Origin: Primulina eburnea
Lineage: Eukaryota > Streptophyta > Magnoliopsida > Lamiales > Gesneriaceae
DNA length: 64,000 nt
Assembly: GCF_022965805.1 (NCBI RefSeq)
Contig: NW_027330944.1
Coordinates: 124,001-188,000 of the forward strand
Direction of reading: 5' to 3'
The notes under the pieces were generated by a model. That model was not told where the DNA came from. It made no database searches and was given only the letters and a program-made list of their open reading frames with translations. Shown here piece by piece: positions 1-64,000 of this stretch. Position 1 is the stretch's first letter. The number at the start of each line of letters is the position of its first letter. The position numbers and the translations under genes were made by a program.

Positions 1-166
1 CAACCCACCCAAATAGTAAAGATCCAGCATCTGAAGTAAGAGAATAAATTAACCAAGCCCATGAGGAAGAAGTCCGACTAGAGAGATACAGTGATGCAGA
101 GGCCGCCTGGAAAGAACCCCTGAAACCACCACATCATCCAGCAGACACAGATATAATAACTGAAGC

Positions 167-200
167 GGCGGGCAAGGAGAACCTGCAGTAAACGCCCGCC
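167..200 (-). other. 3'UTR hairpin of copy A
   Basis: A perfect 7-bp inverted repeat, GGCGGGC / GCCCGCC, closes a 20-nt loop that contains CTGCAG. The same structure sits at the same place in the 3'UTR of D, E, G, H, I, J and K. The RNA strand is the - strand. A role in recognition by the ORF2 protein is inference. Confidence 0.7.
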
Positions 201-329
201 AGGAACTCGAGAAGGACCAAAGAGTAGCACCAACAGGAAAAGTGCTGAAGACCATCCGAAACAAGAAGTAACATATTACAAGATATAGAGGGAGAAATAG
301 AGCCAAAAGGAAGAAGGGTCTGCAAATGG

Positions 330-2572
330 CTAAGAACATCTGTATCTCAGGTAGGGGAGTCCTGAAATATGAGAGCGAGCAAGGGTGGAGATGTGGCTAG
401 GAAGGGAAGGACCTAACTCTAAGGAATACTGCTTAAGGGTTTGAGCCCTCGCCGTCAAAGCATCCGCCACCGAATTACCCTCCCGGAAAATATGAGATAT
501 ATGGAACGTATGCCCCCTCAAGAGAATCAAAATCCAAGAAACAATATGATCCAAACCCCAACAGCACCGACGGGACCGAATTATCTGAATGGAAGTCTGA
601 GAGTCAAGCTCAATCCAAAGAGGGAAAAAAGAAAGATCAGAACAAAGGATAAGACCCCTCCAAACCGCCCAAAGTTCTGCCCGAAGAGAAGACCCAACTC
701 TAATGAACTCACTGAATGAAAGAAGAAGGACCTAACTCTAAGGAATACTGCTTAAGGGTTTGAGCCCTCGCCGCCAAAGCATCCGCCACCGAATTACCCT
801 CTCGGAAAATATGAGATATATGGAACGTATGCCCCCTCAAGAGAATCAAAATCCAAGAAAAAATATGATCCAAACCCCAACAGCACCGACGGGACCGAAT
901 TATCTGAATGGAAGTCTGAGAGTCAAGCTCAATCCAAAGAGGGAAAAAAGAAAGATCAGAACAAAGGATAAGACCCCTCCAAACCGCCCAAAGTTCTGCC
1001 CGGAGAGAAGACCCAGCTCTAATGAACTCACTGAATGAAATAAGAACCCGCTCGGAGTCATCACGCACCAACAGAAGAATCTCCAAGGTAGCCTCTCGAA
1101 CTCCTATCAACATTCAAATTAAAACACCCCGAAGGCGGACGAAGCCAACGTACAATCGCCGTCCTACTAACTCTATGAAAAACAACCGATATACCCAGCA
1201 ATCTCGTCGCATGAGAAACACCCACCCAATGGTGGGCCTTGACAATATGCGCAGCATGGGCGAGGCGCAAGTAAGACAAAATCTGAGACTTCACAGTCTT
1301 GGCAGATATTGTGAACTGACGGTACTTCGAATCATTACGAGCCGTCCATAAAAGCCACATCACAATAAAAGACAGAAACTCCTTCACATGGCCGCCGGGT
1401 GTCCAGCGAGGATTCCTCTTCCAAGCACTGAGAAACAAAGAGAATCCCTAGCGTGGGGAATCCGGACACGGAAAATAGCCCCAAAAAGTGCCGGACGGAT
1501 CGAGCAATGGGGCTATCGAGGAAAATGTGAGTGAATGTCTCCGACATATCACAACACTGGCATCGGGACGCTAACTCAAAGCCACGACACAGGAGTACAT
1601 CATCGGCCGGGAGCCATTGATGCCAAAACCTTCAAAGGAAGAATGACATGGTAGGTATCAACCGGCTACCCCAGCAAGGAGTCAAAATATCAGAAGACTG
1701 GGCTCTCAAGCGGACAAGCTCCCACAAAGATTTCAACGAAAAAGCACCGTCAGGACTGTAAATCCAAAGAGCAACATTAGGCTCACCAGAGGCGATGGGA
1801 ACTAGAGAAATCGCCTCAGCCATCAAAGGGGCAACAACCGAGCAGAGAAGATCAAAATCCCAATCCCCCTAAGAAATAAAATGTGATATACGAGCACTAC
1901 GGCCCCCTCTAATCTCACTCTGGCTCGACGCGGGGGTATCCCCGAACAAAATATCGTGCCAAAATGAAACATTGCCCAGGCCAACCCGCCAGCGGATACC
2001 AGGCTCCGCCCGAGGCCGAATATGAAGGAGGAGACACCAAATAGGTGATATGGAACCAGTAAAGGGTGCACAGATAGGGTGCACCACGCGACAGTGTTTC
2101 TGCATAAAAAATTTGGCCTAGAGGGAAGATCCTTGCCAAAATCGAAACCACAATTTGATGGAGAAGCTTTCCACATGATCTTTCATTCAGCGGAAACCAA
2201 GACCCACCTAAAGAACAGGGAGGCAAGCCCGATACCATCGGGTCCAATGCCATCTCTTTTCCAAGGGTCTAGATCCCCACAGAAAGGCATTAAAAGTATG
2301 CTCAAACTTCTCCATAACTGCTAATGGTGGCTGGAGCACCTGAAACAAATAGATCGGCATCGAGAGGAGCACACTACGGATAAGAGTCATGCGACTCCCC
2401 TGAGAAAGTGTCCTGATCTCCCAACCCTCAAGTCGTCTCCTAACCGACTGTAAGAGGGGCTCAAAAAGAACACACCCAATTACCGCGGAACAAGGGAACT
2501 CCAAGGTACATGAGCGGCAAGTGACCCTCCACAAACCGGGTAATACGCAAAAGCCGAGAGCGGAGACGCGCG
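330..2572 (-). pseudogene. LINE ORF2 remnant (RT C-terminal part, zf-RVT, RNase H), copy A
   Basis: The reading frame is broken into pieces that still align with the C-terminal two thirds of ORF2 in the other copies. About 2208-2534 encodes the region just after the RT palm. About 1823-2176 and 1632-1826 encode the linker. About 1335-1547 encodes the zf-RVT zinc-binding region, and about 330-1140 encodes RNase H, ending in the conserved C-terminal motif GLPYLRYRCS and a TAG at 330-332. The endonuclease and RT catalytic parts are missing because of 5' truncation. Several frameshifts and a 319-bp tandem duplication (not a multiple of three) rule out function. Confidence 0.9.
405..1042. repeat. 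319-bp direct tandem duplication inside ORF2 remnant of copy A
   Basis: Two adjacent, nearly identical copies lie at about 405-723 and 724-1042, offset by 319 bp. They cover the C-terminal RNase H codons of ORF2 and differ by only a few substitutions. No other LINE copy in the window has this duplication. Because 319 is not divisible by three it shifts the frame. The near identity means it arose recently compared with the other lesions in copy A. Confidence 0.9.
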
Positions 2573-2605
2573 GAGGGTTTAGGGTTTAGGGTTTAAGGTT
2601 TTTTT
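2573..2605 (+). repeat. Telomere repeats plus short poly(T), between A and B
   Basis: About three TTTAGGG units, the last altered to TTTAAGG, are followed by 7 T. The T run is the poly(A) tail of copy B on the opposite strand. It is the shortest tail in the window. Confidence 0.85.
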
Positions 2606-3292
2606 ATAATAGAAAATACCGCCGGAAGCAGGGGGTTAGGCAGACCCCTACCTGTATATATCATCAAAACAACAATACAAGATAACACCTTAAGAGAGGA
2701 GGATGAAACCAAACCTCTCTAAAGGCTAGTCATACACAACATAAAAACAAAGACCTAGGGTGGCAAATACACGAGCCAAAAGCTAATCCCTAAGTGAAAT
2801 GCATAATACAAAAGAAAACAAATGAACATCGCTAGATACATGAAAACAAATCGAAACTTATGTAAAGAGTAATGATCCAGCTCAGAAATAGGTGCTAAAG
2901 ACCACCAATGGTACCCATCTCTGAGCTATCTGTCAATGTAAGGCCAAACAGAAAAGAACATCCTAATACGAGATCGATCAGCTGTACAGGATCCCGCAGT
3001 CAAAATAGTAATCAGCTGGAAAATCACTATACAAAAACAGTCGAAGCACCAAAATAAGACCGCAATCCAGCTCAAACCAGAGAATCTCCAAGACCTAAGA
3101 AGAGAGTGACAACGGCCTGAGCTCATAATGTCAGAAATGAAAGCATGAATCGCATGACCGTGACTCGGATAAAAGAGACAACCAAGAGAGAACATCCAGA
3201 GCCACCAAAGCACGCAGAAAAATATATCACAGAGTATTCCCGACATGAATGGAGCCCCGAGTCTGAAGTCAAGCCCGAGACCACCTGGCCCA
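2606..3292 (-). mobile_element. LINE copy B, 3'UTR-only fragment
   Basis: A severely 5'-truncated insertion. It begins with the conserved LINE 3' end (CACCGCCGG-type block, then GGGGGTTAGGCAGACCCCTA on the + strand at about 2620-2653) and extends only into the 3'UTR, matching the J and K 3'UTRs. It contains no coding sequence. Its truncated 5' end passes into TTTAGGG-like repeats near 3292. The last ~30 bases before the repeats do not match J well, so the exact end is uncertain. Confidence 0.85.
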
Positions 3293-3330
3293 AGGGTTTA
3301 GGGTTTGGGGTTTGGGGTTTAGGGGGTTAG
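3293..3330 (+). repeat. Telomere repeats with GGGGTTT variants
   Basis: TTTAGGG and TTTGGGG units. The last five bases, GTTAG (3326-3330), are repeated at 6193-6197 on the far side of the LTR-like insertion and serve as its target-site duplication. Confidence 0.85.
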
Positions 3331-6192
3331 TGTAAGGTCCAAAATTAGACGACGTAATCCAACTGCATGCGAATCTAAGAAATTATGGAAAATGAGTAAT
3401 TAATTTATTTTAATTGCTAATTAATTATGTGACATACATGTTTATTTGCGAAATGAGATTTAATTGTCATCATGCATAAAACTGTATTTTAAGGATTATT
3501 CAAGCGACGATCGAGGAACGGGGACCGAGGGCTGAAGAAAATGTAAATCATAAGTCTTAAAAGCTCCCTACTATATATGAATATTTTTATTAAATAATTA
3601 TTTTTAATTATTTAAAATATGGTCGATGTTTTTTTTAGTATTTTTGAAAATAAGGGGTTTTGAGATGATTTTATACGCCGATATGTAAATTTTATCGGTA
3701 TTGGTTTTTCAACTAAAATGCGAGCTTTTTAGCAACCCGGCTATTAAATTCACATTTTTAATTAAAGAAAACTTTGTTATTATTTTAATTGATCCTAAAT
3801 AGACTAATGAGCCTAATTTAGTGGCTTATTAGGCCTAAAGTCTAGATTAGGGATTAATTACTATTTAAAGTGTAAAAAAGATTTCCAAACCCCACACAAT
3901 TCAAACAAACACACGGCCACCACTTTTCAAATCTGAAAAATCCTCCAACTCTCTCTCCAAATCACGGCTGCACACACAAGGAGATTTGGAGAGGATTTCT
4001 TGTGCAATTTTCGAAAGTTCTAGCAATATCAAGCCACCGCCGCGTCCCGTTCTTCGTCGTCAACGGATATTCGAGCGTAAACTACGCAAAGGCACACCCT
4101 AATCTCCTTTTCTCATCCATCATATCATATTATTGTTTGAATATTTGAATGCATGAAGAACACGGAAATCGTTTTCGATATTTACGGTTTATGGCATGTA
4201 CAAGAGTAAATTCATGTTCCTATGCTGTGAACAAAGAAAACAAAAAAAAAAGAACCGATACTTTGCTGTCAAAGGTGGGTGATCGGGTTCCATGAAAAAA
4301 AAAGGATTTGGCTTGGTCTTGGCTTGGGCCAGGGCTCGGCTAGAGTCTGTTAGGGGTCAGGGAGGAGACCTTGCCAAGCAAGGCTCTACCCGAGAGGCTT
4401 TTCTGCCTTGCGCAGACTTCAGTGTTTGCGCAAGAGGCGTGGGGCTTGGCCTGGGGTTCAAGGGCTGGGTCAGGGTACATCCTAAGAGTCCTAGGCGACT
4501 GTTGGAGGGGTAGGTTAGAGGTTCAAGTCGTGGGCTAGAGTTCTAGACACCAAAACATAGAGTCCGAGTGCATTGAAACTCTCGGCCAGCTTATAGGTGT
4601 ATTGGGGACCTTCGTTTTTGGCCTTAAGTTGGGTTCCTCGATGAAGTTAAGGGTCTAGTATGGTAATTACGATGTTGTGCAAGTTTTGGACCAACATGGT
4701 TCGGGGGTAACTCGATAAAATTAAGAGATGGCTCGGGGTCGAAGTTTAGGTGTCAAATAAGGTTTAAAAATAAAGAAAATTTGGAAAACGGCTCACGGGG
4801 GTCGAGTCATGATCCATAAGGGCTAAAATAATATAAAAAGACTAAATTTAGAATTTAGGAATTTTATATTAAAGTTTGGTATTTTTTCGGGATTAAAACA
4901 CCGTTCAAATAATTAAGAAAAGATAATTGAAAAAGTCTAAGTTTTAAGCCAAATAAAATTATGAAAAATTCACGTAAGCTTAAATAATTATTTGGGACGT
5001 GTTAGAGTAATAAAATCAAGAAAAAAAGTCGAAAACGTAAAATGTCGAGTCTAGGGGTAAAACAGTCTTTTTACACCTAGAAATTTGTAAAGGTCATGGC
5101 AGTGCCCGAATTGCTGTTTTATGTTATTATGATGATTTTGAAATGTTTATGAATTTCTCATGATTAAATTATGATTTTTAAATGTCTAAGGAATTTTCAT
5201 GATTTAAGAAGACATTTAAAATACATGTTGCATGCTTGGTTTCAAAATGAAAATGTTATGTTATGCACGATTTTTGAAGGAAGTGAAGTGATTGTGACTA
5301 GTTCGTTAATAGTGGCGATATCGTGAGGGTGATGGTCCCAGTGGGAGCCCGACGATCGTGTTTCCATTATTACGAACAAGAGGTTAAGAGTTTATGAGGT
5401 TTTGAGGTAAGGATAGGAATGTAGTGAGGGGAAAAGCCCATTGGGAGCCCCGACGATCGTATTTCTATTCGATTCATGTTAGGCCAGGGCCCAGTTGACC
5501 GGTGAGAGTGTTGCTGGTGTGCCCCGCCGCCCAGTACTGTGGTTATATTTCTGATGGATCTATCGTCATGTCATGTCATGTGAGGAAAGTCACAATTAAC
5601 GATCTGAATTCAACAAGGGATAAAGAAAGAGGAAAAATGTTATGATTATGTCAAAAAAGATTTTTGACATGTTGAGGAAAAATGTTAATGTTATGCATAT
5701 CATGAAATGTTATTTTTACTTAAAAGTATTTTTCACCGTTATATGTTGACTGTATTATGTATTACTCGTTATAAAGATTATGGTGTGTTGAGTCTTTAGA
5801 CTCACTAGGTGTTTCTGAGGGAGGTCTTGATGAGTGATACTACTGGACTGATGCCGCACACAACCCGAGGACCAGCGCTACATTTTCCGCATTATGATTT
5901 AAGTTTTACGTTAAAGATTTTAAGACTATTTATTTATGCTTTGAGAGGTTTTTGAGAGTTTAGTATGAGCTATAATTTTCAACCTTTACTGCTTTTTAGG
6001 TTTGGTAAAACGTTTTATGATTTCTGGTTTGACTTTTCCCCTTTCAATTTTCAAATACTAGTTGGATGATTTATTTTAAAATGGTGCAAGATTATTTTAT
6101 GAACATGGGCATGCAATGACCGAAATTATGAGGGTTTTAAAAAAAAAATTTTTACTAGTACTTTTAAAGAAATAAAAGATGAGGACGTTAGA
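3331..6192. mobile_element. Solo-LTR-like insertion (2862 bp) in telomere repeats
   Basis: An AT-rich, non-coding block unlike the LINEs. It starts TGTAAGGTCC and ends GGACGTTAGA. The ends are imperfect inverted repeats, and the expected terminal CA reads GA. It is flanked by GTTAG on both sides (3326-3330 and 6193-6197), a 5-bp duplication as made by LTR-retrotransposon integrases. There is no gag-pol, so it looks like a solo LTR, probably of a Ty3/gypsy element by length and end sequence. Two imperfect repeats of a TGGGAGCCC...GACGATCGT motif lie near 5340-5460. GTTAG also occurs in telomere repeats, so the duplication alone is not proof. Confidence 0.7.
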
Positions 6193-6727
6193 GTTAGGGT
6201 TTAGGGGTTTTGGGGTTGGGGTTTGGGGTTTCGGGATTTAGGGTTTAGGGTTTTTTTTTGGGGTATAGGGGGTTAGGGTTTAGGGTTTCGGGTTAGGGGT
6301 TTCGGGTTTAGGGGTTAGGGTCTAGGGTCTAGGGTTTAGGGTTTTTTTTTTAGAGTTTAGGGTCCAGGGTCTTGGGTCTTGGGTCTGGGGTCTAGGGTCT
6401 GGGGTTTAGGGTTTTAGGGTGTAGGGTTTGGGCTTTAGGGTTTGGGGTTTCGGGTTTAGGGTTTAGGGTTTAGGGTTTCGGGTTTCGGGTTTAGGGTTTA
6501 GGGTTTAGGGGTTCGGGGTTCGGGGTTCGGGTTTAGGGTTTAGGGTTTAGGGTTTAGGGTTTTTTTTTTTTTAGGGTTTAGGGTCTAGGGTCTAGGGTCT
6601 CGGGTCTCGGGTCTCGGGTCTCGGGTCTGGGGTGAGGGTTAGGGTTTAGGGTTTAGGGGTTAGGGGTTAGGGGTTAGGGTTTAGGGTTTAGGGTTTAGGG
6701 TTTTTTTTTTTTTTTTTTTTTTTTTTT
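6193..6727 (+). repeat. Long degenerate telomere-repeat tract with internal T-runs
   Basis: About 510 bp of TTTAGGG and variants. Local clusters are TCTAGGG, TCTCGGG, TTCGGGG, TTTCGGG and GGGGTTA. Three internal T-runs (6251-6259, 6342-6351, 6560-6572) each start right after GGG. The tract ends in 27 T (6701-6727), the tail of copy C. It is the longest telomeric block in the window and one of the two most varied. Confidence 0.95.
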
Positions 6728-7312
6728 CCGGAAAACACCGCCGGATGCGGGGGGGTTAGGCGGACCCCTACCTGTACATATCCACAAAATCAACAGTAAC
6801 AAAATACAGAATACAGAATAAAAAACCTAAAAGAGAAGGTGGAGAAAACCAAAACCTCCTCAAAAAGGCTAAAGCAGTAGAAACATAAAAACAAAGCAAC
6901 CTAGGGAAGGAATTACAAAAGCAAAACGAACCCTAGAAGACTACCAAATAAGCGCCAACAACTAATAAAACACGAGAAGCTCTATGAACCACAAACGAAA
7001 GATGACAAAATGATAACGGCGAGATGATCGCAGAGTCCATGCAAACACGTTCATCCCGGAGCTATCATCCTGTAGAATCCAATCTGGCAATGTAAATATA
7101 ATCTGGTAGCTGACAACTGTACCAAACCCACTAGTCAAAAGAAATTCTGGCCAGGAAATCACTATACAATGGAGATCACTGAGCAAGATATAGATCGCAA
7201 TCCCGCCAGAACACAAGATATCCAGCATCTGAATCAAAAGAACGGAGAGCTCGATCCCATAAAGTAGGAGTCTGACGAACATGGCATGAAAACCAGAGGA
7301 TCCCGGAAGCTA

Positions 7313-7702
7313 TCACCCTGGTAAATCGAATCTGATAACGAGATGAAGCCCACCAGTCAAAAGAAGACCTGGCCTGGAAGTCACTGTACAAAGGCGATCA
7401 AAGAACAAAAAGTAGATCGCAATCCAGCCAGAACAAAAAAGATCCACCATCCAAAGCAAGCGAATAAAGTGATAAAGCCCATGAAGTATAAGTCTGACTA
7501 AAGTCGCAACAATGCAGAGGTTCATCCAGAAAGAACCCCTGAACCACCACAACCTCCAGCAAATACCTATGCAAGAACTGAAGCAGCGGGCAAGGAGAAC
7601 CCCGGACAAACACATCATGTTCCAGTGTCTGGGCCCACTAGCACAGAGCAAATGAGAATGACAAACAAACTCCCAGAGCAATAAACCTGCAATAAAATAC
7701 AT

Positions 7703-7750
<48 letters not shown>

Positions 7751-10700
7751 CCTGAGTAAATGAGCCCTCGCCGCCAAGGCATCCGCCACTGAATTCCCTT
7801 CCCGGTAAATATGCGATAGATGAACTGAACGCCCCCTCATCAGCAAAAGAATCCGTGTAACAATATGCTCAAGACCCCAAGTACACCGGCGGGAGCGAAG
7901 TATAAGAAGAGATATACGAGAGTCAGTCTCAATCCAAAGAGGGAAGAAATGAAGATCAGAAGAAATGAGAAGACCCCTCCAAATAGCCCAAAGTTCTGCC
8001 CGGATATTGGTCCCAACTCCAATGAACTCACTGAAAGAAACCAGCACCTGACCAGAGGAGTCACGAACAACACCACCAACAGTAGAAGCTCCAGGACTAC
8101 CTCTCGAACTCCCATCCACATTCAGTTTGAAGCACCCAACCGGCGGTCTCAACCAACGGACAATCGCCATTTTATGAACCCTGCGCAAATCAACAAAAAA
8201 CCCCAGCGACCTCGCAGCATGCAAAACACCACGCCAGTGCATGGGCTTAACAGTAGACGCAGCGTGAGCAAGACGTAAATAGGACAAAACCTGAGACTTA
8301 ACAGTCTCCCCAGAAATGTGCAAATGACGGTGTTTCGCATCATTCCTAGCTGTCCAGAGAAACCATAAAACAATGAAAGGCAAAAACTCCTTCACGTGGC
8401 CTCTAGGTGTCCACCCCGGATGCCTCTTCCAAGCACTGAGGAAGAGTCTGAAATCACTAGTAAGGGGAATACGGACACGAAAAACAGCCCCAAAAAAATG
8501 CCATACAGATCTGGCAATAGGGCTGTCAATGAAAATGTGCGTGAATGTCTCAGGCATCTCACAGCACTGACATTTAGACGCCAACTCGAAACCACGATGC
8601 TGGAGAACATCGTCAACTGGAAGCCATTGATGCCAAAACCTCCATAGGAAGAAAGACATAGTAGGCCTCAGCCAACTGCCCCAGCAAGGAGTGAATATAT
8701 CAGAAACTTGGTCTCTCAGGCGGACAAGCTCCCAAGCGGATTTCAGCGAAAAAACACCGTCAGAACTATGCACCCAAATGGCCAAATCGGGCTCACCCAA
8801 TGCAATAGGGACCAGAGCAATAGTCTCAGCAACAGAGGGAGGAACAACTGAACAGAGAAAATCAAAATCCCAAACCCCATCTGAAATAAAGTGAGAAACA
8901 CGGACACCCCGATCCCCCCGAACCGGTAACTGACTAGATAATGGAACATCACCACACCAGGTATCATCCCAAAAATTAACATCTCCCATCCCAAGTCTCC
9001 ATCGAATGCCAGATTCAGCACGAGGCCTAATCTTAAGCAAACGACGCCAAGTGGGAGAAATGAACCCAACAGATGAAACACAAGCTGGATGCACCAACTG
9101 GCAGTATTTTCTCATCATGAATTTGGCCCATAGGGATGAACCTTGACGAAAACGAAACCATAATTTAATGGAGAAGCTTTCCACAATATCTTTGAGCCTG
9201 CGAAATCCAGACCCCCTTCAGAGACAGGAAGACATGCACGAGACCACCTCGCCCAATGCCATTTCTTATCCAAGGATCTGGACCCCCACAAGAAACCATT
9301 GAAAACATTCTCGAGCCTCTCCATAACTGCCAGAGGTGGCTGGACTACCTGGAACATGTAAATGGGAACCGAAAGGAGAACACTCCTAAGGAGGGTCATA
9401 CGACTCCCCGGGGAAAGAGTTTTAAGCTCCCAACCCTCCAACTTCTTACTCACCATCTGCACCAGGGGATCAAAAAGAGAGCAAACTCTATTCCCACGAA
9501 ACAAAGGAACTCCAAGGTATTTGATAGGAAAATGACCCTCCCCAAACCCAGTGATGCGAAGGAGACGGGAACGAGTACGACCAGAACACCTCGGAGGCAA
9601 AATAATGACGCTCTTAAATGCATTCACCAACTGCCCCGAGCACTTTTCATAGTGATGCAAAAAATCCATGAGATTGTTCATCTCACGAGTCCCACCAGTG
9701 GCAAAAATAATGATATCATCAGCATAAGCCAGGTGGGAAATAGGGAGATCACAACCAGATCGGTACCTAATCGCAGGAAACTGACGATAAAGACGATCCA
9801 GACCACGCGAAAGGTACTCAGCCCCTAGAATGAAAAGAAGCGGGGACAAAGGGTCGCCCTGCCGGAGACCCCTAGTGGATCCAAAGAATCCGGTGAGTGA
9901 ACCATTGATATTAACTGAAAATTGGCAATGAGAAATGCAGGCAGATATCATCGACACAACCTGCTCTGAAAAGCCATAATGCCTCAAAACATCCAACAGA
10001 AAAGACCATTGGACCCTATCATAGGCTTTGGCCATATCCAATTTCAAAATGACATTGCCACCACGGGTGGGGAGAGAAAGACTATGAGTAAGCTCTTGAG
10101 CAAGGAGGATATTATCCGAAATCACCCTCCCTGGAACAAAGCCACTCTGATTCCACGAAACAAGCCTCTACGCCACCACCTTCAATCGAGCATACAAAAG
10201 TTTTGAAATTATCTTATTGGTCACATTACACAAGCTGATAGGACGAAAGTCCGACCAAGCCTGAGCACCCATGACTTTGGGAATCAAGGTGATCGTGGTG
10301 GCAGTGAACCCCTGTGGCATGGGACTACCCCGAAAGAAATCAAGAACCGCATCCAAAACATCCTGATGGACAATCTCCCAGCAATGCTGAAAGAAGGCCG
10401 AAGAGAAACCATCAGGCCCCGCCACACTATCACGATGTATGGAGAAAACAGTCGCCCGCACCTCCTCCAAAGAAGGGGGGGGCAGCAATATTGGCGTTCT
10501 CCAAATCCGAGATCACCAAGGGGAAGTCAGAAAAATCTGGGCAAGAAAGCACAAAAGGATCCCCAGTAAGCAGGTTTTGAAAAAAGGCGGCCCCAGACTG
10601 CTGAATAAGATCAGGGGAAGTAAGGCAAGAGCCATTATCCCAAATACGGAAAATTTTATTAGCCACCCGTTTTTTCTTGACCATATTGTGGAAGAGTTTG

Positions 10701-11746
10701 GTGTTCCTCTCACCATCCTCTAACCACCTACAAGCGGCTTTTTGCCGCCAAAAATCCGCCTCCATGGCGGTAACTCGAGCAAGATCGGCATTGCAATTGG
10801 ACAAAGAAGTCCAATGCAAATCCGAAGGATCAGCCTCGCAAACTGCCTCAGCAACCCGGACAGCCTGCTCCGCCTCCGCAAGTTTGGCAAAAAGATCACC
10901 AAAAACACCCTTGTTCCACCACTTCAGATGGCTCTTCAGGCGCTTCAATTTCACAAAAAGACGGTGCATGCCATTCAAATGACACGGCAAATTCCAATTA
11001 AGCCGCACCGTCTGCAAAAAACCATGGTGCCTGAGCCACATGCTCTGAAAGCGAAAAGAAGTCGGCCCACTAGCAAAAACCGGGACTGACACAAAAAGAG
11101 GACAATGATCAGAGACTGTACGAATGAGGTGCTCCACACGAATAGAATGAAAATGGTCACCCCAATCAACAGACACAAAAACCCGATCAAGACGCTTCCA
11201 AATGGTCTTGTTCGTCCACGTGAACGAAGACCCCTCAAAACCAGCATCCACTAACCCAGAATCCAAAATAAAATGATTAAATTCTTCCATGGGAAGTAAC
11301 CGCCCACCAGAAGAGCCCAAACACTCAGACGAATTTCTAACTACATTAAAGTCGCCTCCAACAAGCCAAGGACCCTGATCAGGCTTAACCTGAAGCAAAG
11401 AAGTCCAGAGCTGTCTGCGCTCAATGTAGTCACACTTAGCATAAACAAAGGAGCAAAAAACAGTGGTCGGCAAAAAACTAGCAGAAACCCGGAAGTGAAG
11501 GAATTGAGTGTGATCAAGGAGACACTCAACCATCACATCCTCAGCAAAGAAAACCCAGATATGACCCGAGGAGTTCGATATAACTCAAGAAAAACCAAAA
11601 CGACGAGTCATAAACCGAACATCCAGATCAATCATGGGTTCCAAAATAGCCAAGATCTTGACTCTCTTTTCTTTAACATGGGCATGAAGCCTTTGTTGAG
11701 ACTCCGAGCTCCGGAGCCCCCTGACATTCCATATGAGAAAATTCAT
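7313..11746 (-). pseudogene. LINE ORF2 (endonuclease, RT, zf-RVT, RNase H), copy C, broken
   Basis: ORF2 starts at the ATG (11746) that overlaps the ORF1 stop. Endonuclease, RT (YADD near 9730), zf-RVT (near 8590-8670) and RNase H (near 7770-8130) are all recognisable. Lesions compared with copy E: a CGA-to-TGA nonsense change at 11585-11587; one extra G in a G run near 10475-10482; a GAG-to-TAG nonsense change at 10168-10170; a one-base deletion near 9209; and loss of the last ~25 codons and the normal stop by a deletion at the (TA)n tract, so the frame runs through an Ile-Tyr repeat into the 3'UTR and ends at 7313. It is not functional. Confidence 0.93.
7705..7747. repeat. (TA)n microsatellite at deletion point in copy C
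   Basis: About 43 bp of TA dinucleotide. Copies E, G and I have shorter AT tracts at the same 3'UTR position (17948-17968 in E), followed by ~120 bp that is missing in C. The repeat has expanded and marks the deletion that fused the 3'UTR to ORF2. Confidence 0.9.
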
Positions 11747-14121
11747 GGAGAATGGGCACCAGAACCGCCCTGTCGCTTTTTACGCGACCTATGAAAAGCA
11801 TTCTCCTTCCTTTTCTTAACATCTCCCATATCAGCATCCAGAATACGACTTTCAGACCTACAACCATCACCCGACTCGGAATGCCGATCAAATTCGTGAT
11901 CAGAATCTCCAGCAGATTCCAGCCGGAAGACCAACTCACTGACAGAAGGTCCCTGCCTAGCAACCAATTCCTCAACCGCAGAGGAAGCATCATCAGGAGA
12001 CAAAGGAACAGAGGGGATGGAATGACTACTGTGATTCAAAGTGCAAGGCCCCAGAGAACCAAACACAGGCAACTCAGAAGTAGACGGTACCCCAATACCG
12101 TCCACGCAATCACCCAACTGGACCCCTCCATCAATAACCTCATCACTGAGGGTCACACCCTCAACAAGAACAGACTCCAATTGTTCCTTTCCAGAAGACC
12201 CAACACCGGCATCCTCCAGATTACCACATGGAGGGTCCAAATCAACACAATCTAATCCAACAGGATCAATCTCCTCATCCTGCCCATGCGAGAGCACCTC
12301 AAAAGGATTCAACTCAAGAGGATTCTTTCTTGGAAGAACCTGCCGAACTGGCCTCTTTCTCCCTCTACGTCGGGGACCCGTGCCAGTTTTCTGAAGCTGA
12401 GGCTGGGCCACCAAATTAAAACCAGGAGCAACACTCCCTGGTGGGGCAACACCCCCTGATGGGGCAGGCTCTGTAGAAGTGGGAGACTGACGAGGAGCAC
12501 GGTCAGCAGGCTTGGGACGAACGGGTTTTGGGTTCTTGCCATGGGAATAACAAACACTGGTCGAATGACCCAGCATTTTGCAATCCGTGCAGTATCCGGG
12601 GATTCGCTCATAAATGACTTCAATTTCTTGAGCATGATCACCCCAACCCACCCAAATTTCTTTGACTGGTGTTTCCAACACATTAATTTCAACACAGACT
12701 CGGGCAAAAGCACCCCGAGTAGATTCAGCAGTTTGGTCATCCATCTTCACCGGTTTCCCCACAATTTTGGCCAAAGCAAATAGACTTTGCTTAGAAAACA
12801 AATGAAGGGGAAGACCCGGGAAGCGGATCCAAACAGGAGCAATGGGTGACTCCTCCTGAAGATTAAACTCTGGCGTCCACTTAGAGAAGCGGATCGACAG
12901 AGGTCCCACCTGCATAACCCCCTTAGTCCAAAAGAACGCATAGTCTTCTTCACAAGCAAGTGTGAGAACAAGAAAACCCCGAGGCATGAACTTTAAGTCA
13001 AAAGATCTAACTAGTCCCAATTTAGCAAAAGCCGCAGAAATACCAGAATTTGGAACTAGAGATCGATTACCTGAAATTTTTCCAACCAGAGCAAATTTGA
13101 AAGGTTCTGCCAGAGAAGAAATAACCTCATCCGGGAAAAGGATACCCGGTTTTCCATTCCGAAGAGTCGGCACAGGAATGTCATCCATTGAATTGTGCAA
13201 CTCATCAAAGCTTTTCTTGGCCGTCCGAGGGGACGGTGGAGTCAGGATATCGCGAAATGACACAGTAAGAGGAGTAGGAACACGCGTACCTGTTTTGACC
13301 GGTTCAGCACAAGGGTTGACTGCCGAGTCAACTCGTTCCACCCGGCGGTTTGACTCGACCGAGTTGACTAGTGAGTTACCTGCCGGAGCACCACCATGGA
13401 TCGGCGACGGTGAGAGGAGTCCAGAACCGGTACCAATTTGAGCAGACTCGGGCATTGGAGGGTTCGATTGAGCCAAAGAAGATGATGGACTACGATTTTG
13501 CCCTAGAAAAGAGGGGTTTCCGATCGGTGGCCGGAAACCCGAAATTGAAGACGGCAAAACACGACCCAGGCTTGGACGAAGGGACCCTGAAGAGTAATTG
13601 AGAAAAGGATTTGAAACGGTGGAGAAATTAACCTGAGAAGCTGACGGAAAAGATGAACCCGCCTGGAAATTCTCAGATCTAAAATTCTCGGCGCCGGCGA
13701 ACGGGGATTGTTCAATTGATTGAGGCGTTATGACCGCCATGAAGTGAGGATCACAGATCGGGTCTTGGATTTGACAAACATTAGATGAATCAGCCGGAAT
13801 CGAAGAATGAAGCACCGGCGATTTCGTGAACAGTAGCGGCGGAACTTTGCACGCCGATTCCGGTGAATATACTGACTTGTTGTGAGTGGGGCTGGTACCA
13901 ATGGAACCGTCTGCTCGAGGCGAGTCAGATGGTGTATGTGCGACGCCGGGAGGAACAGCGGACGGCGACGACGCGATTTTGGACGGAAATGGCGATTTTT
14001 CAAGCCGGAAATTGGTGGTGTTGCCGGACTCCGATGGCTGCGATATTTGAGTATGTTGGTCGGCAGGTTGAGGCGATTCAGATGGTGGTGGTGGCCGGCC
14101 GGGATCCGGCGGCGGAAGCAT
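11743..14121 (-). CDS. LINE ORF1 protein (DUF4283, CCHC zinc knuckle), copy C
   Basis: An intact 792-aa frame. In plant L1 elements ORF1 encodes the RNA-binding protein that packages the element RNA. Residues 1 to ~320 are low-complexity, rich in Pro and Ser, starting MLPPPDPGRP. A DUF4283-type domain lies at about 325-480 (LFPDEVISSL ... KWTPEF). A CCHC zinc knuckle of the form C-x2-C-x4-H-x4-C is at about 509-522 (CTDCKMLGHSTSVC). A basic stretch with PRRRGRKRPVR follows, then an acidic C-terminal tail ending in a basic RKKR segment. The ATG at 14121 matches the start used in D, H and J. The stop overlaps the ORF2 start as ATGA (11743-11746). ORF2 in this copy is broken, so only ORF1 could be expressed. 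Confidence 0.9.
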   Translation of the reverse strand: MLPPPDPGRPPPPSESPQPADQHTQISQPSESGNTTNFRLEKSPFPSKIASSPSAVPPGVAHTPSDSPRADGSIGTSPTHNKSVYSPESACKVPPLLFTKSPVLHSSIPADSSNVCQIQDPICDPHFMAVITPQSIEQSPFAGAENFRSENFQAGSSFPSASQVNFSTVSNPFLNYSSGSLRPSLGRVLPSSISGFRPPIGNPSFLGQNRSPSSSLAQSNPPMPESAQIGTGSGLLSPSPIHGGAPAGNSLVNSVESNRRVERVDSAVNPCAEPVKTGTRVPTPLTVSFRDILTPPSPRTAKKSFDELHNSMDDIPVPTLRNGKPGILFPDEVISSLAEPFKFALVGKISGNRSLVPNSGISAAFAKLGLVRSFDLKFMPRGFLVLTLACEEDYAFFWTKGVMQVGPLSIRFSKWTPEFNLQEESPIAPVWIRFPGLPLHLFSKQSLFALAKIVGKPVKMDDQTAESTRGAFARVCVEINVLETPVKEIWVGWGDHAQEIEVIYERIPGYCTDCKMLGHSTSVCYSHGKNPKPVRPKPADRAPRQSPTSTEPAPSGGVAPPGSVAPGFNLVAQPQLQKTGTGPRRRGRKRPVRQVLPRKNPLELNPFEVLSHGQDEEIDPVGLDCVDLDPPCGNLEDAGVGSSGKEQLESVLVEGVTLSDEVIDGGVQLGDCVDGIGVPSTSELPVFGSLGPCTLNHSSHSIPSVPLSPDDASSAVEELVARQGPSVSELVFRLESAGDSDHEFDRHSESGDGCRSESRILDADMGDVKKRKENAFHRSRKKRQGGSGAHSP

Positions 14122-14216
14122 GGCGGCAGAGAGGCGTGAATAGTGACGAATTTAGTGTGTTTTTTCGCACCTTTTAGTGTGTGTTTTTCCAGAGAAAATT
14201 TTTGGGGGCAAAATGG

Positions 14217-14411
14217 TTGGTTGGTTTAGGGTTTGGGGTTTGGGGTTTGGGGTTTAGGGTTTCGGGTTTCGGGTTTGGGGTTTGGGGTTTGGGGTTTAGG
14301 GTTTAGGGTTTTTAGGGGGTTTAGGGGTCTAGGGTCTAGGGTCTAGGGTTTCGGGGGTTTCGGGGTTTAGGGTTTAGGGTTTAGGGTTTTTTTTTTTTTT
14401 TTTTTTTTTTT
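14217..14411 (+). repeat. Telomere repeats plus poly(T), between C and D
   Basis: About 170 bp of TTTAGGG with TTTGGGG, TTTCGGG and TCTAGGG variants, then 25 T (14387-14411), the tail of copy D. Confidence 0.95.
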
Positions 14412-14621
14412 ACCAGAAAATTTTATTTATATACAACAAAAGAGCAGTACAAAGAAAGCCTGATGGGAGGGGGACTAGACCAAGACCTCCACAGCAAAGG
14501 CTACACAAGCATAACATCATAACAAAAGTAACGACATACTACAACAGGGCAACCCAGAATAAAGCAAAACACAGATAAAAACATCGGGCGCCCCGGAATA
14601 CATCAGACAAGCTAATAACAC

Positions 14622-14658
14622 TGATGGGCAAGGAGAACTCTGCAGTGAACGCCCATCA
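14622..14658 (-). other. 3'UTR hairpin of copy D with two compensatory base pairs
   Basis: An 8-bp perfect inverted repeat, TGATGGGC / GCCCATCA, with CTGCAG in the loop. Compared with GGCGGGC / GCCCGCC in the other copies, two stem positions differ on both arms (G-C to A-T, C-G to T-A), so pairing is kept. It lies just downstream of the ORF1 stop (TGA at 14669-14671). Confidence 0.8.
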
Positions 14659-14668
14659 GAAAATCATA

Positions 14669-16969
14669 TCAACCTGAATCAGGCGGTCGCCCATAGGGTA
14701 ACCCCACCTGACTCTTCTGAGTCCTGTAAAACCGACGCTTCTGTGAGCGCGTGCGACCTGGTAATGGCAAGGACTGACAGGCAGTAGTAGGAGGAATATC
14801 CAAATCAGCCTCTCGAGAACCATTCCCAAGGTCGATCTGTAACGAAGTAATAGAACTAGAAGATGGAGGAACAACCATCTGTGCCGGAATATTGGAAACA
14901 ATCATCGGGTCTGTCACCACTGGAACAACATCCATCGGAAAAGAGCTCGCCCCAGAACCAGACCCCTGAGCATCACCTGCAATAACAGATGTAACAACCA
15001 CAGATATAGCAGGAGGAGTATGCATTGGGGCCACAACAACCTGAGACACCAATGGAACATCCTCAACAATATCCTCTAAAACATGAGAAGAAGGCGGTGG
15101 GCGTGAAGATGAACCAACACCAGAATCACCACCTGGTAATGAATCTCCTGTAATGGATTGAAGAATATCAAACTGATTACTCAAAGGAGAAACCTGAGGA
15201 GTAACCTGACGAGAAGCATGGCGGCGCCTACTTCTCTGCTGAACCCATCCTGGCTCAGCACTCCCAGAACCAGGACCACTGGAGAGAACCGAGCCATGCT
15301 GAACACCCTGTGTCTGACCCAAAGTCCCTGGATCAACATTCGAAGAAGTCTGAGGCCGCTTCCCCTGAGCAAAAGAACGGCCACCAGGAGCCTTATAGCC
15401 AGAACGAGAACAACGCTGCACCGAATGACCTAGCATCTTACAATCCGTGCAAAAATAGGGGACTTTTTCATAAACCACCCCCAAAGTCTGCCGGTGGCTA
15501 CCCCACCCGACCCAGATCTCATCCAGACGAGGAAGCAACACATCAATCTCAACACAAATACGGGCAAAAGATCCCCGAGAACCATCAGCGGTGATCTCAT
15601 CCACCATAACAGGGTTCCCTAAGAGCTTACCAATCTGATAAAGACACTTCTTGTCATATAAATGCAACGGTAGATCAGGAATACGAACCCAAACCGGAGC
15701 AATCGAAGACTCAGCCTCAAATTTAAACTCCGGTGTCCATTTGAAAAAGCGTATCGACACTGACCCAATAGAAACTAAATCCTGAGGCCAGAACTTCAAA
15801 TAATCTTCCTCACTAGAGAAAATAAGAACCAAAAATCCTCGGGGAAGAAATTTCAATGTAAATGAGGCCAGAAAGCCAAAACGAGAAAAAGCAGCCAAGA
15901 TATCACTATTGGGTGTAACACCCCGGTTCCCTGTAACACGGCCAATCAACGCAAATTTAAAAGGCACTGACAGAGAAGAAATAACCTGATCCGAGAATAG
16001 AATACCCGGTATACCATCAACAATGTCCGGTTCAGGAATCTCGCCCACCAAACCACCAAACCCAGCAAAACTCTGTCTGGCTGGAGAAGGAGCAGTAACA
16101 TCCCTAAAAGAAGCCAGGGGAGTTGCTGAGGACCCGGAAACAGAAGCCGGAATTGCATTTGCAAAAGAAACCGAAGAGTTGACCATCGGTTGACCGCCAA
16201 AAACCGGCGACGGCGAGACAACCACCGGAGCACCACCAACCACCGGCGACGACGAGGGGATCATGGAACCGGTGACCAAAGGTGAAGAACCGGTCGGACA
16301 CGGCGGCAATTGACCGGAGAAGCTCGCCGGAACCGAACCAACCACTTGATTTTGGGCGTTTCCGATCGGCATTGTATTTTCCGAAATTGAAGGCATAGAA
16401 ATCTTACCCATGTTTTGGGGAGTCTGTACTAGAAAGGAATTGCAAAAATCCGCAACCGAGCCGGAGTAATTGAGTTTGGAAGCCATCGCATATATAGTTT
16501 GGGGGCTGAAATTCGTAGATCTGAAATTCCCGCCGCCACCGGACTCCGATGATGCAATTGAAGATACCAATGGAAGCGTCTGGTCATGGGCATTCCGGAT
16601 CGGGGTCTTGATCGGAGAACCAAGACCGGCGCTGGCCGGAATCGGAGATGAAAAACTCGGCGTCGCGTGGAACAGTTTGGACGGAACTTCGCCGGTCGAT
16701 TTCGGGATGCAAATGAACTCCGTTTGAGCTGATTTTTGGACCATAGGATCGCCTAGAGGGGACGATTCGATTGATGTAAAAATCGTCGCCGGACGATGAT
16801 CGGAGATAGGGACGACTCCGGGCGACGGATTCTGCGCAATTCTCGGTGAATTGACCGTCGATTTGGCCGGCGAAACGACCTCCGTTGGACCTGAAATTTT
16901 GACAGCAGCCTCGTCTCGACGAGGCGCACCTGATCGTACTGGTGGCCGGCCGGAAACCGGCTCCGACAT
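14669..16969 (-). CDS. LINE ORF1 protein (DUF4283, CCHC zinc knuckle), copy D
   Basis: An intact frame of 766 aa from the first ATG at 16969. The open frame continues upstream to a GTG at 17017, which is unlikely to be used in a eukaryote. The N-terminal ~330 residues are Ser/Pro-rich. A DUF4283-type domain (GILFSDQVISSL ... FKWTPEFKF) covers about 335-480, and a CCHC knuckle (CTDCKMLGHSVQRC) lies near 505-520. A Ser/Gly-rich tail follows, ending in a basic RTRSQKRRFYR segment. The protein is clearly homologous to the other ORF1s but the most diverged in the window. An open frame of this length with no ORF2 suggests ORF1 itself is under selection or was recently active. No dN/dS was computed. 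Confidence 0.9.
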   Translation of the reverse strand: MSEPVSGRPPVRSGAPRRDEAAVKISGPTEVVSPAKSTVNSPRIAQNPSPGVVPISDHRPATIFTSIESSPLGDPMVQKSAQTEFICIPKSTGEVPSKLFHATPSFSSPIPASAGLGSPIKTPIRNAHDQTLPLVSSIASSESGGGGNFRSTNFSPQTIYAMASKLNYSGSVADFCNSFLVQTPQNMGKISMPSISENTMPIGNAQNQVVGSVPASFSGQLPPCPTGSSPLVTGSMIPSSSPVVGGAPVVVSPSPVFGGQPMVNSSVSFANAIPASVSGSSATPLASFRDVTAPSPARQSFAGFGGLVGEIPEPDIVDGIPGILFSDQVISSLSVPFKFALIGRVTGNRGVTPNSDILAAFSRFGFLASFTLKFLPRGFLVLIFSSEEDYLKFWPQDLVSIGSVSIRFFKWTPEFKFEAESSIAPVWVRIPDLPLHLYDKKCLYQIGKLLGNPVMVDEITADGSRGSFARICVEIDVLLPRLDEIWVGWGSHRQTLGVVYEKVPYFCTDCKMLGHSVQRCSRSGYKAPGGRSFAQGKRPQTSSNVDPGTLGQTQGVQHGSVLSSGPGSGSAEPGWVQQRSRRRHASRQVTPQVSPLSNQFDILQSITGDSLPGGDSGVGSSSRPPPSSHVLEDIVEDVPLVSQVVVAPMHTPPAISVVVTSVIAGDAQGSGSGASSFPMDVVPVVTDPMIVSNIPAQMVVPPSSSSITSLQIDLGNGSREADLDIPPTTACQSLPLPGRTRSQKRRFYRTQKSQVGLPYGRPPDSG

Positions 16970-17046
16970 TGGGGCGATTTTTTGGGCGATTTGGTGTTGT
17001 TTGGGGGCACTATTCACTGTGGAGAAAAATTTTTGGGGGCGAATGG

Positions 17047-17140
17047 TTTGGTTTGGTTTAGGGTTTAGGGTTTAGGGGTTAGGGGTTAGGGTTTAGGGTT
17101 TAGGGTTTAGGGTTTAGGGTTTTTTTTTTTTTTTTTTTTT
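17047..17140 (+). repeat. Telomere repeats plus poly(T), between D and E
   Basis: About 73 bp of TTTAGGG, starting with GGTTTGGTTTAGGG at the 5' end of D, then 21 T (17120-17140), the tail of copy E. Confidence 0.95.
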
Positions 17141-17747
17141 CCGGAAAACACCGCCGGAAGCGGGGGGGTTAGGCAGACCCCTACCTGTATATATCCACAA
17201 AATAAACAGTAACAAAATACAAAAGACAGAATAAAAACCTAAAAGAAGAGGTGGAAAAAACCGAAACCTCCTCAAAAAGGCTAAAGCAGTAGAAACTAGA
17301 AAAACAAAGCAACCTAGGGAAGTAAATACAAACGCAAAACTAACCCTAGAATACTACTAAAAAGCGCCAAACTAAACAAATACAATCAGCGCTAAAACCC
17401 ACATACTGAGGAAGACAAAATGATAGCTGCGAGATGAAAACAGAAGCCAAACAAAAACTCTCATCCGAAAGCTATCACCCTGGTAAATCGAATCTGATAA
17501 CAGTATGAAGCCCACCAGTCAAAAGAAACCCTGGCCTGGAAGTCACTGTACAATGGCGATCAAAGAACAAAATGTAGATCGCAGTCTAGCCAAAGCAAAA
17601 AGGATCCACCATCTGAAGCAAGCGAATAAAGTAACAAATCCCATGAAGTATAAGTCTGACTAAAGTCGCAACAATGCAGAGGTTCATCCAGAAAGAACCC
17701 CTGAACCACCACAACCTCCAGGAAACATCTATACAAGAACAGGAGGA

Positions 17748-17780
17748 GCGGGCAAGGAGAATCCTGCAGTAAACGCCCGC
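17748..17780 (-). other. 3'UTR hairpin of copy E
   Basis: A 6-bp stem, GCGGGC / GCCCGC, with the conserved CTGCAG-containing loop. The next pair outward is an A/C mismatch. Confidence 0.65.
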
Positions 17781-18025
17781 CAAGAACCAGGAATAAATCA
17801 TAGATAAGCACCAACAGAAAGAGTGCTGAAGCCCACCCGGAACCAACCCGGACAAACACATCATGTGCCAGTGTCTGGGCCCACTAGCACAGATCAAATG
17901 ATAATGACAAACAAACTCCTAGAGCAATAAACCTGCACTAAAATACATATATATATATATATATATATAAATATCCAGACAGATGAGATAGAAAGAGATC
18001 CAAAAAGAGGAAAGGGCTCAAATGG

Positions 18026-21000
18026 CTAAGAGTATCTGTATCTGAGGTAAGGGAGCCCGGAACGATCCGAACGGGCAAGGCTGGAGATATCACTAGGTAG
18101 AGAAGGACCTAACTCTAAGGTATAATTCCTGAGTAAATGAGCCCTCGCCGCCAAGGCATCCGCCACTGAATTCCCTTCCCGGTAAATATGCGATAGATGA
18201 ACTGAACGCCCCCTCATCAGCAAAAGAATCCGTGTAACAATATGCTCAAGACCCCAAGTACACCGGCGGGAGCGAAGTATAAGAAGAGATATACGAGAAT
18301 CAGTCTCAATCCAAAGAGGGAAGAAATGAAGATCAGAAGAAATGAGAAGACCCCTCCAAATAGCCCAAAGTTCTGCCCGGATATTGGTCCCAACTCCAAT
18401 GAACTCACTGAAAGAAACCAGCACCTGACCAGAGGAGTCACGAATAACACCACCAACAGTAGAATCTCCAGGACTACCTCTCGAACTCCCATCTACATTC
18501 AATTTGAAGCACCCAACCGGCGGTCTCAACCAACGGACAATCGCCATTTTATGAACCCTACGCATATCAACGAAAAATCCCAGCGACCTCGCAGCATGCA
18601 AAACACCACGCCAGTGCATGGGCTTAACAGTAGACGCAGCGTGAGCGAGACGTAAATAGGACAAAATCTGTGACTTAACAGTCTCCCCAGAAATGTGCAA
18701 ATGACGGTGTTTCGCATCATTCCTAGCTGTCCAGAGAAACCATAAAACAATGAAAGGCAAAAACTCCTTCACGTGGCCTCTAGGTGTCCACCCCGGATGC
18801 CTCTTCCAAGCACTGAGGAAGAGTCTGAAATCACTAGTAAGGGGAATACGGACATGAAAAACAGCCCCAAAAAAATGCCATACAGATCTGGCAATAGGGC
18901 TATCAATGAAAATGTGCGTGAATGTCTCAGGCATCTCACAACACTGACATTTAGACGCCAACTCGAAGCCACGACGCTGAAGAACATCGTCAACTGGAAG
19001 CCATTGATGCCAAAACTTCCATAGGAAGAAAGACATAGTGGGCCTCAGCCAACTGCCCCAGCAAGGAGTGAATATATCAGAAACTTGGTCTCTCAGCCGG
19101 ACAAGCTCCCATGCAGATTTTAGCGAAAAAAACACCGTCAGAACTATGCACCCAAATAGACAAATCGGGCTCACCCAAAGCAATAGGGATCAGAGCAATA
19201 GTCTCAGCAACAGAGGGAGGAACAACTGAACAGAGGAGATCAAACTCCCAAACCCCATCTGAGATAAAATGAGAAACACGGACACCCCGATCCCCCCGAA
19301 CCGGTAACTGACTAGATAACGGAACCTCCCCACACCAGATATCATCCCAAAAATTAATATCTCCCATTCCAACTCTCCATCGAATGCCAGATTCAGCACG
19401 AGGCCTAATCTTAAGCAAACGACGCCAAGTGGGAGAAATGAACCCAGCTGATGAAACAGAAGCTGGATGCACCAACTGGCAGTATTTTCTCATCATGAAT
19501 TTGGCCCATAGGGATGAACCTTGACGAAAACGAAACCATAATTTAATGGAGAAGCTTTCAACAATATCCTTGAGCCTGCGAAAACCAAGACCCCCTTCAG
19601 AGACAGGAAGACATGCACGAGACCACCTCGCCCAATGCCATTTCTTATCCAAGGGTCTGGACCCCCACAAGAAACCATTGAAAACTTTCTCGAGCCTCTC
19701 CATAACTGCCAGAGGTGGCTGGACTACCTGGAACATGTAAAGGGGAACCGAAAGGAGAACACTCCTAAGGAGGGTCATACGACTCCCCGGGGAAAGAGTT
19801 TTAAGCTCCCAACCCTCCAACTTCTTACTCACCATCTGAACAAGGGGATCAAAAAGAGAGCAAACTCTATTCCCACGAAACAAAGGAACTCCGAGGTATT
19901 TGATAGGAAGATGACCCTCCCCAAACCCAGTGATACGAAGGAGACGGGAACGAGTACGACCAGAACACCTCGGAGGCAGAATAATCACACTCTTAAATGC
20001 ATTCACCAACTGCCCCGAGCAGTTTTCATAGTGATGCAACAAATCCATTAGACTTTTCATCTCACGGGTCCCACCAGTGGCAAAAATAATGATATCATCA
20101 GCATAAGCCAGGTGGGAAAGAGGGAGATCACAACCAGAGCGGTACCTAATCGCAGGATACTGACGATAAAGACGATCAAGCCCACGCGAAAGGTACTCAG
20201 CTCCCAGAATGAAAAGAAGAGGGGACAAAGGGTCCCCCTGCCGGAGACCCCTAGTGGATCCAAAGAATCCGGTGAGTGAACCATTGATATTAACTGAAAA
20301 ATGGCAATGAGAAATGCAGGCAGATATCATCGACACAACCTGCTCTGAAAAACCATAATGCCTCAAAACATCCAACAGAAAAGACCATTGGACTCTATCA
20401 TAGGCTTTGGCCATATCCAATTTCAAAATAACATTGCCACCACGGGTGGGGAGAGAAAGACTATGAGTAAGCTCTTGAGCAAGGAGGATATTATCCGAAA
20501 TCACCCGCCCTGGAACAAAGCCACTCTGATTCCACGAAACAAGCCTCTCCGCCACCACCTTCAATCGAGAATATAAAAGCTTGGAAATTATCTTATTGGT
20601 CACATTACACAAGCTGATAGGACGAAAGTCCGACCAAGCCTGAGCACCCATGACTTTGGGAATCAATGTGATCGTGGTGGCAGTAAACCCCTGTGGCATG
20701 TGACTGCCCCGAAAGAAATCAAGAACCGCATCCAAAACATCCTGATGTACAATCTCCCAGCAATGCTGAAAGAAAGCCGAAGAGAAACCATCAGGCCCCG
20801 CCACACTATCACGGTGTATGGAGAAAACAGTCGCCCTCACCTCTTCCAAAGAAGGGGGGGCAGCAATATTGGCGTTCTCCAAATCCGAGATCACCAAGGG
20901 GAAATCAGAAAAATCTGGGCAAGAAAGCACAAAAGGATCCCCAGTCAGCAGGTTTTGGAAAAATGCGGCCCCAGATTGCTGAATAAGATCAGGGGAAGTA

Positions 21001-22124
21001 AGGCAAGAGCCATTATCCCAAATACGGAAAATTTTATTAGCCACCCGTTTTTTCTTAACCATATTGTGGAAGAGTTTGGTGTTTCTCTCACCATCCTCTA
21101 ACCACCTACAAGCGGCTTTTTGCCGCCAAAAATCCGCCTCCATAGCGGTAACCCGAGCAAGATCTTCATTGCAATTGGACAAACTAGTCCAATGCAAATC
21201 CGAAGGGTCAGCCTCGCAAACTGCCTCAGCAACCCGGACAGCCTGCTCCGCCTCAACAAGTTTGGCAAAAAGATCACCAAAAACACTCTGATTCCACCAC
21301 TTCAGGTGGCTCTTGAGGCGCTTCAATTTCACAAAAAGACGGTGCATGCCATTCAAATGACACGGCAAATTCCAATTAAGCCGCACCGTCTGCAAAAAAC
21401 CGTGGTGCCTGAGCCACATGCTCTGAAAGCGAAAAGAACTCGGCCCACTAGCAAATACCGGGACTGACACAAAAAGAGGGCAATGATCAGAGACTGTACG
21501 AATGAGGTGCTCCACACGGATAGAATGAAAATGGTCACCCCAATCAACAGACACAAAAACCCGATCAAGACGCTTCCAAATGGTCTTGTTCGTCCACGTG
21601 AACGAAGACCCGTCAAAACCAGCATCCACTAACCCAGAATCCAAAATAAAGTGATTAAATTCTTCCATGGGAAGCAACCTCCCACCAGAAGAGCCCAAAC
21701 ACTCCGACGAATTCCTAACTACATTGAAGTCGCCACCAACAAGCCAAGGACCCTGATCAGGCTTCACCTGAAGCAAAGAAGTCCAAAGCTGTCTGCGCGC
21801 AATGTAGTCACACTTAGCATAAACGAAAGAACAAAAGACAGTAGTAGGCAAAAAAGCGGCAGAAACCCGGAAGTGAAGGAATTGAGTGTGCTCAAGGAGA
21901 CACTCAACCATCACATCCTCAGCAAAAAAAACCCAGATATGACCCGAGGAGTTCGATACAACTCGAGAAAAACCAAAACGACGAGTCATAAAACGAACGT
22001 CGAGATCAATCATGGGTTCCAAAATAGCCAAGATCTTGATACGCTTTTCTTTAACATGGGCATGAACCCTTTGTTGAGACTCCGAGCTCCGGAGCCCCCT
22101 GACATTCCAAATGAGAATATTCAT
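18026..22124 (-). pseudogene. LINE ORF2, copy E, one frameshift
   Basis: ORF2 is 4099 nt, one base more than the 4098-nt frame of copy H. It starts MNILIWNVRG and has an endonuclease domain (GGDFN, SDHCP motifs), reverse transcriptase (DMAKAYDRVQW, GLRQGDPLSP, YADD), zf-RVT (cysteine-rich, SKCQCCEMPETFTHIF) and RNase H (VDGSSRG, RAELWA, EGNSVADALA). The single lesion is a run of 7 A at 19126-19132, where copy C has 6. It separates a 1015-codon N-terminal frame from a 385-codon C-terminal frame. A one-base homopolymer change could be a sequencing error, in which case ORF2 is intact. Confidence 0.9.
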
Positions 22125-24483
22125 AGAGAATGGGCACCAAAATCGCCCTGTCGCTTTTTACGCGACCGATGAAAAGCATTCTCCTTTCTTTTCTTAATAT
22201 CCCCCATATCAGCATCCAGAATACGACTGTCAGACCTACAGCCATCACCCGACTCAGAATGCCGATCAAATTCATGATCAGAATCACCAGCAGATTCGAG
22301 TCGTAAAACAATCTCACTGACAGAAGGACCCTGCCGAGCAACCAATTCCTCTATCGTAGATGAAGCATCATCAGGAGACAGAGGAACAGAAGGGATGGAA
22401 TGACTACTGTGATTCAATGTACAAGGCCCCAGAGAACCAAACACAGGCAGCTCAGAAGTAGACGGTACCCCAATACCATCCACACACTCACCCAACTGAA
22501 CCCCTCCACCAATAACCTCATCAGTGGGGTTCACCCCCTCATCAAGAACAGACTCCAATTGGTCCTTACCAGAAGAACCAACACCGGCATCCTCCATAAG
22601 ACAAAGTGGAGGATCTGATCCACCTAAAGCTAAGCCAACAGGGTCTTGCTCCTCCTCCTGCCCATGCGAGAGCACATCAAAAGGATTCGAAGCAAGAGAA
22701 TCCTTACCCGGAAGATTCTGTCTAACTGTCCTCTTCCTCCCTCGGCGCCTGGGACCCAGGCCATTTCTCTGAAGCTGGGGCTGGGGTCCCAGGTTAAAGC
22801 CAGGGTTCACACCCCCTTGAGGTGAAGGCTCTGTGGAAGGGGAAGGCTGACCAGGAACACGGTCAGTAGGCTTGGGGCGAACAGGTTTCGGGTTCTTCCC
22901 ATGGGAATAACAAACACTGGTGGAATGACCCAGCATTTTACAATCCGTGCAGTACCCGGGGATCCGTTCATAAATGACTTCAATAACTTGAGTGTGATCA
23001 CCCCAACCCACCCAAACTTCTTTGACTGGGGGTTCCAACACATTCAGTTCAACACAAACACGAGCAAAAGCTCCTCGAGAAGAATTAGCAGTATGATCGT
23101 CCATTTTCACCGGTTTCCCCACAATTTTGGCTAAAGCAAAGAGACTTTTCTTAGAAAACAAATGAAGGGGAAGACCCGGGAAACGAACCCAAACAGGAGC
23201 AATGGGTGATTCTTCCTGGAGATTAAACTCTGGCGTCCACTTAGAAAAACGGACCGACAGAGGACCCACCTGCATAATGCCCTTGGTCCAAAAGAGCGCA
23301 TAGTCTTCTTCACACGCAAGGGTAAGAATGAGAAAACCCCGGGGCATGAACTTCAAATCAAAAGATCTGATAAGTCCCAACTTAGCAAATGCAGCCGAAA
23401 TACCAGAATTTGGAACAAGAGATCGATTCCCTGAAATTTTCCCAACCAGAGCAAATTTAAAAGGTTCTGCCAGGGAAGAAATCACCTCTTCCGGAAATAG
23501 GAGACCCGGTTTCCCATCTCGAAGAGTCGGCACGGGCATATCCTCCATTGAATTGTGCAACTCATCAAAACTATTTTTAGCTGTCCGAGGGGACGGGGGA
23601 GTAAGGATATCACGAAACGAAACAGTAAGCGGAGTAGGAACACGCTTACCTGGATTGACCGCAGCATCACTAGGGTTGACTGCCGAGTTACCACGCTCAA
23701 CTCGGTGAGTTGACTCGACTGAGTTGACCACCGAGCCTCCTACCGGAGAACCACCGTGGAATGCCGACGCTGTGCTGAGTCCAGAACCGGGACCAATCAA
23801 ACCAGAACCGGCCAACGGAGGGGTCGATTTGACTGAAAAAGACGTAGAAACCCGAGTTGACTCACGAATTTGGGGGTTTCCGACCGGTGGCCGGAAACCT
23901 GAAATTGAACATGGTAATCGCCGACCCATGACTGGACGAAGCTCTGGTCCAGAGGAATTGAAGAAAGACGCGGGATCGGCGCCGGAAATCGGAGGAGAAT
24001 ATGACGGGAAGATCGCTGAATGCATAGAATTCTCAGATCTGAAATTCCCGCCGGCGGTGAACGTCATTGGGCCTGAAATTGGTGCCATCTGAATCGTCTA
24101 TGCATGGGCATCACAGATCAGGGCTTTGGAAAGAACCGAGGTTGCATGAATCGGCCGGAATCGAAGAAACAATCTCCGGCGAGCTCGTGAACAGTGAACG
24201 CGTAACTTGCATCGACGATTGCGGTGGATTGACGGAGTGTTTGAAGGTGAGGCTGGGTTCATTCAACTCGTCTAGTCGAGGCGAGTCTAGGGGTGTATGT
24301 TCGGCGCCGATTGGAACAGTGAACGGCTCCGGCGACGATTTGGACGGAATGGACGAAATTTCAATCGGAAAATAAACAGGGTTACCGGACTCCGATGCAT
24401 CTGATTTTTGGATATGTGTGTCGCCGTGAGGAGGCGCGGTTCCGGTGGTATATTCGCCGGTCGAGATCCGGCGGCGGTGACAT
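22121..24483 (-). pseudogene. LINE ORF1, copy E, frameshifted N-terminus
   Basis: The C-terminal 655 codons (22121-24088) are open and carry the DUF4283-type domain, the CCHC knuckle (CTDCKMLGHSTSVC) and the basic region. Upstream, two frame changes are seen. One is at about 24110-24125, where one extra base compared with copy C produces a TGA. The other lies between the ATG at 24483 (MSPPPDLDRR) and the HGDTHIQKSD stretch. Total length is 3n+2. The stop overlaps the ORF2 start as ATGA at 22121-22124. Confidence 0.85.
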
Positions 24484-24568
24484 GGCGGTATGTGAGCGGT
24501 GAAAGTGCCAAAGGTTAGTGTGTTTTTTCTCACGGTTTTTGTGTGTGTTTTTTGAGAGCGTTTTTCGT

Positions 24569-24671
24569 GGTTTAGGGTTTAGGGTTTGGGGTTTAGGGTT
24601 TTGGGTTGGGGTTTGGGTTTAGGGTTAGGGTTTTTTTTTTTTTTTTTTATAGGGGGGGTTAGGGTGTTTGG
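24569..24671 (+). repeat. Telomere repeats plus poly(T), between E and F
   Basis: TTTAGGG and TTTGGGG units to 24630, 18 T at 24631-24648, then 23 bp of G-rich telomere-like sequence before recognisable LINE F. The usual LINE 3' terminal block is missing here, so the junction between tail and F has been rearranged. Confidence 0.85.
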
Positions 24672-25325
24672 GGTTTAGAAAACGCCCTAGGAGGCTACCA
24701 ACTAATCGACAACTGCTAATCAAATATGAGGAGCGCTAAGAACAACCAGCTGAGGAAATCAAAATGATAACGCCAAAATGATCGCAGAGTCCATGCGAAA
24801 GCACTCATCCCGAAACTATCATCCTGAAGAATCCAATCTGTCAATATAAATATCATCTGGGAGCTAACAACTGTACCACACCCACTAGTCAAAAGAAAGT
24901 CTGGCCAGGAAATCACTATACAATGGCGATCACAGAGCAAAATATAGATCGCAATCCTGCCAGGACAGAAGATATCCAGCATCTGAATCAAAAGAGCAGA
25001 GAGTTCAATCCCAAGAAGAAGGAGTCTGACAAACATGGCATAAAAATCATAGGATCCTATAGAAAGCACCCCATGAATCCACCATGACATCCAGCAAACA
25101 CCTCTACAAAAACTAATACGGCGGCGAAACAGAACCAGCAGTAAACGCCCGCCCGGGATCATGAATGTGCCAAAGGAAAGCACCAACAGAAATAGATCAG
25201 AAACCCACTCGGAACAAACAAGCATAAACACATCATGTGCAAGTGTCTGGACCCACTTGCACAGACTACATGAAAGTGTAAACCAACATCCAAGAACACT
25301 AACCTGCAATAAAGATAACTATATA
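24672..25325 (-). mobile_element. LINE copy F, 3'UTR-only fragment
   Basis: Matches the 3'UTR of C and E from just inside their 3' end up to the AT-rich tract near the end of ORF2. It has no coding sequence. The hairpin region (about 25105-25138) is degenerate, with the 5' arm damaged. Telomere repeats follow directly at 25326. Confidence 0.85.
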
Positions 25326-25375
25326 AGGTTTAGGGTTTAGGGTTTAGGGTTTTTTTTTTTTTTTTTTTTTTTTTT
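25326..25375 (+). repeat. Telomere repeats plus poly(T), between F and G
   Basis: Three TTTAGGG units and 26 T (25350-25375), the tail of copy G. At about 24 bp this is one of the two shortest telomeric spacers. Confidence 0.95.
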
Positions 25376-25974
25376 CCGGAAAACACCGCCGGATGCGGGG
25401 GGGTTAGGCAGACCCCTACCTGTATATATCAACAAATAAAAAGTAGCATACCTAGAGAGGGGACTACACCAATACCATCCTCGAAAAAGGCTAAAGCATG
25501 TAAACATAAATACAAAGTAGCCTAGTGACAGAAAATACGTAAAACAAAAAACCCTATACTACGACAAAAAAGTGCGCCATAAACTAATCAAAATACGAGC
25601 TAGCGCTAAGTAGTCAACACGCCATGAAAGACCAAATGGATAAACTGGGAAGATGAGTGCAGGAATCCATGAAGAAGCTCTCATCGCCTAAGCCAGTGTC
25701 ACGCCTGAAGATCAATATGCGTCAGAACGACTCTAATCTGAGATCAGGTAAACTGTACTGAATCCCATCAGTAGATACAATAAGACTATGGCAGGAAATC
25801 ACGTCCAATGACGATAAGAGGAGCAAAATGAAGATCGCAATCCTGCAGACAAAAAAGATCCAGCATCTGAAGTATAATCTGACGAAGGTATCATAGACAA
25901 TGAAGAGGATCGTCCTGGAAAGAATCCCTTGAACCACCACGACATCCAGTAAACTCCTGTAAAAGAACTGATAC

Positions 25975-26008
25975 GGCGGGCAAGGACAACCTGCAGTAAG
26001 CGCCCGCC
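25975..26008 (-). other. 3'UTR hairpin of copy G
   Basis: A perfect 7-bp stem, GGCGGGC / GCCCGCC, with a CTGCAG loop. Confidence 0.7.
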
Positions 26009-26297
26009 AGGGAGCCAGAAGTGGACCAAAGAGAGCCACAAACAGAAATAGCGCTCCAGGGAATATGAGAGGGCCAAAGAAAAGCACCAATAGGGTAAGT
26101 GCAAGAGCCCACCCAATCCCTAGGAGACCAAACATGTAGTGTGCGAGTGTCTGGGCCCACTCACACCAGACTGGCAAGACGGGGGAGAAGAGAACCCCCT
26201 AAAGTAACAGTACCTGCAAAGAAAAAATAACATATATATATATATAGATAGAGAGTCAGAAGAAATGGATCCAAGTGAAGGGAAGGGCTGCAAACAG

Positions 26298-29200
26298 CTA
26301 AGAACATCTATATCTCAGGTAGGGAAGTCCGGAGGTATCCGAACGTGCAAGTATGGAAATGTGCCTAGGGAGGGAGGGACCTAACTCTAAGGTAAAGTGC
26401 CTAAGGGTCTGGGCCCTCGCCGCCAACGCATCCGCCACCGAATTACCCTCCCGGAATATATGCGAAATATGAACAGACCGCCCCCTCAAAAGGACCAGAA
26501 TCCTGGATACAATGTGATCAAGACCCCAGCAACATCGACGGGAACGAATGAGCTGAATAGAAGTCAGAGAATCAAGCTCGATCCAAAGAGGGAAAAAAGA
26601 ATGATCAGAACAAAGGAGAAGACCCCTCCAAACCGCCCAAAGCTCAGCCCGAAGAGAAGACCCAGCTCCGATGAACTCGCTGAATGAGAGCACAACCCTC
26701 CCGGAATCATCCCGAACAACGCCACCAGCAGAGGAGTCCCCAGATAATACCACGCGAGCTCCCATCCACATTAAGCTTGAAGCACCCGGACGGCGGTCGC
26801 AGCCAGCGAACAATCGCCGTCCTATGTAATCTGTGGAGAGCAACCGAAATACCCAGCAATCTCGCCACATGAAACACACCCAGCCAATGTCTGGGCTTGA
26901 CAGTACGCGCAGAGTGGGCGAGACGCAGGTAAGACAAAATCTGATACTTCACCGTCTCCCCAGAAACAGGGAGATGACGGTGCTTAGCATCGTTCCGCGC
27001 AGTCCAGAGGAACCACAGAACAATGCAGGGGAGAAACTCCCGCACATGGCCCCCCCGGGACCAGACCAAATCTCTCTTCCACGCACTGAGGAACAAACTG
27101 AAATCCTCAGTGTCGGGAATACGAACCCGAAACACGGCGCCAAAGAAGTGCCAGACAGACCGAGCAACCGGGCTGCGAATGAATATGTGTGTGAATGTCT
27201 CAGACATATCACAACACTGACATCTCGAGGCTAACGCAAAACCCCGGCGCTGGAGCACCTCATCAACTGGGAGCCACTGATGCCAGAATCTCCAGAGGAA
27301 GAACGACATGGTAGGCCTCAACCAGCTCCCCCAACACGGGCGGAATATATCAGAAGACGGAGCACGCTGACGGATCAGCTCCCAAGCAGATCTCACAGAG
27401 AAAACACCATCGGAGCTATGGATCCATCGTGCCAGATCAGGCTCTCCCGAAAGAACAGGAATCAAAACAATCTCCTCGGCAACCGAAGGAGCAACAACCG
27501 CACAAAGGCGATCAAAATCCCAGGACCCCTCAGACAGAAAATGAGAGACCCGAACATCACGGCCCCCGCGGACCACACACCAGGGAGGACAAAGGAACGT
27601 CCCCAAACCAAGTGTCATCCCAAAAGGAAACATCTCCGAGACCAACTCGCCAGCGAATGCCAGGCTCCGCGCGAGGGCGGATCCTGAGGAGACGACGCCA
27701 AATGGGGGAAATAGAAGCACAGGGCGGGGACACAGGCAGGAGCATCCAGCCGGCAATACTTCCGTAGAAGGAATCTCGCCCAAAGAGAGGATCCCTGCCG
27801 AAATCTGAACCATAATTTAATAGAGAAACATTCCACGAGATCTTTCAATCTGCGGAATCCAAGGCCCCCCTCAAGTACGGGGAGGCAAGCCCGGGACCAC
27901 CGGGCCCAGTGCCACTTCTTTTCCAAGGGTCTCGACCCCCAGAGGAAGGCATTGAAGGCCCGCTCAAGCTTCTCCATGACCGCCAGAGGTGGCTGAACCA
28001 CCTGAAACAGATAAATCGGCATGGAGAGGAGCACGCTACGTAATCAGGGTCATGCGGCTACCCGGGGAGAGGGTCCGAGTCTCCCAACCCTCTAACTTCC
28101 TACGAACAGACTGTAGGAGGGGCTCAAAAAGGGAGCATGTGCGATTACCCCGATAAAGGGGAACTCCGAGGTACTTGAGGGGCAGATGGCCCTCGGCGAA
28201 CCCGGTGATGCGCAGAATCCGGGAGCGGAGGCGCTCAGAGCACCTCGGAGGCAAAATCAAAGAACTCTTGGCAGCATTCACACGCTGCCCCGAACAGTTC
28301 TCGTAGTGATGCAGAAAATCGACAAGGCGCTGCATACCACGAGACCCACCACTGGCAAAAATAATGACATCATCAGCATAAGCCAGGTGGGAAATCAGAA
28401 TATCACAATCAGAACGATACCTAAGCGCAGGATGCTGCAGGTAGAGTCGGTCAAGGCCACGAGAGAGATACTCCGCCCCCAAAACGAAGAGAAGGGGAGA
28501 CAATGGATCGCCCTGCCGGAGGCCTCTGGTGGAACCAAAAAACCCCGAGAGAGAGCCATTGATGTTCACAGAGAAATGACAATGGGAAATACAGGCCGAG
28601 ACCAAAGCCACAACACGCTCTGAAAAACCAAAATGTCTCATAACGTCAAATAGGAAATGCCACTGGACCCTATCATAGGCCTTGGCCATATCCAACTTCA
28701 AGATGACATTACCACCACGAGAGGGGAGAGTAATGCTGTGAGTGAGCTCCTGGGCAAGGAGGATATTATCAGAGATCATCCGACCCGGAACGAAGCCACT
28801 CTGATTCGGGGAAACAAGTCTCTCCACCACATCCCTCAACCGAGAGTACAACAGCTTCGAGATGATTTTGTTCGTGACATTACACAGACTGATCGGACGG
28901 AAGTCCGACCAAGCGCGTGCACCCTCGACTTTGGGAATAAGAGTGATCGTGGTGGCGGTAAAGCCCTGAGGCATAGGAGAACCCTGGAAAAAATCAAGAA
29001 CAGCACCAAAAACGTCCTGATGGACAACCTCCCAGCAATGCTGAAAGAACGCCGAAGAAAAGCCATCAGGGCCAGCAACACTATCAGGGTGGATAGAGAA
29101 GACGGTCGCGCGGACCTCCTCCAAAGAGGGAATCGCAGCAATACCATCATTCTCCACAGCAGAGATAACCGAGAGAAAACCCGAAAAATCAGGGCAATCG

Positions 29201-30399
29201 AGCGCAGAGGGCTCCCCGGTAAGCAGATCCTGGAAAAATAAGGCTCCCGACTGCTGAATCAAATCCTGAGACGTCAGGCAAACCCCATTCTCCCATATGC
29301 GGAAAATTTTATTCGCCACACGCTTTTTCCTCACCATATTATGGAAGAGTCTGGTGTTCCGCTCACCATCCTCAAGCCAATGGCAAGCCGCTTTCTGTTT
29401 CCAAAAATCCGCCTCCATGGCGGTGATACGAGCCAGATCCTCATTGCGATCGGACAGGGAAGTCCAATTCGCGTCAGAAGGGTCGGCCTCACAGACATCC
29501 TCAGCTGAACGAACAGCCCTCTCAGCCTCAGTGAGTCTATCAAAGATGTTACCAAAAACATCCCGATTCCACCACCGGAGGTGATGCTTGAGACGCTTCA
29601 TCTTGGCAAAAAGCCGAGGCATGCCGCTCAGACTGCATGGCAGATTCCAATTAAGCCTCACAGTCTGCAAAAAACCATGGTGCCTAACCCACATTCGCTG
29701 GAAGCGAAACGAGCTCGGCCCACGGGCAAAAACAGGAGCGGTAACCAAAAGCGGACAGTGATCCGAGACAGTACGGGCGAGATGCTCAACCCGAATCGAG
29801 CTGAAATGATCTCCCCAATCAACAGAAACCAAGACCCTGTCCAACCGCTTCCAAATGGTCTTATTCGTCCAAGTGAACGAAGACCCCTCAAAACCAGCAT
29901 CGATAAGACCAGAATCAATAATAAAATTGTTGAACTCCTCCATGGGTAGCAACCTACCACCACGGGAGCCCAAGCACTCAGACGCATCCCTGACGACATT
30001 AAAATCGCCCCCAACCAGCCAGGGACCCAAAACAGGCTTAACCAAAAGCAAAGAAGCCCAAAGATCCCTACGCTGGACATAATCACATCTAGCATAGACA
30101 AAAGAACAAAATATCTCTGTCGGTAAGAAAGAGGCAGAGACTCTGATGTGAAGGAACTGAGCATGATCAAAAACACACTCCGCCCTGACATCAGCAGCAA
30201 AAAATACCCAGATATGACCGGAGAGATTAGAAATGACTCCAGAAAACCCCAAACGGCGAGTCATGAATCTCGGATCCAGATCAATCATGGGCTCCAAAAC
30301 AGCTAAAACCTTAATCTGTTTCTCCTTCACAAAGGCATGAAGCCTCTGCTGGGACTCCGAACCGCGAAGTCCCCGGATATTCCAGATTAAGCAATTCAT
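26298..30399 (-). pseudogene. LINE ORF2, copy G, four one-base insertions
   Basis: The frame is 4102 nt, four more than copy H. One-base insertions compared with H and I are seen near 28042, 27722, 27588 and 26744. The first 787 codons (28036-30399: endonuclease and RT up to past the YADD box) are open and almost identical to H. The zf-RVT and RNase H parts are all present in other frames. Without a continuous frame the product would lack zf-RVT and RNase H. Confidence 0.92.
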
Positions 30400-31852
30400 G
30401 GGGAACGGGTGGAAGAAGGACCCGATCGCTTTTTATGCGATCGCCGACCATCATCCTGAGGTCTTTTTCTGGGGTTGGACATGTCAGTGTCCAGAATACT
30501 ACACTCGGACCCACAACTAACTCCAGACACAGAATGTCGATCAAAATCCTGATCAGGATCATCAGCCGACATGTGACTGGGAATCATCTCAAGAATAGGG
30601 GGTCCCTGTCGAGCAATCAACTCGTCCAGCATAGAAGTGGCATCAGCAGGGGATGCAGGAAAAGATGGGACCGAGTGGCTGCTATGATTTTCAATACAAA
30701 TCTCCGGGGGGACAAACACAGTCACCACATCCGGGCGTGGAGATCCAAGGTCATCCACGCAGTCCACAAAAGGAACACTCTCATCGTCCTCAGCCACCGT
30801 GACCGCAGGGCGGTCAGAAGAAGGGGCCTCCTGATGAGAGCTCAAACCGACAGAGGGATCAGGAACACCTAATCCAAGCTCCTCAGAGCCAACCTCTGTC
30901 TCCTGCAAATGTGAAAGAACTCCGAAAGAGTTCGAAGCAAGGGGATCATCCCTCGGGAGAGCCTGACGAACAGGCCTCCGTCTCTGTCTACGCCGGGGAC
31001 CATGGCCATTGACATGAAGCTGGGGCTGTGGTCCCGGGACAATGACAGGGGCTGCACCCTCAGGTGGTGCCTGAGCAGGAGGCGCCTCCGGCTGAGGAGG
31101 CCCTCGATCAGCAGGCTTGGATCGAGCAGGTTTAGGATTTTTACCATGAGAATAGCAAACGTCGGTCGAATGACCCAACATTTTGCAATCCAAGCAATAC
31201 CCAGGGATTTTCTCATAAACAACATCAATCTCCTGGGTATGATCACCCCAGCCCACCCAAATTTGCTTAACGGGTGGTTCCAACACATTCAACTCCACAC
31301 AGACTCGAGCAAAAGCGCCTCGAGATGATTCAGCAGTAAAGTCATCCATTTTCACCGGGTTGCCCAAAATCTTAGCAAGGGCAAAAAGACTTTTCTTGTT
31401 AAACAGGTGAATAGGCAAACCCGGGAGACGCACCCAAACAGGGGCAATGGGAGATTCTTCCTGTAGATTGAATTCCGGGGTCCATTTGGAGAAACGGATC
31501 CCGAGAGGTCCCACCATCATCTGCCCACGCGTCCAAAAAAACGCATAATCCTCCTCACAATGAAGTGAGAGGATCAGAAAACCCCGAGGCAAAAACCTCA
31601 AATCAAAAGATCGCTTCAATCCCAAACGAGCAAAAACCGCAGAAATTTCCGAGTTTGGGACTAAGGATCTATTACCAGAAATCTTCCCAACTAAAGAAAA
31701 CTTAAAAGGCTCGGTCAAAGAAGACATTACCTCATCCGGGAAGAAAATACCCGGTTTCCCATCCTTAAGAGTCGGTGGGGGCATTTCTTCCATAGCATTG
31801 ACGACATCTCCAAAGCCATTCTTCCCCGAACGAGGGGAATTAGGAGCCAGAG

Positions 31853-33264
31853 TGTAGTAGCCCGAATTCCAGATTGGGTAATTAACGGATTAATGGTGAT
31901 TAAGAAGGTTTAATGTGTAATTTTGACCGTGGTCATAATCGGACGGACCGAAGATGGTTCGGTAGCACCGAAGGGTTCGGACGATCCGAAGTGTAGGTTC
32001 GGTGGATCCGATCATGAGGTGTCAAGAGCCGATGGACACGTGGGAGTTCGGACGTTCCGAAGTGTAGGTTCGGTGGATCCATCGTGAGGTGTCAAGAGCT
32101 GATGGACACGTGGGAGTTCGGACGTTCCGAAGTAGGTTCGGTGGATCCGAACATAGCCTATAAATAGTGCTCGGATTTCCTCATTTTGTATTGACAATCC
32201 TTGAGTTGTGTCTCATATTTGAGAGATTTGGAAGGTTTCTAGGGTTAGTTGCCGGTCGAGCGATAACCAAGAGCTGCCAGGATTGGTAGTGTAGCGACGC
32301 CTGAGTTACGAGGCAATCGACATCAAAGGGCTGTCGACGAACGAAGGTAAACCCTAAACCTTTGGTAGTACTGGTTTTGCTAGTATAGCATGGTAGTATT
32401 GTTCATTGGGTGCTTTTGATGCGTAGGCTTGTTCTAGACCTGATTAGCGGTGCTGCGTAAGGCTAGGCTTGCTGTGATAGAGGTACGAAAGTACTATCCG
32501 AGATATCCTGGTTGAGTATACATTCATATATGTGTTGCATGATTATTTGATGCATGTTATTATGTCACGTTGTATGATGCATGTTGCATTTCATGTTGAG
32601 CCGTATCTCCTTCGAGATAGCCTTTACTGTTGAGCTGTATCTCTTTCGAGATAAGCTATATATCTTGTGGGGCCGCTCAGCCCTGTCTTGTCTTGTGGAC
32701 GCATGGACACCGAGAGTACACAGTGGCCGACGGGTCGGGAGGGCTTCGGTGATCCGGGACATTTTAGGTCCACGTCTGTTCTTGCAGTGGATGCAGTGAC
32801 CCAGAGGTTGGACCGCGCGGCACTATCCACTTGGCGCCTCTAGACTGAGCATTTTGAGATCTTTTGTGACTCCTGTTTCTTGACTACCCTGGTATCATAT
32901 CATAGCATGTGCATTTCATATAGGTTTGTATACTCATGCTTTTGTACTGGGCGTTCTTATCGCTCACGTCCTCGGTTTTGTTTATCTTGGACACCCCATT
33001 CCCACGGGGCAGGCCTCAGGTTGGACAGCTCAGGAGGAGGAGGAGGAGGACGTTGAGTAGCTGGTTGGTTTAGTTCTTCAGTACTTTTTGTTTCGATATG
33101 GTTGTACCGTATATTTCAGTTTAGTTGAGTTGTTCTGGATTTTCGATTGGGTTGTATATCTATCATTTGTTGGTATTTCCGCTGTTATCTCTGATTATTA
33201 TTAATTAAGTTAAGTTGCATGCTTAGTTCTTGATTAGTAGGTGATTCTGGAACGGGTCACTACA
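31853..33264. mobile_element. Solo LTR (1412 bp) of a gypsy-type retrotransposon
   Basis: Starts TGTAGTAGCCCG and ends CGGGTCACTACA, so the ends form a terminal inverted repeat with TG...CA. A 5-bp target duplication, CAGAG, flanks it (31848-31852 and 33265-33269). Copy H, without the insertion, has CAGAG only once at the same place (within GGAGCCAGAGCATCCC near 40731). There is no internal gag-pol, so two LTRs have recombined to one. A TATA-box-like CTATAAATA lies at 32158-32166. The TG-TAGT-ACCCG end type is common among plant Ty3/gypsy elements, but the exact lineage is not determined. Confidence 0.95.
31976..32166 (+). promoter_or_regulatory. LTR promoter region with ~70-bp repeats and TTCGGA palindromes
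   Basis: A ~70-bp unit is repeated about twice (starting near 31991, 32062 and, partly, 32132). Three copies of an inverted repeat, TTCGGA-3nt-TCCGAA, lie at 31976-31990, 32047-32061 and 32117-32131, just upstream of CTATAAATA at 32158-32166. The layout resembles enhancer repeats ahead of an LTR promoter reading to the right. No transcript evidence is available here. Confidence 0.5.
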
Positions 33265-33336
33265 CAGAGCATCCCTAAATGAGATTGGAAACGTCTTTTC
33301 CGCACGAGGGTCAGATTTAGAAGTCGTACCCGAGTT

Positions 33337-33376
33337 GTTGACCGTTGACCGTTGACCGTTGACCGTTGACCGTTGA
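33337..33376. repeat. (TTGACCG)n heptamer repeat in ORF1 of copy G
   Basis: Five TTGACCG units followed by TTGAC. Copy H has four at the matching place (about 40807-40839), one altered to TTGATCG. The extra unit is a slippage event that shifts the ORF1 frame. Confidence 0.85.
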
Positions 33377-34228
33377 CTTTCCGGCCAAATTACCACCGTG
33401 GGATGGCGCCGGCGTGATGAGCACAGAACCGGTACCAACCGGAGCAGAACCGGACGGCGGAGGGGTCAAATCGGAATGAACAGTAGCCGGAAATTGAGGG
33501 GAAATTGAAATTTGGGCGTTTCCGATCACGATCGATTTTTCAGAAATTGAAGATACAGGGCTCTTATCCATGTCCAGACGATCAATTGGTGAAGTTTGAT
33601 TGAAAAAATTCGCCGGGACGACGCCGGAATCAGAAGAAGAGTGGGACGTGTGCTGCGCGTCCACGGCGGGAATCGTAGATCTGAAATTAACGCCGGAGGA
33701 GAACACCGTTCGGGCTAATTCAGGTGTCATTGGAATCGTCTGTGAGTGGGCTTTCCAGATCGGGGTCCCGTTTGAACAAAGGTGACCGGAATCGGACGCC
33801 GTAGACTGAAACGTGAAAGGCGACGCAGTGAACAGTGTCGTCGCGACTTTGGAGCTAAAATCGGAGGGGCAAATGGTTTCCGATCGACCTGAATTTTTAG
33901 CACAAAGGTCGCCTTGAAGAGGCGAATCTAGTGGTATATTTGTTTCGTCGATCGGAACGGTGGATGAAGTCGGCGAGAAAATGGCCGGAATTTTCGAGAT
34001 TTCAATCGGCGATTTGGGGAGGCAATCGGCCATGGAATGGTCTGATTTTTGGATATGTTGGTCGCCGTGATGAGGCGGTTCAGATGGTGTGGTTGGCCGG
34101 CCGGGATCCGGCGGCGGCGGCATGGCAGTGGCTAGGGCGTGAATAGTGTCGAATTTTAGTGTGTTTTTTCGCACATTTTACTGTGTGTTTTTTGAGAGAA
34201 AATTTTTTGGGGTCAAATGGGATTTTCG

Positions 34229-34283
34229 TTTAGGGTTTAGGGTTTAGGGTTTAGGGTTTTTTTTTTTTTTTTTTTTTTTTTTT
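34229..34283 (+). repeat. Telomere repeats plus poly(T), between G and H
   Basis: Four uniform TTTAGGG units and 27 T (34257-34283), the tail of copy H. The repeats show no variants. Confidence 0.95.
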
Positions 34284-34872
34284 CCGGAAAACACCGCCGG
34301 ATGCGGGGGGGTTAGGCAGACCCCTACCTGTATATATCCACAAAATAAAAAGTAACAGCAGAAATAAAACCTAAAAGAGGAGGGGGACTAAACCAAGACC
34401 TCCTCAAAAAGGCTAAAGCAGTAAAAACATAAATACCAAGTAGCCTAGGGACATAAATACATAAAAACCCTAGACTACGACAAAAAGTGCGCCATAAACT
34501 AATCAAATACGAGCTGCGCTAAGAGTCCACACGCCAATGAAGACCAAATGATAACTGGGAGATGAGTGCAGAATCCATGAAGAAGTTCTCATCTCTAAGC
34601 CATCACCCTGAAGAATCCAATATGCCAAAACGACTCTAATCTGAAATCGAGTAACTGTATGAATCCCAGCAGTCAAAATAAGATAAGGCCAGGAAATCAC
34701 TGTACAATGACGATAGAGGAGCAAAATGAAGAGCGCAATCCAGCCAGAACAAAAAGATCCAGCATCTGAAGTATAAATCTGACGAAGGTATCATAGCAAT
34801 GAAGAGGATCGTCCGGAACGAATCCCTGGAACCTCCACGACATCCAGTAAACTCCTGTAAAAGAACTGAGAC

Positions 34873-34906
34873 GGCGGGCAAGGAGAAACTGCAGAAAACG
34901 CCCGCC
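34873..34906 (-). other. 3'UTR hairpin of copy H
   Basis: A perfect 7-bp stem, GGCGGGC / GCCCGCC, with a loop containing CTGCAG. Confidence 0.7.
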
Positions 34907-35187
34907 AGGGACCAGAAGTGGACCCAAGAGAGGCCCAAACAGAAATAACGCTCCAGGGAATATGAGAGGGCCAAAGAAAAGCACCAAGAGGGTAAGTGCG
35001 AGAGCCCACCCAATCCCGAGGAGACCAAACATGTAGTGTGCGAGTGTCTGGGCCCACTCACACCAGACTGGCAAAACGGGGGAAAATAGAAGCCCCCTAA
35101 GTAACAGTACCTGCAAAGAAAAAAAATACATATACATATATAAAGATCGCAGAAATGGATCCAAATGAAGGGAAGGGCTGCAAACAG

Positions 35188-38100
35188 CTAAGAAGATCGA
35201 TATCTCAGGTAGGGAAGCCCGGAGGAATCCGAGCGAGCAAGTATGGAGATGTGCCTAGGTAGGGAAGGACCTAACTCTAAGGTAAAGTGCCTAAGGGTAT
35301 GAGCCCTCGCCGCCAACGCATCCGCCACCGAATTACCCTCCCGGAATATATGTGAAATATGAACAGACCGCCCCCTCAAAAGGACCAGAATCCTGGAGAC
35401 AATGTGATCAAGACCCCAGCAACATCGACGGGAACGAATGAGCTGAATAGAAGTCAATGAATCAAGCTCGATCCAAAGAGGAAAAAAAGAATGATCAGAA
35501 CAAAGGAGAAGACCCCTCCAAACCGCCCAAAGCTCAGCCCGGAGAGAAGACCCAGCTCCAATGAACTCGCTGAATGAGAGCACAACCCTCCCGGAATCAT
35601 CCCGAACAACGCCACCAGCAGCAGAGTCCCCAGATACACCACGCGAGCTCCCATCGACATTAAGCTTGAAGCACCCGGACGGCGGTCGCAGCCAGCGAAC
35701 AATCGCCGTCCTATGTAATCTATGGAGAGCAACCGAAATACCCATCGATCTCGCCACATGAAACACACCCAGCCAATGTCTGGGCTTGACAGTACGCGCA
35801 GAGTGGGCGAGACGCAGGTAAGACAAAATCTGGTACTTCACCGTCTCCCCAGAAACAGGGAGATGACGATGCTTAGCATCGTTCCGCGCAGTCCAGAGGA
35901 ACCACAGAACAATGCAGGGGAGAAACTCCCGCACATGGCCCCCCCGGGACCAGACCAAATCTCTCTTCCACGCACTGAGGAACAAATTGAAATCCTCAGT
36001 GTCGGGAATACGAACCCGAAACACGGCGCCAAAGAAGTGCCAGACAGATCGAGCAACCAGGCTGCGAATGAATATGTGTGTGAATGTCTCAGCCATATCA
36101 CAACACTGACATCTCGAGGCTAACGCAAAACCCCGGCGCTGGAGCACCTCATCAACTGGGAGCCACTGATGCTAGAATCTCCAGAGGAAGAACGACATGG
36201 TAGGCCTCAACCAGCTCCCCCAACGCGGGCGGAAAATATCAGAAGACGGAGCACGCTGACGGATCAGTTCCCAAGCAGATCTCACGGAAAAAACACCATC
36301 GGAGCTATGGATCCATCGAGCCAGATCAGGCTCTCCCGAAAGAACAGGAATCAAAACTATCTCCTCGGCAACCGAAGGAGCAACAACAGCACAAAGGCGA
36401 TCGAAATCCCAGGACCCCTCAGACAGAAAATGAGAGACCCGAACATCACGGCCCCCGCGGACCACACACCAGGAGGACAAAGGAACGTCCCCAAACCAAG
36501 TGTCATCCCAAAAGGAAACATCTCCGAGACCAACTCGCCAGCGAATGCCAGGCTCCGCGCGAGGGCGGATCCTGAGGAGACGTCGCCAAATGGGGGAAAT
36601 AGAAGCACGGGCGGGGACACAGGCAGGAGCATCCAGCCGGCAATACTTCCGTAGAAGGAATCTCGCCCAAAGAGAGGATCCCTGCCGAAATCTGAACCAT
36701 AATTTAATAGAGAAACATTCCACGAGATCTTTCAATCTGCGGAATCCAAGGCCCCCCTCAAGTACGGGGAGGCAAGCCCGGGACCACCGGGCCCAGTGCC
36801 ACTTCTTTTCCAAGGGTCTCGACCCCCAGAGGAAGGCATTGAAGGCCCGCTCAAGCTTCTCCATGACCGCCAGAGGTGGCTGAACCACCTGAAACAGATA
36901 AATCGGCATGGAGAGGAGCACGCTACGTATCAAGGTCATGCGGCTACCCGGGGAGAGGGTCCGAGTCTCCCAACCCTCTAACTTCCTACGAACAGACTGT
37001 AGGAGGGGCTCAAAAAGGGAGCATGTGCGATTACCCCGATAAAGGGGAACTGCGAGGTACTTGAGGGGCAGATGGCCCTCGGCAAACCCGGTGATGCGCA
37101 GAATCCGGGAGCGGAGGCGCTCAGAGCACCTCGGAGGCAAAATCAAAGAACTCTTGGCAGCATTCACACGCTGCCCCGAACAGTTCTCGTAGTGATGCAG
37201 AAAATCGACAAGGCGCTGCATACCACGAGACCCACCACTGGCAAAAATAATGACATCATCAGCATAAGCCAGGTGGGAAATCAGAATATCACAATCAGAA
37301 CGATACCTAAGCGCAGGATGCTGCAGGTAGAGTCGGTCAAGGCCACGAGAGAGATACTCCGCCCCCAAAACGAAGAGAAGGGGAGACAATGGATCGCCCT
37401 GCCGGAGGCCTCTGGTGGAACCAAAAAACCCCGAGAGAGAGCCATTGATGTTCACAGAGAAATGACAATGGGAAATACAGGCCGAGACCAAAGCCACAAC
37501 ACGCTCTGAAAAACCAAAATGTCTCATAACGTCAAATAGGAAATGCCACTGGACCCTATCATAGGCCTTGGCCATATCCAACTTCAAGATGACATTACCA
37601 CCACGAGAGGGGAGAGTAATGCTGTGAGTGAGCTCCTGGGCAAGGAGGATATTATCAGAGATCATCCGACCCGGAACGAAGCCACTCTGATTCGGGGAAA
37701 CAAGTCTCTCCACCACATCCCTCAACCGAGAGTACAACAGCTTCGAGATGATTTTGTTCGTGACATTACACAGACTGATCGGACGGAAGTCCGACCAAGC
37801 GCGTGCACCCTCGACTTTGGGAATAAGAGTGATCGTGGTGGCGGTAAAGCCCTGAGGCATAGGAGAACCCTGGAAAAAATCAAGAACAGCACCAAAAACG
37901 TCCTGATGGACAACCTCCCAGCAATGCTGAAAGAACGCCGAAGAAAAGCCATCAGGGCCAGCAACACTATCAGGGTGGATAGAGAAGACGGTCGCGCGGA
38001 CCTCCTCCAAAGAGGGAATCGCAGCAATACCATCATTCTCCACAGCAGAGATAACCGAGAGAAAACCCGAAAAATCAGGGCAATCGAGCGCAGAGGGCTC

Positions 38101-39285
38101 CCCGGTAAGCAGATCCTGGAAAAATAAGGCTCCCGACTGCTGAATCAAATCCTGAGACGTCAGGCAAACCCCATTCTCCCATATGCGGAAAATTTTATTC
38201 GCCACACGCTTTTTCCTCACCATATTATGGAAGAGTCTGGTGTTCCGCTCACCATCCTCAAGCCAATGGCAAGCCGCTTTCTGTTTCCAAAAATCCGCCT
38301 CCATGGCGGTGATACGAGCCAGATCCTCATTGCGATCGGACAGGGAAGTCCAATTCGCGTCAGAAGGGTCGGCCTCACAGACATCCTCAGCTGAACGAAC
38401 AGCCCTCTCAGCCTCAGTGAGTCTATCAAAGATGTTACCAAAAACATCCCGATTCCACCACCGGAGGTGATGCTTGAGACGCTTCATCTTGGCAAAAAGC
38501 CGAGGCATGCCGCTCAGACTGCATGGCAGATTCCAATTAAGCCTCACAGTCTGCAAAAAACCATGGTGCCTAACCCACATTCGTTGGAAGCGAAACGAGC
38601 TCGGCCCACGGGCAAAAACAGGAGCGGTAACCAAAAGCGGACAGTGATCCGAGACAGTACGGGCGAGATGCTCAACCCGAATCGAGCTGAAATGATCTCC
38701 CCAATCAACAGAAACCAAGACCCTGTCCAACCGCTTCCAAATGGTCTTATTCGTCCAAGTGAACGAAGACCCCTCAAAACCAGCATCGATAAGACCAGAA
38801 TCAATAATAAAATTGTTGAACTCCTCCATGGGTAGCAACCTACCACCACGGGAGCCCAAGCACTCGGACGCATCCCTGACGACATTAAAATCGCCCCCAA
38901 CCAGCCAGGGACCCAAAACAGGCTTAACCAAAAGCAAAGAAGCCCAAAGATCCCTACGCTGGACATAATCACATCTAGCATAGACAAAAGAACAAAATAT
39001 CTCTGTCGGTAAGAAAGAGGCAGAGACTCTGATGTGAAGGAACTGAGCATGATCAAAAACACACTCCGCCCTCACATCAGCAGCAAAAAATACCCAGATA
39101 TGACCGGAGAGATTAGAAATGACTCCAGAAAACCCCAAACGGCGAGTCATGAATCTCGGATCCAGATCAATCATGGGCTCCAAAACAGCTAAAACCTTAA
39201 TCTGTTTCTCCTTCACAAAGGCATGAAGCCTCTGCTGGGACTCCGAACCGCGAAGTCCCCGGATATTCCAGATTAAGCAATTCAT
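35188..39285 (-). pseudogene. LINE ORF2 polyprotein, copy H, complete but for one TAG
   Basis: A 4098-nt frame (1366 codons) encoding the enzyme that nicks or uses the target end and copies the LINE RNA. Endonuclease at about 1-230, with N7 (WNIRG), E36 (LEPM), the GGDFN Asp near 132 and a SDHCP motif near its end. Reverse transcriptase at about 470-760: FRPISL near 500, GFVPGR near 531, DMAKAYDRVQW, GLRQGDPLSP and Y674-A-D-D. zf-RVT at about 1025-1110, with a Cys/His-rich CQCCDMAETFTHIF. RNase H at about 1205-1340, with acidic residues in VDGSSRG, RAELWA and IELDS. Codon 1038 (36172-36174) is TAG where copies G and I have TGG (Trp), so the frame ends within zf-RVT. Nothing else is broken. 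The start ATG overlaps the ORF1 stop. Confidence 0.93.
39282..39285 (-). promoter_or_regulatory. ATGA stop-start overlap between ORF1 and ORF2
   Basis: The ORF2 ATG (39285-39283) and the ORF1 TGA (39284-39282) share bases. The same four-base overlap is at 11743-11746, 22121-22124, 30396-30399, 46801-46804, 54394-54397 and, on the + strand, 61839-61842. This is the arrangement used for termination-reinitiation in other LINEs such as SART1. Its use here is inferred. Confidence 0.8.
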
Positions 39286-41585
39286 GGGGAACGGGTGGAA
39301 GAAGGACCCGATCGCTTTTTATGCGATCGCCGACCATCATCCTGAGGTCTTTTTCTGGGGTTGGACATGTCAGTGTCCAGAATACTACACTCGGACCCAC
39401 AACTAACTCCAGACACAGAATGTCGATCAAAATCCTGATCAGGATCATCAGCCGACATGTGACTGGGAATCATCTCAAGAATAGGGGGTCCCTGTCGAGC
39501 AATCAACTCGTCCAGCATAGAAGTGGCATCAGCAGGGGATGCAGGAAAAGATGGGACCGAGTGGCTGCTATGATTTTCAATACAAATCTCCGGGGGGACA
39601 AACACAGTCACCACATCCGGGCGTGGAGATCCAAGGTCATCCACGCAGTCCACAAAAGGAACACTCTCATCGTCCTCAGCCACCGTGACCGCAGGGCGGT
39701 CAGAAGAAGGGGCCTCCTGATGAGAGCTCAAACCGACAGAGGGATCAGGAACACCTAATCCAAGCTCCTCAGAGCCAACCTCTGTCTCCTGCAAATGTGA
39801 AAGAACTCCGAAAGAGTTCGAAGCAAGGGGATCATCCCTCGGGAGAGCCTGACGAACAGGCCTCCGTCTCTGTCTACGCCGGGGACCATGGCCATTGACA
39901 TGAAGCTGGGGCTGTGGTCCCGGGACAATGACAGGGGCTGCACCCTCAGGTGGTGCCTGAGCAGGAGGCGCCTCCGGCTGAGGAGGCCCTCGATCAGCAG
40001 GCTTGGATCGAGCAGGTTTAGGATTTTTACCATGAGAATAGCAAACGTCGGTCGAATGACCCAACATTTTGCAATCCAAGCAATACCCAGGGATTTTCTC
40101 ATAAACAACATCAATCTCCTGGGTATGATCACCCCAGCCCACCCAAATTTGCTTAACGGGTGGTTCCAACACATTCAACTCCACACAGACTCGAGCAAAA
40201 GCGCCTCGAGATGATTCAGCAGTAAAGTCATCCATTTTCACCGGGTTGCCCAAAATCTTAGCAAGGGCAAAAAGACTTTTCTTGTTAAACAGGTGAATAG
40301 GCAAACCCGGGAGACGCACCCAAACAGGGGCAATGGGAGATTCTTCCTGTAGATTGAATTCCGGGGTCCATTTGGAGAAACGGATCCCGAGAGGTCCCAC
40401 CATCATCTGCCCACGCGTCCAAAAAAATGCATAATCCTCCTCACAATGAAGTGAGAGGATCAGAAAACCCCGAGGCAAAAACCTCAAATCAAAAGATCGC
40501 TTCAATCCCAAACGAGCAAAAACCGCAGAAATTTCCGAGTTTGGGACTAAGGATCTATTACCAGAAATCTTCCCAACTAAAGAAAACTTAAAAGGCTCGG
40601 TCAAAGAAGACATTACCTCATCCGGGAAGAAAATACCCGGTTTCCCATCCTTAAGAGTCGGTGGGGGCATTTCTTCCATAGCATTGACGACATCTCCAAA
40701 GCCATTCTTCCCCGAACGAGGGGAATTAGGAGCCAGAGCATCCCTAAATGAGATTGGAAACGTCTTTTTCGCACGAGGGTCAGATTTAGAAGCCGTACCC
40801 GAGTTGTTGACCGTTGATCGTTGACCGTTGACCGTTGACTTTCCGGCCAAATTACCACCGTGGGACGGCGCCGGCGTGATGAGCACAGAACCGGTACCAA
40901 CCGGAGCAGAACCGGACGGCGGAGGGGTCAAATCGGAATGAACAGTAGCCGGAAATTGAGGGGAAATTGAAATTTGGGCGTTTCCGATCACGATCGATTT
41001 TTTAGAAATTGAAGATACAGGGCTCTTACCCATGTCCAGACGATCAATTGGTGAAGTTTGATTGAAAAAATTCGCCGGGACGACGCCGGAATCAGAAGAA
41101 GAGTGGGACGTGTGCTGCGCGTCCACGGCGGGAATCGTAGATCTGAAATTAACGCCGGAGGAGAACACCGTTCGGGCTAATTCAGGTGTCATTGGAATCG
41201 TCTGTGAGTGGGCTTTCCAGATCGGGGTCCCGTTTGAACAAAGGTGACCGGAATCGGACGCCGTAGACTGAAACGTGAAAGGCGACGCAGTGAACAGTGC
41301 CGTCGCGACTTTGGAGCTAAAATCGGAGGGGCAAATGGTTTCCGATCGACCTGAATTTTTAGCACAAAGGTCGCCTTGAAGAGGCGAATCTAGTGGTATA
41401 TTTGTTTCGTCGATCGGAACGGTGGATGAAGTTGGCGAGAAAATGGCCGGAATTTTCGAGATTTCAATCGGCGATTTGGGGAGGCAATCGGGCATGGAAT
41501 GGTCTGATTTTTGGATATGTTGGTCGCCGTGATGAGGCGGTTCAGATGGTGTGGTTGGCCGGCCGGGATCCGGCGGCGGCGGCAT
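39282..41585 (-). CDS. LINE ORF1 protein (DUF4283, CCHC zinc knuckle), copy H
   Basis: An intact 767-aa frame from the ATG at 41585 (MPPPPDPGRPTTP). The open frame runs on upstream to a GTG at 41636, but the ATG context is shared by C, G, H and J and is preferred. The N-terminal ~310 residues are Pro/Ser-rich and contain an STVNGQRSTVN stretch encoded by the heptamer repeat. A DUF4283-type domain lies at about 315-470 (GIFFPDEVMSSL ... KWTPEF). A CCHC knuckle (CLDCKMLGHSTDVC) is at about 500-514. A Pro-rich, then very basic, segment (PRRRQRRRPVR) follows, then an acidic tail ending in RKRPQD and RSHKKR. It probably binds element RNA and carries it to the nucleus. Telomere targeting through this protein is possible but not shown. 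Confidence 0.92.
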   Translation of the reverse strand: MPPPPDPGRPTTPSEPPHHGDQHIQKSDHSMPDCLPKSPIEISKIPAIFSPTSSTVPIDETNIPLDSPLQGDLCAKNSGRSETICPSDFSSKVATALFTASPFTFQSTASDSGHLCSNGTPIWKAHSQTIPMTPELARTVFSSGVNFRSTIPAVDAQHTSHSSSDSGVVPANFFNQTSPIDRLDMGKSPVSSISKKSIVIGNAQISISPQFPATVHSDLTPPPSGSAPVGTGSVLITPAPSHGGNLAGKSTVNGQRSTVNNSGTASKSDPRAKKTFPISFRDALAPNSPRSGKNGFGDVVNAMEEMPPPTLKDGKPGIFFPDEVMSSLTEPFKFSLVGKISGNRSLVPNSEISAVFARLGLKRSFDLRFLPRGFLILSLHCEEDYAFFWTRGQMMVGPLGIRFSKWTPEFNLQEESPIAPVWVRLPGLPIHLFNKKSLFALAKILGNPVKMDDFTAESSRGAFARVCVELNVLEPPVKQIWVGWGDHTQEIDVVYEKIPGYCLDCKMLGHSTDVCYSHGKNPKPARSKPADRGPPQPEAPPAQAPPEGAAPVIVPGPQPQLHVNGHGPRRRQRRRPVRQALPRDDPLASNSFGVLSHLQETEVGSEELGLGVPDPSVGLSSHQEAPSSDRPAVTVAEDDESVPFVDCVDDLGSPRPDVVTVFVPPEICIENHSSHSVPSFPASPADATSMLDELIARQGPPILEMIPSHMSADDPDQDFDRHSVSGVSCGSECSILDTDMSNPRKRPQDDGRRSHKKRSGPSSTRSP

Positions 41586-41691
41586 GGCAGTGGCTAGGGC
41601 GTGAATAGTGTCGAATTTTAGTGTGTTTTTTCGCACATTTTACTGTGTGTTTTTTGAGAGAAAATTTTTTGGGGTCAAATGGGTTTTTTTT
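41586..41691 (-). promoter_or_regulatory. LINE 5'UTR with conserved terminal block, copy H
   Basis: About 105 nt. Near the 5' end on the RNA strand is GACCCCAAAAAATTTTCTC, followed by two copies of AAAAAACACAC about 27 nt apart. The same layout is seen in C, E, G, I and J, including copies whose ORF1 N-termini have diverged. D keeps only the terminal block. L1-type LINEs carry internal promoters here. No promoter is proven. Confidence 0.55.
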
Positions 41692-41750
41692 GGTTTAGGG
41701 TTTAGGGTTTTAGGGGTTTAGGGGTTTAGGGTTTAGGGTTTAGGGTTTAG

Positions 41751-41786
<36 letters not shown>
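41692..41786 (+). repeat. Telomere repeats plus poly(T), between H and I
   Basis: About 60 bp of TTTAGGG with two TTTAGGGG-type units, then 34 T (41753-41786), the longest tail in the window, belonging to copy I. Confidence 0.95.
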
Positions 41787-41789
<3 letters not shown>

Positions 41790-42382
41790 GGAAAACACCG
41801 CCGGATGCGGGGGGGTTAGGCAGACCCCTACCTGTATATATCCACAAAATAAAAAGTAACAACAGAAAGAAAACCTAAAAGAGGAGGGGGACTACACCAA
41901 GACCTCCTCGAAAAGGCTAAAGCAGTGGAAACATAAAGACAAAGTAGCCTAGGGACATAAAGACGTAAACAAAATAACCCTAGACTACGGCAAAAAGTGC
42001 GCCAGAAACTAATCAAATACGAGCAGCACTAAGTGGCAACACGCCGAGAAGATCAAATGATAACTGTAAGATGAGTGCGGAATCCATGAAGAAGCTCTCA
42101 TCTCTGAACCATCACCCTGAAGAAGCCGGTCTGTCAGAACGACGCTAATCTGAGACCAGGTAACTGTATGAATCCCAGCAGTGATCATAAGATCTGGCCA
42201 GGAAATCACTGTCCAATGACGATAAAAGGGCAAAATGAAGATCGCAATCCAGCCAGGACAAAAAGGATCCAGCATCTGAAGTATAAATCTGACGAAGGTG
42301 TCATAACAATGAAGAGGGTCGGCCGGAAATAATCCCTGGAACCACCACGACATCCAGTAAACTCCTGTAAAAGAACTGATAC

Positions 42383-42416
42383 GGCGGGCAAGGAGAACCT
42401 GCAGTAAGCGCCCGCC
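42383..42416 (-). other. 3'UTR hairpin of copy I
   Basis: A perfect 7-bp stem, GGCGGGC / GCCCGCC, with a CTGCAG loop. Confidence 0.7.
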
Positions 42417-42705
42417 AGGAGCGAGAAATGGACCAAAGAGAGCCACAAACAGAAATAGCGCTCCAGGGAATATGAGAGGGCCAAAGAAAAGCACCAATAG
42501 GGTAAGTGCAAGAGCCCACCCAATCCCTAGGAGACCAAACATGTAGTGTGCGAGTGTTTGGACCCACTCACACCAGACTGGCAAGACTAGGGAGAAGAGA
42601 ACCCCCCAAAAGAACAGTACCTGCAAAGAAAAAATAAACATATATATATATATAGATAGAAAGTCAGAAGAAATGGATCCAAGTGAAGGGAAGGGCTGCA
42701 AACAG

Positions 42706-45700
42706 CTAAGAACATCTATATCTCAGGTAGGGAAGTCCGGAGGTATCCGAACGTGCAAGTATGGAAATGTGCCTAGGGAGGGAGGGACCTAACTCTAAGG
42801 TAAAGTGCCTAAGGGTATGGGCCCTCGCCGCCAACGCATCCGCCACCGAATTACCCTCCCGGAATATATGCGAAATATGAACAGACCGCCCCCTCAAAAG
42901 GACCAGAATCCTGGATACAATGTGATCAAGACCCCAGCAACATCGACGGGAACGAATGAGCTGAATAGAAGTCAGAGAATCAAGCTCGATCCAAAGAGGG
43001 AAAAAAGAATGATCAGAACAAAGGAGAAGACCCCTCCAAACCGCCCAAAGCTCAGCCCGAAGAGAAGACCCAGCTCCGATGAACTCGCTGAATGAGAGCA
43101 CAACCCTCCCGGAATCATCCCGAACAACACCACCAGCAGAGGAATCCCCAGAAATACCACGCGAGCTCCCATCCACATTAAGCTTGAAGCACCCGGACGG
43201 CGGTCGCAGCCAGCGAACAATCGCCGTCCTATGGAATCTGTGGAGAGCAACCGAAATACCCAGCAATCTCGCCACCTGAAACACACCCAGCCAATGTCTG
43301 GGCTTGACAGTACGCGCAGAGTGGGCAAGACGCAAGTAATACAAAATCTGATACTTCACCGTCTCCCCAGAAACAGGGAGGTGACGGTGCTTCGCATCGT
43401 TCCGCGCAGTCCAGAGGAACCACAGAACGATGCAGGGGAGAAACTCCCGCACATGGCCCCCCCGGGACCAGACCAAATCTCTCTTCCACGCACTGAGGAA
43501 CAAACTGAAATCCTCAGTGTCGGGAATACGAACCCGAAACACGGCGCCAAAGAAGTGCCAGACAGACCGAGCAACCGGGCTGCTAATGAATATGTGTGTG
43601 AATGTCTCAGACATATCACAACACTGACATCTCGAGGCTAATGCAAAATCCCCGGCGCTGGAGCACCTCATCAACAGGGAGCCACTGATGCCAGAATCTC
43701 CAAAGGAAGAACGACATGGTAGGCCTCAACCAACTCCCCCAGCACGGGCGGAATATATCGGAAGACGGAGCACGCTGACGGATCAGCTCCCAAGCAGATC
43801 TCACAGAGAAAGCACCATCGGAGCTATGGATCCATCGTGCCAGATCAGGGTCTCCCGAAAGAACAGGAATCAAAACAATCTCCTCGGCAACCGAAGGAGC
43901 AACAACCGCACAAAGGCGATCAAAATCCCAGGACCCCTCAGACAGAAAATGAGAGACCCGAACATCACGGCCCCCGCGGACCACACACCGGGAGGACAAA
44001 GGAACGTCCCCAAACCAAGTGTCATCCCAAAAGGAAACATCTCCGAGACCAACTCGCCAGCGAATGCCAGGCTCCGCGCGAGGGCGGATCCTGAGGAGAC
44101 GACGCCAAATGGGGGAAATGGAAGCACGGGCGGGGACACAGGCCGGAGCATCCAGCCGGCAATACTTCCGTAGAAGGAATCTCGCCCAAAGAGAGGATCC
44201 CTGCCGAAATCTGAACCATAATTTAATAGAGAAACATTCCACGAGATCTTTCAATCTGCGGAATCCAAGGCCCCCCTCAAGTACGGGGAGGCAAGCCCGG
44301 GACCACCGGGCCCAGTGCCACTTCTTTTCCAAGGGTCTCGACCCCCAGAGGAAGGCATTGAAGGCCCGCTCAAGCTTCTCCATGACCGCCAGAGGTGGCT
44401 GAACCACCTGAAACAGATAAATCGGCATGGAGAGGAGCACGCTACGTATCAGGGTCATGCGGCTACCCGGGGAGAGGGTCCGAGTCTCCCAACCCTCTAA
44501 CTTCCTACGAACAGACTGTAGGAGGGGCTCAAAAAGGGAGCATGTGCGATTACCCCGATAAAGGGGAACTCCGAGGTACTTGAGGGGCAGATGGCCCTCG
44601 GCGAACCCGGTGATGCGCAGAATCCGGGAGCGGAGGCGCTCAGAGCACCTCGGAGGCAAAATCAAAGAACTCTTGGCAGCATTCACACGCTGCCCCGAAC
44701 AGTTCTCGTAGTGATGCAGAAAATCGACAAGGCGCTGCATACCACGAGACCCACCACTGGCAAAAATAATGACATCATCAGCATAAGCCAGGTGGGAAAT
44801 CAGAATATCACAATCAGAACGATACCTAAGCGCAGGATGCTGCAGGTAGAGTCGGTCAAGGCCACGAGAGAGATACTCCGCCCCCAAAACGAAGAGAAGG
44901 GGAGACAATGGATCGCCCTGCCGGAGGCCTCTGGTGGAACCAAAAAACCCCGAGAGAGAGCCATTGATGTTCACAGAGAAATGACAATGGGAAATACAGG
45001 CCGAGACCAAAGCCACAACACGCTCTGAAAAACCAAAATGTCTCATAACGTCAAATAGGAAATGCCACTGGACCCTATCATAGGCCTTGGCCATATCCAA
45101 CTTCAAGATGACATTACCACCACGAGAGGGGAGAGTAATGCTGTGAGTGAGCTCCTGGGCAAGGAGGATATTATCAGAGATCATCCGACCCGGAACGAAG
45201 CCACTCTGATTCGGGGAAACAAGTCTCTCCACCACATCCCTCAACCGAGAGTACAACAGCTTCGAGATGATTTTGTTCGTGACATTACACAGACTGATCG
45301 GACGGAAGTCCGACCAAGCGCGTGCACCCTCGACTTTGGGAATAAGAGTGATCGTGGTGGCGGTAAAGCCCTGAGGCATAGGAGAACCCTGGAAAAAATC
45401 AAGAACAGCACCAAAAACGTCCTGATGGACAATCTCCCAGCAATGCTGAAAGAACGCCGAAGAAAAGCCATCAGGGCCAGCAACACTATCAGGGTGGATA
45501 GAGAAGACGGTCGCGCGGACCTCCTCCAAAGAGGGAATCGCAGCAATACCGTCATTCTCCACAGCAGAGATAACCGAGGGAAAACCCGAAAAATCAGGGC
45601 AATCGAGCGCAGAGGGCTCCCCGGTAAGCAGATCCTGGAAAAATAAGGCTCCCGACTGCTGAATCAAATCCTGAGACGTCAGGCAAACCCCATTCTCCCA

Positions 45701-46804
45701 TATGCGGAAAATTTTATTCGCCACACGCTTTTTCCTCACCATATTATGGAAGAGTCTGGTGTTCCGCTCACCATCCTCAAGCCAATGGCAAGCCGCTTTT
45801 TGTTTCCAAAAATCCGCCTCCATGGCGGTGATACGAGCCAGATCCTCATTGCGATCGGACAGGGAAGTCCAATTCGCGTCAGAAGGGTCGGCCTCACAGA
45901 CATCCTCAGCTGAACGAACAGCCCTCTCAGCCTCAGTGAGTCTATCAAAGATGTTACCAAAAACATCCCGATTCCACCACCGGAGGTGATGCTTGAGACG
46001 CTTCATCTTGGCAAAAAGCCGAGGCATGCCGCTCAGACTGCATGGCAGATTCCAATTAAGCCTCACAGTCTGCAAAAAACCATGGTGCCTAACCCACATT
46101 CGCTGGAAGCGAAACGAGCTCGGCCCACGGGCAAAAACAGGAGCGGTAACCAAAAGCGGACAGTGATCCGAGACAGTACGGGCGAGATGCTCAACCCGAA
46201 TCGAGCTGAAATGATCTCCCCAATCAACAGAAACCAAGACCCTGTCCAACCGCTTCCAAATGGTCTTATTCGTCCAAGTGAACGAAGACCCCTCAAAACC
46301 AGCATCGATAAGACCAGAATCAATAATAAAATTGTTGAACTCCTCCATGGGTAGCAACCTACCACCACGGGAGCCCAAGCACTCAGACGCATCCCTGACG
46401 ACATTAAAATCGCCCCCAACCAGCCAGGGACCCAAAACAGGCTTAACCAAAAGCAAAGAAGCCCAAAGATCCCTACGCTGGACATAATCACATCTAGCAT
46501 AGACAAAAGAACAAAATATCTCTGTCGGTAAGAAAGAGGCAGAGACTCTGATGTGAAGGAACTGAGCATGATCAAAAACACACTCCGCCCTCACATCAGC
46601 AGCAAAAAATACCCAAATATGACCGGAGAGATTAGAAATGACTCCAGAAAACCCCAAACGGCGAGTCATGAATCTCGGATCCAGATCAATCATGGGCTCC
46701 AAAACAGCCAAAACCTTAACCTGTTTCTCCTTCACAAAGGCATGAAGCCTCTGCTGGGACTCCGAACTCCGAAGTCCCCGGATATTCCAGATCAAACAAT
46801 TCAT
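42706..46804 (-). pseudogene. LINE ORF2, copy I, one frameshift
   Basis: 4099 nt, one more than copy H. A single inserted T near 43649 (GCAAAATCCCCGG where G and H lack the T) splits the frame in the zf-RVT region. The 1062-codon N-terminal frame (43616-46804) has endonuclease and RT with YADD. The C-terminal ~320 codons (42706 to about 43650) hold the rest of zf-RVT and RNase H. Copy I has TGG where H has the TAG at codon 1038. If the T is a sequencing error, this ORF2 would be intact. Confidence 0.92.
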
Positions 46805-49123
46805 GGGGAACGGGTGGAAGAAGGACCCGATCGCTTTTTATGCGATCGCCGACCATCATCCTGAGGTCTTTTTCTGGGGTTGGACATGTCAGTGTCCAAA
46901 ATACTACACTCGGACCCACAGCTAACTCCAGACACAGAATGTCGATCAAAATCCTGATCAGGATCATCAGCCGACATGTGACTGGGGGTCATCTCGAGAG
47001 TAGGGGGTCCCTGTCGAGCAATCAACTCGTCCAGCATAGAAGTGGCATCAGCAGGGGATGCAGGAAAAGATGGGACCGAGTGACTGCTATGATTTTCAAC
47101 ACAAGCCTCCGGGGGGACAAACACAGTCACCACATCCGGGCGTGGAGACCCAAGGTCATCCACGCAGTCCACAAAAGGGACACTCTCATCGTCATCAGCC
47201 ACCGTGACCTCAGGGCGGTCAGGAATAGGGGCCTCCTGATGAGAACTCAAAACTACAGAGGGATCAGGAACACCTAATCCAAGCTCCTCAGAGCCGACCT
47301 CTGTCTCATGCAAATGGGAAAGAACTCCAAAAGAGTTCGACGCAAGAGGATCATCCCTCGGGAGAGCCTGACGAACAGGCCTCCGTCGCTGTCTACGTCG
47401 GGGACCGTGGCCATTGACATGAAGCTGGGGCTGTGGTCCCGGGACAATGACAGGAACGGCACCCTGAGGAGGTGCCGGAGCAGGAGGGGCCTCTGGCTGA
47501 GGAGGATCTCGATCAGCAGGCTTGGATCGAGCAGGTTTAGGATTTTTACCATGAGAATAGCAAACGTCGGTCGAATGACCCAACATCTTGCAATCCAAGC
47601 AATACCCAGGTATTTTCTCATACACAACATCAATCTCCTGGGTATGATCACCCCAACCCACCCAAATTTGCTTAACGGGTGGTTCCAACACATTCAACTC
47701 CACACAGACTCGAGCAAAAGCGCTCCGAGAGGAGTCAGCAGTAAAGTCATCCATTTTCACCGGGTTGCCCAAAATCTTAGCAAGGGCAAAAAGACTTTTC
47801 TTGTTGAACAGGTGAATGGGCAAACCCGGGAGACGCACCCAAACAGGGGCGATGGGAGATTCTTCCTGTAGATTGAATTCCGGGGTCCATTTGGAGAAAC
47901 GGATCCCGAGAGGTCCCACCATCATCTGCCCACGCGTCCAAAAAAACGCATAATCCTCCTCACAATGAAGTGAGAGGATCAGAAAACCCCGTGGCAAAAA
48001 CCTCAAATCAAAAGATCGCTTCAATCCTAAACGAGCAAATGCCTTAGAAATTTCCGAATTTGGGACTAAGGATCTATTACCAGAAATCTTCCCGACTAAA
48101 GAAAACTTAAAAGGCTCGATCAGGGAAGACATTACCTCATCCGGGAAAAAAATACCCAGTTTCCCATCCTTGAGAGTCGGTGGGGGCATTTCTTCCATAG
48201 CATTCACGACATCTCCAAAGCCATTTTTCCCCGAGCGAGGGGAAGTAGGGGCCAGAGCATCCCTAAATGACACCGGAAACGTCTTAGTCGCACGAGAATC
48301 AGATTTAGAAGTCATACCCGAGTTGTTGACCGCTGAGTTGACTCGGTCAACTCGCTGAGTTGACCCGCCCGAGTTGACCGGCGAGTTGACCACCGGAGAT
48401 GTACCAAAGATCGGCGACGGCGAGGAGATCACGGAACCGGTCTTCAATCCACTAGAACCGGCCGGAAGAGGGGTTGATTGAACCAAAGGGTGCGAGTAAA
48501 ATCGAGTTTGCCCTAGAAATTGGGGGTTTCCGACCGGTGGCCGGAAACCGGAAATTGAAGGAGGCAAAACACGACCCATGACTGGACGATCATGATGTGA
48601 AGAGGAATTGAAAAAATTCGCCGGGACGGCGCCGGAATTTGAAGATGAAGGAGACGTGAACAGCGCGTCCGACGTTGGAAGCTTAGATCTAAAATTGCCG
48701 GCCGATGCGAACACCGTGGATCTGATTCATGTGCAAAAAGCTTCGTCTCCAAGGGAGGATTAACAGATCGGGAGCCCATGTGAACAGAGGTGGTCGGAAT
48801 CAGCCGGAATCGACGAAATAACTTCCGCCTGCGCAGTGAATTACGGACGAGGATGAAATCGGTGATAGCTCCTGTGACGGCGGAGGCAGACGGCGTGGAA
48901 GTGAAGGAAAAGCTTCGTCTGAAGAGACGATTCGAGTGGGGTCCATGTCCGGCGCCGTGAAGTGCAGAGACCGGCGCCGAAGAAACAAGAGACCAAGCGC
49001 GCGATTCAGTCCGGAAAAAAGATGGTTCCGAGTCCTTTGGTCTGAAAATTTGGCAGGTGGGGGTCGACGTGAGGTGGCGGTTCAGGTGGGGTGGTTGGCC
49101 GCCGGAATCCGTGGCGGCGGCAT
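46801..49123 (-). pseudogene. LINE ORF1, copy I, N-terminus disrupted
   Basis: The C-terminal 637 codons (46801-48714) are open with the DUF4283-type domain, the CCHC knuckle (CLDCKMLGHSTDVC) and basic/acidic tail as in H. Upstream, the ATG at 49123 reads MPPPRIPAANHPT and stops after 13 codons. Deletions and frame changes run through to about 48715. A Met in the open part (MFASAGNFRS) could in principle start a shortened protein that keeps both recognised domains. Confidence 0.88.
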
Positions 49124-49234
49124 GGCGCGTGGTGAGGGCGTGAATAGTGACGATTTAGTGTGTTTTTTTTCGCACCTTTTACTGTGTGTTTTTTGAGAGA
49201 AAATTTTTTGGGGTCAAATGGGTCTGGTTTGGTT

Positions 49235-49322
49235 TAGGGTTTAGGGTTTAGGGTTTAGGGGTTTAGGGTTTAGGGTTTAGGGTTTAGGGTTTAGGGTTTT
49301 TTTTTTTTTTTTTTTTTTTTTT
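49235..49322 (+). repeat. Telomere repeats plus poly(T), between I and J
   Basis: Almost uniform TTTAGGG units (one TTTAGGGG) and 26 T (49297-49322), the tail of copy J. Confidence 0.95.
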
Positions 49323-50041
49323 ATAAAACACCGCCGGAAGCGGGGGGGTTAGGCAGACCCCTACCTGTATATATCATCAAAACAAAGATACAACATAAAA
49401 CCTAACGAGAGGGGGACTATACCAAGACCTCTCGAAAAGCTACTACACAACACACAAAAAACAGAAATCTAGGGTGGCAAGTAAATGAAGCCAAAAGCTA
49501 ATCCCTAGGTAAAGCGCATAAAACATATGAAGATCAAGAAGCAACGCTAAATACATGGAAATAAAACGAAATCTATCTAAGCAGTAGAGATCCGGCTCAG
49601 AAATAGGTGCAAAAGACCACCGATGGTACCCATATCTGAGCCATCTGCCAGTGTAATACCAAACTGAAGAATATAACCTACACCGAGATCGATCTGCTGT
49701 ACCCGATCTGGCAGTCAAAATAGTAAGCAGCTGGAAAGTCACTGTGCAAAAACGGTCGAAACACAAAAGGAGGACCGTAATCCAGCTCAAGTCAGTGAAG
49801 CTCGAAGACCTAAGGAGAGGGAAAAAGCTGACGGAGCACATAAAATCAGAGATCCAAACATGACTGTAGCTCTGAAATAAAAAGCAACCAAAACAGATCA
49901 TCCAGAGCCACCAATGCACGGAACGAGAGTAGAAACTATATAAATCCCGACATGAATGGGGCTCCGGGCCAGAGAAACCACTGAAATAGATCATCCAGAA
50001 CCACCATAAATGTCGACCAGAGAGCATAAAAGTAAGAAAGC

Positions 50042-50076
50042 GGCGGGCAAGGAGAAGCCTGCAGTGAGCGCCTGCC
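50042..50076 (-). other. 3'UTR hairpin of copy J
   Basis: GGCGGGC / GCCTGCC, with one stem position mismatched on the RNA strand (A/C) and one extra loop base. The CTGCAG loop is kept. Confidence 0.6.
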
Positions 50077-50298
50077 GGAAAACAGAAATAATCCAAAGAA
50101 AAGCACCGACGGAGACAGGACTGGGACCCATCCAAATCCAAAAGAACAAACCACGGAAAGTGCAAGTGTCTGGGCCAACTAGCACTGCTCAAATGTGAGA
50201 TAAAGAACAACCTCCAAGGACAAAAGACCTGCAAGAAAAATAAATACATATAGATAGATACAGAAAGAGAGCCAAAAGGAAGAAGGGGCTGCAAATGG

Positions 50299-53200
50299 CT
50301 AAGAATATCTGGATCTGAGGTAAGGGAGCCCTGAACGATCAGAACGGGCAAGGATGGAGATATGGCTGGGTAAGGAAGGACCTAAATCTAAGGTAAACTG
50401 CCTAAGGTTATGAGCCCTAGCCGCCAAAGCATCCGCCACCGAATTACCCTCCCGGTATATATGCGAGATATGAACCATACGCCCCCTCAAGAGAACCAAA
50501 ATCCTCGACACAATGTGATCTAACCCCCAACGACACTGACGAGAGCGGAGGATCTGAATAGAAATCTGAGAATCAACCTCGATCCAAAGAGGGAAAAGAG
50601 AAAGATCAGAACAAAGGATAAGACCCCTCCAGACCGCCCAGAGTTCCGCTCGGATAGTAGACCCAGCTCCAATGAACTCACTGAACGATAGCAAGACCCG
50701 CCCAGAATGATCACGAACGACGCCACCAACCGAGGAATCCCCAGGATTCCCTCTCGAACTCCCATCCACATTCAGCTTAAAACAACCAGACGGCGGCCGA
50801 AGCCAACGAACAATCGCCGTCCGATGATATCTGTAGAAGCAAACTGAAATCCCCAGCGATCGCGCCACCTGGAAATAACCCACCCAATGCTTGGATTTGA
50901 CAGTACGCGCAGAATGGGCGAGGCGCAGGTAAGACAAGATCTGGAACTTCACCGTCTCTCCAGAAATGGAGAGCTGGCGGTGCTTCGCATCATTCCGAGC
51001 CGTCCAGAGAAACCACAAAATAATGAAAGGGAGAAACTCCCTCACATGGCCCCCTGAAGCCCAGACCAGATCCCGCTTCCAGGCACTAAGGAATAACCGG
51101 AAATCCTCGGTGTCAGGGATACGAACCCCAAAGACAGCACCAAAAAAATGCCAAACAGGACGAGCCACCGGGCTGCGAATAAACACATGCGTGAATGTCT
51201 CAGACATATCACAACACTGACAACGAGACGCCAACGCAAAGCCACGGCGCTGAAGCACCTCATCAACTGGGAGCCACTGATGCCAAAATCTCCAAAGAAA
51301 GAATGACATCGTAGGCCTCAACCAGCTACCCCAACAGGGGCGATTAAAACCAGAGATCGGGGCGCGCAAACGGATCAACTCCCAAGCGGACTTGACAGAA
51401 AAATCACCATCGGAGCTATGGATCCATCGAGCCGAATCCAACTCTCCCGAAAGAATCGGGACCATCACAATCTGCTCCGCAAAGGAAGGAGCAACAACTG
51501 AACAAAGAAGGTCAAAATCCCAGGTTCCCTCCGAAAGAAAATGGGAAACCCGGGCACCACGATCCCCACAGACCTCAGTCTGACTGGACAGGGGAACATC
51601 CCTGAACCAACAATCATCCCAAAAAGAAACATCTCCATGGCCAACACGCCAGCGAATACCACTCTCCGCACGAGGCCTGATCTGGAGCAAACGCCGCCAA
51701 GTGGGAGAGATAAAACCACGAGAAGAAACACAAGCTGGGTGCGCCAAGAGACAATATTTCCTCATCAAAAATTTGGCCCAGAGGGAAGATCCCTGCCTGA
51801 ACCGAAACCACAGTTTTATGGAGAAGCTATCCACGAGATCTTTCAATCTCCGGAAGCCAAGACCCCCCTCTTCCACGGGGAGGCAAGCCCGAGACCAGCG
51901 AGCCCAGTGCCATTTCTTCTCCAAGGGCCTGGACCCCCAAAGGAAGGCATTAAAGGCTCTCTCGAGTTTCTCCATGACAGCCAACGGAGGCTGGACAACC
52001 TGAAACAAATATATGGGCATCGAGAGGAGCACGCTACGAATGAGGGTCATGCGGCTCCCCGGTGAAAGAGTACGAATCTCCCAACCCTCCAGCCGCCTCC
52101 TAACAGACTGTAAGAGGGGCTCAAAAAGAGAACACGACCTATTGCCTCGAAATAAGGGAACTCCGAGGTACTTGATCGGCAGATGACCCTCCGCAAAGCC
52201 AGTGATACGCAAAAGTCTAGAGCGAAGGCGCTCAGAGCATCGCGGAGGTAAAATCAGGGAACTCTTGACAGCATTCACCATCTGTCCCGAACAGTTCTCG
52301 TAGTGATGCAGAAAGTCTAAAAGACGCTGCATCCCACGAGACCCACCATTGGCAAAAATAATGATATCATCAGCATATGCCAGGTGGGAAACCAAAAGAT
52401 CACAACTAGAACGGTACCTAATATCAGGATGACGCAAGTAGAGCCGGTCAAGGCCACGCGAAAGATACTCCGCCCCTAAAATGAAGAGAAGGGGAGACAA
52501 TGGATCTCCCTGCCGGAGGCCCCTGGTAGAACCGAAAAACCCCGAGAGAGAACCATTGATATTAACGGAGAAATGACAATGAGAAATACAGGCCGAGACC
52601 AAAGCCACAACCTGCTCAGAGAAACCAAAATGACGCAAAACATCAAAAAGGAAAGGCCATTGGACCCGATCATAGGCCTTAGCCATATCCAACTTCAAAA
52701 TAACATTACCACCACGATTGGGGAGAGTGAGACAATGAGTGAGCTCCTGAGCAAGGAGGATGTTATCAGAAATCATCCGCCCCGGAACAAAACCACTCTG
52801 ATTCAAAGAAATGAGTCTCTCCGCCACAGCCCGCAGACGAGAGTACAACAACTTAGAAATGATTTTGTTCGTGACATTACAGAGGCTGATCGGACGGAAA
52901 TCCGACCAAGCCCGAGCACCCTCGACTTTTGGGATCAAAGTAATCGTGGTGGCTGTAAAGCTCTGAGGCAGAGGAGAGCCTCTGAAAAAATCCAAAACCG
53001 CATCCAACACATCCTGATGAACTATCTCCCAGCAATGCTGGAAAAACGCTGAAGAGAAACCATCAGGGCCTGCCACACTGTCAGGAGAAATGGAGAAAAC
53101 AGTCGCACGCACCTCCTCAAGGGAGGGGGTGGCAGTAATCCCATAATTCTCCTCATCAGAAATCACCGAAGGAAACCCCGAAAAATCGGGACAATCAAGC

Positions 53201-54397
53201 ACAAAGGGATCCCCAGTGAGTAAGTGCTGAAAAAACGAGGCACCCGACTGCTGAATCATATCAGGCGACGTCAGGCAAACCCCATCATCCCATATGCGGA
53301 AAATCTTATTAGCCACACGCTTCTTCTTAACCATGTTATGAAAGAGTTTGGTGTTCCGCTCACCATCCTCAAGCCAGTTGCATGCAGCTTTTTGTTTCCA
53401 AAAATCCGCCTCCATGGCGGTGACACGAGCCAGATCCGCATTCCGATCGGACAGGGCAGTCCAATTCGAATCTGAAGGATCGGCCTCACAAACAAGCTCA
53501 GCAGAACGAACTGCACTCTCAGCCTCGGTGATTTTATCAAAGATGTTACCAAAAACATCCCGATTCCACCACTTGAGGTGATTCTTAAGACGCTTCAACT
53601 TGACAAAAAGACGCGTACATACCGCTCTGACTGCAAGGCAAATACCAATTGAGCCTAACAGTCTGCAAAAAACCATGATGCCGAAGCCACATACGCTGGA
53701 AGCGAAACGAGCTCGGCCCACGGGCGAAAACCGGAGCGGTGACCAAAAGCGGACAGTGGTCAGAAACTGTACGGGGAAGATGTTCAACTCGAATGGAGCT
53801 GAAATGATCTCCCCAATCAACGGAAACCATAACCCTGTCCAACCGCTTCCAAATGGTCTTATTCGTCCAAGTGAACGAAGACCCCTCAAAACCAGCATCA
53901 ATCAAACCAGAATCCATAATGAAAGTGTTGAACTCCTCCATGGGTAGCAACCTACCACCACGGGTGCCCAAACACTCAGACGCATCACGAACAACATTGA
54001 AATCCCCACCAACCAGCCAAGGACCCAGAACAGGCTTGACGTGAAGCAGGGAAGACCAGAGATCACGACGCTCAATATAATCACATCGGGCATAAACAAA
54101 AGAACAAAAAACAGATGTGGGCAAAAAAGGAGCAGAAATCTTAATGTGAAGGAACTGAGCATGATCAAAAACACACTCAGCCTGCACATCAGCAGCAAAA
54201 AACACCCAAATGTGACCAGAAAGATTTGAAATGACCCGAGAAAAACCAAGACGACGAGTCATAAATCTCTGATCTAAATCGATCATCGGCTCCAAAACAG
54301 TCAAAACCTTAATCTGTTTCTCCTTAACAAAAGCATGAAGCCTCTGTTGGGACTCCGAACCCCGGAGTCCCCGGATATTCCAGATTAGGAAATTCAT
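50299..54397 (-). pseudogene. LINE ORF2, copy J, one frameshift
   Basis: 4099 nt, again the 1366-codon length plus one base. The N-terminal 270 codons (53585-54397, MNFLIWNIRG, endonuclease) end out of frame. From about 53615 the next ~1100 codons are continuous to 50299 and carry RT (YADD near 52370), zf-RVT and RNase H, ending GLPYLRSRYS. The frame change is one extra base near 53612-53622, by comparison with copies C and I. Confidence 0.92.
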
Positions 54398-56857
54398 GAT
54401 GAACGGGCAGCAGAAATGCCCGATCGCTTCCTGAGCGACCCAGAGAGATCATCCCTCCCCCTCTTTTTCTTAACATCTGGCATATCTGAATCCAGGATGC
54501 CGTCCTCAGACGCACGACCATCACCTGGTTCAGAATGTCTATCAAAACCCTGGTCAAGATCCTCAACAAGTCTCTCACAGACAACCCTCTCAGCAACAGG
54601 AGAACCCTGCCTATCAACCAACTGAGTGAACAAAGAAGAAGCATCAGCAGGGGACGGAGGGCCAGAAGGTATCGACTGACAACTATGATTCTCCAAACAG
54701 ATCACGGGTTCAGAAAACACCGTGTCAATACCAGCATGCGGAGACCCCAAAACCTCCGCACAATCCACAAAAGGAGTGACATCCTCATCCTCCAAAACTT
54801 TAGCCCCAGACTGGGCTGACACACCACCTAAAGCCAACGGGGAAACAACAACGGTGGGTGAACACAAACCAACAGAACCCATACCCCCGGATGGATCAAG
54901 CTCCAAAGGAGGACCACCGGTGATTATCAACACCCACCTCCCCCAAATGGGGCCCACTCACAGAAGTGGAACCAACTAACACAGTAGAATCAAAAGTCTG
55001 CGCCTCCTGCTGCCAAGGAGAAAGGACATCAAAAGCATTCGAAGTACTTTTCAACAGTGAAGGACCCTGCCCTGTAGGGGGAACAGCAGTAGGTGGAGCA
55101 CGACGCGCAGGCCGTCTCCTTCTACGACGCTTAGGACCAAAAAAAGTCTCAGAATTGGGGTCCTGAGGACCCTGGACATCACCAGGAATGACACCCTCCT
55201 GGGGTGACTGACCCGAAGCAGTCGTCTGAGACGGAGGGACTGGACCAAAAGGCTTAGGCCGGGTCGGCCGAGGGTTCTTGCCATGTGAGTAACAAACACT
55301 CGTCGCATGTCCCAGCATTTTGCAATCAGTGCAATAGGCCGGGATCCTCTCGTACACAACCTCAATCTCTTGGGTGTGATCACCCCAGCCCACCCAAATG
55401 TGCTTAACGGGAGGCTCCAACACATTAATTTCCACACACACACGAGCAAAGGCCCCACGAGACACCTCAGCTGTGTGATCATCAACTTTGATAGGCTTAC
55501 CCAAGAGCTTGGCAATAGCACAAAGGCTTTTTTTCTCATATAAATGCAAGGGTAATTCCGGAAGTCGAGCCCAAACTGGCGCAACTGGAGACTCCGCTTG
55601 AAACTTGAATTCTGGTGTCCATTTAGAAAAACGGATACCAAGTGAGCCAACCATCATACTACCACGCGCCCAAAGCCGTGCGTAATCCTCTTCACAAGAG
55701 AGTGTAATGACCATGAAACCCCGGGGTAAAAATTTCAAATTGAACGGTCTTACCAAACCAACTTTGCCAAAGGCAACAGCTATCATCGAATTGGGGACCA
55801 CAGACCGATTCCCAGAAATTTTACCCACCAGTGCAAATTTAAATGGCTCAATAAGGGATGAAATTACCTTATCCGGGAATAGAATACCCGGCTTGCCATC
55901 CAAAAAAGAAGGCTCAAGAATCTCCTCCATCGAGTTGAGAACATCATCAAAGCTATTCTTCACCGTACGAGGAGACGGGGGAGCCAACAACGTCTTAAAA
56001 GACACATGAGGAGAAACAACTTTCGAACTTACATTGACCGCAGAAGTACCAGGTTTGAACTGCCGAGTTGACCCACTGCCTTGACTAGGAGACCCTACCG
56101 AGTTGACTCGCCCGTACCCACCGGACCACCACCGAGGGCCGGCGACGAAGCGGTGAACATGAAACCGGAGTCGGAACCAGCAGAACCGGGCGGCGGAGGG
56201 GTGAACTCGGTGAACACAGTAGTCGGAAACGGTGAACAAATCGGAATTTGGGCGTTTCCGATTGCCGAACTGACACCAGAAATTGAAGACACCGGAATGT
56301 TGCCCATGACAGGGGGAGTAAACGCCATGGGGAATTGAGAAACGGAGTCGCGACGCCGGAGGAATGGAGCAAAGAAGATGTCGCTATCGGTGAACAGTGA
56401 CTGAAAATCGTAGATCTGAATTGCCGTCGCATACGAACGGCGTTGGGGCTGTAACCAGAGGCGAAATGATCGTCTGGCTGAGGGGATTCAAGATCGGGGT
56501 TCCATTTGCACCGAGGTTGCCGGAGGTGGCCGGAAAATGAAGAAAACCAGTCGGCGCAGAGGTGAACAGTGCCGCCGAGGAAGAAATCAAAGAAGGCGGC
56601 GGCTGTGGTGAATATTCCGGTCGCGCATGGGTACCACTAGAAAGCTGACTAAAAACCGATTCAGGAGAAGTAGCTCCGGTGCCGGGAAGAGCAGCGGCTG
56701 CCGGCGGCGAAGAAGAAAGAAAAACAGGCGAGATTCGATCGGCAAAATCGGGGACGTTGTCGGAGTCCAACGGGTCTGAGATTTTGGTATGTTGGTCGGC
56801 GAGGGGAGGCGGTTCGAATGGGGGTGGTCGCCGGCCGGGATCCGGCGGCGGCGGCAT
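54394..56857 (-). pseudogene. LINE ORF1, copy J, several frameshifts
   Basis: Three to four frame changes: near 54920-54957, near 56090-56100, and between about 56330 and 56430. Each part is recognisable: N-terminal MPPPPDPGRRPPP (ATG at 56857), the DUF4283-type domain and CCHC knuckle (CTDCKMLGHATSVC, near 55285-55330), the basic KRRRRRRPARR segment, and the acidic C-terminus. The stop overlaps the ORF2 ATG (54394-54397). Length is 3n+1. Confidence 0.88.
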
Positions 56858-56952
56858 GGCGGCAGGTGAGGCGTGAATAGTGACGGGATTAGTGTGTTTT
56901 TTCTCACGTTTTACTGTGTGTTTTTTCAGAGAAAATTTTTTGGGGGCAAAAA

Positions 56953-57218
56953 TGGTTTAGGGTTTAGGGTTTTAGGGTTTAGGGTTTAGGGTTAGGGTTT
57001 AGGTTTAGGGTTTAGGGTTAGGTTAAGGGTTTAGGGTTAGGGTTTAGGGTCGGTTTACGGGTTTAGGGTTAGGGTTAGGTTAGGGTTATGGTTTAGGGTT
57101 TGAGGGTTTAGGGGTTAGGGTTTAGGGGTTAGGGTTAGGGTTAGGGGTGTAGGGTTAGGAGTTTAACAGGGTTAGGGGGTTAGGGTTTAGGGTTTAGGGT
57201 TTTTTTTTTTTTTTTTTT
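56953..57218 (+). repeat. Irregular telomere repeats plus poly(T), between J and K
   Basis: About 245 bp of TTTAGGG mixed with TTAGGG, TTTAGG and other one-base-changed units, then 19 T (57200-57218), the tail of copy K. The irregularity is of an indel kind, unlike the substitution variants at 6193-6700, and may partly be sequencing error. Confidence 0.9.
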
Positions 57219-57937
57219 AATAAAACACCGCCGTAAGCGGGGGGGTTAGGCAGACCCCTACCTGTAATATATCATCAAAACAAGATACAACATAAAACCT
57301 AACGAGAGGGGGACTATACCAAGACCTCTCGAAAAGCTACTACACAACACACAAAAACAAAATCTAGGGTGGCAAGTAAATGAGCCAAAAGCTAATCCCT
57401 AGGTAAAGCGCATAAATACATATGAAGATCAAGAAAGCAACGCTAAATACATGGAAATAAAACGAAATCTATCTAAGCAGTAGAGATCCGGCTCAGAAAT
57501 AGGTGCAAAAGACCACCGATGGTACCCATATCTGAGCCATCTGCCAGTGTAATACCAAACTGAAGAATATAACCTACACCGAGATCGATCTGCTGTACCC
57601 GATCTGGCAGTCAAAATAGTAAGCAGCTGGAAAGTCACTGTGCAAAAACGGTCGAAACACAAAAGGAGGACCATAATCCAGCTCAAGTCAGTAAAGCTCG
57701 AAGACCTAAGGAGAGGGAGATAGCTGACGGAGCACATAAAATCAGAAATCCAAACATGACTGTAGCTCTGAAATAAAAGCAACCAAACCATATCATCCAG
57801 AGCCACCAATGCACGGAACGAGAGTAGAAACTATATAAATCCCGACATGAATGAGGCTCCGGGCCAGAGAAACCACTGAAATAGAATCATCCAGAACCAC
57901 CATAAATGTCGACCAGAGAGCATAAAAGTAAGAGAGC

Positions 57938-57972
57938 GGCGGGCAAGGAGAAGCCTGCAGTGAGCGCCTGCC
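57938..57972 (-). other. 3'UTR hairpin of copy K
   Basis: Identical to the copy J hairpin (GGCGGGC / GCCTGCC, CTGCAG loop). Confidence 0.6.
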
Positions 57973-58193
57973 GGAAAACAGAAATAATCCAAAGGAAACA
58001 CCGACGGAGACAAAACGGTGACCCATCCAAAACCAAAGGAAACAAACACGGAAAGTGCAAGTGTCTGGCCCAACTTGCACTGCTCAAATGTGAGAGAAAA
58101 AACAACCTCCAAGGACAAAAAACCTGCAAGAAAAATAAATACATATATATAGATACAGAAAGAGATCCAAAAGGACGAAGGGGCTGCAAATGG

Positions 58194-59393
58194 CTAAGAA
58201 TATCTGGATCTGAGGTAAGGGAGTCCTGAACGATCAGAACGGGCAAGGATGGAGATGTGGCTGGGTAAGGAAGGACCTAACATCTAAGGTAAACTGCTAA
58301 GGTCATTGGCCCTAGCCGCCAAAGCATCCGCCACCGAATTACCCTCCGGTATATATGCGAGATATGAACCATACGCCCCCTCAAGAGAACCAAAATCCTC
58401 GACACAATGTGATCTAACCCCCAACGACATGACGAGAGCGGAGGATCTGAATAGAAATCTGTGAATCAACCTCGATCCAAAGAGGGAAAAGAGAAAGATC
58501 AGAACAAAGGATAAGACCCCTCCAGACCGCCCAGAGTTCCGCTCGGATAGTAGACCCAGCTCCAATGAACTCACTGAACGATAGCAAGACCCGCCCAGAA
58601 TGATCACGAACGACGCCACCAACCGAGGAATCCCCAGGATTCCCTCTCGAACTCCCATCCACATTCAGCTTAAAACAACCAGACGGCGGCCGAAGCCAAC
58701 GAACAATCGCCGTCCGATGATATCTGTAGTAAGCAAACTAAAATCCCCAGCGATCGCGCCACCTGGAAAAAACCCACCCAATGCTTGGGTTTGACAGTAC
58801 GCGCAGAATGGGCGAGGCGCAGGTATGACAAGATCTGGAACTTCACCGTCTCTCCAGAAATGGAAAGCTGGCGGTGCTTCGCATCATTCCGAGCAGTCCA
58901 GAGAAACCACAAAATAATGAAAGGGAGAAACTCCCTCACATGGCCCCCTGGAGCCCAGACCAGATCCCTCTTCCACGCACTAAGGAATAACCTGAAATCC
59001 TCAGTGTCAGGGATACGAACCCCAAAGACAGCGCCAAAAAATGCCAAACATGGCGAGCCCACCGGGCTGCGAACAAACAACATGTGTGAATGTCTCAGAC
59101 ATATCACAACACTGACAAGAGACGCTAACGCAAAGCCACGGCGCTGAAGCACCTCATCAACTGGGAGCCACTGATGCCAAAATCTCCAAATAAAGAATGA
59201 CATCGTAGGCCTCAACCAACTACCCCAACAGGGCCGATTAATATCAGAGATCGGGGCGCGCAAACGGATCAACTCCCAAGCGGACTTGACTGAAAAAGCA
59301 CCATCGGAGCTATGGATCCAACGAGCCGAATCCACCTCTCCCGAAAGAATCGGGACCAACATAATCTGCTCCGCAATAGAAGGAGCCACAACT
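58194..59393 (-). pseudogene. LINE ORF2 fragment (zf-RVT, RNase H), copy K
   Basis: The C-terminal ~400 codons of ORF2, ending with a TAG at 58194-58196 like copy J. The RNase H motif VDGSSRG (near 58660) and the zf-RVT region (near 59080-59200) are present but several one-base indels break the frame. The RT and endonuclease are missing because of the junction at 59394. Confidence 0.88.
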
Positions 59394-61842
59394 CTCGCCG
59401 ACCAACATACCAAAATCTCAGCCCCGTTGGACTCCGGCAACGTCCCCCTTTGGCCGATCGAAATCCTCGCCTGTTTTTCTTTCTTCTTCGCCGCGGCAGC
59501 CGCTGCTCTTCCCGCACCGGAGCTACTACTTCCTCTGAATCGGTTTTTAGTCGCTTTCTAGTGGTACCCATGCGCGACCGGAATATTCACCACACACAGC
59601 CGCCGCCTTCTTTGATTTTCTTCCTCGGCGGCACTGTTCACACTCTGCGCCGACTGGTTTTTCTTCTCATTTCCTTCCCGGCCCACCCCGGCAACCCCGG
59701 TGCAAATGGAACCCCGATCTTGAATCCCCTCCAGCCAGACGATCATTCGCCTCTGGTTACAACAACAGCCCCAACGCCGTTCGGATGCACGGCAATTTCA
59801 GATCTACGATTTTCAGTCATGTTCACCGATAGCGACATCTTCTTTGCTCAATTCTCCTCCGGCGTCGCGACTTCCGTTCTCAATTCCTCCATGGGCGTTT
59901 TACTCCCCCTGTCATGGGCAACACCGGTGTCCTTCATTTCTGGTTTCAGGTTCGCAATCGGAAACGCCCAAATTCCGATTGTTCACCGTTTCCGACATAC
60001 TGTGTTCACCGAGTTTCACCCCTCCGCCGCCGGGTCGGCTGGTTCCGACTCCGGTTCATGTCACCGCTTCGTCGCCGGCCCTCGGTGGTGGTCCGGGTGT
60101 AACGGCCGAGTCAACATCGGTAGGGTCCCTAGTCAAGTGCAGTGGGTCAACTAGGCAGTCAAACCTGGTACTACTCTCTGGCGGTTCAATGTAAGTTCGA
60201 AGTTGTTTCTCCTCATGGTGTCTTTAAGGACGGGTTGGCTCCCCCGTCTCCTCGTATGGTGAAGAATAGCTGTGATGATGTTCTCAACCGATGGAGAGAT
60301 TCTTGAGCTTCTTTTTTGGATGGCAAGCCGGGTATTCTATTCCGGAGATAAGGTAATTTCATCCCTTATTGAGCCATTTAAATTTGGCACTGGGGGTAAA
60401 ATTTCTGGGAAATCGGTCGTGGTCCCAATCGATGATAGCTGTTGCCTTGGGCAAGTTGGTTTGGTAAGACCGCATTTGAAATTTTTAGCCCCGGGTTTCA
60501 TGGTCATTACAACTCTCTTGTGAAGAGGATTACGCACGGCGTTTGGGCGCGTGGTAGTATGATGGGTGGGCTCACTTGGTATCTCCGTTTTTTTCTAAAT
60601 GGACACCAGAATTCAAGTTTCAAGCGGAGTCTCCATTGCGCCAGTTTGGGCTCGACTTCCGGAATTACCCTTGCATTTATATGAGAAAAAAAGCCTTTTG
60701 TGCTATTGCCAAGCTCTTGGGTAAGCCTGTCAAAGTTGATGATCACACACGCTGAGGTGTCTCGTGGGGCCTTTGCTCGTGTGTGGGTTGAAATTAATGT
60801 GTTGGAGCTCCCGTTTAAGCACATTTGGGTGGGCTGGGTGATCACAACCCAAGAGATTGAGGTTTGTGTACGAGAGGATCGCCGGCCTAGTTGCACTGAT
60901 TGCAAATGCTGGGACCATGCGACGATGTTTGTTACTCACATGGCAAGAACCCTCGGCCGACCCGCCTAAGCCTTTTGGTCCAGTCCCGCGTCTCAGACGA
61001 CTGCTTCGGTCAGTCACCCAGGAGGGTGTCATTCCTGGTGATGTCCAGGGTCCTCAGGACCCCAATTCTGAGACTTTTTTGGGTCCTAAGCGTCGTAGAA
61101 GGAGACGGCCTGCGCGTCGTGCTCCACCTACTGAGCTGTTCCCTTCCCCCTACAGGGCAGGGCCTTCACATGTTGAAAAGTTACTGTCTAATGCTTTTGA
61201 TGTCCTTTCTCCTTGGCAGCAGGAGGCGCAGACTTTTGATTCGTACTGTGTTAGTTGGTTCCACTTCTGTGAGTGGCCCCATTTGGGGGAGGTGGGTGTT
61301 GAAACACCGTGGTCCCTTCTTGGAGCTTGATCATCCGGTTTTGGGTTCTGTTTGGTTTGTGTCACCCCCGTTGGTTGTTTCCCCTCCTCCTCCTCCTCCC
61401 GTTGGCTTAGGTGGTGGTGTCAGCCCAGGTCTGGGGCTAAAGTTTTGGAGGATAGGAGTCACCTCCTTTTGTGGGATTGTGCGGAGTTTTTGGGGTCTCC
61501 GCATGCTGTATTGACACGGTGTTTTCTCGGAACCCGTGATCTGTTGGAGAATCAAGTTGTCAGTCGATACCTTCTGGCCCTCCGTGCCCCTGTGATGCGT
61601 CTTCTTTCTTTGTTCACTCATTGGTGATAGGCAGGTTATCCTGTTGCTGGAGAGGGTTGTCTGTGAGAGACTTGTTGAGGATCGTGACCAGGGTTGTGAT
61701 AGACATTCTGAACCAGGTGATGTCGTGCGTCTGAGGACGCACCTGGATTCAGATATGCCAGATTTAAGAAAAAGAGGGGAGGGATGATCTCTCTGGGTCG
61801 CTCAGGAAGCGATCGGGCATTTCCTGCTGCCGTTCATCATGA
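59394..61842 (+). pseudogene. LINE ORF1, copy L, many frameshifts
   Basis: The order of parts is that of J: Pro/Ser-rich N-terminus, DUF4283-type region (about 60330-60860), zinc-knuckle region (CTDCKCWDHA near 60892-60920, already altered), basic RRRRRPARRAP stretch (near 61090-61130), acidic tail. No long frame persists. The ATG and the first ~20 codons are absent. Confidence 0.85.
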
Positions 61843-64000
61843 ATTTCCTAATCGAATATCCGGGGACTGCTCGGGGTTCGGAGTCCCAACAGAGGCTTCA
61901 TGCTTTTGTTAAGGAAGAAACAGATTAAGGTTTTGACTGTTTGGAGCCGATGATCAATTTAGATCAGAATTTATGAACTCGCGTCAGTCTGGTGTTTTCC
62001 TCGGGTCATTTCAAATCTTCTGGTCACATTGGGTTGTTGTTTTTGCTGCTGAGTGGCAGGCTGAGTGTTGTTTTTGTCATCCAGTTCCTCTTCCTTAGGA
62101 TTCTGTTCTCCTTTTTGCCCACATCTGTTTTTTGTTCTTTTGTGTAGCCCGATGTGGTAAGTGAGCGTCGTGATCTCTGTCTTCCCTGCTTCAGTCAAGC
62201 GTTCTGGGTCTTGGTTGGTGGGGGGAGTTTCATGTTGTCGGATGCGTCTGAGTGGTTTGGGCACCCGTGGTGGTAGGTTGCTACCCATGGAGGAGTTCAA
62301 CACTTCATTATGGATTCTGGGTGATTGATGCTGGGTTTTGAGGGGTCTCGTTCACTTGGACGAATAAGACCATTTGGAAGCGGTGGACAGGGTTATGGTT
62401 TTCCGTTGATTGGGGAGATCATTTGCACATTCAGCATTCGAGTTGAACATCTTCCCCGTACAGTTTCTGACACATGTCCGCTTTTGGGTCACCGCTCCGG
62501 TTTTTCCGCCGTGGCCGAGCTCGTTTCGCTTCCAGCGTATGTGGCTTCAGCATCATGGTTTTTTGCAGACTGTTAGGCTCAATGGAATTTGCTGCAGTCT
62601 GATGGCAAGGACGCGTCTTTTTGTCAAGTTGAAGCGTCTTAAGAATCACCTCAAGTGGTGAATCGGGAGGTTTTTGTTGGTAACATCTCTCGATAAAATC
62701 ACCGAGGCTGAGAGTGAAGTTCGTTCTGCTGAGCTTGCTTGTGAGGCCGATCCTTCAGATTCGAATTGACTGGCCCTGTCCGATCGGAATGCGGATCTGC
62801 TCTGTCCACCGCCATGGAGGCGGATTTTGGAAACAAAAGCTGCATGCAACTGGCTTGAGGATGGTGAGCGGAACACCAAACTCTTTTCATAACATGGTAA
62901 GAAGAAGCGTGTGGCTAATAAGATTTCCGCATATGGGATGATGGGGTTTGCCTGACGTCGCCTGATATGATTCAGCAGTCGGGTGCCTCGGTTTTTTTTT
63001 CACAAGCATTACTCACTGGGGATCCCTTGTGCTGTGATTGTCCCGATTTTTCGGGGTTTCCTCCGGTGATTCTGATGAGGAGAATTATGGGATTAACTGC
63101 CACCCCCCTCCCTTGAGGAGGTGCGTGCGACTTTTCCTCCAGTTCTCCTGACAGTGTGGCAGGCCCGTGATGGTTTCCTTCAGCGTTTTCCAGCATTGCT
63201 GGGAGATAGTTCACAGATGTGTTGGATGCGGTTTTTGGATTTTTTCAGAGGCTCTCCCTGCCTCAGAGCTTTACAAAGCCACCACGATTACTTTGATCCC
63301 AAAAGTCGAGGGTGCTCGGCTTGTCGGATTCCGTCCGATCAGCCTCTGTAATGTCACGAACAAAATCATTTCTAAGTTGTTGTACTCTCGTCTGCGGGCT
63401 GTGGCGAGAGACTCATTTCTTTGAATCAGAGTGGTTTTTGTTCCGGCGGATGATTTCTGATAACATCCTCCTTGCTCAGGAGCTCACTCATGTCCCACCT
63501 CCCCAATCGCGGTGGTAATGTTATTTGAAGTTGGATATGGCTAAGGCCTAGGATCGGGTCCAATGGCCTTTCCTTTTGATGTTTTGCGTCATTTTTGGTT
63601 TTCTCTGAGCGGTTGTGGCTTGGTCTCGGCCTGTATTTCTCATGTCAGTTCTCCGTAATATCAATGGTTCCTCTCGGGGTTTTCGGTTCTACCAGGGCCT
63701 CCGGCAGGGAGATCCATGTCTCCCCTCTCTTCATTTTAGGGGCGGAGTATCTTCGCGTGGCCTTGACCGGCTCTACTTGCGTCATCCTGATATTAGGTAC
63801 CGTTCTAGTTGTGATCTTTGGTTTCCCACCTGGCATATGCTGATGATATCATTATTTTTGCCAATGGTGGGTCTCGTGGGATGCAGCGTCTTTTAGACTT
63901 TCCTGCATCACTACGAGAACTGTGTCGGACAGATGTTGAATGCTGTCAAGATTCCCTGATTTTACCTCCGCGATGCCTGAGCGCCTTCGCTCTAGACTTT
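61839..64000 (+). pseudogene. LINE ORF2, 5' part, copy L, many frameshifts
   Basis: Begins with the ATG at 61839 (MNFLIEYPG, altered from MNFLIWNIRG). The endonuclease region (61839 to about 62540), the linker and the RT region (about 63280-63860, with RPISLCNVTNKIISKLLYSR and a GLRQGD motif near 63690) follow in the right order, but the frame changes every ~50-200 bp. Confidence 0.85.

Follow-up and report, generated by a model that had tools for sequence, protein, structure and literature searches.

The window, a stretch of 64,000 nucleotides from the 200-kb contig C414 of the 812-Mb Primulina eburnea assembly, contains eleven LINE copies or fragments (A to K1) between positions 1 and 59393, all on the minus strand, which confirms the single orientation originally predicted, and separated by telomeric tracts reading TTTAGGG on the plus strand. 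Copy A (1..2576) is 5'-truncated, with its 3' end lying outside the window from C414:123518 on, and is followed by a 23-bp tract (2577..2599) and by B (2600..3292), a 5'-truncated 3' fragment. The tract distal to B (3293..3330) ends in GTTAG, which is repeated at 6187-6191, and this 5-bp duplication encloses a 2.9-kb insert (X, 3331..6186) within telomeric sequence that has no similarity to the LINEs of the window. A degenerate tract of 507 bp (6194..6700) then includes three T9-T13 runs, which may be insertions of poly(A) only, and leads to C (6701..14222), a full-length copy with a broken ORF2. After a 164-bp tract (14223..14386) comes element D (14387..17054), which is not the mere fragment it had been taken for but an ORF1-only element (open frame 14669-17071) with both ends present, including a poly(A) tail and the 5' end of the family, and with no ORF2. 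A 65-bp tract (17055..17119) precedes E (17120..24568), which belongs to the subfamily of C and falls a few bases short at its 5' end. Between tracts of 62 bp (24569..24630) and 23 bp (25327..25349) lies F (24680..25326), a 3' fragment whose 3' end is itself incomplete, with a T18 run at 24631-24648. The remaining copies are G (25350..34227; full length but split by a solo-LTR-like insert at 31853..33264 with duplicated CAGAG), H (34257..41691; full length, with an open ORF1 and one premature stop in ORF2), I (41753..49230; full length, ORF2 frameshifted), J (49297..56953; full length, of a third subfamily, ORF2 frameshifted), and K1 (57200..59393), a 3' part that breaks off at an inversion junction; they are separated by tracts of 29 bp (34228..34256), 61 bp (41692..41752), 66 bp (49231..49296), and 246 bp (56954..57199). 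The inserts in G and at 3331-6186 are later arrivals that interrupt the pattern of the array. An annotated protein, P0031, was also considered as marking an annotated locus in the window, but it matches C exactly over 458 residues and is only 95.5% identical elsewhere, and therefore no locus was assigned to it.

From position 59394, beyond the part covered by the original prediction, LINE sequence is inverted: K2 (59394..64000, plus strand) starts with its 5' end and runs to contig base 190591. Twin priming of a single element was initially favored by the inverted 5' part and a CT microhomology at 59393/59394, but K2 reaches base 7359 of the 7630-base reference copy, so that it overlaps with K1 and the two cannot stem from a single copy; the junction, at contig base 183393, may reflect the fusion of two chromosome ends, an inversion or faulty assembly. 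Within the 12 kb of C414 that follow the window there are two further inverted junctions, near contig bases 190578 and 198223, which count against an explanation by targeted insertion, and no telomeric tract was found there.

The make-up of the elements is that of plant-type L1 LINEs, with DUF4283 in ORF1 and an AP-type endonuclease, reverse transcriptase (RT), zf-RVT, and RNase H in ORF2. Zinc-knuckle matches in the ORF1s of C, D, and E are weak and below the curated cut-off, and none is listed for I. The RT is nearer to LINE-1 ORF2p (1.5e-40) than to R2 (1.8e-18) in a comparison list that included no R1-clade RT. The closest endonuclease fold is that of LINE-1, with TRAS1 at rank 31, and this fold together with the plant L1 domain make-up tends to speak against membership in the R1 clade. 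Endonuclease motifs are retained in all six copies tested, and the family comprises three deep subfamilies (ORF2 dS 0.9-1.5) that have evolved under purifying selection (dN/dS 0.10-0.16). Considering that these three subfamilies and the ORF1-only element have insertion site and junction in common, the telomeric insertion habit looks old. The last 60 bases of the LINE 3' end are strongly conserved (34284..34343, minus strand, in copy H). A 3' RNA hairpin was examined and rejected, as the three copies with that 3' end (H, J, and E) fold no better than shuffled sequences (z 0.50 to 1.00). Paired positions of the 3'-terminal region show no compensatory changes among these three copies, and the 3' terminus has no match in Rfam; with neither excess folding nor compensatory change, conservation is claimed for the sequence alone.

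Every visible end of these copies meets telomeric repeat, in agreement with the flanks described in the original prediction. All ten visible 3' ends (B to K1), which face the proximal side, carry a poly(A) tail joined to telomeric repeat, and eight of these junctions read exactly TTTAGGG followed by T19-34; F has GTTAGGG followed by T18, B has TTTAAGG followed by T7, and the 3' junction of A, just outside the window, is TTTAGGG followed by T8. All ten visible distal 5' ends (A to J, but not K1) abut telomeric repeat, either immediately or across a filler of a few bases. Of the 35 runs of at least 14 T in the window and at the ends of C1 and C2, 31 come directly after TTTAGGG and 33 after GGG. 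The insertion point probably falls at the T/A step of the G-rich strand, as in SART, the exact border being hidden where the TTT of the repeat merges with the tail. D was inserted without the conserved 3' terminus, which counts against targeted insertion.

Taken as a whole, we consider target-primed insertion by an L1-type LINE lineage of P. eburnea aimed at telomeric repeats to be the best explanation, and a reasonably probable one. LINE RNA with a poly(A) tail would reach a TTTAGGG tract, and the AP-type endonuclease of the element would probably place a nick in the G-rich strand after TTT and before A. The resulting 3' end (...GGGTTT) would pair with the poly(A) tail and prime reverse transcription, and on the distal side the new copy would presumably be sealed by its 5' end to telomeric repeat, a few additional bases often marking the joint. 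As the G-strand would always be the primer, the 3' end of every copy would face the centromere. Successive rounds of this kind could then build head-to-tail LINE stacks at many ends, with blocks being duplicated now and then and copies exchanging sequence.

A second possibility, which we regard as rather less probable, is that a free G-strand overhang (...GGGTTT) primes on the poly(A) tail without any nick, as in HeT-A/TART, thereby lengthening the chromosome, and that telomerase afterwards adds TTTAGGG to the new tip, mostly starting as GGTTTAGGG. Polarity and the register of TTTAGGG followed by T fit this equally well, since a free 3' end would yield an identical junction. The array contains no more than 1,284 bp of telomeric DNA; its 11 tracts measure 23-507 bp, and many of the units are degenerate. 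Neighboring copies are separated by short stretches of repeat (23-246 bp, with the single exception of 507 bp), as if little repeat were added per event. Moreover, canonicality of the tracts increases distally (Spearman 0.69, 10 tracts, p 0.03), although an older proximal and younger distal layering of the array is only weakly seen and is not claimed here. Seven of the ten 5' junctions in the window also restart at the same position of the telomeric unit, but such a fixed distal register would also fit second-strand cleavage. Two further points count against end-priming: an endonuclease with intact motifs has been retained though it would not be needed for such priming, and in long tracts degenerate units occur with canonical units on either side, which fits insertion into older repeat.

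It might also be supposed that one LINE-telomere unit was block-copied by unequal exchange or break-induced replication, in which case orientation and flanks would be inherited and uninformative about targeting. Such copying does occur, as C2 contains a true block copy (stretches of 6.3 and 2.7 kb, 99.5 and 98.2% identical) in which filler and variant order are kept; within the window, G and H share about 98-100% identity across the first 5 kb, and the copies resemble each other in a mosaic pattern. However, the near-identical neighbors G, H, and I (bodies 96-97% identical) differ in their 5' junction fillers and tract variants, which, with the C2 block copy as a control, led us to reject tandem duplication as the origin of G-H-I and to regard them as independent insertions. 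In addition, A, B, and F have different truncation points, deep subfamilies and D stand together in a single array, and arrays are found at many chromosome ends. Block copying as the general explanation is thus very unlikely, and the array does not conform to a single interstitial site copied as a block, the outcome named at the outset as fatal to the idea.

Targeted insertion also receives support from the location of the arrays. Within the window, TTTAGGG occurs 91 times on the plus strand vs 7 times for CCCTAAA, and runs of at least two units number 23 and 0, respectively. Scanning of C1 and C2 placed all 70 occurrences of exact (TTTAGGG)4 within 64 kb of an end and in telomere polarity, which fits the chromosome-end reading. 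LINE/telomere-repeat arrays form all four C1 and C2 ends, reaching the last few assembled bases, and 23 of 36 chromosome-scaffold ends have the LINE within 9.5 kb of the end, findings that support the proposal of a LINE lineage living in plant chromosome ends. The 3' end is directed toward the centromere at 18 of these 23 ends, so that the polarity was rightly likened to that of HeT-A/TART, while the closest analogue by junction is SART. Opposite orientation at four ends and mixed orientation at one count against targeted insertion, as does the failure to find the LINE in the end samples of 13 of the 36 scaffold ends. A match at the right tip of C4 proved to be an AT repeat and was rejected, lowering an initial tally of scaffold tips with the LINE from 22 to 21. 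In Primulina tabacum, 25 LINE loci seem to be clustered (10 of 24 gaps at most 7, vs a random mean of 0.08 and a highest value of 3), as judged from hand-read NCBI gene numbers, which are assumed to follow position.

An ordinary plant L1 might, on the other hand, insert genome-wide at T-rich/A sites and be lost elsewhere but kept at gene-poor ends, the TTT/A sites of telomeres merely happening to suit its endonuclease. TTT followed by A is indeed close to the usual preference of L1 endonucleases. But 33 of the 35 long runs of T at the ends analysed come after GGG, no LINE copy was found in about 68 kb of subterminal DNA immediately proximal of three arrays, and loss elsewhere would not make the telomeric junction the sole kind; we therefore judge this alternative improbable. 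The possibility that most copies lie outside telomeric repeats, also named at the outset as a refutation, found no support among 12 further 3' motif ends, all of which have poly(A) and telomeric repeat, a result that holds for the chromosome ends sampled. An assembly artefact, in which telomeric and LINE reads were misjoined, might be suspected from the length of C414 (exactly 200,000 bp, as if cut), and the inverted distal junctions and the C2 and C3 tips could be faults. Yet tens of distinct junctions on several contigs share one register and one polarity, which misjoining would not produce, and this explanation is hardly credible.

Telomere-directed LINEs are known in insects, fungi, a green alga, and a few other groups. 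The arrays of P. eburnea resemble those of HeT-A/TART/TAHRE in Drosophila, which are also head-to-tail at chromosome ends with the 3' end toward the centromere, and the ORF1-only D beside full elements may be compared with HeT-A, which stands beside TART. They differ in that TTTAGGG separates the copies and also occurs at some tips (C7 left and C12 right), whereas Drosophila is described as lacking telomeric repeats and telomerase (PMC7265360). According to the same account, SART/TRAS of silkworm carry ORF1 and an ORF2 that combines an AP-type endonuclease with RT, and they have a poly(A) tail; SART inserts at the T/A step of the G-rich strand of the telomere and coexists with telomerase-type repeats (PMC7265360). 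The Primulina LINE shares that ORF and endonuclease make-up, the tail, the probable junction between T and A, and the coexisting telomerase-type repeats; however, SART belongs to the R1 clade, whereas the Primulina LINE is of plant L1 type with RNase H and lives in a flowering plant whose telomeric repeat is TTTAGGG. Telomeric LINE-type elements are also described from Magnaporthe (MoTeR) and Fusarium (FoTeR), where truncated copies, variant repeats, and telomeric tracts in interstitial position are seen, functional FoTeR copies being under purifying selection (PMC7367193, PMC12857005). The Primulina array likewise has interstitial tracts, variant repeats, and truncated copies. MoTeR/FoTeR are, in contrast, fungal and of another clade, with a restriction-like endonuclease rather than the AP-type enzyme. 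Zepp of Chlorella is mentioned as a Viridiplantae case of a LINE accumulated in the telomeric region (PMC10088271). The likeness is one of telomeric LINE accumulation within the green lineage. Zepp copies are nested in each other's tails, whereas those of Primulina are separated by TTTAGGG tracts in a land plant. Ordinary plant L1 LINEs have the same ORF1 and ORF2 domains but neither a fixed junction with telomeric repeat nor arrays at chromosome ends.

Searches of open-licence papers listed no LINE targeted to the telomeres of land plants, and a plant-telomere review states that a long systematic search has revealed no land plant that forms a telomerase-independent exception (PMC6356271). It is possible, though we advance it tentatively, that chromosome ends in Primulina, and perhaps in other Gesneriaceae, are kept jointly by telomerase repeats and G-strand-primed LINE addition, with a HeT-A/SART-like share in telomere length, by an L1 lineage that would have acquired the habit separately from the insect and fungal elements and would have the ORF1-only D as partner. 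Long-read plant assemblies may end within LINE arrays and hence appear telomere-less, which calls for caution. A plant L1 lineage with several old subfamilies at many chromosome ends of one species would provide an independent case of how a LINE comes to target telomeres and of what the host gains or suffers, and would allow one to ask how telomerase and retrotransposition share an end.

The original prediction that a single orientation is shared by eleven LINE copies or fragments (pieces A to K1) was borne out, all of them being located on the minus strand within 1-59393 and alternating with eleven TTTAGGG-type tracts on the plus strand (23-507 bp, 1,284 bp in sum). The 5' end of the family is complete or almost so in seven pieces, namely C (6701-14222), D (14387-17054), E (17120-24568), G (25350-34227), H (34257-41691), I (41753-49230), and J (49297-56953); the other four are A, B, and F, which are truncated, and K1, which an inversion junction interrupts. 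The telomeric flank expected on the distal side was detected at all ten visible 5' ends (A-J), the junction reading GGTTTAGGG in seven and several ends carrying a few filler bases first. On the proximal side, poly(A) (seen as poly(T)) was joined to telomeric repeat, as had also been proposed, at all ten visible 3' ends, with the join exactly between TTTAGGG and T in eight, between GTTAGGG and T in F, and between TTTAAGG and T in B. Two later insertions break this pattern: a solo-LTR-like insert in G (31853-33264; TGTAGT...ACTACA, with CAGAG duplicated and an empty site in H), and an AT-rich non-LINE insert within a telomeric tract (3331-6186; GTTAG duplicated). The latter has weak matches at the left tip of chromosome scaffold C6, at C1:26009-26164, and at 121084-121206 of C414, the contig containing the window. 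Within 1-1046, LINE A includes a 319-bp stretch twice in tandem (98% identity, 406-1046).

Within the C1 and C2 end sequence examined, poly(A) and telomeric repeat come after each of the 12 occurrences of the LINE 3' motif. Clean telomeric repeat lies upstream of four of the five 5' ends detected, the fifth being degenerate. Among 35 T runs of at least 14 bases in the window and at these ends (both strands), 31 are preceded by exactly TTTAGGG and 33 by GGG. An 85-base poly(T) at C2:47996654-47996738 follows TTTCGG, other tails being 17-35 bases long. At its base, the left array of C1 has stubs comprising just the last few dozen LINE bases and poly(A), which supports the reading of T9-T13 runs in 6194-6700 of the window as poly(A)-only insertions. 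A nick between T and A of the G-rich strand would leave GGGTTT-3', able to pair with poly(A), and, judging from sequence, nick-primed insertion into telomeric tracts is most likely. The main rival is end-priming as in HeT-A, which predicts identical polarity and register, so that sequence alone cannot separate the two. Nick-primed insertion would resemble the mode of working of SART, whose junction, as described in PMC7265360, lies between T and A on the G-rich telomeric strand; this position matches that of the P. eburnea LINE. The array is similar in appearance to MoTeR or HeT-A arrays, but its element is a plant L1. No telomere-targeted LINE of land plants was found in the open-licence papers searched, so a published case may exist.

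The assembly comprises 812,487,562 bases in 1,224 contigs, of which C1-C18 are chromosome-sized (29.6-65.8 Mb) and C414 has 200,000 bases, the window being C414:124001-188000. No LINE copy was found left of the window in C414:100001-123533, and a lone TTTAGGG at 123,518, followed by the 3' end of A, opens the array; thus C414 is likely to represent the base of a chromosome-end array. Exact (TTTAGGG)4 occurs 343 + 325 times genome-wide (reversed control, 0). Among the matches listed, the 28 on C1 are confined to 18 kb and the 42 on C2 to 64 kb from an end, reading CCCTAAA at left ends and TTTAGGG at right ends; none of the 30 listed for C3 is more than 100 kb from an end, and 20 of them, within the first 7.7 kb, face the wrong direction. 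By examining 40 kb at each C1 end and 20 and 48 kb at the C2 ends, we found the proposed location at chromosome ends to hold for all four: the LINE/telomere array continues to within a few bases of where the assembly stops, and, save for the terminal 2-3 kb of C2 left, the 3' ends point to the centromere. LINE sequence was detected in the terminal 1.5 kb of 21 of 36 scaffold ends (C12 right is telomeric repeat alone), and another 1.5 kb, sampled some 8 kb inward at 14 of the remaining 15 ends, added C10 left and C16 right; the C10 left tip and the C12 right inner sample read N. The predicted polarity is found at 18 of these 23 ends and fails at five, four being opposite (C2, C3, C8, and C9 left) and one mixed (C17 right). 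Because the tips of scaffolds can be wrongly placed or incomplete, neither the exceptional orientations nor the LINE-less ends are firmly biological. In a small control, LINE was not found in about 68 kb immediately proximal of three arrays.

G, H, and I share 96-97% overall identity, yet their junction fillers and tract variants differ. A true block duplication in the C2 right-end array (C2:47965066-47988736; 13.4-kb period; stretches of 6.3 kb at 99.5% and 2.7 kb at 98.2%), used as a control, kept both fillers and variant order, with altered telomeric tract and poly(T) lengths. G, H, and I thus look like separate insertions rather than the copies of one block that would have spoken against the original prediction. 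Identity among them is mosaic: it is about 100% in mid-ORF2, 83-94% across most of the final kilobase for G against H, and 48-82% within the initial kilobase for H against I. This pattern points to sequence exchange among the copies or among their sources. Distal C414 contains inverted LINE-LINE joins at 183393/183394 (window 59393/59394), ~190578, and ~198223 (5'-5', 3'-3', and 5'-5'); no telomeric tract was found at these three joins, which are possibly end fusions, fold-backs, or assembly faults.

Full LINE copies are about 7.5 kb long. ORF1 carries DUF4283, and three of the four ORF1s scanned also match the zinc knuckle weakly; ORF2 contains AP-type endonuclease, RT, zf-RVT, and RNase H domains. 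LINE-1 ORF2p is the closest solved structure to the RT; for the predicted endonuclease structure it is the LINE-1 endonuclease, the TRAS1 endonuclease appearing at rank 31. The endonuclease motifs are intact in all six copies tested. ORF2 is split in all six full window copies according to the ORF list, and a database ORF2 protein of P. eburnea (1502 residues; cluster of 26 members) is 97% identical to that of I. Element D (14387-17054; 2.7 kb) has ORF1 only, open for >800 codons, and recalls HeT-A or other gag-only elements; it has the 5' terminus common to the family and a 3' terminus of its own. The final 60 bases before poly(A) (34284-34343 in H, and the corresponding position elsewhere) show 85-98% identity from one subfamily to another, against just 30-54% for the 640 bases upstream (gaps scored as differences). 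This terminus includes CAGGTAGGGGTCTGCCTAACCCCCCCGC, present with at most two differences at eight of ten visible 3' ends and absent from D and F, and telomere-like CCTAACCCCCC, similar to the C-rich telomeric strand. The terminus might aid recognition of RNA or target; D manages without the motif, and an RNA fold of the terminus was tested and received no support.

Three subfamilies (C/E, G/H/I, and J/K) were distinguished, with ORF2 dS of 1.5 (E versus H) and 0.9 (H versus J) and dN/dS of 0.10 and 0.16; ORF1 of D is more distant (dS 1.1-1.35, near saturation; dN/dS 0.51-0.65). A tree built from 54 RT cores places the subfamilies in separate well-supported Primulina clades, that of C/E including P. 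huaijiensis and P. tabacum sequences and that of J one from P. huaijiensis. Indirect evidence suggests that LINE loci are clustered in P. tabacum. Compared with Sesamum, Paulownia, and Erythranthe, the other Lamiales sampled, the monocots Zingiber and Curcuma have LINE ORF2 proteins that are closer to the Gesneriaceae clade. Telomerase-type repeats persist in P. eburnea, as is seen from the telomeric repeats that separate LINEs and occupy some tips. Based on the ORF2 dS, the low dN/dS, and the separate RT clades, several old LINE lineages, evidently under purifying selection, occupy this one habitat.
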